DNA from: Maribacter aquimaris
GTDB lineage: Bacteria > Bacteroidota > Bacteroidia > Flavobacteriales > Flavobacteriaceae
Direction of reading: 5' to 3'
Assembly (NCBI RefSeq): GCF_014596745.1
Contig: NZ_JABTCF010000003.1
Coordinates: forward strand, 186,001 to 250,000
DNA: 64,000 nucleotides
The position numbers and the translations under genes were made by a program. The notes below the pieces were generated by a model. That model saw only the letters and a program-made list of their open reading frames with translations. It made no database searches and was not told the origin of the DNA. This document shows, in pieces, positions 1 to 64,000 of this stretch (position 1 is the first letter of the stretch; each line of letters opens with the position of its first letter).

Positions 1-1203
1 TCTGGAATTATTTATCATACGTAACGGATTGGAATAGAAATATTCTTTTCCTTCAAGACTAATTCCTGACAAGCCACTGTTATACAAAACCAATTCGATT
101 ATGTCCGCATATCTTGATTCACCCTTAATACCCATCATACGACTACTGAACATTGCATTACATAAGTTGGCGCAGGTTTCATTATAAGCCGTCATGTTTG
201 GCATCATGTAAGCATCTATAAAGCCTTCTTCTATCATATCCAGATTGGTAGACGCCCCATAATGTGCTTGTCCTACAGCCCCTGTCACATACATTTTTTT
301 TCCTGTAACATTTTCCCACAACTTATCCAAGGCATCTATTAGTGCTTTTTCGCCTGTTTCTGCATAAACATCGGCAGCCCCGGCATAATAATACAATGCC
401 AATACTGCATGGCCAACAGCTTCTTCAGACTCGCGTAAGGGTGTGCGCTCCTGAACCATATCGCCAATAGGATAGCCTTCTGTGGTAGAATCATGTTTGA
501 TTTCAAAGGTTCCACGTCTGTTAATGAACTTCTCCGCCAGTTTCAAATATTTTTTATCATTAACCGTTCTGTAAAGTTCAACCAATCCCATAATTTGAGT
601 TTGATTAAAACCAAATCTTTGATAGTGTTTTGTATCTGGCATGAAATAGGTGTACAACAAATTGGCTTGTTTTACAGCTATATCCAGGAAATTACGTTGA
701 CCCGTCATGCGATAATGAATAGAAGCTGCAATAAACAAATGTCCAAAATTGTACATTTCATGATACTTCCGGTTTTCGAATCGGTCTGCACCTTCTGTAA
801 TTTGAATGTACGTATGAATGTACCCATCTTCTTCTTGTGCCCTACCTATAAGAGCGATATAGTCATCCAATTCTTTTAAAATAGCCTTATCCTTGGTAAG
901 TCCGTAAATGTATGTTTTGGCCTCCATGAATTTGTAGAAATCCCCATCATGCCAATAGAAACCCTTGTGTTCTCCTTCTTTTTCCCCTGCCGCAATTTTA
1001 AAATTGTTCAAAGCATGGCCCACATCACCACAAAGAAGATCCCCCATATAAGGAAGCATTTGCTCTTCTGCGTTTTTTACTTTTTCGGCCCAAAACCCTG
1101 AATTCCATTTACAATCCCCAAAGTTGATGCTCTTTAGTTTAACGTACGGACTCTGCGACGTATTCGTTATAGCCTTGTTATGAAAGTTTGCATCTTTTTT
1201 CAT
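1..1203 (-). CDS. GH127 family glycosidase, candidate 3,6-anhydro-D-galactosidase (C-terminus beyond left edge)
   Basis: The frame is open from an ATG at 1203 to the left edge, giving 401 residues with the C-terminus missing. The sequence has the look of the GH127 (former DUF1680) alpha/alpha-barrel family: YWHDGDFYKF near 83-92, MYNFGHLF near 150-157, MYVTGAVGQ near 304-312, and an ETC triad at 342-344 inside YNETCANLCNAMFSSRMM. In characterised GH127 arabinofuranosidases the Glu and Cys of such a motif bind zinc. Some marine GH127 members instead release 3,6-anhydro-D-galactose from neo-carrageenan oligosaccharides. That role is inferred here from the nearby anhydrogalactose operon. No signal peptide is visible, so the enzyme is probably not exported by the standard route. 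It lies 72 bp downstream of the SMP-30-like gene and is probably cotranscribed with it. Family confidence is high; substrate is inference. Confidence 0.85.
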   Translation of the reverse strand, partial: MKKDANFHNKAITNTSQSPYVKLKSINFGDCKWNSGFWAEKVKNAEEQMLPYMGDLLCGDVGHALNNFKIAAGEKEGEHKGFYWHDGDFYKFMEAKTYIYGLTKDKAILKELDDYIALIGRAQEEDGYIHTYIQITEGADRFENRKYHEMYNFGHLFIAASIHYRMTGQRNFLDIAVKQANLLYTYFMPDTKHYQRFGFNQTQIMGLVELYRTVNDKKYLKLAEKFINRRGTFEIKHDSTTEGYPIGDMVQERTPLRESEEAVGHAVLALYYYAGAADVYAETGEKALIDALDKLWENVTGKKMYVTGAVGQAHYGASTNLDMIEEGFIDAYMMPNMTAYNETCANLCNAMFSSRMMGIKGESRYADIIELVLYNSGLSGISLEGKEYFYSNPLRMINNSR

Positions 1204-1275
1204 ACGTTTTTCTCTTTATAAGGTTGAATCAATGTGAATTACGTTTTGTTGGTGAAATTAATCTTATATTGTTCT

Positions 1276-2319
1276 TTAGTATATTTTTATATATGACAAA
1301 GTATAAGGTTTACTATGTTTGGAATTTATTATTCCTTCTCCAGACATTAAATCAAAATTAGAAATAATGATATTGTTCCCATACACAATTATATCTGCAG
1401 GTTGGTCTATTTGGCCATTTGCTCCATCATTATCATCATAATCCGCAATTAAAGTTACATTACCTTTGGGATCAACCTTTAGGATTTGGTTCTGACAAAA
1501 ACCTGCAACATACATATTATCATTCGAATCGGTATTGATACCATCTATCCCCGATACTTTTGGAACATTTGCAAACAATTCCTCATTTATAACGTTGCCT
1601 TCCTCATCCAAAATTAATTTTATAAGCTCACCATCCCCAAAATCACCAACAAATAATTCACCAGCTTTATTAAATACCAAACCGTCCAAACCCACTTTTC
1701 TATCCGGGTTGATGGTTTCGGTAATGTAAATTAAATTAGAATCAGATTTATCATTCTTAATTAATATGTTCCTCTCTGAAGTTTTAAACCTGTATAAACC
1801 GCTCACATGGTTTTCGGTTCTTATTTTTGGCATGGCGGGTTGCGTTACGTAAACAGCACCATCATGATAGCGAATACCATTAGGTTGCCCCATACCTTCG
1901 GCAACAATTTCAATATTATGATTTCCTTTCCCATCAAAAGTGATGCATAATACCTGTCCTTGGTTCTTGCCTTGGTTGTTACAAACAAACAAACTACCAT
2001 CCGGTGCATAGGCAATACCCATAGGGTTGGAGTTCCTATCCTTTGTAACCCCAGGTATTTCCATAAGTTTGGTGATATTTTTATCCTTATCGATTTTTAC
2101 TAAAATACCAGGCAATGTTTTATCTGCAAAGTTTGGACATGAGAGTACCAAACTCCCATCTGGAGCAATATCAAAAGCATCGGGTGTCGGACAAAAACTA
2201 GGTAACTCAATAAATAGTTTTGCAGGTTTTAAATTTTCCTGTTGTGCATCAACATGGTTTATCCCTATTACCATTAAAATGACAAGGGTAAGCGATTTAG
2301 TATGTTTTAGATAGGTCAT
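1276..2319 (-). CDS. Secreted SMP-30/gluconolactonase-like beta-propeller protein
   Basis: About 347 residues beginning MTYLKHTKSLTLVILMV, a clean signal peptide ending near VDA-QQ. A longer frame extends 17 residues upstream, but those residues precede the signal peptide, so the start at 2319 is preferred. Repeated propeller-blade motifs (FDIAPDGSLVLSC, GIAYAPDGSLFVCNNQG, LDGLVFNKAGELFVGDFGDGEL, IDGINTDSNDNMYVAGF) match the SMP-30/gluconolactonase/NHL type of six-bladed propeller. Proteins of this class often hydrolyse sugar lactones. A periplasmic lactonase acting on an oxidised sugar would suit this locus, but the substrate cannot be read from the sequence. It is followed by the GH127 gene and separated from susD by a terminator hairpin, so it probably has its own promoter. 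Confidence 0.75.
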   Translation of the reverse strand: MTYLKHTKSLTLVILMVIGINHVDAQQENLKPAKLFIELPSFCPTPDAFDIAPDGSLVLSCPNFADKTLPGILVKIDKDKNITKLMEIPGVTKDRNSNPMGIAYAPDGSLFVCNNQGKNQGQVLCITFDGKGNHNIEIVAEGMGQPNGIRYHDGAVYVTQPAMPKIRTENHVSGLYRFKTSERNILIKNDKSDSNLIYITETINPDRKVGLDGLVFNKAGELFVGDFGDGELIKLILDEEGNVINEELFANVPKVSGIDGINTDSNDNMYVAGFCQNQILKVDPKGNVTLIADYDDNDGANGQIDQPADIIVYGNNIIISNFDLMSGEGIINSKHSKPYTLSYIKIY

Positions 2320-2563
2320 GCAGTAATTTTCAATTTTTATTAAAATGCCAGTTATACGAACAATGAACATTGGTTCTTACAACATGAGCTATTTCACATA
2401 TAGAATCAGGTTCCCTAATTTGATCCTTCCACAAATTTATTGAAGTGAGTAAATAAGTGCTTGGTTTGGGGCTTTTCTTGGGAATTTGAAAATGTCCCAA
2501 TAGATAGAACCAAGAGTAGGAAGAATCTTTTCAAAGTACTTGGGAATTCTAAATTAAGATAAA

Positions 2564-2592
2564 ATACCGAGGTTTTTGGCCTCGGTATTTTT
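2564..2592 (-). terminator. Rho-independent terminator after susD
   Basis: A 9-bp perfect stem (ATACCGAGG / CCTCGGTAT) with a 7-nt loop, flanked by an A run on one side and T5 on the other, so it can act in both directions. It lies 19 bp past the susD stop codon and separates susCD from the SMP-30/GH127 pair. Confidence 0.85.
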
Positions 2593-2610
2593 ATATCCTA
2601 TGAGGAAGTA

Positions 2611-4326
2611 TCAATAACCATAATTTTGCTCCAAAGAAGCATCCTTATCAATTTCCGTTTGTGGAATTGGCAGGTAATATCTATAATCAAACCAAGGTCT
2701 TGTCACAACAGTATACTCTTCATGATTTAAAGATCCATCAACAGCTTTTGTCCATTTTAATCCTTTAATGTCATATCCCCCGATATGGTCTTGGTTCATC
2801 CATCTTCTTTCATCAAAAAAGTTATGTCCCTCAAAACATAGTTCTATACGTCTTTCTCTTTTAATAGCCTCCAAAAGTTCATCTCCTGCTGCTGTAATTT
2901 CTGGTTGAAGCGCTCTAGTGGAAACTTTGTTGACATACTCACGTGCGGTTGTTTCATCTCCCAATTCATACATGGCCTCTGCATAGTTCAAATAAATTTC
3001 AGCCAATCTGTACATAATATAAGGACGGTCTGCTGAGAAAGTTGTTAAAGTAGAAAGGCTTTCATCTTGAAATTTTCTAATATTATATCCTGTTTTTGAA
3101 GAATGTAATGTATTCCCCAAGCCATTTGGAGAATCTAAACCATCAGGGGTTTCGTCACTTGGATTATCTGCTAATGCATAATCTACCTCGCGATCTCTAA
3201 ACATTGCTCCTTGATAATTCAAATTGGCATAATATCTCATTTCCCTATTCTCATTGGGCTGTGTAGCATCATAACCTCCCGCTGAAGTTGATGTACCATC
3301 AGCCATATTAAATTCCAAAACGAAGTTTAATGTAGGGGAACTTAACCCCCAGCCACCATAACCACTTGGCGATTGTGCCTGGTCGGGCAACGTATTTATA
3401 TCATTCGCCATTTCCGCATATAAGCTTCCATAAGATCTTGCGAATAAAATATCTTGATTTTCGTGCAAAAACAAATTTTGGTATTCCGTTGCATTTGTAA
3501 CAGCAATTAAATCACGAGCACCAACCAAATCAATAACTGCTTTGGCCGCATCAGCCGCATCTTGCCATTTTGTTGTTTTGGTATAATCATAGAGAGGTCC
3601 ATTTGGTACGGTATTTGGGTCGTGTAATTGACTTGCCGCGTACAATAAAGTACGTGATTTAACAGCCAGGGCAGCTAATTTGGTAGCTCTGCCAAATTCT
3701 GAAGCCTCCATGGGCAAAACCGCTGCTGCATTATCTAAATCATCCACTATAAAATCTACGCAATCCTCGAAACTATCCCTTGATACACTAAAGTCATCAT
3801 CCAAACCAAATGTATTTTCAATGATGGGAACGCCGCCATAGTATTTTATAAGATTAAAATAAGTAAAAGCTCTTAAGAATTGCATCTCTGCTTTTAATTG
3901 CGCTGCTTCTTCTGGGTTTTCCTCCATAGCTTCGCTACCTTCGATTTTTTCCAAAAACTCATTGATTAACTTTACATAATCCCAAGAAGTTTCCCATCTA
4001 TTATTAAATGCCAAACCCGCATTACTTGGAGACCATCCACCTCTCATTTTATAAGGATTGTCTAAGTCCTTAAAGTTAAATTTAGCTTCCCAAGATGCAC
4101 CTTCAATACCGATTCTTTGTGTCCACCATTGAGAACGGTTTATAGACCAGCTATCTGTAGTATTATATGCAGTCACTACAACGAGTGCTGCTTGGTTTGC
4201 ATCACCATAAATTGCATCTTCGGTGAAAGAATCGCTCGATTCAGTATCTAAAATATCATCATTACATCCCACTATGGTAAAAATAGCTAGAAGAACAACC
4301 GCGAACTTTATTTCTATATGTTTCAT
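2611..4326 (-). CDS. SusD/RagB-family glycan-binding outer-membrane lipoprotein
   Basis: The start is set at MKHIEIKFAVVLLAIFTIVGC, giving 571 residues. The upstream in-frame ATG at 4362 only adds 12 charged residues ahead of the signal peptide. The lipobox is IVGC. SusD hallmarks are present: an N-terminal TPR-like region (ALVVVTAYN, AEMQFLRAFTYFNLIKYYGGVPII), the conserved YIMYRLAEIYLNYAEAMYELG, and near the C-terminus IKRERRIELCFEGHNFFDERRW. SusD proteins cap the SusC pore and bind incoming oligosaccharide at the cell surface. The gene follows its SusC partner at 43 bp. Clustered sulfatases and anhydrogalactose genes suggest carrageenan-type ligands; the ligand itself is inferred. Confidence 0.93.
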   Translation of the reverse strand: MKHIEIKFAVVLLAIFTIVGCNDDILDTESSDSFTEDAIYGDANQAALVVVTAYNTTDSWSINRSQWWTQRIGIEGASWEAKFNFKDLDNPYKMRGGWSPSNAGLAFNNRWETSWDYVKLINEFLEKIEGSEAMEENPEEAAQLKAEMQFLRAFTYFNLIKYYGGVPIIENTFGLDDDFSVSRDSFEDCVDFIVDDLDNAAAVLPMEASEFGRATKLAALAVKSRTLLYAASQLHDPNTVPNGPLYDYTKTTKWQDAADAAKAVIDLVGARDLIAVTNATEYQNLFLHENQDILFARSYGSLYAEMANDINTLPDQAQSPSGYGGWGLSSPTLNFVLEFNMADGTSTSAGGYDATQPNENREMRYYANLNYQGAMFRDREVDYALADNPSDETPDGLDSPNGLGNTLHSSKTGYNIRKFQDESLSTLTTFSADRPYIMYRLAEIYLNYAEAMYELGDETTAREYVNKVSTRALQPEITAAGDELLEAIKRERRIELCFEGHNFFDERRWMNQDHIGGYDIKGLKWTKAVDGSLNHEEYTVVTRPWFDYRYYLPIPQTEIDKDASLEQNYGY

Positions 4327-4369
4327 CTTTTTGAATTTCTTATTGATTAAGGTCTGATTCATTTTTTAA

Positions 4370-7300
4370 TTAAAAATTAAAATTTAAACCTAACGTAAAT
4401 GATTTTAAAGAAGGATAGGTACTACTTCTGAAACTATTATACCCTTCTGCTTCAGGATCTAATCCTAAATCATATATGTCAGAAAACAGGGTTAACATAT
4501 TATAACCTCTAACATATAATTTAGCTTCTCCAAATTTTAACACATCCTTGGATATGGTATAGCCCAATTCGATTTCTTTCAACCTAAGGTATGAGGCATC
4601 TTGTAAATAGATATCCGCACCTTGGAAATTATCTGGCCCATTTAAACTTGAGCTGTATGAATCTCCAGTTGCATATGCCCTTGGGAATTTGGCATTGGTA
4701 TTTTCAGGCGTCCATCTTTGATTGAATAAATAATCCGGTAATGCTCCATTTCCCTCGAAATATACTTGCATTTTGGCTTCAGCCTGCCCTTGGAACAAGA
4801 AATTGAAATTCCAATTATGATAATCCAATCCACCATAAACGCCATATTGGATTTCAGGTACATTGGAAGAATAAGAGCGAATTCTATCCCCTGCATCAAT
4901 TTTCCCATTACCATCAGTATCTATATAGTAAGGTTCTCCTGCCACTGTACCCGCTAATTTTACAGGTTCAGCATCTACTTGGGCCTGGTTTTGGAAAAGC
5001 CCATTTGTTGGATATACAAGGTAGGAGTCCATTGGGTGTCCTTCTTGTTTAATGGCATCCGCAACATTTTCAGCCTCGTCCATATAGACAATCTCATTTT
5101 TAGCCTGTGTGAAATTAAATCCAAAATTATAACCTAAATCACCGGCTTTATCATTCCAACCTAATTCGAATTCCCAACCATAGTTATCAACTTTACCAAT
5201 ATTTTCTTGTGGTAAGGTTAGCCCTGTATAATCCGGAACGGATGCGTTTCTTGTCACTAAGATATCTTCCCTTTTTTGATAAAAATAATTTAGGTCCCCT
5301 GTCAATTTATTATCAAATAAGGTGAAATTCAACCCTAAATTTTTCATGTCCGCAGACTCCCAAGTGATTGCTTCATTTGCCGCTTCGACCCCTATGCTGG
5401 AATACCCATTATAATATTCGCCACCAAAATTGTAGTAATTAGGCTTTGCCCCAACATTTCCCGCATAATCATATTGTGTTAAATACTGGAATCCGGTAAT
5501 ACGGTCATTACCCATTTTTGCCCAAGAAGTTCTAAGTTTCAATGAATTTATCCAAGAAACATCCTTCATAAAAGACTCCCTGTTTATGGCCCATGAAAGA
5601 GCAACTCCAGGGAAAGTACCAAACCTGTTTTCCGGACCAAAATTACTAGACCCATCATATCTCAAGGTTATATCCACGTAATACTTCTTCATATAATCAT
5701 AGGAAAGTGAACCAAAATAATTCACACGAGCCCATTCATAAGAGGTACCATCAGAAGTTTGGCCATCTGTATCACCAGCAAATAATTCAGAATGTTCAGA
5801 ATCAGGAAAACCTATTTTCTCTACCCAAAAATTACGTTGATCCGATGTGGTTTGTTCATACCCGACAAATCCACTAAAATTATGTTTGTCATTTATAGAT
5901 TTAGAATAATACAATGTAGCATTCAGCATTAACTCATTGTATTTCCAAAAAGATTCAGTTAAGATGTTCTCATTACCATCTTGTGAAAAACCATCTTGTG
6001 AAACATACTCATCAGTACCTTCAAGATAAGTATAAACTGTCCAAGGAGTGTACCATGATTTTTGATCATAATTCATCCTTCTGAATCCTGCAAACCCTTT
6101 AAACTTTAAGCCATCGGTAAGTTTGTGTAGGTCATAATCAAGTGTAAATTTACCCCTTAGGTCAGTATCTATTTTTTTATCCACTCCAGAGTCGTTACTA
6201 GACATGGCAATAGGGTTCAGACCGTTCTCACCACCCCAACCAATTAAACCGTTAGGGTATACGGCAACCTCTGTTGGTGCGTTATTATAAATTTGTTTGT
6301 AAATTGGATTGGTGCCAATACCCGGTTGTAAAGTTTCTCCAAACCTTCCGGAAATATCAACCCCTAGTTTTACATCATCCGTAATTTTTATATCCAGATT
6401 AGATCGTATTTGATTTTGATCAAATTTCAAATCTCCTGATTTATACATTCCTGTTTGGCGAATCATGTCACCACTAACAAAATAATTTACACTTTCATTT
6501 CCACCTGAAATGGATAAGGAAGTTCTTGACTCTGGCGAGCTTTTGGCAAAAGTCTCATCGGCCCAGTCTGTATTTGGATAATTAATAGGATCTGAACCGT
6601 CTGCATACTTAGAGATATCTGCCTGGGAATATAAAGGATCATTCCCATATCTTTCTGCAATTTCATTATTATAAATTGCATATTGTTCAGAAGACATTAA
6701 GCTAGGTGTGGCAGAAAATGAAGAAATTGTATAGGAAGTGGATAAATTTATTTTCGCCTTTCCACTTTTCCCTCTTTTTGTCGTTACCAATATCACACCA
6801 TTTGCTGCCCGTGCACCATAAATTGCAGCTGCCCCATCTTTTAAAACAGTTAAACTTTCAATATCCTGAGGTGCCAAATTCGCGAAAGTTGATGCTGTAA
6901 TCCCATCTATTAATATTAAAGGTGAATTGTTTCCTAAAGTAGATTTCCCCCTAATCAACAATGTGGCATCATTAGCTCCGGGTGTACCACCTCTATCCGA
7001 AATAATCAAACCTGATACCTTACCTGCTAATGATTTCACTAAATCCTTACTACCGGATTTTGCAATGTCCTCTGATTTTAAAGTACTAACCGAACCTGTA
7101 ATGTCCCCTTTTTTTCTAGTGGTATAGCCTAATACCACAACCTCTTCGAGTTGGGAGGCATCTTCAGCCAGGATGACATCAATCGAAGTTTGGTTGCCGA
7201 CAACGATTTCCTGTGTCGCATAACCCACATATGAAATTACGAGTACAGCGTCATCCTGTTCCAAGTCCAATGTGAAATTGCCGTCAAAATCGGTTTGGGT

Positions 7301-7600
7301 ACCAACCGTGGTTCCCTTAACGACGATACTGGCACCAGGAAGCGGCCCTTGGGAATCAAATACCGTTCCAGTGATTACCTGTTGCTCCAATGACCCAGAA
7401 ACAAGGGAGATTGAATGTTCTACATTAGTCACACTAATATTGTTAGACAACGATATATGTGAACCATAGTTTTCAGAGGCATATAGCCCTGTTACGGAAA
7501 CAAGAAAGCAAACTAATACGTTTCCTATCCCTTTGGCTAAACCCAAACCATCTTTCCCAAGACAGTTTATTCTTGTTCGTGGTTTTCTTTTTGTTTTCAT
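4370..7600 (-). CDS. SusC/RagA-family TonB-dependent outer-membrane transporter
   Basis: 1076 residues, normal for SusC. The N-terminus has a long signal region ending near LYASEN. A carboxypeptidase-regulatory-like domain follows (about 75-160: ITGTVFDSQGPLPGASIVVKG, DFDGNFTL), then a TonB box-like stretch and a plug domain (about 165-285: EEVVVLGYTTRKKGDITGS, PLILIDGI, DIESLTVLKDGAAAIYGARA), and a beta-barrel ending in an aromatic residue (LGLNFNF). SusC proteins import oligosaccharides across the outer membrane using TonB energy, with SusD as lid. It is first in a susCD transcript that ends at the hairpin at 2564. The mini-ORF ending in its start codon is described separately. Confidence 0.95.
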   Translation of the reverse strand: MKTKRKPRTRINCLGKDGLGLAKGIGNVLVCFLVSVTGLYASENYGSHISLSNNISVTNVEHSISLVSGSLEQQVITGTVFDSQGPLPGASIVVKGTTVGTQTDFDGNFTLDLEQDDAVLVISYVGYATQEIVVGNQTSIDVILAEDASQLEEVVVLGYTTRKKGDITGSVSTLKSEDIAKSGSKDLVKSLAGKVSGLIISDRGGTPGANDATLLIRGKSTLGNNSPLILIDGITASTFANLAPQDIESLTVLKDGAAAIYGARAANGVILVTTKRGKSGKAKINLSTSYTISSFSATPSLMSSEQYAIYNNEIAERYGNDPLYSQADISKYADGSDPINYPNTDWADETFAKSSPESRTSLSISGGNESVNYFVSGDMIRQTGMYKSGDLKFDQNQIRSNLDIKITDDVKLGVDISGRFGETLQPGIGTNPIYKQIYNNAPTEVAVYPNGLIGWGGENGLNPIAMSSNDSGVDKKIDTDLRGKFTLDYDLHKLTDGLKFKGFAGFRRMNYDQKSWYTPWTVYTYLEGTDEYVSQDGFSQDGNENILTESFWKYNELMLNATLYYSKSINDKHNFSGFVGYEQTTSDQRNFWVEKIGFPDSEHSELFAGDTDGQTSDGTSYEWARVNYFGSLSYDYMKKYYVDITLRYDGSSNFGPENRFGTFPGVALSWAINRESFMKDVSWINSLKLRTSWAKMGNDRITGFQYLTQYDYAGNVGAKPNYYNFGGEYYNGYSSIGVEAANEAITWESADMKNLGLNFTLFDNKLTGDLNYFYQKREDILVTRNASVPDYTGLTLPQENIGKVDNYGWEFELGWNDKAGDLGYNFGFNFTQAKNEIVYMDEAENVADAIKQEGHPMDSYLVYPTNGLFQNQAQVDAEPVKLAGTVAGEPYYIDTDGNGKIDAGDRIRSYSSNVPEIQYGVYGGLDYHNWNFNFLFQGQAEAKMQVYFEGNGALPDYLFNQRWTPENTNAKFPRAYATGDSYSSSLNGPDNFQGADIYLQDASYLRLKEIELGYTISKDVLKFGEAKLYVRGYNMLTLFSDIYDLGLDPEAEGYNSFRSSTYPSLKSFTLGLNFNF

Positions 7601-7611
7601 AAAGTTTTCAT
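7597..7611 (-). other. Five-codon mini-ORF overlapping the susC start
   Basis: ATG AAA ACT TTA TGA, whose stop shares the ATGA of the susC start codon. The second susC in the window has the same stop/start overlap with a 19-codon ORF. It may be a coupling leader or a chance result of susC starting ATGA; nothing in the sequence decides. Confidence 0.25.
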
Positions 7612-8120
7612 GTATTGAGTTGATTTTAGTTTTATGATGAAATTTGCGATTATTCCTTTCAAATAAATCACCCTAATAAAATGGGAATCACTAATTTCTA
7701 TACAAAAGAACGAGAAGATGGGGGGTAATAAGTTCAATAAATTACCTACTGCTAGCATTATTTTAACCTTTTTAACAATATGTCCATTTTAGAGGTTGTT
7801 TTTTGTTGATTCGATATAATGTTAAGTGGTGTTCTCATTATTTGGCAGGTAGGTGGTCTTTCATGCTGAAAAGGTTCAAAATAAAGTTGGGCCAACTTAG
7901 CTAAGAAAGAATCTACCATAGCGGTAAACAACCTATACTTAAAGACAAAGTATTTTTACGGTTCAATTTACAGATTTCGGGATATATTTCCTTTATTTAG
8001 AGGTAACCTATTGAGCATGTAGGGGTACCGTATTCCGAGCCAAAAAGAGTTACTGGGATAGGTAATCCACGGAGTATCCTCAAGGAAAATCCATTAAGGT
8101 TAGGGTTTCTATTGACAACA
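7612..8120. other. Susc upstream intergenic region, no gene seen
   Basis: About 510 bp between the kinase-operon terminator and the susC start, with no credible ORF on either strand. It must carry the promoter of the minus-strand susCD transcript. A convincing TANNTTTG box was not found. Next to the gene the minus strand reads AAAATCAACTCAA, which resembles sequences elsewhere near SusC starts and terminators in this window. Confidence 0.4.
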
Positions 8121-8123
8121 ATG

Positions 8124-8172
8124 CAAAAAGCTGTCTGCATAGAATGGTTGTAGTTCTATGAGGACAGCCTTT
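8124..8172 (-). terminator. Terminator after the anhydrogalactose catabolic operon
   Basis: A long imperfect hairpin: on the minus strand AAGGCTGTC...ATAGAA pairs with TTCTAT...GACAGCTT across a short loop and is followed by a T run. It lies about 44 bp past the kinase stop codon and separates that operon from susCD. Confidence 0.75.
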
Positions 8173-8215
8173 GGAATAACAAGGGACTATCGCCTGTGTT
8201 CCTTGTATTTGGTAA

Positions 8216-9304
8216 TTATCGTACGACCCTACCGGATCCAGAACCACCCATGAGGGCTTCTACCTCGGCCCGGGTTGAATAATTGAAATCCCCTTTAATG
8301 GAATGTTTGAGACAAGAGGCGGCAACGGCATATTTAACCGCTATTTTGGAATTTGATAATTCCGGAGTATTCAAGGCAAATATCAATCCTCCGGCAAAGG
8401 AGTCACCTCCTCCGACCCTATCTACGATGTTCTTGATTTGATAGGGTTGATAATTTCCTTCGGCATCCAAGGGAGCAAAAAATGGTTGGTCCAATGCCGC
8501 ATCATATAGCATGGCACCCCAATTGTTATGGGAAGCGGAAAGACTCTCGCGTAATGTGATAGCCACCTTGCTTACATTAGGAAACTGCTTAATGACCTGT
8601 TTAGCCACATCAGGATAGCGTGATGTATCGAGTTTACCCGAATGTACATCGGTATCCCCGGCCCTAATACCCAATACGTCATGACAATCCTCTTCATTAC
8701 CGATGACAACATCTATAAACGGTAAAATGGTGCGCATGGTTTCCTGTGCCAATTCACGAGCCGTTTTGGTTTTGTCCCAATCCCATAATTTTCCCCTAAA
8801 ATTAAGATCGATCGACACGGATGCACCGGCAGCTTTTGCTTTTTGTGCAGCCACTAAAGTAGCCTCTGCAGCATTTCTTGAAAGTGCTGGGGTAATTCCG
8901 CTTAAATGCAACCATCCGGCTCCATTAAAAATAGCCTTCCAGTCATAGGCACTTGCGGGAGTTATGGCAATGGCCGAATCAGCGCGATCATAGATGACAT
9001 TGCTTGGGCGTTGATTGGCCCCGGTTTCGAGAAAATAGAGCCCCAATCGTCCATTATCCGTGCGTAAAACGTATTGGGTATCAATACCCACAGCGCGTAC
9101 GGCATCCATGGTGGCCTCTGCCAAAGCATGTTTTGGCAATGCCGTAACATAGCGGGCCGCACCGCCAAAGTTGCATACAGAGGCAGCAACACTCGCTTCT
9201 GCCCCAGCATAGGTTACTTCAAATTCACGTGTTTGGCGTAATCGTAAATTCGCTGGGGAGGCCATACGACCCATTATTTCCCCAAAGGTTACCACTTTTT
9301 TCAT
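8216..9304 (-). CDS. dauC: PfkB-family 2-keto-3-deoxy-sugar-acid kinase (probably KDGal kinase)
   Basis: 362 residues of the ribokinase/PfkB fold. The N-terminal MKKVVTFGEIMGRMASP resembles KDG kinases, and the PfkB signature GGGDSFAGG holds the catalytic Asp near residue 301. It would phosphorylate 2-keto-3-deoxy-D-galactonate at C6 with ATP. The substrate is inferred from its place after an enolase-family cycloisomerase, an aldehyde dehydrogenase and a KDPG-type aldolase, which together make the known bacterial pathway for 3,6-anhydro-D-galactose. It is last in the operon, 47 bp after the aldolase. The coding sequence is visibly more GC-rich than the sulfatase genes around it, as are the other three genes. 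It could equally serve 2-keto-3-deoxygluconate from uronate or galactonate breakdown. Confidence 0.85.
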   Translation of the reverse strand: MKKVVTFGEIMGRMASPANLRLRQTREFEVTYAGAEASVAASVCNFGGAARYVTALPKHALAEATMDAVRAVGIDTQYVLRTDNGRLGLYFLETGANQRPSNVIYDRADSAIAITPASAYDWKAIFNGAGWLHLSGITPALSRNAAEATLVAAQKAKAAGASVSIDLNFRGKLWDWDKTKTARELAQETMRTILPFIDVVIGNEEDCHDVLGIRAGDTDVHSGKLDTSRYPDVAKQVIKQFPNVSKVAITLRESLSASHNNWGAMLYDAALDQPFFAPLDAEGNYQPYQIKNIVDRVGGGDSFAGGLIFALNTPELSNSKIAVKYAVAASCLKHSIKGDFNYSTRAEVEALMGGSGSGRVVR

Positions 9305-9351
9305 AATTTTTTATGTCTAAAATCCTGATACCAAGGATTAGGTTAATTGTG

Positions 9352-10032
9352 TTAGTGTTTATTCGTTCTTATTTGATCGATCAAAGTTCTTATTTCACGA
9401 GCATTTTTGGTTATGGCCTCCCAATTCTCCGCCTGGATCAAAGGTCGTTTCGCTACCCATGAACCTCCGATTGCGGTAATTAGATCGGATTGCAGGTAAG
9501 TACTTGCATTGGTAAGGTTGCACCCTCCTAGAGGAATGAATTTTAACCCTAAATATTGATATGGGGCCACCATATTCTTCAAGTGGTTCATGCCTCCCGA
9601 GGTTTCCGCAGGAAAATATTTCAGAATACGGCAACCTTCTTCCAAGGCCATTTCAATATCCGTTGGGGTCATGATTCCTGGGGCAAAGGAAAGGCCTAGC
9701 TTTCGCGCTTCTTTAATGATCCTTGGGTTACATCCGGGGGAAACCGCAAAATCAGCATCCACATCAACTACGGCCTTTACTTGGTCTACGGTTAAGACCG
9801 TACCGAAACCGAGTGTCATCTCGGGAACATCCCTTTTGATTGCTTTGGCCGCATCAATGGCAGCGGGAGTCCTCAATGTGAGTTCTATTGCATCAACCCC
9901 TCCGGCAAGAAGTGCTCTTGCGACGGGTACAGCATGCTTTACTTCATCAACAATCAGCACGGCTATTATGCCGGCATCGTCGATTTTTTGTGTTAGTCCA
10001 GGCGTCATGGCCTGTTGTTCAATAGGTTGCAT
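9352..10032 (-). CDS. dauD: KDPG/KDPGal-type aldolase
   Basis: 226 residues, the usual size for class I KDPG/KDPGal aldolases. The Schiff-base lysine is in KYFPAE (K138), the general acid/base Glu is in IELTLRT (E50), and the phosphate-binding region GFGTVLTVDQ and IPLGGCN are present. The predicted reaction splits 2-keto-3-deoxy-6-phosphogalactonate (or the gluco epimer) into pyruvate and glyceraldehyde-3-phosphate in the cytoplasm. Epimer preference cannot be read from the motifs; KDPGal is inferred from the operon. A second ATG eight residues in is also a possible start. The gene sits 39 bp after the aldehyde dehydrogenase stop. Confidence 0.87.
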   Translation of the reverse strand: MQPIEQQAMTPGLTQKIDDAGIIAVLIVDEVKHAVPVARALLAGGVDAIELTLRTPAAIDAAKAIKRDVPEMTLGFGTVLTVDQVKAVVDVDADFAVSPGCNPRIIKEARKLGLSFAPGIMTPTDIEMALEEGCRILKYFPAETSGGMNHLKNMVAPYQYLGLKFIPLGGCNLTNASTYLQSDLITAIGGSWVAKRPLIQAENWEAITKNAREIRTLIDQIRTNKH

Positions 10033-10071
10033 ATGTGTTTAGTATAATTTTCAATATATTAAGTTTGGGGT

Positions 10072-11508
10072 TCAGAGAGCTACTGAGATTCTTTTTTTCA
10101 CCAAATAGTCATCCAAGGCCAAATGTGAACAGTCATGTCCGATACCACTATTCTTGATACCTCCGTGGGGTAGGTATATGGAATATTTTACGCCGTTTAC
10201 CTGAATTTCACCAAATTGAAGATCCCTACAGAAGCGTTCTATTCGTTTATGGTCATTGGTAAAAATGTACGATGCGAGACCGAACTCGGTATCATTGGCC
10301 AACTCCAGAACCTCATCATCGGTCTTAAAACGCATTATTGAAGCGATAGGTCCAAAGGTTTCCTGTCTAAAAACGCGCATTTCCGTTGTCATACCACTTA
10401 GAACTGTAGGTTCTAACCAATAGCCTTTTTCCATGCCTTTAGGAATATTGCCCCCATATTCAAGTTTCGCCCCTTTGTCCACCGCATCATTGATCAATTC
10501 GAACATACGATCGCGGTCTTTACGGGTAACCAAAGGTCCCATATCGGGCTCCTCATCAACACCGAAACCTAATTTAAGTTTCGATACCCTGTCGATATAT
10601 GCGGCAAGGAATTTATCATAAATCCCGTCTTGTACGAATATTCTGTTGGCCGCGACGCAGACTTGACCGGTATTGCCGAATTTTAGCGCAACGGCCAAAT
10701 CCAAGGCTTGATCAAAATCGGCATCATCAAATACCATGAATGGGGCGTTCCCCCCCAATTCCATACCTAATTTTTTTATGGAGGTGGTACTATCGGCAAT
10801 AACTCTTTGACCTGTTGCCGTAGATCCAATCATGGTTAGTACAGCTGGTATTTTACTTGTTGTCATGGTAGTTGCCACTTCACTACTGGGTCCGGTCAAT
10901 ATATTGACCACCCCTGCAGGGAAATCGATATCATATAATATTTCGCCGATTAAGTATGCTGATAGTGGGGATAAAGCGGAAGGCTTAATGATAATGGAAC
11001 ATCCGGAAGCCAATGCAGGGCCTAATTTAAAGCCGACATTCAACAAGGGGAAGTTCCATGCCAGATAGGCAACGGCAACCCCGGCAGGCTGATGTACCAT
11101 TTTATGGGTGTGTGTATTCTCATAGTCGGGAATTTGTTCATCCCTTAGATTTTTCATTGCAGCCGGATACCATTCCAGTCCGTTGATCACACCCTCGATA
11201 TCCTCCCAGGCACCCGCATAGGTTTTTCCCATCTCATAGACCATTGCAGAACGCAATTCAGATTCTTTTTCCAATACCGCGGTGCGTAATTTGTCCATCC
11301 ATTCCGTTCTTTCGGCAAGGGATAATTTAGACCAATATTCAAATCCTTTTTGGGCGGCTTCCAGGGCCAATAAGGCATCCTTTTTACCTGCCCAGGCGAC
11401 TTCTGCCACTTTTTCTTCAGTTGCGGGGCAAATGACTGCTTTACGTTGACCGTCTGCAGCATCGACTAATTTGCCTCCTATGTATAATTTGTGGTATCCA
11501 AAATCCAT
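10072..11508 (-). CDS. dauA: NAD(P)-dependent aldehyde dehydrogenase, candidate 3,6-anhydro-D-galactose dehydrogenase
   Basis: 478 residues with the complete ALDH superfamily layout: NAD-binding region (YLAWNFPLLNVGFKLGPALA), ELGGNAPF with the catalytic Glu at 250, and NTGQVCVAANR with the nucleophile Cys at 284. C-terminal QETFGP is also present. It resembles succinate-semialdehyde-type ALDHs. Enzymes of this class oxidise 3,6-anhydro-D-galactose to 3,6-anhydro-D-galactonate in carrageenan users. That assignment here rests on the adjoining cycloisomerase, kinase and aldolase. It lies 12 bp after the cycloisomerase stop and 39 bp before the aldolase start. Confidence 0.85.
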   Translation of the reverse strand: MDFGYHKLYIGGKLVDAADGQRKAVICPATEEKVAEVAWAGKKDALLALEAAQKGFEYWSKLSLAERTEWMDKLRTAVLEKESELRSAMVYEMGKTYAGAWEDIEGVINGLEWYPAAMKNLRDEQIPDYENTHTHKMVHQPAGVAVAYLAWNFPLLNVGFKLGPALASGCSIIIKPSALSPLSAYLIGEILYDIDFPAGVVNILTGPSSEVATTMTTSKIPAVLTMIGSTATGQRVIADSTTSIKKLGMELGGNAPFMVFDDADFDQALDLAVALKFGNTGQVCVAANRIFVQDGIYDKFLAAYIDRVSKLKLGFGVDEEPDMGPLVTRKDRDRMFELINDAVDKGAKLEYGGNIPKGMEKGYWLEPTVLSGMTTEMRVFRQETFGPIASIMRFKTDDEVLELANDTEFGLASYIFTNDHKRIERFCRDLQFGEIQVNGVKYSIYLPHGGIKNSGIGHDCSHLALDDYLVKKRISVAL

Positions 11509-11520
11509 TTTATTCTTGAT

Positions 11521-12675
11521 TTAAATCTTAATAAAAGTACTTGTTTTACTGTCCTGATATTTTTCTAGGGCATCCATATCCACATCCACCCCCAAACCTG
11601 GACCATTAGGCACTTGTATGAGTCCATTTTCCACTTTTACCGAACTATGGGTAACCTCATCACGTAGGGCATTTTCGGTACGGTCCAATTCCATGGTCGG
11701 TAAATCATCGAATAATCTTCCGGGGTTTTTGTCCAGATTGGCAACAAAATGTACGGCAGCGCTTATAGCGATCCAAGTGCCCCATGTGTGGGGTACCAGA
11801 TCCTTATTGAATGCTTGAGCCAAGGAAGATATTCGTTTTACCTCGGTCAGGCCGCCTGCGGCACAGATATCTGGCTGGGCAATATCGACACATTCATTTT
11901 CCAACAAACGTCGAAAGCCGAATTTAAGGTATTCACATTCACCGCCTGCTATTGGGATAGAAGTGTTTTCCCGGAGTTTGCGGTATCCTTCATAGTCTTC
12001 TGGGGAAACAGGTTCTTCGAACCAGGAAATATCGTATTGTTCTACTTTTCTGGAAAGTTCAATGGCTTCCCTATAATTATAGGCGTGGTTGGCATCGATC
12101 ATTAATTTCATATCAGGGCCAATGGCATTTCGTATGTCCTTTACAAATCGGACATCTTTTTTAATATTCAAGCCCACTTTCATTTTCAAGGCATGGAATC
12201 CTTGGGATTTGTACAACAGGGCCTCATCGACCAAACTTTGTTCAAGATTTTCCACCTGCGTAAAATAGAGTCCGGTAGCATAAGGTTGAATGATAGGATT
12301 TTTGATACCTCCCAACAATACAGCTACAGGAAGGTTAAGCAATTTTCCTTTGATGTCCCATAACGCGACGTCCAAAGCACTTATTGCGGCCTGTAATGTC
12401 CCACTGCGGGCATAGTCCATGGAACGACGATACATTTCTTCCCAAAGTACTTCATGTTGCAGGGCATCTTTTCCCATTATAAATGTACTAAAGAAATCAA
12501 TACCGGCCTTAATGACATCGGCAGGACCGTAACCCTCGCCCCAGCCATAAGTGCCATCTTCCAAGGTTATTTTAACAATACATATTCTTCGGGTATCGTA
12601 CTGCCATTGTGAAAAATAAAAGGGGGTGTCCAGTTTGTGGACGATTATGAAAGGTTCAATTTTCGCTATCTTCAT
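11521..12675 (-). CDS. dauB: Enolase-superfamily (mandelate racemase subgroup) enzyme, candidate 3,6-anhydro-D-galactonate cycloisomerase
   Basis: The start is set at MKIAKIEPFIIVHKLDTP, giving 384 residues; a 13-residue upstream extension to 12714 has no family resemblance. Catalytic and metal residues of the mandelate racemase subgroup are in place: K164-M-K166, metal ligands D194, E220 and E246, and H296 in VPHTWGT. Members catalyse dehydration, epimerisation or cycloisomerisation of sugar acids. Beside an ALDH, KDG-type kinase and KDPG-type aldolase, ring opening of 3,6-anhydro-D-galactonate to 2-keto-3-deoxy-D-galactonate is the best fit. Galactonate dehydratase is the main alternative. 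It is first in its operon, so the promoter should lie just upstream. Confidence 0.85.
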   Translation of the reverse strand: MKIAKIEPFIIVHKLDTPFYFSQWQYDTRRICIVKITLEDGTYGWGEGYGPADVIKAGIDFFSTFIMGKDALQHEVLWEEMYRRSMDYARSGTLQAAISALDVALWDIKGKLLNLPVAVLLGGIKNPIIQPYATGLYFTQVENLEQSLVDEALLYKSQGFHALKMKVGLNIKKDVRFVKDIRNAIGPDMKLMIDANHAYNYREAIELSRKVEQYDISWFEEPVSPEDYEGYRKLRENTSIPIAGGECEYLKFGFRRLLENECVDIAQPDICAAGGLTEVKRISSLAQAFNKDLVPHTWGTWIAISAAVHFVANLDKNPGRLFDDLPTMELDRTENALRDEVTHSSVKVENGLIQVPNGPGLGVDVDMDALEKYQDSKTSTFIKI

Positions 12676-13060
12676 GATATTGGTCTTTTCCTCAAGGTTT
12701 TGCCATTGATGCACCTTGAATGGTTTTTTTTCAAAACAATCGATTATGTGGCTTGTCTTCCATGGCGTTTGTTATTGTTTTTATTTGATCTACAATAGAT
12801 TTATAGGGAATTCCCCACCATGTCCCGGCCAGAGAATAATGATTCTCTTTACCACATACATTTTACATTACAAAAGAACAGCAATATGGGGCATGTGCAC
12901 AAACGCATTTTAACCTGCACTTACATTATATTAACAGGTTTTGTATCTTCTGAACATAAAATAGAACAATGCGCATGGAATTTTCATTTTTATTTCTACC
13001 AATGGTATTGATTTAAGGGTATATAGAAATAACAATACATCGTGTTGGTTATGATACTTT
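12676..13060. other. Upstream region of the catabolic operon, no gene seen
   Basis: About 385 bp between the cycloisomerase start and the terminator of the neighbouring sulfatase gene. No believable coding frame is present. It should carry the promoter of the four-gene operon. No TANNTTTG box was found on the minus strand and no clear operator was recognised. Confidence 0.4.
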
Positions 13061-13066
13061 GTTAGC

Positions 13067-13100
13067 AAAAAAAAAGGTGATGGGTAAATTACCCACCACC
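13067..13100 (-). terminator. Strong Rho-independent terminator after a sulfatase gene
   Basis: On the minus strand GGTGGTGGGTAA pairs with TTACCCATCACC around a 1-nt centre, and the stem is followed by a run of nine T residues. It isolates the sulfatase transcript from the catabolic operon. Just to its right on the plus strand is AACCAACTCAAATG, a motif that recurs beside other susC and terminator sites. Confidence 0.9.
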
Positions 13101-13259
13101 ATAATCAAACGTAACAAACCAACTCAAATGACAATCCTATTTTAGTGATATAAATCCTCCTTTGTTGCCTTCTCAACAAACAAAACCCACATGCTGTTTA
13201 AGGCCAAGCCACAATTTTGATAAGGCCTTTATTTAAAATCCCCATGATAAATTCATGTA

Positions 13260-14684
13260 TTAATTGGCTGTTTTCTTCATTTTTTCCATTTCTTTCTTCA
13301 CCAATTCTGTAGTTCGATATCTATCCATCCTATCTAAATCATTTTTTTCAAATTTCCGTTTTAACATCCACATTGGACGTTCGAGTGTCAACTCCCATTT
13401 AAAGAGTTTTTTATACATATCTTTTACCCGTTCAGGATACTTATTAGCCAAATCTTCTAATTCTGGAGTATCTTTACTCATGTCATAAAGTTCAGCAGGT
13501 CTATCAGGAAACCGGATAAACTTCCAATCTCCTTCTCTGTAAACACCTCGATTTTCTTTTTTCCAATAAAGTGTTTCATGAGGTCGAGTGTCGTTCTTAC
13601 CTGTAATGTAAGGTACAAGATCAACTCCATCGACTTCTTTCAAATCGGCAACATTTCCACCACCAGCAGCATAAAATGTTGGTAATAAATCTAACGTACT
13701 TACTGGATAGGTATATTTTATATTACTTTTTATGTGATTTGGCCAACTCATTAGAAAAGGCACTCTTAGCCCTCCTTCTAATTGATTTGATTTTGTTCCA
13801 CTTAATGGCAAGTTTATTGATGCATTTTTATCTGTTGGACCACCATTATCGTTAGAAAATACAATTATAGTGTTATCCTCTAAACCTAGTTCTTTTAACT
13901 TATCCAACACTTTACCACATGCACGGTCTAAAGCCAATGTCATTGCCGCTACCTCCTTACGTTTACCTGTTAAATTGGGGAATTTATTTAAATCTTCTTC
14001 AGTAGCTTCCATGGGTGTATGCACCGCATTAAATGCTAAATAAATAAAAAATGGTTTGTCTTTATTCCTTTCCATGAAGGATATTGCTTTGTCTGCAAAG
14101 ACATCAGTTGTATATGCTTTTGGCTCTTCAAAATTTCCAAAACCATTTTCCATCCTTTTATCTAAATGTCCTTTTGGCACTTCTTTATAAGCAAAGTAGC
14201 TTCTATCACCACCTCGAAACCCGTAAAACTCATCAAAACCTCTTTTTAAAGGATGAAAACGATCGGCATCCCCTAAATGCCATTTTCCGTACATGGCGTT
14301 AGTGTATCCTAATTTCTTTAAATAATCAGCCATTGTAACCTGATCTAATGGCAACCCCATATCATCTCCCAAAAATTTGGAATTATCACTCATATAACCC
14401 GGCACGTTGATTTCTTCATAACCAAAACGTTGCTGGTATTTACCGGTCATTAAACCAGCCCTTGAAGGACCACAAACCGAGGCTGACACATAACCCTGAG
14501 TGAATGTTACTCCGTTTTTTGCCAGTTTATCCAAATTTGGTGTCTTCATAATTGTACTTCCTTGAAAACCAAAATCGCCATACCCCGCATCATCGGAAAA
14601 CAAGAAAACAATATTTGGTTTATTTTGTGCTTCAATAGCCATATGGAATACCATAAAGACTACTAACAATAATAATTTTTTCAT
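13260..14684 (-). CDS. Secreted S1-family sulfatase (FGly type)
   Basis: 474 residues with a signal peptide ([19 protein letters not shown]). The formylglycine site is CGPSR with Cys71 and lies in the canonical C-x-P-S-R form. Calcium/active-site elements [22 protein letters not shown] and SNDNGG are intact. Such enzymes remove sulfate esters in the periplasm or at the cell surface after Cys is oxidised by a maturating enzyme. The stretch [20 protein letters not shown] and [12 protein letters not shown] recall subfamily S1_19, in which carrageenan sulfatases are known; this subfamily call is tentative. It stands alone between a terminator and a 413-bp spacer and so has its own promoter. Confidence 0.92.
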
Positions 14685-15097
14685 TTTTATTCAGAATTAA
14701 TTGAAACATTGGTATTACACAATCCCTGCCATAGAATCTCCACATTATACTATTAGAAAATTGTCTTATTGCAAAAGACAACATGAAGAAATTATTCAAG
14801 CGACCAAATTATATCCATAACAAGGCCATTAGGATTATCTAACGACACCATAAAGTAATCGCTATTTTCACAAATAGACTAAGCCGTAATTAACTAGGGC
14901 AAACACTATATTATCCGTTTTATTTGAAGTATTTGTTTATTAAAGGTGGATAGAGGTTTTATTGGTCTGTACTTGACAAGACCTTTCGTTGATGGTATTA
15001 TCCTGTCTATAGCAATTGACATAAGGTAAATTTCAAAGGCAATCAAAATGTAGGATGGTGGTAAAAATAGAATTTCCGGGAATTGAATTAGCTTTAA
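14685..15097. other. Spacer between sulfatase and AraC gene, with one dyad
   Basis: 413 bp with no gene. An inverted repeat TTGTCTT (14761-14767) / AAGACAA (14775-14781) lies 77 bp upstream of the sulfatase start and could be an operator. No other structure was recognised. Confidence 0.35.
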
Positions 15098-15988
15098 CTA
15101 AACAGCCTCGAGTTGAATTTTTGCCTTATACTGCTCCATATACTCTGTAGGGGTCATTTTCATTAATGTCTTAAACTGCCTATTGAAGTTCGTCAATGTA
15201 TTGAATCCTGAATGATAGCATATGGTCGTAATCTGTAATTCACCTTCGATGAGCAATTTACAGGCATGACCGATACGAATTTCATTTAAATACTGCACAA
15301 ATGACTTTTGGGTCCTTTTTTTGAAATATCGACAAAAGGCATTTGGGGCCATGTGGGCAATAGATGCCACGGATTCGAGTTCGATCTTGTTTTCGAAATT
15401 TTCATTTAGGAAAGAAATAATGCGTGCCATACGCTCTTTTTCGGTTTTCTTGTATGAATTATCGAACCCGTTAGAGCATAAAAACCCATAGTTTTCACTA
15501 ACAGACAATATGTCCAATATCTTTAAAAGGCCAACGATTCGGGAAAGTCCCTCGGCCCTTACAAGTCCCATCATATGGGTGTGCACCAAATAAGTGGCAG
15601 CTTTGGAAAATTGCAAGCCCCTATTGGCATTCTCAAATAATGTTTGAAGTCTTTTAGCTTCGGGCAGTTCCTTAAAAGCATCCCCTAAGAAATCACTGGT
15701 GAATTTCACAACGATAAGGTCAACCGCAGCCTCTTCATCGTTATCATTGTAATATTCCCTATGGTTTCTAAAAAGATGGGGTACGTTGCTGCCAATCAAA
15801 TACAATTCCCCTTCCTCAAAATTACCAATGGAATTCCCTACGTAACGTGTACCCTTACTCTTTAAAAAGTAGATCAATTCCAGTTCTGGATGAAAATGCC
15901 AATCTTGCTCAATACAGGGCATGGTATCCTGTCTTGCCAAAAAGGAATATTCAGGTTTGACATTTGTTTTTTTGTACGTTAATTTCAT
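15098..15988 (-). CDS. AraC-family transcriptional regulator with cupin-like sensor domain
   Basis: The start is set at MKLTYKKTNVKPEYSF, giving 296 residues; the longer frame to 16063 adds residues unlike the family. The N-terminal half is cupin-like (DWHFHPELELIYFLKSKG, GSNVPHLFRNH). The C-terminal part has two helix-turn-helix motifs typical of AraC (IELESVASIAHMAPNAFCRYF and LQITTICYHSGFNTLTNFNRQF, ending MTPTEY). It is paralogous to the AraC protein at 54.4-55.3 kb. Its place between the catabolic genes and the hybrid sensor suggests control of this locus by an intracellular sugar, which is inference. The upstream region contains a 10-bp direct repeat and other dyads that could serve in autoregulation. 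Confidence 0.88.
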   Translation of the reverse strand: MKLTYKKTNVKPEYSFLARQDTMPCIEQDWHFHPELELIYFLKSKGTRYVGNSIGNFEEGELYLIGSNVPHLFRNHREYYNDNDEEAAVDLIVVKFTSDFLGDAFKELPEAKRLQTLFENANRGLQFSKAATYLVHTHMMGLVRAEGLSRIVGLLKILDILSVSENYGFLCSNGFDNSYKKTEKERMARIISFLNENFENKIELESVASIAHMAPNAFCRYFKKRTQKSFVQYLNEIRIGHACKLLIEGELQITTICYHSGFNTLTNFNRQFKTLMKMTPTEYMEQYKAKIQLEAV

Positions 15989-16108
15989 TTTATGACAAGT
16001 ATTATCAACAATTTTTAAAACTAAGGGTTTAGCAAATAATACATTACCCAACCTCATTAACAACCCTAATATAGTAATATATTTACAATATATAATAATT
16101 TCAATAGA

Positions 16109-16158
16109 GTTATAGGTAATATATTGCCAATCGATATATCGGCCTAATGTTATAGGTA
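16109..16158. repeat. Direct repeat GTTATAGGTA upstream of the AraC gene
   Basis: Two identical 10-mers, GTTATAGGTA, at 16109-16118 and 16149-16158, exactly 40 bp apart and about 120-170 bp upstream of the AraC start. Tandem direct half-sites on one face of the helix are typical of AraC-family operators. No binding is shown. Confidence 0.35.
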
Positions 16159-16327
16159 CATTAATTCAGTCGATTTTAATAAAACACATGTGAAATTATA
16201 TTTCAAAAAAAATGATAAAGGTCTTTTCCCCAAAACAAAAGACTGATTATTGTACACTACAATAAGATTTATGAATACATCCCTCTTTAAAATACCTGGG
16301 AATAAATAAATAAATAAATAAGGCAAA

Positions 16328-16372
16328 GGGTTAATTAAAAATACTTTAAAAAAAAGTGTGCTTAATTAACCC
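16328..16372. repeat. Inverted repeat GGGTTAATTAA / TTAATTAACCC
   Basis: Perfect 11-bp arms with a 23-nt spacer rich in A. It lies in the long spacer between the AraC gene and the hybrid sensor gene. It could be a regulatory dyad or a weak hairpin; no T run follows it. Confidence 0.4.
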
Positions 16373-16426
16373 ATTAAACGGGAAACCAGCATTCCCTCCC
16401 ATGGCAAAGGATAGGGCTGGCAGTAT

Positions 16427-16445
16427 ATAATTTACCGTAAATTAT
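16427..16445. promoter_or_regulatory. Perfect 19-bp palindrome, operator-like
   Basis: ATAATTTACCGTAAATTAT is a perfect dyad with 9-bp arms around one central base, in non-coding DNA. This is the typical architecture for a dimeric repressor or activator site. The regulator is unknown. Confidence 0.4.
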
Positions 16446-16582
16446 GATTAACAATCGGTTATTATTTATTTGAGCCTTCCTGAAGATGGGTTTTTTACCT
16501 CAATAAACAATATTAATAGTTGGTCCATCGCTCCCCAATTGCCCCCAACCCAAAACACTGTTTTTCTGTTCGTCAATCCTTT

Positions 16583-16641
16583 TGGATAGCTCCTATTTCT
16601 CCGCCGATAAGCCCATAAACATTATGCTAATGGGCTTTTTT
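16583..16641 (+). terminator. Orphan terminator-like hairpin inside a duplicated intergenic element
   Basis: AAGCCCAT (16609-16616) and ATGGGCTT (16630-16637) form a perfect 8-bp stem with a 13-nt loop followed by T6 on the plus strand. Both flanking genes run on the minus strand, so no known transcript ends here. The block from 16583 matches a second block at 50878-50942 in two segments (20 of 23 and 15 of 17 bases). It could be the end of a small RNA or a remnant of a lost gene. Confidence 0.5.
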
Positions 16642-16818
16642 AATTCTCCTCAATATCAAATAAAAGGTGTGGAATCAGGCGTATACTCTTTGATAAAAAC
16701 ACGCACCGATGCAGATTACATTCCCCGTCCTATACTACCCTAGGGGAAACGTCTTCGATATCAGTATTCAAAAAAAACAAAGTAATTTGATATTGAATGG
16801 AATAAGCAATTAAAATAA

Positions 16819-19800
16819 TTATTCGTCAGCGTACTTCTCCTTGATTGCATCGGCATATTTACTGGGTGAAATATTATACTTTTCCTTGAATATTTTCGTG
16901 AAATGTGTTCGACTCTTGAATCCTGTCATTACAAATACCTCATTTACCGTAAGATTTTTTTGAATTAAGAATTCGGCGGCCTTTTTTAATCGGTACATCT
17001 TTAATAACTCAAATGGTGTTTGATTGGTAAGCACCTTTACTTTTTGATAAAAATGGGTGCGATTGAGATATAATTCCTTGGCCAAACCGTTTAAATCGAA
17101 ATCTTGGTTATCCAAATTCTCCTCCATCAGGCTATAAAGCTTATCGAGAAATGCATTGTCATTTCTATTGTTCTTATTGTTTTCCTTAGTTAACGGGATC
17201 CCCACTTGATAGCGCTCACGAAGCTTCTTTCGCGTAGCCAATAAAGCTTCAGTATTCGCAACTAAACGCTGCACGTTAAACGGTTTCTTAATGTAAGCAT
17301 CAGCACCATCCCTAATTCCCTGCACATGGTCTTTTATGTTTGTTAAGGCTGTCAATAGGATAACTGGGATATGACTGGTCTTTAAATCCGACTTTATACG
17401 AATACAAAGATCCAAACCATTTAACTCTGGCATTTGCACATCACTTATAACAATATCGGGCCATTCATCCTCCATGGCCTCCAAGCATTCCTTTCCATTT
17501 ACAAAAGTTTTTATTTTAAAGAATTGCGAAAGAATCCCCGAAACATAGTTTCTCATTTCTTGATTATCCTCAGCATAAAAAATAAGTGATTCTGAAAAGT
17601 CTCCCGAGACAACAATATCGGTTGGCGTAGCATATTCTATTAATTGGTTATCGATTACTACCTCCTTTTCTTTTGGTAATACAATTTCTTCTATACTATC
17701 CGATTCCAAATGTTTCTTTACTACTGGCAATCGGACATTTATAATGGTGCCCTTACCCAATTCACTTTCTGCATCGATAAAACCATAATGCATTTCCACC
17801 AATCTTTTGGAGAAGGCGAGTCCAATTCCAGAGCCACTCATATGAACATCCTCTTTTTTATAAGATTGGTAGAAACGCTCAAAAATATGGGATAAGTCCT
17901 TACTGTCTATACCTCGGCCCGTATCTGATACGGATACGATTAAATCCTTACCATCGCTTCTATATGTTATCTTAATAAAATCGTTGGTTTTCGTATACTT
18001 GAAGGCATTGTTCAATAGATTATTAAAAATCTTTTCCAATTTATCCTTATCCGCGGATACAATTATCGGATTTCCCTCACCAACAACCTTAAGATCCTTG
18101 TTCTCGGTTTTGGCCAAAAACTTAAAATCCTCAATTAAGTCTTTAACGAACACATCAAAATTAAACCGCGAGTACTCCATTTTCAATAGGTTGGAATCTG
18201 CACGTCTAAAATCTTGGACTTGTTCTATAAGTTGCAGGATCTTTTTGGATTGTCTTTGCATTAAACCCAATTTTTCACTGACGTCCGTATTACCTTTAAA
18301 TCTTTCTGCAAGGACTTCCAACGGCCCTGATATTAGTGTTAATGGTGTTTTAATTTCATGTGATATATTTGAAAAGGAACGCAGTTTGGCCTCATTCACT
18401 TTTTTTACATTATCTATTTCCAAATGTTCTATTTCAACCTTATAATTCAGTGCTTGGATTTTCAATATGACCAGAACCACGGTATAAGCCAATAACAGGC
18501 CTAAAATCAAATAGATGGCATAAGCCAAATGGGTATTCCATATTGAAGGCTTGATCACTATTTCCAGGTTTTTGGGGGGGGTCCACTCATTTAATGAATT
18601 AGAAGCCATTACGCTCAATTCATAATCATCGGGTTGAAGTCCGCTGAAACTAACGGTATTCTGACTGGATGGAACTTCTATCCACTCTTCATTGATTGGT
18701 GATAATTTATATTTTAAAGAGTGGTTTTCCGGATTGGAAAAGTGTAAACTTGTCAATTCCAAAGAGAAGACATTCTCATTGTGTTTAAGGATTATCTTTT
18801 CTGATTCCGATAAATTTTTGCTTAATATAACCCTACCATTAATGGTGTCTCCCGAAGCAATTGTCTTATTGAAAATCTTAAGGTTTTCAAATTGCAAACC
18901 AGGTAGTTTTTCTTTATTTCGGATTTCCTTTGGGTTAAAATAACAAAACCCATCCAACCCTGATAAAACCATTACTCCGTTATCCAACCGTTTGGCTGCA
19001 AACCAAAAATCCTCAAATGGCAATCCATCAGAATCATTGAATTTCCTAAATTTATTATCCTTGGTATCAAATTTATTCAACCCTATATTGGTAGCGACCC
19101 ATAAATTGTATTCATCATCATACAATATACTTTTCACCACATTATTCGTCAATCCATCTTTTTCGGTATAGGCAATAAATTCGGGTTCTGATTCACTCTT
19201 TAAAACCTTACAGATACCTCCTCCTTCTGTTCCAATCCAGAACTCTTCATTTGGCAGTCTAATAATCGCGGTTACAAAATTGCTTGAAATGGAATGCCCA
19301 TCATTTATGTCCTTAACAAATTGTTTGACTGTAAGCTTCCCAACAGGTGTGTCTTTTTGATTGTCTATTCTAAATAAACCATTCGAATCAGCCCCTATCC
19401 AAACAAAATCATACAGCGGGTCGGCATAAACAAATCTAGCAAGGGATAATTTATTGTCCTTAAAATAAGGACTATCGTTAAGCGATTCTATCGTATCTAT
19501 TTCATTTGACCCGTTCAATGAAATTTTATATGCCCCATTATTGGTTCCAATCCATAAGTTTCCATATTTATCTTCGGTAAATGAGCGTATAATCAAATCA
19601 TTTGCCAAAGGAATCCCTACAAATGTCACTTTCTCAAGACTCCCTTTCCCTTTTTTAATCCGCCTCAACCCAGGTTCGCCATCGATTCTTATCCATGTAT
19701 TCTGTCTGGAATCCACATATACGGCCGATATCTTCATCTCCAAACCTTTTGGTAACTTTAATGATAAAGGTTCGAATTTTTGCGTTTGGGTGTTAAACAA

Positions 19801-20952
19801 AGCTACCCCCCCTAAAGCGGCTGACAAATAAGCCCTGTTCCGATCCAGGGGAGCAATATGGGTTACACTGTTCGAATTTAGACCGAAATCATAATCCATC
19901 GCTGTATTGTAATTTTTGAATGGATTATCATTGATATCAAATTGATAGATTCCTTCATTAAAAGAAGCGAACCAACAGCTATTATCCGTTGTATAAAGAA
20001 AACAGCTTCCCCTTAATATTCCATGATCATCATTGAACACTTTTTCTTTTAACGGTTGATGGTTTTTTTGTGCATTAATAGTGTCAATATGGATAATACC
20101 TTTATTCAATTCACTTAACCATAAGTTGCCTAACGGATCCAGCAATGCGTTGTTGAATTGATAGTTCTCCAAGCTTTTCTGTTTAAGCTTAAAAGTGTAA
20201 TTGTTCTGATCGGATTCGATTTCAATTTGGGCAATGCCATACAAAAGAGTAACGATTAGGGTATTGTCATCTTTTTCAATTACTGAATTACAATAATCCA
20301 AATCGTTTTGTAAAATCCTTTTAAAATGATTTGAACTGGAATTGAACAGTAATAAACCTCGGGAAGTCGTAAAAATATAATTATCGCGATCTAGCATAAT
20401 TCCCTTATAGAAGAGGACTGTATCGTCCGGGAATTCACTTGATGGTTCGTATTGATGGACAAAGGAATAGTCTTCATTAAAAACGAGTATTCCATCCCCT
20501 TCTGTTGCACATATGATCAGCCCGCTTTCCTTATTGATCAATATGGATCGAACTATAGGTCCACTATTGCCTTTTCCTTCAAGTTCGTTGGAGTATATTT
20601 TCAGAAATCTTTCTTGGGAATAATTGTAAACGTTGATACCTTCTTCTGTACCAATCCAAATATTCCCTTTGGAATCCTCAGCAAGGGCCCTAACACGATT
20701 ACTCGTCAATATTTCCCTGTCAATCGTATTTTTAAAGGTTTTAATCTCAATTCCATTATACTTATTGATTCCGTCATAGGTGCCAAACCATAAATACCCC
20801 CTGGAATCCTCAAGCATCGAAGTTACTCCGTTATGCGCTAAACCATTGGAGATGGTCAACTTTTGGGAATACTTAAGTTTATCATTTTGGGCAAACAGTC
20901 CACCCAAAGTAAATATTAGTATTAAAACCGATATAAGCGTTTTTTTTACCAT
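16819..20952 (-). CDS. Hybrid two-component system sensor-regulator (HTCS)
   Basis: 1377 residues, typical for Bacteroidota HTCS proteins. Order: signal peptide (to about 22); periplasmic sensor of two beta-propellers with repeated SRGYLWFGTYDG/GNIWIGTEEG-type motifs (about 30-740); Y_Y_Y domain (about 745-805); one membrane helix (about 810-832); HisKA with phospho-acceptor His865 in SNISHEIKTP; HATPase with NLLNNAFKYT and DTGRGID; receiver with phospho-acceptor Asp1171 in ISDVQMPELNG; C-terminal AraC-type HTH (about 1275-1377). HTCS proteins sense oligosaccharide breakdown products in the periplasm and activate their locus. It sits between the two arms beside GH110 and sulfatase genes, so it probably switches on this sulfated-galactan locus. 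All catalytic motifs look intact. Confidence 0.96.
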   Translation of the reverse strand: MVKKTLISVLILIFTLGGLFAQNDKLKYSQKLTISNGLAHNGVTSMLEDSRGYLWFGTYDGINKYNGIEIKTFKNTIDREILTSNRVRALAEDSKGNIWIGTEEGINVYNYSQERFLKIYSNELEGKGNSGPIVRSILINKESGLIICATEGDGILVFNEDYSFVHQYEPSSEFPDDTVLFYKGIMLDRDNYIFTTSRGLLLFNSSSNHFKRILQNDLDYCNSVIEKDDNTLIVTLLYGIAQIEIESDQNNYTFKLKQKSLENYQFNNALLDPLGNLWLSELNKGIIHIDTINAQKNHQPLKEKVFNDDHGILRGSCFLYTTDNSCWFASFNEGIYQFDINDNPFKNYNTAMDYDFGLNSNSVTHIAPLDRNRAYLSAALGGVALFNTQTQKFEPLSLKLPKGLEMKISAVYVDSRQNTWIRIDGEPGLRRIKKGKGSLEKVTFVGIPLANDLIIRSFTEDKYGNLWIGTNNGAYKISLNGSNEIDTIESLNDSPYFKDNKLSLARFVYADPLYDFVWIGADSNGLFRIDNQKDTPVGKLTVKQFVKDINDGHSISSNFVTAIIRLPNEEFWIGTEGGGICKVLKSESEPEFIAYTEKDGLTNNVVKSILYDDEYNLWVATNIGLNKFDTKDNKFRKFNDSDGLPFEDFWFAAKRLDNGVMVLSGLDGFCYFNPKEIRNKEKLPGLQFENLKIFNKTIASGDTINGRVILSKNLSESEKIILKHNENVFSLELTSLHFSNPENHSLKYKLSPINEEWIEVPSSQNTVSFSGLQPDDYELSVMASNSLNEWTPPKNLEIVIKPSIWNTHLAYAIYLILGLLLAYTVVLVILKIQALNYKVEIEHLEIDNVKKVNEAKLRSFSNISHEIKTPLTLISGPLEVLAERFKGNTDVSEKLGLMQRQSKKILQLIEQVQDFRRADSNLLKMEYSRFNFDVFVKDLIEDFKFLAKTENKDLKVVGEGNPIIVSADKDKLEKIFNNLLNNAFKYTKTNDFIKITYRSDGKDLIVSVSDTGRGIDSKDLSHIFERFYQSYKKEDVHMSGSGIGLAFSKRLVEMHYGFIDAESELGKGTIINVRLPVVKKHLESDSIEEIVLPKEKEVVIDNQLIEYATPTDIVVSGDFSESLIFYAEDNQEMRNYVSGILSQFFKIKTFVNGKECLEAMEDEWPDIVISDVQMPELNGLDLCIRIKSDLKTSHIPVILLTALTNIKDHVQGIRDGADAYIKKPFNVQRLVANTEALLATRKKLRERYQVGIPLTKENNKNNRNDNAFLDKLYSLMEENLDNQDFDLNGLAKELYLNRTHFYQKVKVLTNQTPFELLKMYRLKKAAEFLIQKNLTVNEVFVMTGFKSRTHFTKIFKEKYNISPSKYADAIKEKYADE

Positions 20953-21222
20953 TTCGTAACGACAAAAAAACTAATTAATACCCTGTTCAGCTTAAAAGCG
21001 GTTATTGGCATAATGTAGTACGTCTTCAACAAAAGAAAGGCTTTTAAAATTAAAGTTTCATGGCTGCTCCTCCTAAATATAATGCTTTTTCAAGAATAAT
21101 GTTTTACTACTACATAGTTAATGGCACCTTTGCCTTTTTCATGGAAGATTCCTAAAACGTACTAGTAAGGACCCAATAGGACCAATATAACAAAATGGGT
21201 TACAGATATCCTATTGAATTCA

Positions 21223-23052
21223 TTATCGCAAATTACCTTTGAATCCTTTGTTGTCCTTTACTTTCAATGTTGTTTTTGAAACTTTATCAGCTTTAAGTGA
21301 TTTCGTACATTCCCCTTCATAGGAATTAGCACTGATTTCAACGTCCTTACAATTGATTAAATCAAACATATAAGCATCTGGATATTGAGGCTTTTCTGTT
21401 ATTGTTTGTTTAATCGTATTGCCTTTGATCATTAACCCCTCTACCCTATCGGCCCAAACTATCCTATTATCAAACGTGTGGATGGTATTGTTAATAAATT
21501 GGATATTCCTATCGTAAGTTATCGTACTATCAAATGCCTTTCCAAGTCTAGGCGACACTTTTAAAACTGCATGTTCTGCCCCTCCGTAAGCACAATGGAC
21601 AAACCGGTTATTACGAATAATGACGTCTTCTACATTACCGGACTCGAACCATTTGAAAGTTTCTCCCCGAAGCATAATTGATGACATCATTGATGATAGA
21701 TCGTTGTCTTCAATAATAATTTTCTTAGGTGTTTTTATAATAATATTCCTTGCGCGATGGTCCCTGATTATATTTCCGCGCATCGTAAATGTCGGATTCC
21801 AAGTTTTATTTTCTAAAACATCGCCTTTTTTTAGACCTGGCGATAACTCATTCTCGAAAGTTATATCCGTAAAAATATCATTGACGACTTTTACCGAAGT
21901 AACTGTATTCTCTTCATTCCGTTGTGGATTGGGGTATTTAATAAACCATACCTCGTCCCCAATCCCGGCAAATTCAAAACCTTTTTGTTGATCGTGTTTT
22001 AAAGCGACCCTAACTGTTTTAGTGTCCAATACTTTGTCAACTTCAACATATGTACCATGCACATTGGTGCCATCGTCATACATACCTTCGAAACGACAGT
22101 TTTCAATAAGGATATTTCCTTTACAATTCGCAAAATGGGTCGCATCAGCAATAATGGAAATAACCCTATCCGAGCCTTCCCGAATATATATCCCACTATT
22201 AAGGATATCGATATTCTCTGAACGTTCGAACAAAAATCCCATTCCCAAAGCATGATGGATGATAACCTTGTCAATTACGATATTCTTTGAATTTCGAATT
22301 AAAAAAGCTGGAGCATAACGGTTATTCTTTTTATCACCCTTTGACTGTAATACAGAACCGACCCTAGGGAATTTCGTCATGTTTTTGTCATAAAAACGCA
22401 AATTCCCATTCGTTAATTTCTCTACATAATTTGAACGTAATGATTGGTCCCAAGCACCATAATCAACAGCCTTGGTTTCTTTATTATGGGATAATGAGCT
22501 TCCTAACGATTCAAAAATGAAATCGTTAATTCCCGGAAATTCAATTCGCCCTCTTTTCAATTTCCATGAAAAACCCTTGGCATAAGGTTTTAAATCGTAA
22601 TAGTTTTCTTCCTCATTGGTAGCAATAACATCCCCTTGAAAAGAAAATGGTATATCCCAATCCAACGTTAGATGCTGTATATTGATCCTGTTACAACCTT
22701 CGAACACAAAAGGTGCTGTTTGCCCTCTAAAAATAAATTCGGAACCATTACCTTCGATTTCTACGGAATCAAAGCCTTCAAAATTGAAGATTATCTTTTT
22801 AAAACCATTCCCATGATTGGTTATATACAAATATTTACCAATGGCATAGTCGGTATGAAACAGGTAATTTCCTTTTTCGAAAACCAACTTTATATCCTTG
22901 CCTTCTGCTTGCTCAATGGCTTCACGCACAATTGATGTCATGTCACCCTCAGCATGTTTTATCTCAATTATTTCAGTTGCATAGGATTCACAGGATGTCG
23001 TTAGTGTAAAAACCACTATTATAAAAGATATGATATGTTTCAAGTTTTTCAT
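21223..23052 (-). CDS. GH110 alpha-1,3-galactosidase (first copy)
   Basis: 609 residues with a signal peptide (MKNLKHIISFIIVVFTLTTSC; Cys21 may be lipidated). The rest reads as a right-handed parallel beta-helix with many NxIxIxxN turns (VIIRNNRFVHC, NIIIKTPKKIIIEDND). GH110-type catalytic-site segments are present: ADATHFANCKG at 302-312, MYDDGTNVHGTY at 324-335 with Asp303 and Asp326/327, and WFESGNVEDVIIRNNRF. GH110 enzymes are exo-acting, inverting alpha-1,3-galactosidases; marine members act on terminal Gal-alpha-1,3-Gal of the kind made when carrageenans are desulfated. It is 17 bp downstream of a sulfatase in the same orientation. A second, divergent copy lies at 36.7 kb. Family call strong; exact substrate inferred. 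Confidence 0.88.
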   Translation of the reverse strand: MKNLKHIISFIIVVFTLTTSCESYATEIIEIKHAEGDMTSIVREAIEQAEGKDIKLVFEKGNYLFHTDYAIGKYLYITNHGNGFKKIIFNFEGFDSVEIEGNGSEFIFRGQTAPFVFEGCNRINIQHLTLDWDIPFSFQGDVIATNEEENYYDLKPYAKGFSWKLKRGRIEFPGINDFIFESLGSSLSHNKETKAVDYGAWDQSLRSNYVEKLTNGNLRFYDKNMTKFPRVGSVLQSKGDKKNNRYAPAFLIRNSKNIVIDKVIIHHALGMGFLFERSENIDILNSGIYIREGSDRVISIIADATHFANCKGNILIENCRFEGMYDDGTNVHGTYVEVDKVLDTKTVRVALKHDQQKGFEFAGIGDEVWFIKYPNPQRNEENTVTSVKVVNDIFTDITFENELSPGLKKGDVLENKTWNPTFTMRGNIIRDHRARNIIIKTPKKIIIEDNDLSSMMSSIMLRGETFKWFESGNVEDVIIRNNRFVHCAYGGAEHAVLKVSPRLGKAFDSTITYDRNIQFINNTIHTFDNRIVWADRVEGLMIKGNTIKQTITEKPQYPDAYMFDLINCKDVEISANSYEGECTKSLKADKVSKTTLKVKDNKGFKGNLR

Positions 23053-23069
23053 TATCTAAATTTTTCTTA

Positions 23070-24533
23070 TTAAAGATTTACCCCAGTACCTTGTAGGGAT
23101 GTATCATGTCCCCACATAATATTCCAAGGGTCGGAAGTATTGGTTTGAAATGCCCTTAGTTTAGTTTTCATAACCGCCAATACTTCCTTAAAGTCTTTAT
23201 CGGCCGCTAAATTGTTCGATTCCTCCGGGTCCTCATCCAAATCGTATAACTCGAACTCCGGTCTAAACAAAAAGTCATTTACTTTTTTAGGTCCAAAATA
23301 TTCCATATCCTTCCTATAGATACCCTGCCAAGTTGAAGAAGCCCATAGATCCGAAGCAAAAGGATATTCCAAACGCCAGGCGATGTTCCATATCAATTTG
23401 TAATTATCCATTCTAACTACCCGCATTGGATAATACATGGTGATTTCATGAAATGTATGGGAGGCATAAATTTCATTCCACCCTTTTGGTTTATTTTCTG
23501 CTATTATATTTTTGAAGGATTTACCGTGAAAATCTTTTTCATCATAGCTAACCTTTGCCATGTCCAAAATGGTTGGGGTTAAGTCTACCCACGAAATCAT
23601 TGCATTGTTCGTTATCCCTTTGACAGGATTTGTGGGGTCTTTAATAATACATGGCAGCTTGATCCCTGGCTCATAAACTGTGGTTTTAGCCCCCGGGAAT
23701 GCCATTCCGTTATCTGATATATATATTACAATCGTATTATCCGCTTTTCCCGAATCTTGCAACATTTTCATCAATTTCCCAAAACCTTGGTCAATTCTGG
23801 AAATACTCTGGTAATATTGTGCTATCTCTGCCCTGCTCTCTTTGGTATCAGGCAAAAAACTAGGTACTAATACATCTTCGGGGTCGTAGGTTATGGTTTC
23901 AACACCTTTATAACCTTCAACTTTATTTCCAAAATTATTGGGGGCATTCCAAGGGTCTGGCTCAAAAGGTTGTCCACGATGGGGGTCATCTGTACAGAAA
24001 TACAAGAAGAAAGGTTTCTCTGAGTTTAAGACATCCCCACATTGTTCAGCCATTTCAACTGTATTTCTTGGGTCTGCCTGTAATACCGTTTTAAAATGAT
24101 AGACTTTTTCTGGAGCCACATGATATTTTCCAATTCGTGCCGTTTCATATCCATCATTTTCCAATAAGACCGGGAGCGATTTTACATTATCATAAGTACT
24201 AAAATGATGGTAATCATGCACATGACCGTACGACCCTGTTGCATGACCAAACTTTCCGGAAAGAATAACGGAACGACTCGCTGCACAACTTGCACTGGTA
24301 CAATATGCATTGGTAAACTTAGTGCCTTCTATGGCCAGTTCATCTAAATTTGGGGTTTTGATTACTGGATTTCCATATGCACCTAAGGCATCAGTACCGT
24401 GGTCATCCGCAACAAATAAAATGATATTTGGTCTATTGGATTCCGTTATAGCCACTTCGTTTACTTTTTCCGTGCAATTGGTAAAAACCAGTACGATTAC
24501 TACAACGATACTTTTAAAAAGATTTGCTTTCAT
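23070..24533 (-). CDS. Secreted S1 sulfatase of the N-sulfoglucosamine sulfohydrolase-like type, CxAxR motif
   Basis: 487 residues with an N-terminal signal (Cys20 may be lipidated). The FGly motif is CAASR with Cys83, i.e. C-x-A-S-R instead of C-x-P-S-R; this variant is known to be converted by anaerobic-type maturating enzymes. Motifs IILFVADDHGTDALGAYG, GHVHDYHHFSTYD, IGKYHVAPEKVY, DDPHRG and YDPEDVLVPSFLPDT follow the pattern of heparan N-sulfatase (SGSH). In this locus the target is more likely an O-sulfate on a galactan than an N-sulfate. It begins the HTCS-side arm and is followed at 17 bp by GH110. Divergent from the large GH2 gene across an 815-bp spacer. Confidence 0.9.
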   Translation of the reverse strand: MKANLFKSIVVVIVLVFTNCTEKVNEVAITESNRPNIILFVADDHGTDALGAYGNPVIKTPNLDELAIEGTKFTNAYCTSASCAASRSVILSGKFGHATGSYGHVHDYHHFSTYDNVKSLPVLLENDGYETARIGKYHVAPEKVYHFKTVLQADPRNTVEMAEQCGDVLNSEKPFFLYFCTDDPHRGQPFEPDPWNAPNNFGNKVEGYKGVETITYDPEDVLVPSFLPDTKESRAEIAQYYQSISRIDQGFGKLMKMLQDSGKADNTIVIYISDNGMAFPGAKTTVYEPGIKLPCIIKDPTNPVKGITNNAMISWVDLTPTILDMAKVSYDEKDFHGKSFKNIIAENKPKGWNEIYASHTFHEITMYYPMRVVRMDNYKLIWNIAWRLEYPFASDLWASSTWQGIYRKDMEYFGPKKVNDFLFRPEFELYDLDEDPEESNNLAADKDFKEVLAVMKTKLRAFQTNTSDPWNIMWGHDTSLQGTGVNL

Positions 24534-28585
<4,052 letters not shown>

Positions 28586-28587
28586 AG

Positions 28588-28777
28588 ATGAAAAAAGCAA
28601 AAACCACATTCCGTTTCCTTTTAGCGTAAATGCTATCAGCACAAAAATGATAGACTTGGTTACCCTCACTTTGGAAATAATATATTTAAAACTGGTAACT
28701 ACATTAATTTTACGGGCACGGACATTGTACTTTATATTCAAAATTATCTTTGTTTCTATAATTTTTTAAATCTATAA
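28588..28777 (+). pseudogene. Possible decayed secreted-protein gene
   Basis: Immediately after the GH2 stop an ATG opens a signal-peptide-like start, MKKAKTTFRFLLA, broken by TAA and followed by MLSAQ. One frame over, 46 codons are open to TAA at 28775 (DRLGYPHFGNNIFKTGNY). The two pieces read as one short relic with a stop and a frameshift. The family is not recognised. The promoter of the next sulfatase gene lies within it. Confidence 0.3.
28725..28752 (+). promoter_or_regulatory. Flavobacterial-type promoter for a sulfatase gene
   Basis: TTG at 28725-28727, a 17-bp spacer, then TATCTTTG at 28745-28752. This fits the Flavobacterium consensus TTG-N17-23-TANNTTTG and lies 27 bp upstream of the sulfatase ATG. 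Confidence 0.6.
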
Positions 28778-28778
28778 A

Positions 28779-30305
28779 ATGAAAATGTTTTCATACAAAT
28801 TTATTCTGCTTGCGGTCATTAGCTCAATGCTTCTTTCCTGTAATGCACAAGAAGAAGATAAAAAGCAGCCAAATATCCTTTGGATTCTTTCTGAAGATTT
28901 ATCGCCATTTATGGGTTGCTACAATGATTCGATAAATAAAAATGCAACGCCGGTTATAGATAATTTAGCATCTGAAGGTGTATTGTTCAACAGAGCTTAT
29001 GCAACGGCACCCGTATGTTCAGCTAGCCGCTCTGCCTTGATTACCGGTGTTATGCAAACCACAACAGGAACACACAATCATCGCTCAAGTCGAACTACAG
29101 ATGGTGAACTAGTGCCTGAAGAACTTCGAATTCATTTACCGGAAGGTATGAAGACTCTTCCTGAATTAATGCGCGAAGCAGGCTACTTTACATTCAATAG
29201 TGGTAAGGACGATTACAATTTTGACTATAATAGAAAGGCATTGTATACGGTTGGAAGTAAAGAAGATTACCAACCGGGTATGAATGGATGGCAAGGCAAT
29301 TGGGCCCAAAACGCCAAATCGGTCACAAAAGATACTTGGAATGCCAGAAAAGACAAGAACCAACCATGGTTTGGGCAAATTCAGATAGATGGCGGAAAAG
29401 CACATGCAAAGTTCGTGCGTGAAGGACAGGAATTAGCACCCAATGAGGTACCTCTACCTCCTTACTTTCCGGATATTCCGTCACAACGTGAAGCATGGAC
29501 AGACCATTACAATGCGAATAGGGGTGCTGATGTCAATGTAGAGACTATTTTAAAACAATTGGAAGCCGATGGCGAATTGGAAAACACCATCGTTTTCTTT
29601 TTCTCCGATCACGGAAGTCCAACTTCATTGCGTCACAAACAGTTTTGCTATGAAGGTGGTCTTTTAGTGCCATTAATGATCAAAGGAAACCATCCTGCCA
29701 TAAAATCAGGAACGGTTAGGAATGATTTGGTTTCACTATTGGATATTACCGCTACGACATTGGCTATGGGGAAAGCTCTAATGCCCGACTATTTGGATGG
29801 CCAAGATTTATTTTCCAAAACGTTTCACGAAAATGATTATATCATCGGTGCAAGGGATAGATGTGATTTCACAATTGATAAAATTAGGACCGTAGTTTCC
29901 AAAAAATACAGATACATCAAAAACTATTTCCCGGACAGACCAATGATGCAAGCGAGCTACAGGGATAATAAACCCATTGTGATGGATATGAAGAAAGCCC
30001 ATAAAGAAGGCAAATTAACACCCTATCAAGAAAAGCATTGGTTTGGAGTTAGACCCATGGAAGAATTATACGATTTAGAAGCTGATCCGGATCAAATGAA
30101 CAATCTTGCCGAAAATCCGGAATATGCACAAATCCTAAAGGAACACCGAAGCGTATTGGAGAACTGGATAAAAAAAACAGACGATAAAGGACAGTATCCG
30201 GAAAAGGCCATTCAATTAGAGGCTACGTACAACTTATGGAAAAATAGACCCCGCTTTATAAAAGCGAAAAAGAACCCGGAATACGATCAATTTATAACAA
30301 ATTAG
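28779..30305 (+). CDS. S1-family sulfatase lipoprotein, CxAxR motif
   Basis: 508 residues with lipobox LLSC (Cys21). The FGly site is CSASR (Cys80). The usual N-terminal Asp-Asp metal pair is Glu-Asp here (WILSEDLSPFMG), as in the sulfatase at 32.6 kb, and both carry a THNHRS motif after the FGly site, so the two belong to one subgroup. FFFSDHGSP supplies the second metal site, and the tail has the usual LYDLEADPDQMNNLAENPEY. Predicted to cut sulfate esters from the galactan at the outer membrane or in the periplasm; position of sulfate not readable. It has its own promoter candidate. Confidence 0.92.
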   Translation: MKMFSYKFILLAVISSMLLSCNAQEEDKKQPNILWILSEDLSPFMGCYNDSINKNATPVIDNLASEGVLFNRAYATAPVCSASRSALITGVMQTTTGTHNHRSSRTTDGELVPEELRIHLPEGMKTLPELMREAGYFTFNSGKDDYNFDYNRKALYTVGSKEDYQPGMNGWQGNWAQNAKSVTKDTWNARKDKNQPWFGQIQIDGGKAHAKFVREGQELAPNEVPLPPYFPDIPSQREAWTDHYNANRGADVNVETILKQLEADGELENTIVFFFSDHGSPTSLRHKQFCYEGGLLVPLMIKGNHPAIKSGTVRNDLVSLLDITATTLAMGKALMPDYLDGQDLFSKTFHENDYIIGARDRCDFTIDKIRTVVSKKYRYIKNYFPDRPMMQASYRDNKPIVMDMKKAHKEGKLTPYQEKHWFGVRPMEELYDLEADPDQMNNLAENPEYAQILKEHRSVLENWIKKTDDKGQYPEKAIQLEATYNLWKNRPRFIKAKKNPEYDQFITN

Positions 30306-30372
30306 TGTACAAAAATTGAGGTAACATCAATAAAAACCAACTGAAAACAATAATCCTTACAGGTTTATTTAA

Positions 30373-30591
30373 ACCCCAATTACCTTAAAGAAACAATTTT
30401 TCTTTAAAGACTTTAATCCGGGAAATGGCTTGGTCGTGAAAATTCAAAATACCAAATATGGTGGGGCCATATACGATTGTTAATATCATTACGAAGGGTA
30501 TCGGAAGATCCATACCTCTTTCATTCCCATAAATATCCAATACCTAGTACGGTTGGAAAAGGTATTTGAAAAAATAGCATGGAAAAATTAA
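30373..30591 (+). pseudogene. Possible coding remnant between two sulfatases
   Basis: Within the 382-bp spacer one frame runs 72 codons with a single internal stop (TAA at 30481). It includes DFNPGNGLVVKIQNTKYGG before the stop and YHYEGYRKIHTSFIPINIQ after it. No start codon or family was recognised. It may be a relic of a deleted gene. The rest of the spacer shows nothing. Confidence 0.25.
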
Positions 30592-30687
30592 AATTTACTC
30601 CCAAAGACATTTTCTAAACCAGTAGGAACAAATTGTATATCATTTCCATTGATATTTACATTGAATAATTAATCTTTTAGACAAAAA

Positions 30688-32064
30688 ATGAGCCATAGAA
30701 AAATTTTTTTCAATGTTATAGTTGCAGTAGCTGCTATTTCGTTTATCTCGTGCAAGGGTCAAAAAAAGGCCGAAGAATCAAAATCGGATAAACCAAACAT
30801 CGTATTGTTGTTTGTTGATGATTATGGTTGGTCGGATGTTGGGTATAGGAACAATACTTTTAACACTCCGAATATTGACCAACTTAAAACGGAAAGTCTG
30901 GATTTTAGTAGGGCATATATACCAACACCAACTTGCAGTCCGAGTAGATTGTCCTTATTGACAGGGAAAGAAGCCATTCGATTGGGAATGCCGAGACATA
31001 TCGCCATAGATCCGAAGAATCCGGATGCCGAATACAATTTATGGCCCACAGACCCTGTCCAAAGGCCTTCACGCAATTATTTACCTCTTGAAGAAATCAC
31101 CTATGCAGAAAGACTTAAGGAATTAGGCTATTACAATTACTTCATTGGTAAATGGCATTTAGGGCATGAAGGACATTATCCTACCGACCAAGGTTTTGAC
31201 GAAGCCTACGGAACTACTGATGCAGGTAATCCAAAAAACTATTATTACCCATTTTTCAAACCTGATGAAGACCCTAAAGATTTTCTAAATTCAGGACCTA
31301 AAGAAGGGGATTATTTAACCGATATATTAACCGATAATGCTGTGGATTTCATAAACGATTATGACAAGAACCAACCTTTTATGTTGTCGTTCTGGTATTA
31401 TTCCGTTCATGGGCCATCTATTGGCAGGAAAGATCTTTTAAAAAAACACCAAGATGCGGGATTGAAAGGTAAATATGCGCATCATGCCGCTATGGTTGAA
31501 GCAATGGATGAATCCGTAGGTCGTGTTAGAAAAGCTTTGGAGAACAAAGGAATTGCAGAGAACACAGTCATTATTGTGTTATCCGATCAAGGTGGCGCCT
31601 ATACCAATGCCCCTTTGAGTGGTGGTAAAAAAGGGGGCAATACTTTGGGGGAAGGTGGTGCTAGAGTGCCATTAATGATTAAATACCCAGGGGTTACCAA
31701 GGCAAATACAGAAACGGATATCCCCGTACAGTCCATCGATCTGTATCCGACATTAATTGAAATAGCCTCTGGAAAAGCATACAAAGACAGTACTATTCAA
31801 GGCGTTAGTTTACTACCTATTTTACAAGGCAACGATATTGAAAAACGAAACCTTTATTTCTTCCGAAGTTATGAAGACCAATATGCAGCAGTAATTTCCG
31901 GGGACTGGAAATTAATTAAATACCACAGTGGGAAATTCCATTTGTTCAATGTTGTAAAAGATATTAGTGAACAAGATGATTTGATAGGAACAGGATTGGA
32001 AATAGAAACAAAACTAAAAAAGGAAATTGCTGCTTGGGAAGAAGAGGCTGTGCCAACATATTAA
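30688..32064 (+). CDS. S1-family sulfatase lipoprotein
   Basis: 458 residues with lipobox FISC (Cys22). The FGly site is CSPSR (Cys83), with NIVLLFVDDYGWSDVGY, GKWHLGHEGHYPTDQGFDEAYG and VLSDQGG completing the active site. It is compact for S1 sulfatases and ends soon after LFNVVKDISEQDDL. Subfamily not recognised. It is followed at 10 bp by a sulfatase pseudogene and then another sulfatase, so this stretch looks like an expanding and decaying sulfatase array. Confidence 0.92.
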   Translation: MSHRKIFFNVIVAVAAISFISCKGQKKAEESKSDKPNIVLLFVDDYGWSDVGYRNNTFNTPNIDQLKTESLDFSRAYIPTPTCSPSRLSLLTGKEAIRLGMPRHIAIDPKNPDAEYNLWPTDPVQRPSRNYLPLEEITYAERLKELGYYNYFIGKWHLGHEGHYPTDQGFDEAYGTTDAGNPKNYYYPFFKPDEDPKDFLNSGPKEGDYLTDILTDNAVDFINDYDKNQPFMLSFWYYSVHGPSIGRKDLLKKHQDAGLKGKYAHHAAMVEAMDESVGRVRKALENKGIAENTVIIVLSDQGGAYTNAPLSGGKKGGNTLGEGGARVPLMIKYPGVTKANTETDIPVQSIDLYPTLIEIASGKAYKDSTIQGVSLLPILQGNDIEKRNLYFFRSYEDQYAAVISGDWKLIKYHSGKFHLFNVVKDISEQDDLIGTGLEIETKLKKEIAAWEEEAVPTY

Positions 32065-32074
32065 ATAGTTTCTA

Positions 32075-32563
32075 ATGAAAAGTTTTAGACTAGTACTATT
32101 GGCATTATTATCTTTTATAGCTTTCAATTCATATAAAAGCGATTTAAAAGAAATAAGGAAGGAAGTTCAAACGAAAGAAACCATCCAACCTAAAAAACCC
32201 AATATTGTATTTTTTCAAGCGGATGACATGGGGTAAAAGCACCAAGACAAAGCGATGGGATTTCTTTCTTACCAATACTATTTGGGGAAGAAAATCAAAA
32301 GCAACACGATCAAATGTATTGGGAAATTCAAGAGGTCCCTTCGGTAAAAGACTTTACACAGACTGCAAGAATGGGTAAATGGAAAGCGGTTCGAGTAGCT
32401 GATTCTTATAAAACTGAATTGTACGATTTGGAGAAAGGACAGAAACGAAACCCATGATTTATTCTCCCAGTTCCCAGAAATTATAGCAAAAATGAACACT
32501 ATCCTGAAAACCGAAAATGTGAAAATAGGGCACTATCCAAATTCAGGCGGAATTTTCAAATAA
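32075..32563 (+). pseudogene. S1 sulfatase pseudogene with a large internal deletion
   Basis: The 5' end is a normal sulfatase start: signal peptide (MKSFRLVLLALLSFIAF) and KKPNIVFFQADDMG, then a stop. The sequence jumps to a sulfatase C-terminus in another frame, GISFLPILFGEENQKQHDQM through TARMGKWKAVRVADSYKTEL. One more frameshift leads to DRNETHDLFSQFPEIIAKMN and the end. The FGly site and whole central domain, roughly 350 residues, are gone. The C-terminal part is most like the sulfatase at 45.1-46.5 kb (GISFLPTLLQDNTQQQHDYL, KAVRKGNWKGV). It is non-functional. Confidence 0.88.
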
Positions 32564-32569
32564 AAAGAT

Positions 32570-34111
32570 ATGCGAGTTCAAATCAATAACCTCATTATTA
32601 TAAGTATTCTCTTTAGTTCCCTAGTGTCTTGTGGAGAAAAGAAGGTCAGGAAAGATACGATCACAGAAAAGGACCAACCCAATATCATCTGGCTTATGGC
32701 CGAAGATATAAGTACGGATTTGGCATGTTACGGTATGCCAAATGTAAAAACACCCAATCTGGATAAAATGGCGAACAAGGGCGTTCGTTTTGATAACGCC
32801 TTTGTGACCAATTCCATTTGTTCGCCAAGTCGTTCTGCCATGATGATAGGTACGCACCAGGTAAAAACCAATACCCATAATCATCGTAGCAACCGGAATG
32901 TCCCTCTGGACAAACAGTTTACCCCAATGACCCAAAAATTAAGGGAGGCAGGTTACACCACTATCCTGGGAAATCATGCCGTTATGAAGAAAGGACGTAA
33001 AATCGATGTTAATTTTAAACACGAACCCCTGGGTGCATGGGACGGAGAATCAAATTTCGGGCTTTTTGACAAGTATGACAATTTCGAAAAATCGGACGAA
33101 CCTTTCTTTGCACAGATCCAATTAGTGGCAACACACCGGGGGGAATGGTGGAATGACGTTCGCGAAAAGTCCAAACATCCTGTAAATCCTGATTCTGTGC
33201 AAATGCCTCCTTATATGGCAGATCATCCTGCCATACGATTGGATTGGGCCAAATATTTAGACCAAATCGAATATATCGATAATGAAGTTGGAATGATTTT
33301 TAATGAATTGGAAGAAAAAGGAATGGCAGATAATACCGTTGTCATTTTTATTGGTGATAATGGCCGTTGCAATATTAGGGGAAAAGGCTATTTACACGAC
33401 GCTGGATTACGTATTCCTTTATTAGTTTACTATCCCAAACAATTTAAGGGAGGTGAAATTAGAAAAGACGTCGTAAGCGCAACGGATATCACTGCAAGTA
33501 TTTTAGACTTTGCCCATATTGATATCCCCGAATACATGACGGGACAGCCCATGTTCAATACCAACTTCAATAGGGAATATGCTTATGGAGCCCGTGATCT
33601 ATGGGATGAAATACAAGAAAAATCAAGAGCCATAACATCTGATAAATGGAAGTACATTAGAAACGACAAACCCGAAATTCCATTCGATGCGCATCAAGCC
33701 TATTTAGAGTTTTATCGCCCTGCCGTACATGTGATGCGCAAACTCAAAAAGGAAGGAAAGCTCACAGATGTGCAAAAATTCTTTTTCGAGGATTCCAAAC
33801 CCTTGGAAGAACTCTACAATCTAAAAAATGACCCTCAGGAATTAGTCAATTTGGCGAATAATCCGGCGTATGATGCGATTTTAAAAGAATTGCGGGATAG
33901 AACCATTGAATATGATGAGGCATTTAAACCGGTTAGTGATATCTACGAGCCCAAATCTGTTCAAAATACAGTCGATTTGGTGCAGTGGATAAAAGACGAA
34001 AGACCGGAAATACATCAGCAAATGAAAGAAGGAGTGGAAGTCGGTTTCAAGAAATGGGGAGCAGAATTCAAAAAATATAAAAAAGAACAAGCTGTAAAAG
34101 CTTTAAAGTAA
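32570..34111 (+). CDS. S1-family sulfatase lipoprotein
   Basis: 513 residues with lipobox LVSC (Cys21). The FGly site is CSPSR (Cys84). It shares MAEDISTDLACYG (Glu-Asp in place of Asp-Asp) and TNTHNHRSNRN with the sulfatase at 28.8 kb. The second metal site is FIGDNGR. The C-terminus is extended and highly charged (about 430-513). Eleven bp separate it from the downstream GH2 gene, so the two are cotranscribed, suggesting that sulfate is removed to expose the GH2 substrate. Confidence 0.92.
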   Translation: MRVQINNLIIISILFSSLVSCGEKKVRKDTITEKDQPNIIWLMAEDISTDLACYGMPNVKTPNLDKMANKGVRFDNAFVTNSICSPSRSAMMIGTHQVKTNTHNHRSNRNVPLDKQFTPMTQKLREAGYTTILGNHAVMKKGRKIDVNFKHEPLGAWDGESNFGLFDKYDNFEKSDEPFFAQIQLVATHRGEWWNDVREKSKHPVNPDSVQMPPYMADHPAIRLDWAKYLDQIEYIDNEVGMIFNELEEKGMADNTVVIFIGDNGRCNIRGKGYLHDAGLRIPLLVYYPKQFKGGEIRKDVVSATDITASILDFAHIDIPEYMTGQPMFNTNFNREYAYGARDLWDEIQEKSRAITSDKWKYIRNDKPEIPFDAHQAYLEFYRPAVHVMRKLKKEGKLTDVQKFFFEDSKPLEELYNLKNDPQELVNLANNPAYDAILKELRDRTIEYDEAFKPVSDIYEPKSVQNTVDLVQWIKDERPEIHQQMKEGVEVGFKKWGAEFKKYKKEQAVKALK

Positions 34112-34122
34112 TAGAAAGGCAA

Positions 34123-36459
34123 ATGAAAAATTTAAGAATATATTGCTTGTTGTTAGTCTTATTTGCCTTCCAATCTTGTAAAGAAGAAAACTTTGGTAGG
34201 TTAAAATTAAATGCTGACTGGAAATTCAAAATAATCGATGAATCCAAGGATTCAGAAGTGGACATCCACACCTTAAAGTATGATGATTCCAAATGGAAAG
34301 CCGTCAACTTGCCGCATACAGCCAACATTGAGCCCTTGACGGTTAATAATCAATGGCAAGGGACCTGTTGGTATCGCAAGGTATTCAATGTGCCAAAAGA
34401 CCATACCGACAAAAAGCTGTTTTTAGAACTTGAAGCCGCCATGAATTACTCAAAAATATGGATAAACGGGATTGAGGTTTCAGAGCATAATGGCGGTTAC
34501 CTTCCTGTGGTGGTGGATATTTCAAAATACATCAAAACAGGAGTCGATAATGTAATTGCCATTCGATTGGACAATACGGATAACATGGTAACCGGGCCAA
34601 AACCATTAAAGCGATTGGACTTTAATATGTATGGTGGCCTATATAGAAACGCATGGTTGACCACAAAAGGTAAAGTTTATATTTCCCATCCTGTTTTGGC
34701 GAATAAAGTAGCAGGGGGTGGAATTTTCATCACCTATCCTTTAGTTTCAGAAAAGGAATCCGTAGTAAACATTAAAACACATGTAGTAAACGAATACAAG
34801 GAAGAAAAATCCATAGCGCTAATCCAATCTGCTTATTTCAAAGGTGAATTGGTAGAAGAGCATACATCCTCAAATGTAATCGTCGAGGCTGAAGCAGATA
34901 TAGAAATAACGGATCAATTTTCTATAATCAACGCCGAATTATGGTCTCCCAAAACTCCCAACCTATATAGTTTGGAAACTAAAGTTGTTATCGATGGGGA
35001 GGTAGTGGATAAACAGACAACACGTTTTGGCATTAGGGAATTTACCTTTAAAAACAAACAGCTATACATCAATGGGGAGCAAACATTTTTACGAGGTGTA
35101 AATCGGCATCAGGAATATCCCTTTATTGGCTATGCCTTATCTGATAATGCCCAATATCGGGATGCTAAGAAAATCAAAGATGCTGGCTTTAATTATATAA
35201 GATTATCCCATTACCCCCAATCACCGGCATTTCTTGATGCTTGCGACGAATTAGGATTGGTTGTGATAGATGCAATAATGGGGTGGCAGTTCTATAATGA
35301 CACCGATTCCTTTAGGGAATATTGCTATCGTTCGGCATCAGAATTAATACGAAGGGATAGAAATCGTCCTTCGGTAATGGCATGGGAAGTATCTTTGAAT
35401 GAGACCCAAATGCCAGTATTCTTTATGGAGGAATTGGATAGGATCGTGCATGCCGAATACCCCGGGGATAATGTGTATTCCTGTGGATGGATGGATGATG
35501 TGTACGATATCTACTTACAAGCACGTCAGCATAGGATTCTACACCCTAAAGTATTAAAGGAAAACCAACCCTACTCCGTTTCGGAATATGGCGATTGGGA
35601 ATATTATTCCAAAAATGCAGGATTAAACCAAGACAAACTTCCAAACAATGTTCGCGATGAAATGAGTAGTCGGCAACTCCGGGCATTTGGTGAGCCCAGA
35701 TTATTACAGCAAGCTTATAACGTACAAGAATCGCATAACGACAATTTAAACACTGTTGCGTATTCCGATAGTTATTGGGTTATGTACGATTACAACCGTG
35801 GATATCATGATAACATTGAGGCCTCTGGAATAATGGATATTTTCAGATTACCAAAATTCGGCTACTATTTCTATCAAAGCCAAAGAGCTTTAAGCGATGG
35901 ACCTGTTTTGAAAATCGCAACCTATTGGAACGAAAAATCACCTACAGATGTAAAAGTATTTTCTAATGCAGATGAAGTTAAATTATACCTAAACGATAAG
36001 CTCATCGCTTCACAAAAACCGGATTCAGGTAAGAATACGGACAAATTAAACCACCCTCCCTTCACTTTCAACGTTGGCGCATTTAAAGCGGGAACATTAA
36101 AGGCTGTAGGATTCGTCGATGGCAAGGAAGTTTCTCAAGATGTTGTGAAAACACCGCAAAAAGCGACAAAACTGAAAATATGGTTAGACGAAAGCGGAAA
36201 GGCCCCTGAAGCTAATCTAAACGATGTGCTGTTCCTTTATATAGCCGCTATTGATGAAAATGGAACAGTGATACCCGATTTTTCCGACAAAGTCAATCTA
36301 AACATCAATGGGGATGCAGAGGTTATGAACCTTGGTGAAATTAAAGCCGAAGCAGGAATTGCCACGGCATTAATTAGAATTGGAACTACAAAAGAAGCTG
36401 TTAGTATTACCGCAAAATCCGGAGGGTTAGATGGGGAATTCGATTTTACGATTCAGTAA
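34123..36459 (+). CDS. GH2 family beta-glycosidase lipoprotein, candidate beta-galactosidase
   Basis: 778 residues with lipobox FQSC (Cys19). Domains: jelly roll (GTCWYRKVFNVP, GGYLPVVVDISKYI), Ig-like, then a TIM barrel with FLRGVNRHQEYPFIGYAL, acid/base Glu427 in WEVSLNET and nucleophile Glu488 in VSEYGDW, and C-terminal Ig/DUF4982-like domains (VKVFSNADEVKLYLN, LKIWLDESGKAPEAN). It is shorter than and clearly different from the LacZ-type enzyme at 25.3 kb. A GH2 acting on carrageenan-derived oligosaccharides is known in Zobellia; specificity here is inferred from sulfatase coupling. Confidence 0.92.
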   Translation: MKNLRIYCLLLVLFAFQSCKEENFGRLKLNADWKFKIIDESKDSEVDIHTLKYDDSKWKAVNLPHTANIEPLTVNNQWQGTCWYRKVFNVPKDHTDKKLFLELEAAMNYSKIWINGIEVSEHNGGYLPVVVDISKYIKTGVDNVIAIRLDNTDNMVTGPKPLKRLDFNMYGGLYRNAWLTTKGKVYISHPVLANKVAGGGIFITYPLVSEKESVVNIKTHVVNEYKEEKSIALIQSAYFKGELVEEHTSSNVIVEAEADIEITDQFSIINAELWSPKTPNLYSLETKVVIDGEVVDKQTTRFGIREFTFKNKQLYINGEQTFLRGVNRHQEYPFIGYALSDNAQYRDAKKIKDAGFNYIRLSHYPQSPAFLDACDELGLVVIDAIMGWQFYNDTDSFREYCYRSASELIRRDRNRPSVMAWEVSLNETQMPVFFMEELDRIVHAEYPGDNVYSCGWMDDVYDIYLQARQHRILHPKVLKENQPYSVSEYGDWEYYSKNAGLNQDKLPNNVRDEMSSRQLRAFGEPRLLQQAYNVQESHNDNLNTVAYSDSYWVMYDYNRGYHDNIEASGIMDIFRLPKFGYYFYQSQRALSDGPVLKIATYWNEKSPTDVKVFSNADEVKLYLNDKLIASQKPDSGKNTDKLNHPPFTFNVGAFKAGTLKAVGFVDGKEVSQDVVKTPQKATKLKIWLDESGKAPEANLNDVLFLYIAAIDENGTVIPDFSDKVNLNINGDAEVMNLGEIKAEAGIATALIRIGTTKEAVSITAKSGGLDGEFDFTIQ

Positions 36460-36701
36460 TCCTTATAGTTCCTAGGTTTCTGGGATAAAAGGCAGCGTTA
36501 AAGTCAATAAAGACATGTCTTAACCGCCCAAATCAAACATTGAATATGCTGCGAAGCTGATAATGGCCGACTATGGGCCCAATTCCATACTACCTATTCC
36601 CCAATTGTTAATTTACTGTTAAGCACATATTATTTACTCGTATATACATGATTAATCTAAAAAAATCCAAATTTTATCCTATCAAATAACGAATAATACC
36701 C

Positions 36702-38606
36702 ATGAACATTTCTCTCCATACTATTCCAATGAAATTTTATGCAACGGTCTTGTTTGTGTTGTTCATATCATTTTCGGTTTGTAATGGCCAAGTAATCAAG
36801 GCAGAGAAGATTTTATTCGAAACTGGAATAGCGGGGGACGCTACCCCGGTTCTTGTGGAAAGAATTCTTAAAGCGGATAAAAATCCAATCTCTGAAATCA
36901 AATTTGAAAAAGGAACGTATCACTTTTATCCTGACAAAGGTTTTGAAAAATTTTGTTACCTATCAAATCATGGTGATCTAATGGTAAACACACCATTTCC
37001 CATACTCAATATGGAAAACCTAACGATAGATGGTCAAGGTTCTACGTTTATTTTTCATGGTGTGGTCATTCCTTTTCTTATTGCCGATAGTAAGAATATT
37101 ATAGTAAAAAATCTTTCTATAGATTGGCAAGATCCTTTTTATAGTGAAGGTTTGATCGTAGCCAACGATGAGAAGAACAAGACTTTTGATATGAAAATAT
37201 CAGAAGAGTACCCTTACGACATCCGTAATGGTCAAATCTTTTTTATCAAAGAGTATTACCAACATTCCTTGGGACAATCCATATTATATAACCCAAAAAG
37301 AAGGGCGATTACCTTTAATACTGAAGTTTACACCCCAATTACAACAAAATCAAAAACATCAAAGACGTTTAATTTAGACAAGATTCAATATAAGTATGAA
37401 TATGATAAACGTGATCTAGGATTTAAAAATATTGGATTTGAATACGGTATCACTGTTGAGGAATTAGAACCTGGTTTAGTCCGGGTATATGGTCATAAAA
37501 AGGAAATGCCTCCCGTAGGCCATATTTTAACCATGAAAGGGGAACAGGGATTAAATCGTGTGGCGCCTGCATTTAGTGTGGCACATACTATCGGATTCAG
37601 TGCAAAAAACATCAATGTCCACCATGCGGGTGGCATGGGTATGATTGCCGAAAACTCCGAAGACCTCATTCTCGACAACTTTAATGTTACACCATCACAG
37701 GGACGTATGGTATCCACTACCGCCGATGCAACCCACTTTGTTGGTTGTAGGGGTAAAGTGGTATTAAAAAATTGCACCTTCGAAAATCAATTGGACGATG
37801 CTTCCAATATCCATGGTACGTACCAAAAAATTGTGGATGTACTTGATGAATATCGAATAGGCGTCAGGATGGGGCACCATCAACAAAAAGCTTTTGTCAT
37901 TGGACAGCCTAATGACCATTTAGGTTTTGTTCGATTGAGTAATTCATTTTTCCCCTATAATAAAACCACGATAAAAAACATTGCGTATATCAATAACAGA
38001 TATCAGATCATAACACTGAATGAAAAGTTACCACAAGATGTACAACCTGGGGATTTGGTCGAAAATCTTGATGGCTATCCCGATCTTTTAGTTCAGAACT
38101 GTATTATCAGAAATAATAGAGCCAGGGGATTATTGATTTCAAATCCGGTAAATACGGTTATTGAAAACAATTTCTTCAGTACGGAAATGGAAGCAATATT
38201 GATGCCTGTCGAAAGTGGCCATTGGTATGAATCCGGAAATGCCACAAATGTCATCATTAGGGATAATGTTTTTCAAGATTGCCAACATAGTGGTTTTAAT
38301 AGAGGTGTTATCCGGTTTGATACGGACGACGACAATGAAAACATTGCCTTTAAGGACATTAGTATCATTAACAACACATTTAACCACTTTGATAATTTAA
38401 TTCTAGAGGTCACGAATACCGATGGATTAAAATTCACGAATAACACAATCACCCATTCAGGAACATTTCCCCTGCTTTACCCTAGCAATCCTGCCGTAAG
38501 AATAGCATATTCGAAAAACATGAACATCGATAAGAATATTTTTAAAGGAAAAGAAAAAACCGATTTATTACTAGAGATAGACGGTTCAATGTCAAACTTA
38601 AAATAA
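36702..38606 (+). CDS. GH110 alpha-1,3-galactosidase (second copy)
   Basis: 634 residues; an ATG nine codons in (36729, MKFYATVLFVLFISFSVCNG) gives a cleaner signal peptide and may be the real start. It has the parallel beta-helix pattern and GH110 motifs ADATHFVGCRG (341-351) and DDASNIHGTY (365-374), with Asp342 and Asp365/366 matching Asp303 and Asp326/327 of the first copy, plus WYESGNATNVIIRDNVF. The two copies differ through most of their length and carry different inserts before the catalytic region, so they probably act on different oligosaccharides. It lies just upstream of susC. Confidence 0.88.
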   Translation: MNISLHTIPMKFYATVLFVLFISFSVCNGQVIKAEKILFETGIAGDATPVLVERILKADKNPISEIKFEKGTYHFYPDKGFEKFCYLSNHGDLMVNTPFPILNMENLTIDGQGSTFIFHGVVIPFLIADSKNIIVKNLSIDWQDPFYSEGLIVANDEKNKTFDMKISEEYPYDIRNGQIFFIKEYYQHSLGQSILYNPKRRAITFNTEVYTPITTKSKTSKTFNLDKIQYKYEYDKRDLGFKNIGFEYGITVEELEPGLVRVYGHKKEMPPVGHILTMKGEQGLNRVAPAFSVAHTIGFSAKNINVHHAGGMGMIAENSEDLILDNFNVTPSQGRMVSTTADATHFVGCRGKVVLKNCTFENQLDDASNIHGTYQKIVDVLDEYRIGVRMGHHQQKAFVIGQPNDHLGFVRLSNSFFPYNKTTIKNIAYINNRYQIITLNEKLPQDVQPGDLVENLDGYPDLLVQNCIIRNNRARGLLISNPVNTVIENNFFSTEMEAILMPVESGHWYESGNATNVIIRDNVFQDCQHSGFNRGVIRFDTDDDNENIAFKDISIINNTFNHFDNLILEVTNTDGLKFTNNTITHSGTFPLLYPSNPAVRIAYSKNMNIDKNIFKGKEKTDLLLEIDGSMSNLK

Positions 38607-38623
38607 CTTAAACAACTAACTCA

Positions 38624-38779
38624 ATGAAACTACACTATGTATCCAAAAATCAAAATGCGGTTCTATTAAAAGAATACTTATCTGAATCAAAATAATCAAA
38701 GAAACTAAATGCTTTCGCAATGAAAGAATATAAAACTAATACTCATCATCCAAATTTTAATAAAAAACTAATTATATGA
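38624..38779 (+). other. Two short ORFs in the susC leader
   Basis: A 23-codon ORF (MKLHYVSKNQNAVLL..., 38624-38695) follows AACTAACTCA. A 19-codon ORF (38720-38779, MKEYKTNTHHPNFNKKLII) ends with its TGA inside the ATGA of the susC start. They could be leader peptides that couple translation to susC. They are too short to be trusted as genes. Confidence 0.25.
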
Positions 38780-41700
38780 AACTAAAAAAACAATTACTAG
38801 CTAATAAACTACTGAGCCGGTACTTGCTCATTACTTTATTTTTATCCTTGTATACCACCCCTGAGGCACAGGCCCAAGAATTGAGCGTTTCAGGAACGAT
38901 TACAAGTGCTGAAGACGGACTTCCTATTCCAGGTGCAACCGTAATAATCAAAGGAACTACGATAGGTACCATATCCGACTTTGACGGCATCTATTCGATC
39001 AATGCCACAACCGGCGATATATTGGAATTCAGTTTTATCGGTATGGAAGGTCAAAGCATACCAGTTACCGGAACCGAGTTGAATATATCACTGGTCACCC
39101 AAGCCGAAAGCTTGGACGAAGTTATTGTGATAGGATACGGTACGGTTGCCAAGAAAGATGTTACCGGTTCGGTAGCCTCCGTAGACACCAAAAAACTAGC
39201 TAAAACGCAGACCACCTCTATAGCACAAGCAATACAGGGAAGGGCTCCCGGAGTTTCGGTCACCAAGAACTCAGGGCAACCAGGGGCCTCTCCCAATGTT
39301 AGGATCAGGGGTATTGGAACAGTGAACAATGCAGATCCCTTATATGTTGTAGATGGTGTCCCAATTAACGACATTACCAACATTAATATGGACGATGCCA
39401 AATCCATAGAAGTCTTAAAAGACGCATCGGCTACAGCCATCTACGGATCCAGAGGGGCAAATGGGGTTGTTTTGATTGCCACAAAAGGTGGTGGTAAAAA
39501 TAAAAAAACTGCAATCTCCTATAAAACTTATCTAGGCGTAGAAAATAGGATAGATAATTTAGATGTAATGAATGCGTCCCAATGGGCCACGCTTTATAAT
39601 GAAGCAAGGGTAAATGATGGTAATGCTCCAGAACCCGCTTTTGCAGACCCATCTTCATTACCCAATTACAATTGGAAAGATGCCGTTTATAGAACAGGTA
39701 CAATACAAAATCATCAGTTATCAGCTTCAGGAGCAAATGATAAAATGTCTTATTATGTCTCTTTTGGAAAGCTTTCCCAAAAAGGAATCGTAAATAACAC
39801 CTCTTTTAAGCGAACTAATTTCAGGGTAAACAATACGTATCAAATAAGACCTAATATTAAAATTGGACAAAACATACAATACTCTAAGTCCAAATCCAAC
39901 TCGGTAGCGGACAATGGAAGTAATTCTAATTTTAAAACACCGTTTATTGGTTATGTTGTAGATCCTGTTTCTCCAATATTCAATGATGATGGTTCTCCTG
40001 CAAGACCATTGTATTCCACAGAAGTTCGAAATCCAGTTGGATTGACGATCTTTGAACAAACACCACTTACCAAAGAAAATTTTTTAGGAAACGTGTTTTT
40101 GGATGCAACGATTTTTAATGGGTTGACATTTAGATCTAATTATGGATTGGAAATCACCAATACCAAATCGGATAACTTTAAACCTGCCTATTTTATTTCC
40201 GCAGAGCAAAATCGTGCTATAAATGAATATTCTTTGCTCCGTGCAGAAAACAGGGTTTCTATCTGGTCCAATACTTTAAATTATAAAACCTCCCTAAATG
40301 AAAAGCATAGTATTAATGCTTTACTAGGACATGAGACGCAAAAGTTGGATTTTAATAATGTTACAGCGTCCCGTACTACTATTCCCAATGGAGTCAGCAA
40401 TCCTACCCTTGGATCCGGAGCCGTTGATTCCTCAAGAAATGGGGGTGTTATCTCCAGTTCTGAATTACTATCCTTTTTTGGTCGATTAAACTATAATTAT
40501 GACAATAGGTATTTATTTACTGGTACCTATAGAATTGATGGGTCATCCCGTTTTGGTGAAAATAATAAATATGCGGCTTTCCCTTCTTTGGCCTTGGCTT
40601 GGAACTTACATAATGAGTCTTTCTTTAAGGTTGATGCCATCAACCAATTTAAATTTAGGGTTGGTTGGGGTGAAACCGGAAATCAAAACATACCCAATTC
40701 TGCAATATTCAGTACCCTAAGTACCAGTGAAAACTATTTATTAGGACAAGATGAGACCACGACAGTAGGTTTAGGGCCATTAAGACCAGGAAATCCCGAT
40801 TTAAAATGGGAGACTACCACTACTACCAATGTTGGTTTGGATTTGTCTTTTCTAAAAAGCTCGTTCACTTTTACTGCGGATTATTTTATTAAGAATACCA
40901 CAGACATGTTATTGGAATCCCCAATTTTGGCCACCTCAGGATATTCCTTTAACCCTACTGTGAATGCAGGTGAAATACAGAACAAAGGTTTGGAGTTTTC
41001 TTTAAATTATAAAAAGAAAATCAACGAATTTTTCTTTAGCGTTGGCGGTAATATATCTATGATCGATAATGAAGTTATCAGTTTGGAAAATGAAGGCAGT
41101 ATTATCTCGACAGGAAGCGCGGGTAATGGGTATGTAGGCATCAGTAGAACCGAAGCCGGACGCTCTATTGCTTCTTTTTATGGTTATGAGGCCATTGGAT
41201 TATTTCAAAACCAAGCGGAAATAGACGATAACCCAAGCCTTGGTGGTAATATGCCCGGTGATGTCAGGTATAAGGATGTAAATGAGGACGGCATTATCAA
41301 TGATGATGACAGAACTTATATAGGCTCTCCCCTCCCCGATTTTGTTTATGCCCTTAATTTGGACATGAATTATAAACAGTTTGATTTATCCCTGTTTTTC
41401 CAAGGTGTTAGTGGTAATGATATTTTTAATGCTACAGGACCCATGTTAGAAGGCCAGATGGAAACAAACTCAAGTACAACATTTTTAAATCGATGGACAG
41501 GGGAAGGCACTTCCAATTCAGTACCTCGTGCCACCTTTGATGGATTTTCAAACAACATTAGATTGTCTAATAGGTTTGTTGAAGATGGTTCTTATTTAAG
41601 GCTGAAAAACGTTCAATTAGGATACACAATTCCAGAAAGTACGTTAGATAAATCGTTTATCGATTCGATAAGAATTTATCTGGCAGGTCAAAATTTATTT

Positions 41701-41853
41701 ACGATTACCAATTATAATGGATTAGATCCAGAACTAGGGATAGACGAAACCCAAACGCAGGATGATAGCAATACCACTTTGGACATAGGAATTGATAGGG
41801 GTAGATACCCATCAAGTAGAACGGTTTCATTTGGATTAGATATTAATTTTTAA
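38776..41853 (+). CDS. SusC/RagA-family TonB-dependent outer-membrane transporter (second)
   Basis: 1025 residues. Signal peptide ends near EAQAQ, then a carboxypeptidase-like domain (SGTITSAEDGLPIPGATVII), DEVIVIGYGTVAKKDVTGSV, plug (NADPLYVVDGVPINDI, IEVLKDASATAIYGSRGANG) and a full barrel ending VSFGLDINF. It imports oligosaccharides with the SusD encoded 11 bp downstream. This SusC is of the more common PUL type and differs from the first by lacking its long N-terminal extension. Having two SusCD pairs around one sensor suggests import of two oligosaccharide classes. Confidence 0.95.
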   Translation: MKLKKQLLANKLLSRYLLITLFLSLYTTPEAQAQELSVSGTITSAEDGLPIPGATVIIKGTTIGTISDFDGIYSINATTGDILEFSFIGMEGQSIPVTGTELNISLVTQAESLDEVIVIGYGTVAKKDVTGSVASVDTKKLAKTQTTSIAQAIQGRAPGVSVTKNSGQPGASPNVRIRGIGTVNNADPLYVVDGVPINDITNINMDDAKSIEVLKDASATAIYGSRGANGVVLIATKGGGKNKKTAISYKTYLGVENRIDNLDVMNASQWATLYNEARVNDGNAPEPAFADPSSLPNYNWKDAVYRTGTIQNHQLSASGANDKMSYYVSFGKLSQKGIVNNTSFKRTNFRVNNTYQIRPNIKIGQNIQYSKSKSNSVADNGSNSNFKTPFIGYVVDPVSPIFNDDGSPARPLYSTEVRNPVGLTIFEQTPLTKENFLGNVFLDATIFNGLTFRSNYGLEITNTKSDNFKPAYFISAEQNRAINEYSLLRAENRVSIWSNTLNYKTSLNEKHSINALLGHETQKLDFNNVTASRTTIPNGVSNPTLGSGAVDSSRNGGVISSSELLSFFGRLNYNYDNRYLFTGTYRIDGSSRFGENNKYAAFPSLALAWNLHNESFFKVDAINQFKFRVGWGETGNQNIPNSAIFSTLSTSENYLLGQDETTTVGLGPLRPGNPDLKWETTTTTNVGLDLSFLKSSFTFTADYFIKNTTDMLLESPILATSGYSFNPTVNAGEIQNKGLEFSLNYKKKINEFFFSVGGNISMIDNEVISLENEGSIISTGSAGNGYVGISRTEAGRSIASFYGYEAIGLFQNQAEIDDNPSLGGNMPGDVRYKDVNEDGIINDDDRTYIGSPLPDFVYALNLDMNYKQFDLSLFFQGVSGNDIFNATGPMLEGQMETNSSTTFLNRWTGEGTSNSVPRATFDGFSNNIRLSNRFVEDGSYLRLKNVQLGYTIPESTLDKSFIDSIRIYLAGQNLFTITNYNGLDPELGIDETQTQDDSNTTLDIGIDRGRYPSSRTVSFGLDINF

Positions 41854-41864
41854 AAAGTATTACT

Positions 41865-43340
41865 ATGAAAACATATATTAACACAATAAGAACATTAAAA
41901 TACTTTTTTTGTATTTCTATACTGGCAAGTGCCCTTGTTTCTTGCGAAGATGATTTGGAAACCACAGCTTACGGACAACCTGTTGTTGAAGATTTCTATG
42001 AAACTCCCGAACAAGCCGAACAAGCCTTAGTTGCCGCTTATTCCGCTATGGGTGAATTGGCTGGAAGTGATTTTTGGGGTACTATGGGGACAGATATTAT
42101 TTTTGGGGAAATAGGAACGGACGATTTTATCAAGGGAGGCCGTACAGCAGAAAATAATGCGCCTTTATTTCAAAAAGATAAATGGGCCGTTACTACTACG
42201 AATTCTGTTCTCGAACCTCTATGGAACGTAAATTATAAAGGCATTTTGTTTACCAACTTGGTTTTGGAAAATGTGCCAAATATTGTTTTTGAAGATGAGA
42301 ACAGACAAAAGGAAATTTTGGCAGAGGCCCATTTTTTACGCGCATTTTATTATTTCGATTTGGTGAATTCCTTTGGAGGAGTCCCTATAATCGATAGACC
42401 TTTGGCCATTGATGAATATAATGTTCCAAGATCCACAAAAGTTGAATGTTACACATTTATAGAGGATGATTTAAAGGCCGCTATTGCCGATTTGCCATCA
42501 AGGCTTAATAGAGATGCCAGCTATATTGGACGTGCAGATAAAGGTGCTGCCTTGGGTATGATGATGCGCGTATCCTTATACCAAAATAAAATGGGACAGG
42601 TAGAAACCTATGGCAATCAATTATTCGCATTAGGTCATACATTAACACCGGATTACAGTACCATTTTCCAACCTGAGGGCGAGTGGAATTCGGGCTCACT
42701 TTTTGAGATTAATTTCACTACGGATGCCAGTATATTGGGTACAGGTATTCCAAGACGTGTTAATCCTATCAGTAATAAAGCTGGTGGATTTGTAAACGCA
42801 AGGGATGGTTTAAGAAATGAATATGAAGCCAACGATCCCAGGTTTGATGCCACCCTATATTTTGCCAGTCAGGATTACGGTACAGAATGGTTTGTACGCA
42901 AATATGCCTGGGCACCTTATTCAAATTATCAATTCCCTGATATTGGTGGAGTTAACAATAGTGCCAATAACGTAAGGTGCATAAGGCTTGCGGATGCATA
43001 TTTAATGTATGCAGAGGCTATTTACGATACAAATCCAAGTATGGCTGTTGAGTATGTGAACAAGGTAAGAACAAGGGCAAGAGGAACAGAACCACTAACC
43101 GTGGTTCCTAACTTACCAACAACATTAAGCGGACAGGCGTTATTGGATGCCATATACCATGAGAGACGCGTAGAGTTGGCAGGTGAAGGACTTAGGTTCC
43201 ATGATTTGGTAAGAACAGGAAGAGCGGAAGATATTTTAAGCCAATACGGTTTTGATATTAATACACACACGGTTGTTCCATTACCCGCTAACCAAATTAC
43301 ATTATCCGAAGGCGTTTTGACCCAAAACCCGAATTATTAA
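41865..43340 (+). CDS. SusD/RagB-family glycan-binding lipoprotein (second)
   Basis: 491 residues with lipobox LVSC (signal MKTYINTIRTLKYFFCISI). SusD hallmarks: EQAEQALVAAYSAMG, AEAHFLRAFYYFDLVNSFGG, CIRLADAYLMYAEAIYD, YHERRVELAGEGLRFHDLVR, and the terminal LTQNPNY. Binds incoming oligosaccharide at the cell surface with the SusC encoded just upstream. It is followed by a strong hairpin without a T run, probably a processing or attenuation site before the distal sulfatase-gal genes. Confidence 0.95.
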   Translation: MKTYINTIRTLKYFFCISILASALVSCEDDLETTAYGQPVVEDFYETPEQAEQALVAAYSAMGELAGSDFWGTMGTDIIFGEIGTDDFIKGGRTAENNAPLFQKDKWAVTTTNSVLEPLWNVNYKGILFTNLVLENVPNIVFEDENRQKEILAEAHFLRAFYYFDLVNSFGGVPIIDRPLAIDEYNVPRSTKVECYTFIEDDLKAAIADLPSRLNRDASYIGRADKGAALGMMMRVSLYQNKMGQVETYGNQLFALGHTLTPDYSTIFQPEGEWNSGSLFEINFTTDASILGTGIPRRVNPISNKAGGFVNARDGLRNEYEANDPRFDATLYFASQDYGTEWFVRKYAWAPYSNYQFPDIGGVNNSANNVRCIRLADAYLMYAEAIYDTNPSMAVEYVNKVRTRARGTEPLTVVPNLPTTLSGQALLDAIYHERRVELAGEGLRFHDLVRTGRAEDILSQYGFDINTHTVVPLPANQITLSEGVLTQNPNY

Positions 43341-43375
43341 GCGAAGAAATTCGATAAAACCTCTTTTGAATTCAA

Positions 43376-43403
43376 TTTCCCATCCCCTTCTTGGGATGGG
43401 AAA
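43376..43403 (+). promoter_or_regulatory. 11-bp perfect hairpin after susD
   Basis: TTTCCCATCCC (43376-43386) pairs perfectly with GGGATGGGAAA (43393-43403) around a 6-nt loop. There is no T run, so it is more likely a mRNA-stability or partial-termination element that keeps susCD transcript levels above the distal genes. Confidence 0.6.
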
Positions 43404-43480
43404 ATATTCATGGGGTCGATATTTTACCCAAAGCCATTATACATATTGAAAATTTAATTTTATCATATCAAATCCAACAT

Positions 43481-45052
43481 ATGAAAAATTCCACGCATTC
43501 CCTATTACTACTATTAACGTCCATTTTACTTCTTGGTTTAAGTTGTAAGGATAAACCGGTAGAAAAGGCAAATGAAGTTGATGCCCCTTCAAAAAAACCA
43601 AATATTGTGGTCATTTATTTGGATGACTTAGGTTATGGGGATATCAGCTCCTATGGAGCAACTGGCCTGCAAACACCAAATATTGATGCTTTAGCGGATG
43701 AAGGTATTAAATTCACCAATGGTTATGCATCTTCAGCAACTTGTACACCGAGTAGATATGCTTTACTTACAGGGGTGTATCCATGGCGAAATAAGGATGC
43801 CAAAATATTACCGGGTACAGCGCCCCTAGTAATAAGTACAGAACAACAAACCTTGCCTAAAATGCTTAAGAAACAAGGTTATCAAACGGCAATCGTTGGT
43901 AAATGGCATCTTGGTTTGGGAACAGGAATGGTCAACTGGAACGAACGAGTATCCCCAGGGCCCAATGAAGTCGGATTTGATGAATCCTACATTTTAGCAG
44001 CCACTCAGGATAGAGTGCCCACAGTGTATATTGAAAATGGGCATGTTGTTGGTCTAGACCCCAAGGACCCCATTTCCGTTGATTACAAAAAGAACTTTGA
44101 AGGTGAGCCTACGGCAATTACAAATCCTGAAATGGTGAAAATGAAATGGCATCATGGGCATAACAATAGTATTGTGAACGGTATTCCCCGCATAGGATTC
44201 ATGAAAGGGGGTGATTCCGCCAAATGGAGTGATATCGATATCGCTGACACTTTCTTGGAAAAAGCCCAAACGTATGTCAAAGAACATAAAGACAAACCGT
44301 TCTTTTTGTATTACGCCTTGAATCAGCCACACGTACCTCGAACACCGAACCCAAGATTTGTCGGAAAATCCGGAATGGGACCAAGAGGGGACGTGATTTT
44401 GGAAGCGGATTGGTGTATTGGCGAATTCATGAAAACCTTGGATAGTGAAGGAATATTGGACAATACACTTGTTATTTTCTCCAGTGACAATGGGCCGGTA
44501 CTCAATGATGGGTATTATGATGATGCCGTAGAGAAATTAGGAAATCATGATCCCAATGGCGGTTTAAGAGGAGGAAAATACAGTCTGTTCGAGGCTGGTA
44601 CAAGAGTACCCTTTATCACCTACTGGAAAGGTAAGATCCAACCAGCAGAATCCAATGCCATTGTTTGTCAAATGGATTTATTGGCCTCCTTGGCCGACCT
44701 GGTCGGTACAAAAGATAATACTACTGATAGTCAAGACATAATGGATGTATTCTTAGGGAAAAGTAAAAAAGGAAGGGATAATCTAATCATTGAAGCTACC
44801 TCTAGAACGGCTTTGCGAAGTGGCGATTGGTTATTGATTCCCGCATACAAAGGCGTCAATTATAGGGAAAAAGTAGGCATTGAAGTGGGTAGCTTTCCCG
44901 AGTTTCACCTATATAATCTGAAAGAAGATATAGGGCAGAAACATAATCTCGCCAAATCCAATCCACAGAAACTTGCTGAAATGATTCAAGAATTTGAAAC
45001 ATTAAGAGGTAAGGACTATAGCCTAAATGTAAAGGACGTAAAGTTTAGATAA
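43481..45052 (+). CDS. S1-family sulfatase lipoprotein, S1_15-like (Gal/GalNAc 6-O-sulfatase type)
   Basis: The start is set at MKNSTHSLLLLLTSILLLGL, giving 523 residues and lipobox GLSC (Cys22); the frame extending 30 codons upstream runs across the susD hairpin and adds no signal. The FGly site is CTPSR (Cys88). The stretch VYPWRNKDAKILPGTAPLVI, GKWHLGLGTGMVNWN, FDESYILAATQDRVPTVYIE and HGHNNSIVNGIPRIGFMKGG recalls subfamily S1_15, where galactose- and GalNAc-6-sulfatases are known. The 6-sulfate preference is tentative. It is 28 bp upstream of the next sulfatase and in line with galT/galK. Confidence 0.92.
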   Translation: MKNSTHSLLLLLTSILLLGLSCKDKPVEKANEVDAPSKKPNIVVIYLDDLGYGDISSYGATGLQTPNIDALADEGIKFTNGYASSATCTPSRYALLTGVYPWRNKDAKILPGTAPLVISTEQQTLPKMLKKQGYQTAIVGKWHLGLGTGMVNWNERVSPGPNEVGFDESYILAATQDRVPTVYIENGHVVGLDPKDPISVDYKKNFEGEPTAITNPEMVKMKWHHGHNNSIVNGIPRIGFMKGGDSAKWSDIDIADTFLEKAQTYVKEHKDKPFFLYYALNQPHVPRTPNPRFVGKSGMGPRGDVILEADWCIGEFMKTLDSEGILDNTLVIFSSDNGPVLNDGYYDDAVEKLGNHDPNGGLRGGKYSLFEAGTRVPFITYWKGKIQPAESNAIVCQMDLLASLADLVGTKDNTTDSQDIMDVFLGKSKKGRDNLIIEATSRTALRSGDWLLIPAYKGVNYREKVGIEVGSFPEFHLYNLKEDIGQKHNLAKSNPQKLAEMIQEFETLRGKDYSLNVKDVKFR

Positions 45053-45080
45053 TAGTAAAACTGTGGTAATATTTAAAAAA

Positions 45081-46535
45081 ATGAAGACCAGATTAATGGT
45101 ACTAACTTTTTCGCTCGCGCTAGCCTCAAGTTCAGGTGCCCAAGAAAAGAAAGAAATTAAACCAATGAATCATCAGCCAAATATCATTTACATTTTAGCG
45201 GATGATATGGGAATTGGAGACTTAGGGACTTACGGACAAAAGAACATCCAAACACCAAATCTTGATAGAATGGCAGGCAATGGAATGAAGTTCACCCAAC
45301 ATTACAGCGGCGCTGCTGTGTGTGCCCCTTCCCGTTCAACTTTAATGACGGGCCAACATACGGGACATACACCAATCAGGGGAAATAGGGGAGCTGGACA
45401 TAATAGGGAAGGTCAAGTACCAATTCCCGCGAATACATTGACGCTTGCCGAAATCTTGAAAGAACAAGGGTATGTAACCGGAATGTTCGGGAAATGGGGG
45501 CTTGGTTTTAATGAAGGAGATCCCAATAATCAAGGATTTGATGAATTTTATGGTTATAATGACCAAAAATTAGCCCATCGTTATTATCCTGCCTACGTAA
45601 ATCATAATCAAGAAAGGGATTCCCTTAAAGGAAACGATTGGACAAACAAAGTCACCTATGCACCGGATAGGATTCAAGAAGAAAGTCTAAAATTCATTGA
45701 GGGGAATAAAGACAAGCCTTTCTTTGCCTACATTCCTTTGGTTTTACCCCATGCAGAGTTAATTTCCCCAAACGATTCAATATTCAAATTATACGATGGC
45801 AGGTTCAAAGAAACCCCATATACTGCAGACAATAAATATACTTCGGATTACGGTCCGAATATAGTAATACATGAATTTGCACCCGTTGAGAAGCCATTGG
45901 CAACCTATGCTTCCATGATAACAAGACTTGATGCCTATGTCGGTCAAATTGTAGATAAAGTAGCGGAATTAGGTCTTGCCGAAAATACCATTATCATGTT
46001 CGCTAGTGATAATGGCCCTTCCTTGGAAGGTGGCACCAATCCCGATTTCTTTAATAGTAACGGACCTTTTAGAGGATATAAAAGAGATTTATATGAGGGC
46101 GGAATCAGGGCTCCCTTTTTGGTTGTTTGGCCAAATAAAGTGAAACCGGGCAGTATAACCGACCATGTATCAACATTTTGGGATGTATTGCCAACGTTAA
46201 CTGAAATCACCAATTCCAAAACCCCCGATTTTATTGATGGTATTTCTTTTCTACCAACATTATTGCAAGATAATACGCAACAACAACACGACTATCTGTA
46301 TTGGGAATACAACATAAAAGAAGGAAGAAAAGCAGTGAGAAAAGGCAATTGGAAAGGTGTTTGGTACAAAATGAATGCAAAGGAACCTGGTTCTTTCGAG
46401 CTTTACCATTTGGCCGACGACGTAGCTGAAAACAATAATGTCGCGGAAAATTATCCTGAAATAGTCACAGAATTAAAACAAATTATGAAGGAGGCCCGTA
46501 CGCCATCAGAACTGTTTCCTTTTAATCATAATTAA
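45081..46535 (+). CDS. Secreted arylsulfatase-type S1 sulfatase
   Basis: The start is set at MKTRLMVLTFSLALASSSGA, giving 484 residues with a signal peptide cut near GA-QE; an in-frame ATG six codons upstream is less likely. The FGly site is CAPSR (Cys81). Motifs NIIYILADDMGIGDLGTYG, MTGQHTGHTPIRGN, GKWGLGFNEG and FASDNGP are intact. The pattern resembles S1_16-type galactose/GalNAc-4-sulfatases, which is tentative. It is the closest paralogue in the window to the sulfatase pseudogene at 32.1 kb. It precedes galT by 42 bp. Confidence 0.92.
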   Translation: MKTRLMVLTFSLALASSSGAQEKKEIKPMNHQPNIIYILADDMGIGDLGTYGQKNIQTPNLDRMAGNGMKFTQHYSGAAVCAPSRSTLMTGQHTGHTPIRGNRGAGHNREGQVPIPANTLTLAEILKEQGYVTGMFGKWGLGFNEGDPNNQGFDEFYGYNDQKLAHRYYPAYVNHNQERDSLKGNDWTNKVTYAPDRIQEESLKFIEGNKDKPFFAYIPLVLPHAELISPNDSIFKLYDGRFKETPYTADNKYTSDYGPNIVIHEFAPVEKPLATYASMITRLDAYVGQIVDKVAELGLAENTIIMFASDNGPSLEGGTNPDFFNSNGPFRGYKRDLYEGGIRAPFLVVWPNKVKPGSITDHVSTFWDVLPTLTEITNSKTPDFIDGISFLPTLLQDNTQQQHDYLYWEYNIKEGRKAVRKGNWKGVWYKMNAKEPGSFELYHLADDVAENNNVAENYPEIVTELKQIMKEARTPSELFPFNHN

Positions 46536-46577
46536 GTATTCATATCAAAACAATAGTTCTTTAAGGAACATATAATC

Positions 46578-47597
46578 ATGATGCAATCACAATTAAAAAC
46601 ACATCCCCATCGACGGTATAACATCCTAACGGGTGAATGGGTATTGGTTTCCCCACACAGAACCAAAAGACCATGGCAAGGTAAAACAGAATCTTCCCAT
46701 AAGAAGGAAGCGGTTACTTATGACCCTGAGTGCTACCTCTGCCCTACCAATACCAGAATCAACGGGGAAATTAATGAGGACTATAAAAACACTTTCGTTT
46801 TTAAAAACGATTTCGGAGCCTTATTGGAAGACACCCCCCTTTTCGATTATAAGGAAGGATTACTCCATGCCGAAGGTGAAAAAGGGGTTTGTAAGGTTAT
46901 TTGTTTTTCCCCCAACCATTCTTTGACCATTCCTGATATGGAGCTAACCGATTTAGTCACCGTGGTTAAAACATGGCAAAAAGAATTCACGGAACTGGCG
47001 AATGCTTCTGAGATCAATTATGTTCAGATCTTTGAGAACAAAGGTGCCATCATGGGATGTAGTAATCCACATCCCCATGGTCAAATATGGGCGCAGCATT
47101 CCATACCAACCGAGATAGAAAAAAAGACGAATACGCAAAAAGCCCATTATCAGAAAGAGGGAACCAGTTTATTGCAAAAATATTTGGAACAGGAACTCGA
47201 GGATGGGTCCCGCATTATCTCACAGAATGACAGTTTTGTGACCTTGGTTCCATTTTGGGCAATCTGGCCTTATGAAGCCATGATCGTACCAAGAAGGCAA
47301 ATGTCCAACATCCTTGGCTTAAGAGTCCAAGAAAGAGAGGATTTCGCACATCAATTAAAAACATTAACACAGAAATACGATGCGCTATTTGACACGTCGT
47401 TCCCGTATTCATCAGGAATACATCAAGCACCTACCGATGGAAAGGAATACAGTGAGTGGCATTGGCATATGAGTTTTTACCCTCCCTTATTACGTTCGGC
47501 AACCATTAAGAAATTTATGGTAGGATATGAAATGTTCGCCATGGCACAACGGGATATTACACCTGAATTGGCGGCTGAACAATTAAAATCTTTGTAA
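46578..47597 (+). CDS. galT: Galactose-1-phosphate uridylyltransferase
   Basis: 339 residues, normal length. The HIT-family catalytic motif SNPHPHGQIWA is present with the His-Pro-His at 165-167, and the zinc-binding CYLCPTNTR near 54-62. Also HRRYNILTGEWVLVSPHRTK at the N-terminus and IHQAPTDG late in the protein. It transfers UMP from UDP-glucose to galactose-1-phosphate in the Leloir pathway. A second ATG directly follows the first. It is 4 bp upstream of galK, so the two are cotranscribed, and its place in the sulfatase operon shows that galactose is a main product of the locus. Confidence 0.97.
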   Translation: MMQSQLKTHPHRRYNILTGEWVLVSPHRTKRPWQGKTESSHKKEAVTYDPECYLCPTNTRINGEINEDYKNTFVFKNDFGALLEDTPLFDYKEGLLHAEGEKGVCKVICFSPNHSLTIPDMELTDLVTVVKTWQKEFTELANASEINYVQIFENKGAIMGCSNPHPHGQIWAQHSIPTEIEKKTNTQKAHYQKEGTSLLQKYLEQELEDGSRIISQNDSFVTLVPFWAIWPYEAMIVPRRQMSNILGLRVQEREDFAHQLKTLTQKYDALFDTSFPYSSGIHQAPTDGKEYSEWHWHMSFYPPLLRSATIKKFMVGYEMFAMAQRDITPELAAEQLKSL

Positions 47598-47601
47598 TCA
47601 A

Positions 47602-48741
47602 ATGAAAGAAGCAACATTTAATCCAAACAACTGGGATCTAATAGTCGACTCCCCAGGAAGAATAAACATCATTGGCGAACATACAGATTATAATAATGGT
47701 TTTGTGTTGCCGACAGCTATTGATAAAAAAATACAATTCAAATTTAAAAGGAACGATAGTTTACATACCTGTAATATCCTTAGTAATAATTTCAATGCTA
47801 GTTTATCCTTTGATCTTAATACGGTCAGTAAGAGCGACAAACAATGGGAAAACTATATTTTAGGGGTTATCCATGAAATACAACAGTTGACCGATAAACT
47901 TCGGGGTTTTGATTGTGTGTTGGACAGTGACATCCCCGTAGGATCTGGTATCAGCTCGTCCGCTGCCTTGGAATGTGGGTTGGCTTTCGGGTTGAATGAA
48001 TTATTTGATTTAAACCTTTCTAAACAGCAGATTGTAGAATTGTCCCAACGGGCTGAACATAATTATGTTGGGACCAAATGCGGAATCATGGATCAATTCG
48101 CTTCGGTAATGAGCAAAAAAGGCCATGTGATTTTGCTGGATTGTCAATCGTTGGATTATGAATACGTCCCTATTGAAATTGAACCCTATAAACTACTCCT
48201 GTTAAATACCAATGTTTCCCATAATTTGGCATCAGGAGAATATAACATACGAAGAAGTCAATGTGAAAAAGGAGTTGAAATCATTCAACAAAAATATCCA
48301 GAGGTAACCTCCTTAAGGGATGTATCCTTTGACATGTTACAGGAATTCAAATCCGATATCCCTGAAATCGTATTCAACAGATGTACGTATGTTGTTCAGG
48401 AAAAAGACCGTGTTTTAAGCTCTGTCAAAGCCTTGAAAAAATCACAGTTACATACATTAGGGGAATATATGTACCAGACCCATGATGGATTACAAAACCT
48501 GTATGAAGTAAGCTGTCCGGAATTGGATTTTTTAGTTGATTTTTCCAAAGAATACAATGAGGTTATAGGAGCTCGAATGATGGGAGGAGGCTTTGGAGGT
48601 TGCACCATTAATATAATCCATCAGGATGCCGTTGAACATTTTACCCAAAAAGCATCTGAAGCCTACTTTAAAAAATTCAATATAAAACTTACAGGCTTTG
48701 AAGCAATGCCCTGTGAAGGAACCAATATTAAACTAGCATAA
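47602..48741 (+). CDS. galK: Galactokinase
   Basis: 379 residues, GHMP kinase fold. The galactokinase signature PGRINIIGEHTDYNNGFVLP is near 19-38, the ATP-binding GSGISSSAALECGLAFGLN near 114-132, KCGIMDQFASV carries the catalytic Asp, and MMGGGFGGCTIN is the third GHMP motif. It phosphorylates galactose at C1 in the cytoplasm. Gene order galT-galK-symporter with gaps of 4 and 10 bp makes a complete galactose uptake and entry module. Confidence 0.97.
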   Translation: MKEATFNPNNWDLIVDSPGRINIIGEHTDYNNGFVLPTAIDKKIQFKFKRNDSLHTCNILSNNFNASLSFDLNTVSKSDKQWENYILGVIHEIQQLTDKLRGFDCVLDSDIPVGSGISSSAALECGLAFGLNELFDLNLSKQQIVELSQRAEHNYVGTKCGIMDQFASVMSKKGHVILLDCQSLDYEYVPIEIEPYKLLLLNTNVSHNLASGEYNIRRSQCEKGVEIIQQKYPEVTSLRDVSFDMLQEFKSDIPEIVFNRCTYVVQEKDRVLSSVKALKKSQLHTLGEYMYQTHDGLQNLYEVSCPELDFLVDFSKEYNEVIGARMMGGGFGGCTINIIHQDAVEHFTQKASEAYFKKFNIKLTGFEAMPCEGTNIKLA

Positions 48742-48751
48742 ACCAAACATT

Positions 48752-50404
48752 ATGACCACACATTTCCAATTGTTGGATTATTTGATATTCATAGGCTATG
48801 CCCTACTCATTTTAGGGGTTGGACTATGGGTTTCAAGGGATAAGAAGGGACATCAAAAAAATGCCGAGGATTATTTTCTCGCTAGTAAATCATTACCCTG
48901 GTGGGCTATTGGAGCCTCGTTGATCGCTGCCAATATCTCTGCGGAGCAATTTATTGGGATGTCAGGCTCCGGTTTTGCCTTGGGGTTGGCAATAGCCTCA
49001 TACGAATGGATGGGAGCGATAACCTTGATCATTGTAGGTAAGTATTTCTTGCCGATCTTTATCGAAAAAGGACTTTATACCATTCCCGAGTTTGTGGAAA
49101 AACGATATTCCACAAACCTTAAAACCATTTTGGCTGTTTTCTGGATTGGCTTATACGTATTTGTCAACCTGGCATCCGTACTGTATTTAGGATCCTTGGC
49201 CTTGGAAACCATTATGGGAATCCCCATGATCTATGGCGTTATCGGTTTGGCCCTTTTTGCCGCAGCATATTCCTTATACGGAGGGTTATCAGCTGTTGCA
49301 TGGACCGATGTCATCCAAGTGGTCTTTCTGGTACTGGGAGGCTTGGTAACAACTTATTTGGCATTGAATACGGTTTCGGGTGGCGAGGGTATTTTGTCCG
49401 GCCTTAAAACAGTATATGAGGCGGCACCGGACAGGTTTTCCATGATTCTGGATAAATCGAACCCCGAATATAAAAATTTACCCGGTATCGGGGTTCTCGT
49501 TGGAGGGTTATGGGTAGCGAATTTATACTATTGGGGATTCAACCAATATATTATCCAAAGGACATTGGCCGCTAAATCCCTTAAGGAGTCACAAAAAGGT
49601 ATATTGTTGGCCGGTTTCTTAAAATTGATATTGCCGGTAATCGTTGTGGTACCGGGAATAGCTGCTTTCGTCATGGTCAATGACCCAGAAATATTAGCAA
49701 GTTTGGGCGATGCCGGATTAAAGAACCTACCCTCTGTAGGGCAGGCGGATAAAGCCTATCCTTGGTTATTGCAGTTTTTACCAACAGGACTCAAGGGAGT
49801 CGCTTTTGCAGCTTTGGCAGCGGCCATAGTATCTTCATTGGCTTCCATGTTGAATTCAACGTCCACCATTTTTACCATGGATATTTACAAACAGTACATC
49901 AACAAAAATGCAAGTGATAAGGCTACGGTAAATACAGGGAGGATATCAGCCGGGGTTGCCTTGATCATCGCTTGTATTATGGCCCCTTTATTAGGAGGGA
50001 TAGATCAAGCTTTTCAATTTATCCAAGAGTATACCGGTATTGTGAGCCCAGGAATCCTAGCCGTATTCATGCTTGGATTGTTCTGGAAAAAGACAACGAA
50101 TAAAGGAGCCATTATCGGGGCTTTGACCTCTATACCCATTGCAATGTATTTTAAAGTGGCCCCGAAAGGTTGGTCTACAAGTAATTTCTTTGTTGATGTT
50201 CCTTGGATGGATCAAATGGGATATACAGCTGTTTTAACCGCTATCGTCATTGTAATAGCAAGCTTGATACAAAATAAGGGAGCGGATGATGATAAAGGCA
50301 TCCCGCTGACCGGTAAAATATTTAAAACATCTCCTTTATTCAATATTGGGGCTTTTGCAATCATGATCATTCTGACCGTTCTTTATGCCATGCTATGGAA
50401 ATAA
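48752..50404 (+). CDS. Sodium:solute symporter (SSS family), likely galactose/glucose transporter
   Basis: 550 residues with about 14 hydrophobic segments, the SSS size. SGLT-like features: GWGLWVSRDKKGHQKNAEDYFLASKSLPWWAIG-type N-terminus with the AEDYFLA motif, ANISAEQFIGMSGSG, YSLYGGLSAVAWTDVIQVV and YYWGFNQYIIQRTLAAKS, which are seen in sodium/sugar symporters. It would carry galactose across the inner membrane with sodium. Being last after galT and galK supports galactose. A terminator-like hairpin follows at 50548. Confidence 0.9.
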   Translation: MTTHFQLLDYLIFIGYALLILGVGLWVSRDKKGHQKNAEDYFLASKSLPWWAIGASLIAANISAEQFIGMSGSGFALGLAIASYEWMGAITLIIVGKYFLPIFIEKGLYTIPEFVEKRYSTNLKTILAVFWIGLYVFVNLASVLYLGSLALETIMGIPMIYGVIGLALFAAAYSLYGGLSAVAWTDVIQVVFLVLGGLVTTYLALNTVSGGEGILSGLKTVYEAAPDRFSMILDKSNPEYKNLPGIGVLVGGLWVANLYYWGFNQYIIQRTLAAKSLKESQKGILLAGFLKLILPVIVVVPGIAAFVMVNDPEILASLGDAGLKNLPSVGQADKAYPWLLQFLPTGLKGVAFAALAAAIVSSLASMLNSTSTIFTMDIYKQYINKNASDKATVNTGRISAGVALIIACIMAPLLGGIDQAFQFIQEYTGIVSPGILAVFMLGLFWKKTTNKGAIIGALTSIPIAMYFKVAPKGWSTSNFFVDVPWMDQMGYTAVLTAIVIVIASLIQNKGADDDKGIPLTGKIFKTSPLFNIGAFAIMIILTVLYAMLWK

Positions 50405-50547
50405 CATCAATCGTTGCTGTTTGACAAATAAAGAGCATTACTATGATTACCAACGGTGAGCGTAACTGTAGAAGAATACATCATTGCTTTAGGATGATGG
50501 TGACTTAAATTTAAGTTCATTACGATTTTTGAGTTAGTTTGTAACAT

Positions 50548-50581
50548 TAGGGTCTTAGAATTATTCAAGGCCCTATTGTTT
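50548..50581 (+). terminator. Terminator at the end of the plus-strand arm
   Basis: TAGGGTCTT (50548-50556) pairs with AAGGCCCTA (50567-50575) with one G-T pair and a 10-nt loop, followed by TTGTTTT. It lies about 145 bp past the symporter stop codon. Confidence 0.6.
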
Positions 50582-50877
50582 TAATGAAAAATCGTTATCA
50601 TATTATCCAAGGTGTAAATCCTTCTTAGATAGAATAGATCATAACCTTGTAAATCACTTACTTTAAAAATAAAGTATTCTTAATAAATAATTTTTCGCTC
50701 TCGCTTCCCTATTAAAAACAATCAAAACTTCAGGGTATTTTGCTTTCTAAATATTAAAGTTCCAAAAAAATAATCAGTATTCCATTCCAAAATATACTCG
50801 TCAGAATCTTAAAACAATAATCTGATTCTTGGAATATCAACCTTCAGCACACTGTTCAATAGTCTGTTATGAAATCA

Positions 50878-50942
50878 TGGATAGTTCCTGTTTCTCCGCA
50901 AGGGAACCAACCGTATTCCACCAAAAGTCCGTAAACATTATG
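50878..50942. repeat. Second copy of the intergenic element of 16583-16626
   Basis: TGGATAGTTCCTGTTTCTCC (50878 on) matches TGGATAGCTCCTATTTCTCC at 16583 on, and AGTCCGTAAACATTATG (50926-50942) matches AGCCCATAAACATTATG (16610-16626). A 20-bp insert separates them here. The hairpin arm of the first copy is not kept. Confidence 0.4.
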
Positions 50943-50949
50943 ATTTAAT

Positions 50950-51243
50950 ACAAGATCTCATGTATTGTAAAGTTCGAGAAATTCAGGTGTGCTTAGATTT
51001 AGAATAATACCTAGAGACTTGCATTCCGAATCAATTAATCCTGCAACTTCGTCTCATCCGGAAGCTATAGCATTTTCCTAAGTGACATCATTTATTCATG
51101 GAATGGTACGGAGGGCTATTTTACTGGTTTTTTTTAATTCTTTGATAAGAATTCTATCAAAAAAACAATATCCTGTTTTAGAATATTTTTTACACAGCTT
51201 ACGATATCAAATGCTCGACTGACTCCCAAATCAATAAAATTTC
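50950..51243 (-). pseudogene. Decayed partial copy of the DUF89 gene
   Basis: This stretch aligns along its whole length with 53456-53833, the central to C-terminal part of the intact-looking DUF89 gene. Long shared runs include AAGTTCGAGAAATTCAGGTG and GAATCAATTAAT. It has an internal deletion of about 90 bp plus many substitutions and stops, so it cannot be translated. It lies 49 bp downstream of the exporter gene in the same orientation. It is a relic of a duplicated operon or of a displaced second copy. Confidence 0.85.
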
Positions 51244-51291
51244 ATTGATTTCAAGGTTTGGCAAGAAAACGAAAATCGTTTATTTTTAAAA

Positions 51292-52368
51292 TTAAAATCC
51301 TAATAATAAAGTCGATAACCCTACAATAAATGCAAAAATCATATTCAAGATTTTCACGACCAAGAAAGTTCTTTTTGATTCCGCAAGCACTGGCAACATT
51401 CCATGTCCATCTTGTGATATTGAACTTGCCAGTAAAATGCTAAACGGGATGCTTCCTTGTGCAAAAAGTGTCACAAAAATTAAGTGGGGACCTGATTCTG
51501 GAACGACACCAATTAAAACAGCAATAAGCAATACAACGAACATATTTGAAGATAACCATGCTTGGACATCAATATAATCCATTAAAAAATGCATAAATAA
51601 AAGGGTCCCGAAAACCCATATAAAGATCCGTGGAAGGTGCATTTTTACAATGTGTTCCCAAATATGTTTTTTAATAAAATGATTTGGAACAGTCAATACA
51701 ATAAAAAGGGAAAAAAGAAATACCAACAACACTGATATTTTCATCCAAATCTCTAAATCCCCTGCCAACAAACCGGTTGCAATTCCCACGATAAGAACTA
51801 AAATAATAATTGCTATGATGACCCGGTATAAGGATGGATGAAATATATTGATCCAAATTTTATCTTTTTCAAAACATTTGCATATAGCTTCATCGTGCAA
51901 AGGGAGCTTATGGGATGAAAAATTTTTGAGTGCTTTTTTGGGTTTATATAATTTATCGGTTAGATAACCCGCTAAAACCCCAACCACAAGAATAATCAGT
52001 GTCAACAATATAGCCTTCTTAGGAAACATTGCAAACATGATAAAAGCCTCATCCCCACTTGTCGCAATCATGGTAGTCACTAAGGCTCCAAATGAAACCA
52101 ACCTGTGCGAAAACATGGCAACCATGGTAAATGCTCCAAGGCAACCTGGAATTGCGCCTAAAATACCGGCAATTAAATATTGACGCCATTTATTTTTAGT
52201 AAGGTTTTTTTGCCACAGCCCTTTTGATTGAACATTTATATATTCAATTAGCAGCATCATGACAAAGACAAAACCGGTAATCATGATGGCATGCAGAAAT
52301 ATCATATAAATAACTTCTAAAAGGTTATTCAATATAAATTCCAACCCTATTATTAATTTAAAAATCAA
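51292..52368 (-). CDS. Putative 10-TM heavy-metal exporter (ArsP_2-like family)
   Basis: 358 residues with about ten hydrophobic segments in two halves. The halves share a pattern: GAIPGCLGAF then SFGALVTTMIATSGDEAF near 71-109, and GVVPESGPHLI then IPFSILLASSISQDGHGM near 285-320. This agrees with the putative manganese/arsenic-type permease family called ArsP_2. A central cytosolic or periplasmic loop holds ICKCFE (Cys163, Cys165), a likely metal-binding site. It begins 1 bp after the radical SAM stop codon, so the two are coupled. Cargo is unknown. Confidence 0.7.
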   Translation of the reverse strand: MIFKLIIGLEFILNNLLEVIYMIFLHAIMITGFVFVMMLLIEYINVQSKGLWQKNLTKNKWRQYLIAGILGAIPGCLGAFTMVAMFSHRLVSFGALVTTMIATSGDEAFIMFAMFPKKAILLTLIILVVGVLAGYLTDKLYKPKKALKNFSSHKLPLHDEAICKCFEKDKIWINIFHPSLYRVIIAIIILVLIVGIATGLLAGDLEIWMKISVLLVFLFSLFIVLTVPNHFIKKHIWEHIVKMHLPRIFIWVFGTLLFMHFLMDYIDVQAWLSSNMFVVLLIAVLIGVVPESGPHLIFVTLFAQGSIPFSILLASSISQDGHGMLPVLAESKRTFLVVKILNMIFAFIVGLSTLLLGF

Positions 52369-52369
52369 T

Positions 52370-53308
52370 TTATTTATGTTTCAATTCATAAAATACCCCT
52401 CTTTCAAGGTTAACGGTTTCAATAATATCACTCGATTCTAAATTCCCCAAATACTTGTTTATTTCATTGCTATGGATTCCTAAAAAATTGTGTAAATCAT
52501 CAAGCGTACAAGGGCGGCGGGCAATGGTTTCCATTATTGCTGTTTCAATATCACCATTATACGATTCAATACATGACCGTTTATCTGGGGAGGCTATGAT
52601 TTCAATATTCGGCAACTCCCATAAATCAACAATGGCATGCATTTCCATTTTCGTCAAAGGAATTAAATCATGTCTTGTTCCAGGACGATCCAAGGTATTT
52701 AATTGAACGATATCCGGTTTAATTCTTAAAATGGTTTCTTTTAATAATTTTAATTCTTCCTTAGTATCATTATATCCTTTCAATAAAAATATTTCGAGCC
52801 AAATTTCGCCTTTGTATTCTTTTCTTAAGTCGACCAATCCTTGTATATGTGCTTCAATATTCAATTTTTTACTGGGCCTGTTAATTTTTCTAAATACATC
52901 TCTACTAGCTGCATCCAACGAGGGTAAAATAACATCCGCAGCCAATAATTCTTTTCTTAAGTTTTTATCATACAGTAATGTGCCGTTTGTTAGTATCGCT
53001 GTTTTTATTTTTGGGTATTTTTCTTTGATGAATTTTAATACATCACCAATTCTACTGTTTAATGTGGGTTCTCCAGATCCTGAAAAAGTGAAATAATCAA
53101 TTTTTGGATTGTTGCCCATAAATCTTTCCAACTCGGTAATTACACTCTCATATTTAACATATTCCAACCTGTCAATTGTAAGATCTGTTGTTTTACCTAC
53201 TTCGCAATAAACGCAGTTCAGAGAACAAACTTTTTTAGGAATCAAGTCAATTCCCAGAGACATTCCCAATCTTCGTGATGGTACCGGACCAAATAGATGT
53301 TTATACAT
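52370..53308 (-). CDS. Radical SAM protein of the COG0731-like type
   Basis: 312 residues. The [4Fe-4S] ligand motif CSLNCVYC is C-x3-C-x2-C at residues 28, 32 and 35, following GPVPSRRLGMSLGIDLIPKK. SAM-binding elements FTFSGSGEPTLN and TNGTLLYD follow. The C-terminal 65 residues look like a winged-helix domain (ARRPCTLDDLHNFLGIHSNE, ESSDIIETVNLERGVF). There is no second Cys cluster of the SPASM type, so it is not a sulfatase-maturating enzyme. Substrate unknown. Two bp separate it from the DUF89 gene and 1 bp from the exporter gene. Confidence 0.85.
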   Translation of the reverse strand: MYKHLFGPVPSRRLGMSLGIDLIPKKVCSLNCVYCEVGKTTDLTIDRLEYVKYESVITELERFMGNNPKIDYFTFSGSGEPTLNSRIGDVLKFIKEKYPKIKTAILTNGTLLYDKNLRKELLAADVILPSLDAASRDVFRKINRPSKKLNIEAHIQGLVDLRKEYKGEIWLEIFLLKGYNDTKEELKLLKETILRIKPDIVQLNTLDRPGTRHDLIPLTKMEMHAIVDLWELPNIEIIASPDKRSCIESYNGDIETAIMETIARRPCTLDDLHNFLGIHSNEINKYLGNLESSDIIETVNLERGVFYELKHK

Positions 53309-53310
53309 AG

Positions 53311-54156
53311 CTAGATTTTATGTTCTTTAAGAATAATCGAATTATCTTCTATACCTAGATGATTTGCGATAATCGGGCATTTTGATTTCAATAAGAAAAA
53401 TACCTGTCTGTTACAATCAGATAATCCCTCGAAATTTCCCTGACCTTTACTTATAACAAGATCTGTTGTATTGAAAAGTTCGAGAAATTCAGGTGTGCTT
53501 TGATCAAGAATAATACCCGGAGACTCGCATCCCGAATCAATTAATTCTGCAACTTCGTCTAATCCGGAAGCAATAGCATCTTCCCAAGTAACATCATTTA
53601 TAATGGGAATGGCTCGTACAGCAAATTTTACTGGTTTTTTTAATTCTTTGATAAGTATTTTATCGAAAACCGATTCCCCTACATTGTCACCAATGTAAAG
53701 GATGCTCTTGGTTTTTTCCAATTGCTTTTTAAAAGCAGTATAGTCGAAAATTGCAAAATCCTGTTTCAGAATATTTTCTACATCGCTTACTATATCAAAT
53801 GCTCTGCTAACTCCCAAATCAATAATATTTCCAGCAATGGCAATTTTTATGGCCGTAAGAAGCTTGTCGTCAGAATTAGCCACTAGCTTTTCCAATTCAG
53901 GATAAATGGCTTTAGTTTCTTTAATATGTTGTTCTTTGATAGCTTTAAATGGGTCTTGAACTCCTGTAACTTCCCGTACAATACCATAAACCATCATTCC
54001 CGTTTCTGCAGGTGTGGCATTCATGGAAACGTTTTTTACCAATTCTCCTGTTTTATCGAGAATTTGTTTTATTTCTTTTTCATCAGTAGTAGCCAATCTT
54101 CCCGCACGCAATGCTTATTGCATAAAACAAGGAATACAATCAAGGTAAGTTTTCAT
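53311..54156 (-). CDS. DUF89/ARMT1-like protein interrupted by an in-frame stop at codon 14
   Basis: From ATG at 54156 the frame reads MKTYLDCIPCFMQ, then TAA at 54115-54117, then ALRAGRLATTDEKEIKQ and on to residue 281. The DUF89 family typically starts with a YxDCxPC..QALR-like segment, so the TAA most likely replaces CAA (Gln), a single C-to-T change. Downstream the DUF89 metal motif LYIGDNVGESVFD and VISKGQGNFEGL are intact. Without readthrough, translation could restart at the TTG at 54111, losing the CIPC motif. DUF89 proteins are metal-dependent phosphatases or methyltransferase-like; role here unknown. It may be a recent pseudogene or a sequencing error. Confidence 0.75.
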
Positions 54157-54160
54157 TATT

Positions 54161-54301
54161 TTATAATGTTAATTCAAATATATTTCCGGCTTTATCTTTA
54201 ACAAACAAGATATCAGCCTTATCAATTCGTTTATTTCTTATTACTGGATATTTGCTTTTCACACATTTAGCCGAAATACTTTCACGATCTTCTACTTCCA
54301 T
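54161..54301 (-). CDS. Small ORF (46 aa) directly upstream of the DUF89 gene
   Basis: MEVEDRESISAKCVKSKYPV to the end FELTL, stop 4 bp before the DUF89 ATG. The frame stays open further upstream (CSFHRDEKSFSHNCMEVEDR) without a start codon, to a TGA, and another frame there also looks coding. It is therefore either a small operon gene or the C-terminal stub of a broken larger gene. No family was recognised. Confidence 0.35.
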   Translation of the reverse strand: MEVEDRESISAKCVKSKYPVIRNKRIDKADILFVKDKAGNIFELTL

Positions 54302-54443
54302 ACAGTTATGGGAAAAACTTTTCTCGTCTCTATGGAATGAACAAATAATTCAAGAAGGATTATCGCCTTGCCCTTCTTATCCCGAAGTAAAAAGGAGTGT
54401 TTCATTATTGCTGTTTTAAAGTTGAAATAATATATGATTTAGA

Positions 54444-55316
54444 TCATTGAACAAGTTTCTTCAATTTGCTTCTATATTTTGAAGCGCTTTTCCCCGTAAT
54501 TTCTTTAAACATTTTATTAAAGTGGGAAAAACTGTTAAATCCACATTCGTAACATATATCTGTAATACTACTTTGGCTTTCCTGTAATAATTTAGTGGCA
54601 TGTACAACGCGATATTCATTAACCAATTTAGTAAATGTCTTTCCTGTTACTTTTTTAAAATATCTACAGAACGCAGGCACGGTCATACTTACCGCATCCG
54701 CAACTTCTTCTAAAGGTATCTGATTCTTAAAATTGCTATTTACATGTTTATAAATAATATCGATTTTTGCTGTATCCTGCGGTTCCACTTCAAAATTAAA
54801 CCCTTCCGGATTTAGAATTCTGTAATCATCAGATAAGGCCAATTCATGAAGAACATCTAAAAACTTTATACATCTATCATATCCATCCCAATTTATTAAA
54901 TCCTCGATTTTTGGTCCAATTTCCCTTTTTATCTTTGGATTGAACAATAGTCCTTTTTTTGCTCTCTCAAAAAGTCTATTGATATCTTTCATTTGTGGGA
55001 GGCTAAAAAACGTTTCCCCTAAAAATTCCTTCTTAAATTGAATAATGGTTTCTTTTCCATTATTTATCATTCCATCCGTAAATCCTTTATGCGGTAAATT
55101 CGAGCCTATTAAGAGCAGCTGGCTATTGTTAAAATAAGATATATGATTTCCTACATGTCTCTTTCCATATCCTTTATTGACGTAATGTAATTCCAATTCT
55201 GGATGAAAGTGCCAAAAGGCGGTCTTACTATCCAATCGTTCGGTACGTTGCACTATCAGAATTGAATTTTCAAATTCTGCATTTAATTTTTTATAAATCG
55301 GCTTTTTTATAATCAT
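54444..55316 (-). CDS. AraC-family regulator with cupin-like domain (second)
   Basis: 290 residues. N-terminal cupin-like half (AFWHFHPELELHYVNKGYG, LLLIGSNLPHKG) and C-terminal AraC HTH pair (IPLEEVADAVSMTVPAFCRYF and SSITDICYECGFNSFSHFNK). It is clearly paralogous to the AraC gene at 15.1-16.0 kb, matching in both halves. It has a TANNTTTG promoter candidate and is divergent from a small secreted protein gene that it may control. Ligand unknown. Confidence 0.9.
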   Translation of the reverse strand: MIIKKPIYKKLNAEFENSILIVQRTERLDSKTAFWHFHPELELHYVNKGYGKRHVGNHISYFNNSQLLLIGSNLPHKGFTDGMINNGKETIIQFKKEFLGETFFSLPQMKDINRLFERAKKGLLFNPKIKREIGPKIEDLINWDGYDRCIKFLDVLHELALSDDYRILNPEGFNFEVEPQDTAKIDIIYKHVNSNFKNQIPLEEVADAVSMTVPAFCRYFKKVTGKTFTKLVNEYRVVHATKLLQESQSSITDICYECGFNSFSHFNKMFKEITGKSASKYRSKLKKLVQ

Positions 55317-55332
55317 AACCGAAAATTATACT

Positions 55333-55340
55333 CAAAGGTA
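55333..55340 (-). promoter_or_regulatory. Promoter -7 box for the second AraC gene
   Basis: On the minus strand TACCTTTG fits TANNTTTG, 17 bp upstream of the ATG. The nearest TTG on that strand is 24 bp away, slightly longer than usual. Confidence 0.5.
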
Positions 55341-55481
55341 ATATCTTCTTGGGAGATAATTATACAAATTCAACTCAATTATATTTTATATTATCCTTTT
55401 TTAAAGCTGAAATGATACATGCAGGTTAATTTAGAATAGAATGTGGTCAATCCTGATGTTTTCCAACATTCAAATCCCTCC

Positions 55482-55489
55482 TAACTTTG
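55482..55489 (+). promoter_or_regulatory. Promoter -7 box for the small secreted protein gene
   Basis: TAACTTTG fits TANNTTTG, 29 bp upstream of the ATG. The -33 position holds GTTTTCC without a clear TTG. Confidence 0.5.
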
Positions 55490-55517
55490 TACTATAATTA
55501 ATTTAAATATTCACACA

Positions 55518-56105
55518 ATGAAAAATTTAATTAAAAACAGTTTAGTATTCATAGTTATGTTTACTACTTTCCTTGTAAACGCAAATTCAACTGTAAATAC
55601 TTTTAATGATGACCCAAAAACGACGTTAACATTAATCAATGTTAAACAGGGAAATAAACTCTTCGTTAAAGATGCTTTCGGAATTACCCTTTATAGCGAA
55701 ACGATTCAGAATTCCGGAGATTATATTAAAGCATTCGATTTAACCAAACTTCCGGATGGCGATTACTTTTTTGAATTAGTTAAGGACTTAAAAATTAAAA
55801 CCATCCCTTTTACTATTAAAGCAACTGTTGCTGATATTAAAAAAGAAAACGAAAAAAATGAACTCAGACCATTTGTAAAGTCTGAAGGAAATCTGGTATA
55901 TATCTCTAGCCCATGTTCAAATAAACGCCCTTTGGAAATCAATATATATTTTGATGATAATGGTTTTAAATTAATACATTCTGAAACGATAGAAAATACT
56001 CAGAACGTTAATAGAATGTATAGTTTAAACAAAACTGAAAGGGGAAATTACAAAATAGAAACTAAAATTGAGGGAAGAACTTTCGTTGATTACATGAAAC
56101 TATAG
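55518..56105 (+). CDS. Small secreted protein with two Ig-like repeats
   Basis: 195 residues with a signal peptide (MKNLIKNSLVFIVMFTTFLVNA). Two similar beta-rich repeats follow: TLINVKQGNKLFVKDAFG to TIPFTI (about 37-105) and LVYISSPCSNKRPLEINIYF to the end (about 128-195), each with a SETIxN motif and a GxYxxE turn. This kind of secreted fibronectin/Ig-like domain is common in Flavobacteriia, with no defined function. There is no T9SS sorting tail. It is divergent from the AraC gene and ends in a terminator. Confidence 0.8.
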   Translation: MKNLIKNSLVFIVMFTTFLVNANSTVNTFNDDPKTTLTLINVKQGNKLFVKDAFGITLYSETIQNSGDYIKAFDLTKLPDGDYFFELVKDLKIKTIPFTIKATVADIKKENEKNELRPFVKSEGNLVYISSPCSNKRPLEINIYFDDNGFKLIHSETIENTQNVNRMYSLNKTERGNYKIETKIEGRTFVDYMKL

Positions 56106-56129
56106 TTCGAAAAAAATGGTTCATTAAAC

Positions 56130-56170
56130 AGTCATGGTCGGAAGAAATAACCCTCTGACCATGACTTTCA
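56130..56170 (+). terminator. Terminator after the small secreted protein gene
   Basis: AGTCATGGTC (56130-56139) pairs with GACCATGACT (56157-56166) around a 17-nt loop, followed by TTCAAT. It lies 25 bp after the stop codon. Confidence 0.65.
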
Positions 56171-56720
56171 ATATGGTCCCTGTTTCTATTTAAAAATAGT
56201 TGGGGAATTCTATTTTACACGCATATACATTAAGCATAAACTTATGATGTTAATCCGAAAATAAGAGTAACACCATACTACCAGTCAATAAAATCCTTGT
56301 CTCTTACCCCATGGGAAATCAAAAAGCATCCAATTAGTGTAAACACCTTGTGTGTTTCAATGTATTTCTTGTTTCCCTTAAAAGGGGGTATTATCGAAAC
56401 TACTATTGGAGACCATGTTCGGGGTATACGGATCGAAGATTCCTTATTTTGGCAAAGTGGTCTTGTTTAACGGTCATTAGAGGTTGTGGTTATCCAAAAC
56501 AAAGGATGTAATTATATAAGAAGTTGTCTCATTAAAAAAGACCCCTATATACAGAAACAAGGAGTGGCGCACATTATTTTAAGCAGACCGCAATCAAAAT
56601 GTGCCCCATAATTTGTGGCAGGGAACAAATACTAAAATTTGTTCTGCATACTGTAGTTAGCAAGTAATTCTATGGGAAAGTATCAATCGATTTTGATTAT
56701 CGCATAAAATATAGTATTTG
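56171..56720. other. 550-bp spacer, no gene seen
   Basis: No frame on either strand looks coding and no terminal repeat of an insertion sequence could be confirmed. The segment may contain decayed DNA. Confidence 0.3.
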
Positions 56721-56760
56721 AAAAAAGGCTTTCTTAGGGCGGAATTAGCCCAAAGAGCCA
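56721..56760 (-). terminator. Terminator of the universal-stress operon
   Basis: On the minus strand GGCTCTTTGGGC pairs imperfectly with GCCCTAAGAAAGCC, followed by T6. It lies about 55 bp past the stop codon of the small membrane protein. Confidence 0.8.
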
Positions 56761-56813
56761 ATTTACATATAATGTATATTGAAATGATCGAAAGTACTGA
56801 AACGATGAAGTAA

Positions 56814-57107
56814 CTAGATCTTGATTAAAAAATCCGGGCAGTAAAATGGAATTACAAAAAATACGAACAATAAAAATAGGACTGCCCAAAGTGCCCACAT
56901 TAATATAGGGTAAACAATAAGATTACCCTTCGATGTAGGCCTTAGCGAATGTGCAATAAGTCCATGTATTCCAAAACTAAAAAGAAGAAAGGTTAGGCTC
57001 GACATTATAACAGAAAACACCTTGGAATGAGCATCTTTTGAAATAAAAAAATAAATCCCTAATACGACAGATATTGCTATTACTATTCTAAATATCCTTC
57101 TTCCCAT
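56814..57107 (-). CDS. Small membrane protein, unknown
   Basis: 97 residues with three hydrophobic segments (about 6-22, 32-52 and 65-90). No family was recognised. Its start is 11 bp after the stop of the universal-stress gene and a terminator follows it, so it shares that operon and its upstream control sites. A membrane role in stress or low oxygen is only inferred from this. Confidence 0.7.
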   Translation of the reverse strand: MGRRIFRIVIAISVVLGIYFFISKDAHSKVFSVIMSSLTFLLFSFGIHGLIAHSLRPTSKGNLIVYPILMWALWAVLFLLFVFFVIPFYCPDFLIKI

Positions 57108-57118
57108 TTCAATTCGAT

Positions 57119-57994
57119 TTAAAGTGGTTGGTTAAAATAAAATAATTGATGGTTAGCCCCTCTAAAACTTAAGAGTGGAACCCTACCATAAGATTCCATT
57201 TTTTTGACAAGATCCCGATGGAACCATTTTTTTATGATGCTTTTATGCTCTCTTTCCAGCATAACCATCAAATCTGCATTCTTATCTCCGAGATAGATTC
57301 TAAGGGCATCAAAAACATCCTCGGCAAACAATAGCTCAAAATGAATGCGCTTATAAGTTACTTTCTTGTGCAGCATCTTTTTGAACCATTTCATTTGTAT
57401 CTCTCCCTTATATTCTTCCTTTGTGGAGATATGAACGACTTTTATTTCAGCATCGAGTTGTTCAGCCATTTCAGCTAATTTTCGAATGGCATACACATCC
57501 TCTTCCTCGAAATCCGTGGCATAAACGATAGTTTTAATCGGAGCATGACTTACATCCGCCGGAATGGACAAAATGGGGCAGGGCGCTTTTTCAATAAGAT
57601 GCTTTGTGGTGCTTCCCATAATCATTTCGCGCAGTACGCTACCACCTTTTATACCAATGACGATCAAATAGGCATGCCATTCATCGGCTACCGAAATAAT
57701 ACCCTTTACAACAGACTTATTTTCTACCGCCTCTAGCTGTATTTTCGGATTCTCCCAATTGCGGCCCAAATGTTCTTCACAGAATTGCTCCAATTTGGAA
57801 CGGTGCGTTGTAAAAGCATCTTTCTCTAATTGTGGGAAAGGTTCTGAAAGCATCTCCGTTCCCAAGACAGTAGGATAATCAAATACATGGGTAACTACCA
57901 AACGGGTACCTATCTGGTTTAACATTTCACGGGCATATTTTAAGGCGGCCACGGAATTCCCGGAATAATCTGTGGCGTATAGAATTGTTTTCAC
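57119..57994 (-). CDS. Universal stress protein with two Usp domains
   Basis: 291 residues in two UspA-like halves. The first starts MKTILYATDYSGNSVAALKY and carries the ATP-binding G-x2-G-x9-G-S motif in VIGIKGGSVLREMIMGSTTK. The second starts TIVYATDFEEEDVYAIRKLA and has a weaker end without the full glycine motif. Tandem Usp proteins are common in Bacteroidota and tied to hypoxia, starvation or membrane stress. Two palindromes ATGAC-N4-GTCAT lie 51 and 83 bp upstream of its start, which suggests control by a Crp/Fnr-type regulator. Confidence 0.92.
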   Translation of the reverse strand: MKTILYATDYSGNSVAALKYAREMLNQIGTRLVVTHVFDYPTVLGTEMLSEPFPQLEKDAFTTHRSKLEQFCEEHLGRNWENPKIQLEAVENKSVVKGIISVADEWHAYLIVIGIKGGSVLREMIMGSTTKHLIEKAPCPILSIPADVSHAPIKTIVYATDFEEEDVYAIRKLAEMAEQLDAEIKVVHISTKEEYKGEIQMKWFKKMLHKKVTYKRIHFELLFAEDVFDALRIYLGDKNADLMVMLEREHKSIIKKWFHRDLVKKMESYGRVPLLSFRGANHQLFYFNQPL

Positions 57995-58044
57995 GCTTAG
58001 ATTTTAATTTGTATTAAAAATATAACTCTATAGGGAAAATAGAA

Positions 58045-58090
58045 ATGACCTATGTCATCCAACCTTCTAAACCATAATGACCCATGTCAT
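58045..58090. promoter_or_regulatory. Two palindromic sites ATGAC-N4-GTCAT, 32 bp apart
   Basis: Site 1 is ATGACCTATGTCAT (58045-58058), site 2 is ATGACCCATGTCAT (58077-58090). They are identical but for one base, the spacing equals about three helical turns, and both precede the universal-stress gene. The 14-bp dyad with a 4-bp centre is the shape of Crp/Fnr-family operators. Confidence 0.6.
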
Positions 58091-58135
58091 TTTTTCTAGC
58101 CAGCAGCGGTTATTTGAAGATTTTTAAAGAAGGGG

Positions 58136-59266
58136 CTATTGCTGATTGTACATTTCAGTATACAAATTTGGCGATGACTTTATATATTTCGGCTTAGATG
58201 TTATTGCCTTCCATCTTTTGCTAATCGTATCACTTAATTGTAATCGGGCATCTACATTTTTGAAGGTTGGATTATCTAGCCACATTGGGTGAGAATTCCA
58301 ATGACAATTAATATAATGAACCGCTTTTACTACATCTGGATTATCATCAATAGTTTTAAAGAATGGAACAAACCACTCTTTCCAGGCCATTTCGGCCTGT
58401 TCTGGTATATTAAGTTTCATTTCTTTGGTAAGCCCTTGATTTTCTTCTGGATCATTAATCAAATCTGAACTTGTTGGTGTTGCCTCCGCAATAAAAACAG
58501 GTTTTCCCTTTTTACGTGCAAATGGAATCATTTTTTGTTTTTTCCAACCGTTAAAGAAAGATATCCCAAGCCAGTCTACATAATCGTCGCCAGGATACCA
58601 ATTTTCCAAATGTTCCTCATCGGGGGCCATTTTACCGGCAGACTGCCAAACATAAGCTGTATTGTTAACCCCCTTAGCACGAAGTAAATCCACTATTCTC
58701 CTATAGGCAGCGATTGTGCTCTTGCGGTCATAATGATTCCATGGATCGCCGTCAAATTCGTAGGCTATTCTCAAGAAAACAGGCCGCTTGCCTAAAGAAA
58801 GTAAAAAATCTCCTAATTGATCAATATACTTATCATGGGTACCGTCAGCGACTTTTTCTTCATGGTTTACGAATTGGAGTCCGATTGCCAATGCCATATC
58901 CTTGTAATCCTCATCTTCCAACTGTAGCGTTGCATTGTAATCGTTATCTCCCCAATCGTGCGTTTCGTACAAACCATCGAGCCCTTCTTGAATTCTGCCA
59001 AACGATTCTTCACCTGGGTTGATATTGGTGTAGGTAGTCCAACCTGCTGGTGTATCAAAATGATCTAAGTAACCGTCATTATACTCCTCTAATCCTCCGA
59101 CAGCTTCCAATTCTTGGCCTACAAAAAGTAAAACCTCACCATCTTTAGGTTCAAATTTTGCAAGTTTTCTTTTTGTGGGTTCTTGTTTTTCAGCTTTGTT
59201 TGGAGCTTTCGCTTTTTCACCACAAGATGTGATGATAACAAGTAATAGAAGTACTATTTGTTTCAT
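58136..59266 (-). CDS. GH26-like lipoprotein endo-glycanase, possibly beta-1,3-xylanase or mannanase
   Basis: 376 residues with lipobox TSC (Cys15) and a linker rich in Lys/Glu. Clan GH-A signatures fit GH26: RIAYEFDGDPWNHYD with acid/base Glu170 and PVFIAEATPTS with nucleophile Glu261; YVWQSAG and YPGDDYVDWLGISFFNGW are also GH26-like. GH26 contains mannanases, beta-1,3-xylanases and lichenases. The neighbouring GH43, xylose-type MFS transporter and Gfo/Idh oxidoreductase favour a xylan substrate. It is the last gene of the operon, 6 bp after GH43, and is likely surface-bound. Confidence 0.75.
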   Translation of the reverse strand: MKQIVLLLLVIITSCGEKAKAPNKAEKQEPTKRKLAKFEPKDGEVLLFVGQELEAVGGLEEYNDGYLDHFDTPAGWTTYTNINPGEESFGRIQEGLDGLYETHDWGDNDYNATLQLEDEDYKDMALAIGLQFVNHEEKVADGTHDKYIDQLGDFLLSLGKRPVFLRIAYEFDGDPWNHYDRKSTIAAYRRIVDLLRAKGVNNTAYVWQSAGKMAPDEEHLENWYPGDDYVDWLGISFFNGWKKQKMIPFARKKGKPVFIAEATPTSSDLINDPEENQGLTKEMKLNIPEQAEMAWKEWFVPFFKTIDDNPDVVKAVHYINCHWNSHPMWLDNPTFKNVDARLQLSDTISKRWKAITSKPKYIKSSPNLYTEMYNQQ

Positions 59267-59272
59267 ATTATT

Positions 59273-60865
59273 TTAGTGTGATATTTCATTATAATCGAAC
59301 CATTCAAAATCGGCATGCAATTTATTATATGCTAAATCTTGGCAGCAAATTCCCACGAACGAACCCGTAAATGCCGGTCGATATCTTTGGCTACCCTTCT
59401 GCACGTAGTCATCAGAGAGAATACTGGCATCTAATACCGTACCTAGTGTTTGTGCTTTTTCCCCCTCTTTGGTACTGAAATAAAATTGAAGGCTATCATT
59501 GTACATGATTCCTTTTATAATCACCGAATCAAAATCCGTCACGTCAACTAGCTCTTCTTGTGAAATTTGCGTAAAATTATCCATCGAAAAGATAGACAGG
59601 TATTTTTTTTCACCAGTGTAGTTAGCCGTTATACACGCATAATGATAATGACCTGTATTATAATAGAATACAAGGCCAGCCATTTGTTGAAATGTATTGG
59701 GACGAAATTCAATTTTTGTACTTACTTCAACATTGAAGCTTTGAATACGACGGGCTATAATACTTTGATTGTGCGTTGAACTAAGTGATTCTTTACCGTA
59801 GAGTCGCAAAAAGCCCTCTCTTTGGGATAAGGAGCACCAATGTTCTGTTATAGGAATTCGTAACGACTGAAAATGTATATCAAGTGCCGTATTATCAAAG
59901 GTGGTTTTGGTTTTTGACAATGTATGACCATGCCCCACTAGCTTAGGTGCAGGTACTTCCGAGTTAGGAACTTTTGTGCCATTTTTCAAATAAGGCCATT
60001 GGTCTCGCCATACGATCTCTTCAATCCCCGTTTCTCGACCTAAGGTGCATCTGCCAAGAGTAGATAATGGTCTACTTACCAGAAAGACGGCATACCAATC
60101 GCCATTTTGGGTTTGAACAAAATCACCATGTCCAGATTTTTGTAGCTTATTTTCAGGATTTTCTTTCGTTGAGATAACAGGGTTATCAGGATGATACTCA
60201 TAAGGACCGAAAATAGTCTTGCTTCGAGCTACTGAAAGCGCGTGATTGTATTCTGTACCGCCTTCTGCCAAAATTAGATAATAGTAACCATTCTTTTGAA
60301 ATATATGAGGGCCTTCACTTAAACCCAAACTACTTCCGTTGGTTAGAAAATGTACTTTCCCGATAAGTTGCTTTTCCTTGGGTGAATATTCCTGCATTTC
60401 AATCCCTCCAAAAAACTTTCCTTTTCTATGGTCTACTAACATATTTAGAAACCATTTTTTTCCGTTGCTGTCGTGAAATAAAGAACCGTCGAATCCTCTT
60501 GATGATAAATAAATCGGATCACTCCATGGGCCATTTATATCAGAAGCTGTTACCAAATAATTAGGGGTGTCTTTCCAGACGCCATCGAATGAACGCACGT
60601 TACTGTACACCAAATAGAAAATCCCATTATCGTAGGATAAGCAAGGTGCCCAAACACCACAAGAATCAGGACAACCCTTTAAATCCAATTGCGAAAGACG
60701 ATTCAATGGCCTACCGATGAGTTGCCAATTTTTTAAATCTGTGGAATGATGAATTTGAACCCCTGGAAACCATTCAAAGGTAGATGTTGCAATGTAGTAG
60801 TCATCGTTGACTCTAATAATTGATGGGTCAGGGTTAAAACCTCGTAAAATTGGGTTTTCAATCAT
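59273..60865 (-). CDS. GH43 family beta-xylosidase-like enzyme
   Basis: 530 residues, no signal peptide, so cytoplasmic. The five-bladed propeller has base Asp13 in NPDPSIIR, pKa-modulating Asp126 in GFDGSLF and acid Glu184 in LSEGPHIF. The C-terminal third is a beta-sandwich of the GH43_C2 type (HWCSLSQREGFLRLYG, RRIQSFNVEVSTKIEF). The arrangement is that of XynB-type beta-xylosidases. It would split xylo-oligosaccharides imported by the adjoining transporter. It starts 3 bp after the MFS stop codon. Confidence 0.93.
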   Translation of the reverse strand: MIENPILRGFNPDPSIIRVNDDYYIATSTFEWFPGVQIHHSTDLKNWQLIGRPLNRLSQLDLKGCPDSCGVWAPCLSYDNGIFYLVYSNVRSFDGVWKDTPNYLVTASDINGPWSDPIYLSSRGFDGSLFHDSNGKKWFLNMLVDHRKGKFFGGIEMQEYSPKEKQLIGKVHFLTNGSSLGLSEGPHIFQKNGYYYLILAEGGTEYNHALSVARSKTIFGPYEYHPDNPVISTKENPENKLQKSGHGDFVQTQNGDWYAVFLVSRPLSTLGRCTLGRETGIEEIVWRDQWPYLKNGTKVPNSEVPAPKLVGHGHTLSKTKTTFDNTALDIHFQSLRIPITEHWCSLSQREGFLRLYGKESLSSTHNQSIIARRIQSFNVEVSTKIEFRPNTFQQMAGLVFYYNTGHYHYACITANYTGEKKYLSIFSMDNFTQISQEELVDVTDFDSVIIKGIMYNDSLQFYFSTKEGEKAQTLGTVLDASILSDDYVQKGSQRYRPAFTGSFVGICCQDLAYNKLHADFEWFDYNEISH

Positions 60866-60868
60866 AAC

Positions 60869-62404
60869 TTAACTTTGGACCAGTTCTTTTTCTAATTCTT
60901 CTAATGATTTTCCTTTAGTTTCCGGCAAGATTTTAAGTAAAATGAAAAATCCGATGAGTGCTATGACTCCGAAAATTAAGAACGTCATCGTACTTCCTAA
61001 GTTGTCAAGTTCCCAAGGAAACACTTGTTGCACGCCCCAGCTTATGAAAGAATTTACAAAACCGAGACTACCGATAGCCAAGCCGCGATAGGCGTTAGGA
61101 TATAGTTCAGATAGCATAACCCACATTACGGGGCCTAGAGAAAATGCAAAACACGCTATAAAACCAAGTATACCAAATAAAACCAAATTTGCATTCATAT
61201 CTGTCGCCTTCTCTAGAATAGCGCCCTCAAATTTTTGATATTCTTGGTTTCCGATAGCTTGCTTAACGTCACTTTTAAAGGTGACATCACTGGTGTAATC
61301 CTTAGTTGCCAGTGGCATCAACTTCTGCCCATCAAGACCTTCGAAAGAACCAATTTCCGATTCGGTCAATTGGTAGGTTGCATTATTAAAACCATATGCG
61401 CATACGAGTAGGCTTATTGAAATACCGGCAATACCTACCAACAATAACGGTCTTCTTCCTACTCTATCGATTAGAAAAATGGCCAAGACGGTAAAAACCA
61501 CGGTGGTAAGACTCAATAATATTCCAGATTTAAAAGCTGCTCCGGTACCAATACCCGTTTGCTTAAAAATCGAGGTTGCATAGAAATAAATAGCATTTAT
61601 ACCTGTAATTTGTTGTAAAACAGCTAGAACCAAACCTACAATAATTATAAAACGCAGCGCTGGTTTAAATAAATCAGAAAGCTTAACCTTATTCTGGTTT
61701 CTATTTTGATGCAGGCTTGCTTTTATTGCACTAATTTCTTCGGTTGCCAATTGCTCGTCATGAAGGCTATACATCACTTGCTTTGCTTCTTCTTCCCTAT
61801 TATTCAAAAACAACCATCTCGGACTTTTAGGAACAAAAAAAAGCAAAATGAAATAAAGAATCGCCGGAATAATTTCGACACCGAGCATCCAACGCCACAC
61901 GTTCGCATCGTTTAAAAAACTACTTCCACTCTCATTAAAAGCATTAAAATAGTAATTGCTTAAAAACGCGGCGAAAAAGCCAAGAACGATATTCAGCTGT
62001 TGTATCGAAACGAGCTTGCCTCTATTTTTACCTGTAGAAATCTCCGCTATATAAGTGGGCGCCAAAATTAAGGCCGCTCCGAATGCTAAACCGCCTAACA
62101 TTCTGGCCATGTAGAGCATTTCATAGGAAATTGAATACGCCGAAAGCAATGCTGATAACACATAGCTTATGGCTACATATAACAGTAACTTTTTCCTACC
62201 GAAAAAATCGCTTAGCCTGCCTGCCAATAACATCGCAAACATGGCTGCAAAGGAAGGCGAACTTACGACCCAACCCGATTGTAATGCGTCTAAGTTATAC
62301 TCTGGGTTAACATATGACATTACTCCTGATATGATACCTGCATCAAAACCGAATAAGAATCCGCCTAATGAAACCACAAAAGCAATAAATATCGATTTTT
62401 TCAT
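60869..62404 (-). CDS. MFS sugar-porter family transporter (XylE-like)
   Basis: 511 residues with 12 hydrophobic segments. Sugar-porter motifs: GFLFGFDAGIISGV, AGRLSDFFGRKKLLL, PKSPRWLFL, QQITGINAIYFYA, FLIDRVGRRPLLL and PETKGKSLEELE. A polar insert of about 60 residues (roughly 345-405) lies between two helices of the C-terminal half, as often seen in Bacteroidota members. It would import xylose or xylo-oligosaccharides by proton symport. It lies between the oxidoreductase and GH43 genes with gaps under 6 bp. Confidence 0.93.
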   Translation of the reverse strand: MKKSIFIAFVVSLGGFLFGFDAGIISGVMSYVNPEYNLDALQSGWVVSSPSFAAMFAMLLAGRLSDFFGRKKLLLYVAISYVLSALLSAYSISYEMLYMARMLGGLAFGAALILAPTYIAEISTGKNRGKLVSIQQLNIVLGFFAAFLSNYYFNAFNESGSSFLNDANVWRWMLGVEIIPAILYFILLFFVPKSPRWLFLNNREEEAKQVMYSLHDEQLATEEISAIKASLHQNRNQNKVKLSDLFKPALRFIIIVGLVLAVLQQITGINAIYFYATSIFKQTGIGTGAAFKSGILLSLTTVVFTVLAIFLIDRVGRRPLLLVGIAGISISLLVCAYGFNNATYQLTESEIGSFEGLDGQKLMPLATKDYTSDVTFKSDVKQAIGNQEYQKFEGAILEKATDMNANLVLFGILGFIACFAFSLGPVMWVMLSELYPNAYRGLAIGSLGFVNSFISWGVQQVFPWELDNLGSTMTFLIFGVIALIGFFILLKILPETKGKSLEELEKELVQS

Positions 62405-62409
62405 ATGTT

Positions 62410-63390
62410 CTATTCGAATGGATATTTTAATCCTATGGAAGTCCTGATTTTATCGAGCAAACCAATTACCTTTAAACTGTCACCCAACGCCCACAATTTG
62501 TTCTCTTTCGCATTTGACATCAAATGGTCTTGACACGATATAATTTCATGGGCAAATCCCTTGCCTATTGTCGGTTTTAAAAAATCAACTTTTTTACCGT
62601 CTTTAATGATGCTATACCCTTGTGCTTCGTGCCAAATTCTATGAATTTGAATTTCGCCTTCAGTACCATAAATTCTAGCAATCATATCGCTTTCATGGCA
62701 AAATCCGGTATACAGCATCGCTTGTGCATTATCATAGTTAAATATCGCCGATGTTTGAATATCAGCACCGGTTTCATGAAACTGGGCAGATGCCTGAATA
62801 TCATTAGGTATGCCTAAAAGCAAATATGCCAAAAACACGGGATACGGCCCCATATCCAACAAGGCGCCACCGGCCAAGGCCATGTTCAAGTTGCGCCCAT
62901 ACTCATCTTCCAAATTCTGAGGAAAAGAAAAATCAGCTTTAATATGGACAATATCGCCAATTACCCCTTGTGCTATCTTTTCTTTAATTTCCACTATGGA
63001 AGGATTGAATCTAGTCCAAAATGCTTCCATAAGATACACCTTATTGGCTTTGGAAGCCTCAATCATCGATTTTACTTGCTCCGTATTTACGGCCAAAGGC
63101 TTTTCGCAGAGCACATGCTTGCCTTGGTTCATGGCAGCAATACTTAATTGGGCATGTGAATCATGTGGGGTTGCGATATATACAATATCCACATTAGGGT
63201 CCTGAAATAGGGCATCGTATGAACCATAATTTTTGACGGCGCCATGTTTTTTAGCAAACACTTCTGATTTCTCTTTAGAACGCGAGGCAACGGCATATAT
63301 AGTAGCCTGTTCCACCAAGGATAAATCTCCACAAAATTGGTTCGCAATGTTACCCAAGCCTATAATACCCCAGTTAATTTGTTTAGACAT
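62410..63390 (-). CDS. Gfo/Idh/MocA-family oxidoreductase, D-xylose dehydrogenase-like
   Basis: 326 residues. N-terminal Rossmann fold (WGIIGLGNIANQF) and the signature EKP in VLCEKPLAVN (Glu96-Lys97-Pro98), with YLMEAFWTRFNP and GDIVHIKADFSFP typical of the dihydrodiol/D-xylose dehydrogenase branch. In that branch NADP-dependent oxidation of D-xylose at C1 is known. It is first in the operon. If the substrate is xylose it would give xylonolactone; no xylonate dehydratase is in the window. Confidence 0.85.
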   Translation of the reverse strand: MSKQINWGIIGLGNIANQFCGDLSLVEQATIYAVASRSKEKSEVFAKKHGAVKNYGSYDALFQDPNVDIVYIATPHDSHAQLSIAAMNQGKHVLCEKPLAVNTEQVKSMIEASKANKVYLMEAFWTRFNPSIVEIKEKIAQGVIGDIVHIKADFSFPQNLEDEYGRNLNMALAGGALLDMGPYPVFLAYLLLGIPNDIQASAQFHETGADIQTSAIFNYDNAQAMLYTGFCHESDMIARIYGTEGEIQIHRIWHEAQGYSIIKDGKKVDFLKPTIGKGFAHEIISCQDHLMSNAKENKLWALGDSLKVIGLLDKIRTSIGLKYPFE

Positions 63391-63453
63391 GTATGATTAT
63401 TATAAGATTCGAACTGTAAGAAGTTGTTAAATGGAACTTTCTTAGATGCTAGG

Positions 63454-63461
63454 CAAAGCTA
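63454..63461 (-). promoter_or_regulatory. Promoter -7 box for the xylan-type operon
   Basis: On the minus strand TAGCTTTG fits TANNTTTG, 64 bp upstream of the oxidoreductase ATG. No clear TTG lies at the expected distance. Confidence 0.4.
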
Positions 63462-63725
63462 ATCGGCCTACAAAAGAATGGGTAGCACATATGAAGCAGA
63501 TGATATTAAAAATGAAGCGGAGGAGTAAAATTGAAATCAATACTTATTCTAAATGGAACCCGACTCTATATGGATTAAAGTGATACAAGTTTCACCTAAA
63601 TCCTCATATAAAGCACGATATGGAATTGAATAATAATAAATTAACTGCAAAGACAGTAATTGGATTTTTGATTTCTCAAATTTATTGGGAGATCATTTTC
63701 GTTTAGGCATCTACAAAGAGGGTTA

Positions 63726-63764
63726 GAATAAAACAAAGTTGCCAACCAAGGTCAACAACTTTGT
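63726..63764 (-). terminator. Terminator of a minus-strand gene beyond the right edge
   Basis: ACAAAGTTG (63733-63741) and CAACTTTGT (63756-63764) form a perfect 9-bp stem. On the minus strand it is followed by TTTTATT, so a gene to the right on that strand probably ends here. Confidence 0.6.
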
Positions 63765-64000
63765 AAAAACCAACTCAACAATTGGGAATCAAAACCCGTT
63801 GTTAAGCTGGCGAATTAAAATAATAAGCCATACTCCCTTTTTGATATCATAATCGATTAACACGAAAGTATTCCAAAATAAAACCAATCCAGTGAAGCTG
63901 TTTCTAATCAAACTTTGTGACAATCAACATGGAATTACTTCTAATTCACATGCACCCGAGGCGATTTCAACCTACTGGAGCCTCTCTGATTATTAATATA

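Follow-up and report, generated by a model that had tools for sequence, protein, structure and literature searches.

The window analyzed here (64,000 nucleotides of the Maribacter aquimaris contig NZ_JABTCF010000003.1, positions 186,001 to 250,000) holds the larger part of a flavobacterial carrageenan utilization locus. Judging from its sequence, two exo-acting cascades appear to have been joined in this locus and the endo-carrageenase to have been lost; we hold this reading, that of an oligosaccharide scavenger, with moderate confidence. The genes themselves are present, and the activity of each step is predicted from relatives. The cell probably feeds on fragments that its neighbors release, or uses a cutting enzyme of an undescribed kind. 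Red algae contain abundant carrageenan, and food webs in the sea and the gut are shaped by which bacteria cut the polymer and which only eat its fragments. Because the exo-acting set for two carrageenan classes is kept and the known endo-enzymes of the sister loci are absent, the locus offers a clean test of scavenging versus an undescribed chain-cutter. It also provides a predicted enzyme list for the full conversion of carrageenan oligosaccharides.

Extent and organization of the locus

An earlier note on this DNA had placed the locus at positions 1-50404. The gene families listed there were recovered by Pfam: two GH110, two GH2, two SusCD pairs, a hybrid two-component system (HTCS), an AraC regulator and a PfkB kinase, together with a KDPG aldolase, an ALDH and an enolase-superfamily cycloisomerase (8216-12714, minus strand) and galT-galK-SSF (46578-50404, plus strand). 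The start at base 1 did not hold, since the locus runs on to the left as far as TauE. Its total span is approximately 64 kb, larger than first noted, of which 13 kb lie left of the window and contain MFS, CRTAC1/FG-GAP, two sulfatases, GH167 and TauE (outer end at approximately C21:172578). With SusC/SusD, CAZymes and a sensor regulator, it is a polysaccharide utilization locus of the Sus type.

Matches to Pseudoalteromonas carrageenovora and Flammeovirga divide the genes into two interleaved modules, a kappa/iota exo-cascade (GH167, GH127, GH2a, two S1_19 sulfatases, an S1_7-like sulfatase and the Dau genes) and a lambda exo-cascade (GH110A, a second GH110, GH2b, three S1_8-like and two 6-sulfatase-like sulfatases). 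The GH110a-Sw2 pair sits on the kappa arm, and the kappa-type GH2a heads the lambda arm.

Genes of the kappa/iota cascade

The GH127 gene (664 aa; C21:185209-187203, of which the window holds 1-1203, minus strand) encodes a protein of the alpha-1,3-(3,6-anhydro)-D-galactosidase type (DagA; Pfam GH127, 308.9 bits). It is 67% identical to a GH127 of the Flammeovirga Dau locus and 63-84% identical to those of 18 of 28 other Dau loci. Neither a signal peptide nor a hydrophobic N-terminus was found, and the enzyme is probably cytoplasmic because it lacks a signal peptide. It is followed on the minus strand by a secreted SGL/NHL propeller protein (1276-2370; Pfam SGL; 42.8% to Pc_SGLa), the lipoprotein SusD 1 (2611-4362; Pfam SusD_RagB) and SusC 1 (4370-7600; Pfam Plug, CarbopepD_reg_2). 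The earlier note had called for a synteny comparison with carrageenan loci, and both gene sets were found in Flammeovirga, while the left-arm order, GH167-S1-S1-CRTAC1-(MFS-GH127)-SGL-TonB receptor, matches that of P. carrageenovora, in which a similar SGL propeller comes after GH167-S1-S1-CRTAC1. We take the CRTAC1 and SGL propellers to be the proposed stand-ins for GH127 in Pseudoalteromonas (an open question in 2019). In our sample they co-occur with GH127 here and in each other flavobacterial Dau region that has them, which argues against a simple replacement of GH127.

As first proposed, the anhydrogalactose enzymes are of the D-type rather than the L-type. DauB (11521-12714, minus strand), the 3,6-anhydro-D-galactonate cycloisomerase, matched Zobellia DauB (5olc) with 707 bits, compared with 169 bits for the L-anhydrogalactonate cycloisomerase 5xd7; an agar (L-anhydrogalactose) pathway was rejected on this difference. 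DauA (10072-11508, minus strand), the 3,6-anhydro-D-galactose dehydrogenase, scored 493 bits against 6pnu/6pop, the entries from the study that characterized the Pseudoalteromonas enzyme. DauA is of the type-II lineage (71-83% identity to 17 of 18 type-II loci, 48-52% to all 10 type-I loci) and DauB of the type-I lineage (72-81% to 10 type-I loci, 53-58% to 18 type-II loci), so that the two appear to come from different lineages. A PfkB-type kinase (8216-9304, minus strand; Pfam PfkB), the putative 2-keto-3-deoxygalactonate kinase, would stand in for DauC of the reference loci: BLAST at E 1e-5 did not link it to DauC of either of the two reference loci, and it is 85-86% identical to the kinases of four type-II Dau loci. 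Its score against NCBIfam NF041633 (KDPG aldolase/sugar kinase fusion) was 444 bits, under the cut-off of 700. The KDPG/KDPGal aldolase (9352-10032, minus strand; Pfam Aldolase; NCBIfam eda above cut-off) would take the role of DauD. One sugar-acid route was found instead of the two claimed previously, because galactose enters the Leloir pathway through GalT and GalK.

The CgrA-like AraC regulator (15098-16063, minus strand; Pfam HTH_18) is 69-70% identical to those of three Dau loci of the genus Zobellia. GH2a (25349-28585, plus strand; Pfam) is a LacZ-type beta-galactosidase with 56.6% identity to its GH2 counterpart in the Flammeovirga Dau locus. Of the kappa/iota core of Ficko-Blean et al. 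(2017), dauA with dauB, dagA (GH127), and AraC with SusCD are present, where SusCD pairs were counted for cgtA/cgtB by presence; the PfkB kinase and the aldolase are candidates for dauC and dauD.

The C-x-[PSA]-x-R maturation motif is conserved in all nine sulfatases (seven from the window and two from the left flank), and Pfam confirmed the seven intact S1 sulfatases reported earlier for the window. On the kappa/iota side, the nearest structure to Sf1 (left flank, L003:12596-14302), a candidate cgsB, is 6hhm (303 bits), which we take to be an S1_7 sulfatase. Sw4 (30688-32064, plus strand), which perhaps also serves this side, is S1_16-like, with 258.8 bits to the kappa-carrageenan S1_16 sulfatase 9fo1. 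Sw1 (13260-14684, minus strand), an S1_19-type 4-O-sulfatase, is 69.9% identical to the P. carrageenovora sulfatase taken, by gene order, as p0034, an iota-carrageenan G4S-sulfatase (PMC6262041).

From these relatives, SusCD would bring in kappa/iota oligosaccharides, and the S1_19, S1_7-like and perhaps S1_16-like sulfatases would remove their sulfates. Neocarrabiose would be freed by GH167, carried inside by the MFS transporter and cleaved by cytoplasmic GH127 to D-anhydrogalactose and galactose. The former would then pass through DauA, DauB, the PfkB kinase and the aldolase to pyruvate and glyceraldehyde-3-phosphate.

Genes of the lambda cascade

GH110a (21223-23052, minus strand) is of the GH110A, exo-6-sulfo-alpha-galactosidase type (705 bits to GH110A 9beh). 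It keeps the catalytic DD and the Arg of the 6-sulfate pocket; R462 aligns with R460 of the 6-sulfate-accepting pocket, a position that is Arg in all 82 A-like rows of the alignment. The second enzyme, GH110b (36702-38606, plus strand), carries Pro-Val-Glu-Ser at the site occupied by Arg in GH110A and by Glu in GH110B. It is 32-34% identical to the GH110B type, and with Pro at the gate position it falls outside the P. distincta definition of GH110B; it represents a third active-site type among GH110. The beta-galactosidase GH2b (34123-36459, plus strand; Pfam) is 56.7% identical to the Flammeovirga lambda GH2 and just 26.6% identical to the P. carrageenovora GH2. The HTCS (16819-20952, minus strand; Pfam) is 41% identical to that of the Flammeovirga lambda locus. 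SusC 2 (38776-41853; Pfam Plug, TonB_dep_Rec) and the lipoprotein SusD 2 (41865-43340; Pfam SusD) lie on the plus strand, as do GalT (46578-47597; NCBIfam above cut-off), GalK (47602-48741; NCBIfam TIGR00131 above cut-off) and the SSF sodium/sugar symporter (48752-50404; Pfam; 52.5% to the P. carrageenovora PUL9 symporter).

Two of the five lambda-type sulfatases were assigned clearly. Sw3 (28779-30305, plus strand) is of the S1_8 type (45% to a sulfatase of P. carrageenovora PUL8, whose sulfatases are S1_8). Sw6 (43391-45052, plus strand), an S1_15-type 6-O-sulfatase, is 72.7% identical to a Flammeovirga lambda-locus sulfatase and 47-49% identical to the two sulfatases of P. carrageenovora PUL9 that we assign to S1_15; its real start is probably an ATG approximately 30 codons further in. 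Sw2, Sw5 and Sw7 were placed through more distant matches. Sw2 (23070-24533, minus strand; S1_8-like) scored 289 bits to SGSH 4mhx and is 67% identical to the sulfatase adjoining GH110A in Flammeovirga. Sw5 (32570-34111, plus strand; S1_8-like) is 51.5% identical to a Flammeovirga lambda-locus sulfatase and 34% identical to the sulfatase of P. carrageenovora PUL9 that we assign to S1_8. Sw7 (45063-46535, plus strand) is 6-O-sulfatase-like, with 369 bits to 7an1/7ana, of which 7ana is named N-acetylgalactosamine-6-sulfatase.

In this cascade, the S1_8-like 2-sulfatases and S1_15-like 6-sulfatases would expose the terminal residue, alpha-1,3-galactose would be taken off by GH110A and GH110b and beta-1,4-galactose by GH2b, and galactose would be used via SSF, GalK and GalT.

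Search for endo-carrageenases

No endo-hydrolase of a known family was found inside the locus, in agreement with the fully exo-acting character claimed previously, and for GH150 and GH82 this result extends to the whole genome. The GH150 query had no match here, although it detects the GH150B type, with 27-29% identity, in other records; GH82 likewise gave none, and its control matched at 35% identity. The six GH16s of the genome are far from those of Dau loci (best 100 bits, 27.8%, to any of 28 GH16 ORFs); 27 of the 28, by contrast, score at least 179 bits to another member of the set or to a P. carrageenovora GH16. Since the assembly is a draft in 27 contigs (completeness estimated by the tool at 99.99%), a gene may be hidden in a gap.

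GH150 is encoded in 16 of 17 searched GH110A relatives (68-80% identity) and absent from 10 of 22 hand-picked records, this genome included. GH16 is present in all 10 type-II Dau loci with GH127 and in just two of nine type-I loci with GH127. Endo-free regions are common: GH16, GH82 and GH150 were absent, at the cut-offs used, in 15 of 29 Dau regions. Most likely, oligosaccharides cut by other bacteria would be scavenged here, after loss of the GH150 and GH16 kept in the closest sister loci. Loss of GH150 rather than its replacement is suggested because the GH110A of the window groups with GH150-bearing relatives.

Alternative interpretations

It is possible but doubtful that the strain cuts the polymer on its own through a gene lying elsewhere in its genome, either for an undescribed family of endo-enzyme or for a divergent GH16, as has been suggested for Zobellia. 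Zobellia galactanivorans uses lambda-carrageenan without GH150, for which an unidentified lambda-carrageenase was proposed (PMC6262041), and this favors an endo-enzyme of an undescribed kind, as do the GH150-free records; the carrageenases of Zobellia sit elsewhere in its genome (PMC5698469). Further, contig C22 carries two divergent GH16s in a SusCD region (L021:6770-7654 and 9146-10003), one of them about equally close to kappa-carrageenase and porphyranase structures (71-64 bits), but there is no sulfatase within 20 kb around the pair. The grouping of GH110A, the distance of the GH16s from those of Dau loci and the lack of a known-family candidate in the locus also argue against it. We consider somewhat less probable, and unlikely, growth on intact lambda- and kappa-type carrageenan through an undescribed-family endo-carrageenase common to GH150-free Zobellia, Arenibacter, Kriegella and Pricia. 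Candidates for such an enzyme are the C22 pair and an FG-GAP/ASPIC propeller protein of approximately 1,120 aa, whose gene immediately precedes the sulfatase-GH110A pair in three of the 11 loci listed (one Arenibacter, two Zobellia); one of these three genomes has GH150.

The earlier note had explained GH110 together with GH127 by one hybrid carrageenan. Joint degradation of mixed alpha-galactose and anhydrogalactose units by all the enzymes would fit the interleaving on both arms, and kappa/iota hybrids are treated as substrates in portions of PMC13168452. Such a substrate is not needed, because Flammeovirga has the same gene sets as two separate loci and the GH110 set is the lambda pathway in Pseudoalteromonas; the sections of PMC12549532 on the P. 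distincta pathways likewise give kappa/iota and lambda no common enzyme. Two substrates side by side are the simpler reading, and a single hybrid seems improbable; with the modules interleaved, however, the enzymes may also act on hybrid chains. It is very improbable that the GH110/S1_8-like arm targets another alpha-1,3-galactoside, such as a differently sulfated galactan: the pocket residue of GH110b and the closeness of Sw4 to a kappa-carrageenan sulfatase would agree with this, but GH110a retains the 6-sulfate-pocket Arg and scores high against the lambda enzyme, and as a whole the exo-acting genes look like the lambda cascade.

Comparison with known carrageenan systems

Most exo-genes of the scavenger locus proposed here have counterparts in characterized or annotated carrageenan loci, which bears out the carrageenan-type substrate named previously; for GH110b, Sw2 and Sw7, no close characterized relative from a carrageenan pathway could be named. 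The kappa/iota locus and regulon of Z. galactanivorans (PMC5698469) share DauA, DauB, the aldolase, GH127, the AraC regulator, S1_19 and S1_7-like sulfatases and SusCD-mediated import, and there too the endo-enzymes lie outside the conserved core. In contrast, a single locus here unites SusCD, GH2, GH167, CRTAC1/SGL and the whole GH110 set, the kinase is of the PfkB type and DauA is of the other lineage.

In P. distincta and P. carrageenovora, it is the GH110 set that constitutes the lambda-carrageenan pathway (sections of PMC12549532; PMC6262041). The lambda set described in those P. distincta sections comprises two GH150, two GH110, one GH2, three S1_8 and two S1_15; the window matches it minus GH150, with the reservation that Sw2, Sw5 and Sw7 are placed less securely. 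This likeness is limited to text sections naming five glycoside hydrolases, since the abstract gives ten. As far as these sections go, the lambda loci of P. distincta U2A and P. carrageenovora share GH110A, a second GH110, GH2, S1_8 and S1_15 with our locus, and P. carrageenovora PUL9 also shares galactokinase and the sodium/sugar symporter. Unlike them, the present locus lacks GH150, carries SusCD and an HTCS, has its lambda set interleaved with kappa genes and contains a second GH110 that differs from the GH110B type. For the Bacteroides loci of ruminants and humans, or for loci related to them, parts of PMC13168452 mention GH110, GH127, GH167, GH2, GH150 and several S1 subfamilies; the Bacteroides loci carry the endo-enzymes GH16_17 and, in some, GH82 and GH150, none of which was found in our locus.

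On plasmid p1 of Flammeovirga kamogawensis (NZ_CP076130.1), the same genes form two separate loci, one with the GH110s and GH150 and the other with GH127 and the Dau genes, approximately 370 kb apart one way around the circle and 270 kb the other; unlike our locus, the plasmid carries GH150 and a GH82-like match. Of the two reference records, F. kamogawensis gave the best match for Sw2, Sw5, Sw6, Sw7, Sf1, GH110a, GH110b, GH2a, GH2b, HTCS, GH127 and DauB.

Extent and gene content of the locus

The M. aquimaris assembly is a 4.86-Mb draft in 27 contigs, and the window corresponds to positions 186001-250000 of contig C21. The enzyme families named in the earlier note were confirmed by Pfam. Its left boundary, window base 1, had to be moved, as the GH127 gene begins outside the window and the locus runs on leftward on the minus strand. 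The left flank encodes, outward on that strand, an MFS protein, CRTAC1 (a propeller protein with FG-GAP and ASPIC/UnbV domains), the S1 sulfatases Sf1 and Sf2, a GH42-like protein that we assigned to GH167 (485 bits to 9whd, 480 bits to 6ptm) and TauE. The right end is the symporter gene at 50404, followed by ArsP-like, radical SAM and ARMT1-like genes. Thus, the locus comprises a minus-strand arm of approximately 38 kb, which reaches from 24533 to TauE, and a plus-strand arm of 25 kb (25349-50404), with a gap at 24534-25348. Base composition gave no signal of recent transfer (38-39% G+C in the locus versus 35-41% in its surroundings).

The annotated TTG start of sulfatase Sw6 places approximately 30 extra residues ahead of a typical signal peptide (window 43391-43480), and an internal ATG is the likelier true start. 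A sulfatase at approximately 314 kb of C21 (L028:9130-10698) has an N-terminus very similar to that of Sw6 and is 72% identical to the Flammeovirga sulfatase that Sw6 matches; it looks like a recent Sw6 duplicate beyond the locus. Window 57119-63390 holds a separate cluster (Usp-family protein, GH26-like, GH43, MFS and GFO/IDH oxidoreductase), which probably targets glycans of the xylan/mannan type and has no link to carrageenan. Two adjoining partial S1 sulfatase matches with short open frames at C1:937819-938405 look like a broken sulfatase gene. A profile search found six PF03781 matches in the genome; this family is too broad to show an FGE-type maturase.

A mosaic operon for 3,6-anhydro-D-galactose

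The window cycloisomerase scored 707 bits to 5olc, the structure of Zobellia DauB (PMC5698469), versus 169 bits to the L-anhydrogalactonate cycloisomerase 5xd7. The dehydrogenase scored 493 bits to 6pnu/6pop, entries of the study characterizing Pseudoalteromonas DauA (PMC6923384). L-anhydrogalactose as the true substrate, which would have refuted the reading in the earlier note, is thereby not supported, and on the cycloisomerase scores we rejected agar, which contains this L-sugar, as the target of the locus.

We typed Dau loci by DauB identity, so that the DauB split exists by construction and DauA provides an independent result. Of 36 DauB places, the sample comprised that of our strain and 28 others (G381, G238, G138, G352, G067, G149 and G004 were left out). 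DauB of M. aquimaris was 72-81% identical to that of 10 type-I loci and 53-58% to that of 18 type-II loci. DauA, encoded 12 bases away, was 71-83% identical to that of 17 of the 18 type-II loci and 48-52% to that of all 10 type-I loci. In the DauB tree, our sequence grouped with seven type-I rows with moderate support (82/89; type split, 87/81). In the DauA tree, it lay inside the type-II group (100/99), and long branches were flagged among distant DauA rows. Further, the regulator was 69-70% identical to those of three type-I loci of the genus Zobellia, and the kinase (85-86%) and aldolase (75-80%) matched those of four type-II loci. This combination of type-I-like DauB and regulator with type-II-like DauA, kinase and aldolase shows that genes of the Dau operon were swapped between lineages. 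Such exchange is expected if both lineages process the same sugar. The reverse DauA/DauB combination occurred in locus G354, whose coordinates are those in the Maribacter vaceletii genome.

Endo-carrageenases

The genome contained no match to GH150 or GH82, in searches whose controls found the 27-29% identical GH150B type and a Flammeovirga GH82 at 35% identity, respectively. No remnants of GH150, GH82 or GH16 carrageenase were detected in the locus at E 0.1, with 84 kb searched. The best of six GH16 matches in the genome reached 100 bits to any GH16 from Dau loci; 27 of 28 Dau-locus GH16 ORFs had a match of at least 179 bits within their own set or to a P. carrageenovora GH16, the odd one being a G397 ORF (77 bits). 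These 28, many of them near copies of one another, are those found with two P. carrageenovora GH16 queries.

Among GH110A relatives of 68-80% identity, 16 of 17 whole genomes encoded GH150. The exception was Algibacter mikhailovii (G423), where a 16-bit match was scored as GH150-free. Four loci were left out of this range: L070, a 7-kb contig with GH150 absent from view, L071, from the same assembly as L069, L073 and L074. GH150 lies inside the locus in the last three. Overall, 79 loci were returned for 95 confirmed GH110A relatives, and GH150 lay within 10 kb of GH110A in 31 of them (28 of 70 when only loci with complete flanks are counted). In 22 records, all encoding DauB and with L094 left out, 10 had no GH150 match anywhere; this is not a rate, because the records were chosen mostly for GH150-free GH110A surroundings. 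The 10 were our strain, Kriegella sp. EG-1, Pricia, two Arenibacter, Z. uliginosa DSM 2061, Z. amurskyensis, an uncultured Flavobacteriaceae and two Flavobacterium; two other Zobellia had a match. GH16 was present in all 10 type-II Dau loci with GH127 (176-456 bits) but in only two of nine type-I loci with GH127.

The simplest history of the locus is the loss of both chain-cutters, because type II supplies the nearest relatives of its GH127, kinase, aldolase and DauA, and its GH110A groups with GH150-bearing relatives. The strain would then probably be a scavenger of carrageenan fragments. The draft state of the assembly weighs against this reading. It is also possible that an endo-enzyme of another, undescribed kind serves the strain, since Zobellia lives on lambda-carrageenan without GH150 (PMC6262041).

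Elsewhere, two divergent GH16 genes on C22 (L021:6770-10003, approximately 106.8-110.0 kb) lie near genes for SusD-like, SusC-like and enolase-superfamily proteins and an MFS-like transporter, and one of these GH16 stands at a similar distance from structures of kappa-carrageenase and of porphyranase. The region is possibly a galactan locus in its own right.

Propeller proteins and a probable route into the cytoplasm

Three lipid-anchored proteins with six- or seven-bladed propellers have been proposed as the missing Pseudoalteromonas anhydrogalactosidase (PMC6923384). We infer that these are the two CRTAC1 and one SGL (secreted propeller) of P. carrageenovora, equating them by gene order and fold with the three PS47 candidates (EU509_08830, _08835 and _08875). 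The M. aquimaris locus has one CRTAC1 and one SGL beside GH127. Across 29 flavobacterial Dau regions, a small sample of related genomes, CRTAC1 occurred in 7 and SGL in 2, always with GH127. This co-occurrence is weak evidence against a replacement of GH127 by these proteins; contrary to it, P. carrageenovora has both, and GH127 is described as absent there in PMC6262041. Because none occurs without GH127 in the 29 regions, the sample favours a different or further role for these proteins. In locus L094, SGL lies at the very end of the stretch examined, within which there is no GH127. We found no open-access paper pairing CRTAC1, ASPIC, FG-GAP or SMP-30 with carrageenan.

In one Arenibacter locus and two from Zobellia, an FG-GAP/ASPIC protein of 1,120-1,135 aa (L093:4856-8263, L102:4952-8314 and L107:4889-8272) is encoded directly upstream of the sulfatase-GH110A pair; it was not seen there in the eight other loci listed. 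GH150 is absent from the L093 and L107 genomes and present in that of L102. The predicted structure of the 1,120-aa protein (mean pLDDT 28.6) was set aside.

A simple lipobox pattern was matched by six of the nine sulfatases as well as by GH167 and the two GH110s; GH127, a 668-aa open frame, has no hydrophobic N-terminus nor room for one. Because of this difference, neocarrabiose is probably produced outside the cytoplasm and cleaved inside the cell. Signals and gene order suggest that its importer is probably the MFS protein, whose gene lies between those of CRTAC1 and GH127.

Types of GH110

In an alignment of 106 GH110 proteins, the residue at the 6-sulfate pocket (R460 in the published numbering) was Arg in all 82 A-like proteins, Glu in P. 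carrageenovora GH110B and three others, and Ile, Ser, Thr or Ala in seven. GH110a (window 21223-23052, minus strand) is of the GH110A type. Proteins like GH110b (36702-38606, plus strand) had Pro in 13 of 13 cases, within the motif Pro-Val-Glu-Ser in 12. By these residues, GH110b represents a third GH110 type. Our guess is that it takes an unsulfated or differently sulfated end.

Distribution

GH110A-type matches (E 1e-100) were found in 19 of 299 family-sample genomes, two of them at only 448-493 bits, and DauB matches (E 1e-120) in 35 of 397, our strain included in both counts. Because two same-genus genomes lacked GH110A and DauB at these thresholds, the locus is accessory within its genus. 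By coordinates, Kriegella aquimaris, two Aureibaculum and a Maribacter carry GH110A and DauB on a single contig, approximately 17-40 kb from each other, so their side-by-side placement is not unique. What distinguishes the M. aquimaris locus is how tightly the gene sets are interleaved, with no known endo-enzyme among them.

Comparison with reference carrageenan loci

We compared the locus proteins with the carrageenan loci of P. carrageenovora (NZ_CP027525.1; PCAR9_p numbers were inferred from gene order) and Flammeovirga kamogawensis (NZ_CP076130.1). One Flammeovirga locus encodes GH2, a sulfatase, GH110A, HTCS, a second GH110, two sulfatases and GH150. A further one encodes SusCD, two GH127, GH2, two sulfatases and Dau genes; on the circular plasmid that bears both, it lies approximately 370 kb away in one direction and 270 kb in the opposite direction. 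A lambda set matched Flammeovirga in Sw2 (67%), GH110a (57%), HTCS (41%), GH110b (54%), GH2b (57%), Sw5 (52%) and Sw6 (73%), and a kappa set in GH127 (67%), GH2a (57%), Sf1 (64%), Sw1 (58%) and DauB (69%). Since the window proteins split between two separate Flammeovirga loci, two pathways are more likely than the single hybrid substrate proposed earlier. Sw7 was 59% identical to a Flammeovirga sulfatase approximately 10 kb beyond the GH2-GH110 run, Sw1 70% to P. carrageenovora S1_19 and Sw3 45% to P. carrageenovora S1_8. With a joined query, the nearest PDB entries were SGSH for Sw2, 9fo1 (S1_16 kappa-carrageenan sulfatase) for Sw4, 7an1/7ana (presumably S1_15) for Sw7 and 6hhm (which we take to be S1_7) for Sf1.

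A GH42/GH167-like protein, approximately 36-39% identical to GH167 of M. aquimaris, occurs in many lambda-type GH110A loci (L057-L061, L064, L066 and others) and may represent a branch of GH167 that targets lambda-type chains.

P. carrageenovora PUL7 has the same gene order, with identities of 67% for GH167, 46% for CRTAC1 and 43% for SGL. For the lambda cascade of P. distincta, the abstract of PMC12549532 counts ten glycoside hydrolases, more than the sections consulted, which name two GH150, two GH110, one GH2, three S1_8 and two S1_15. The exo-set named there is that of the M. aquimaris locus, the assignments of Sw2, Sw5 and Sw7 being less certain; the second GH110 differs, GH110b not being of the GH110B type. 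The observation in the earlier note is real and largely explained: this is a carrageenan utilization locus in a new variant.
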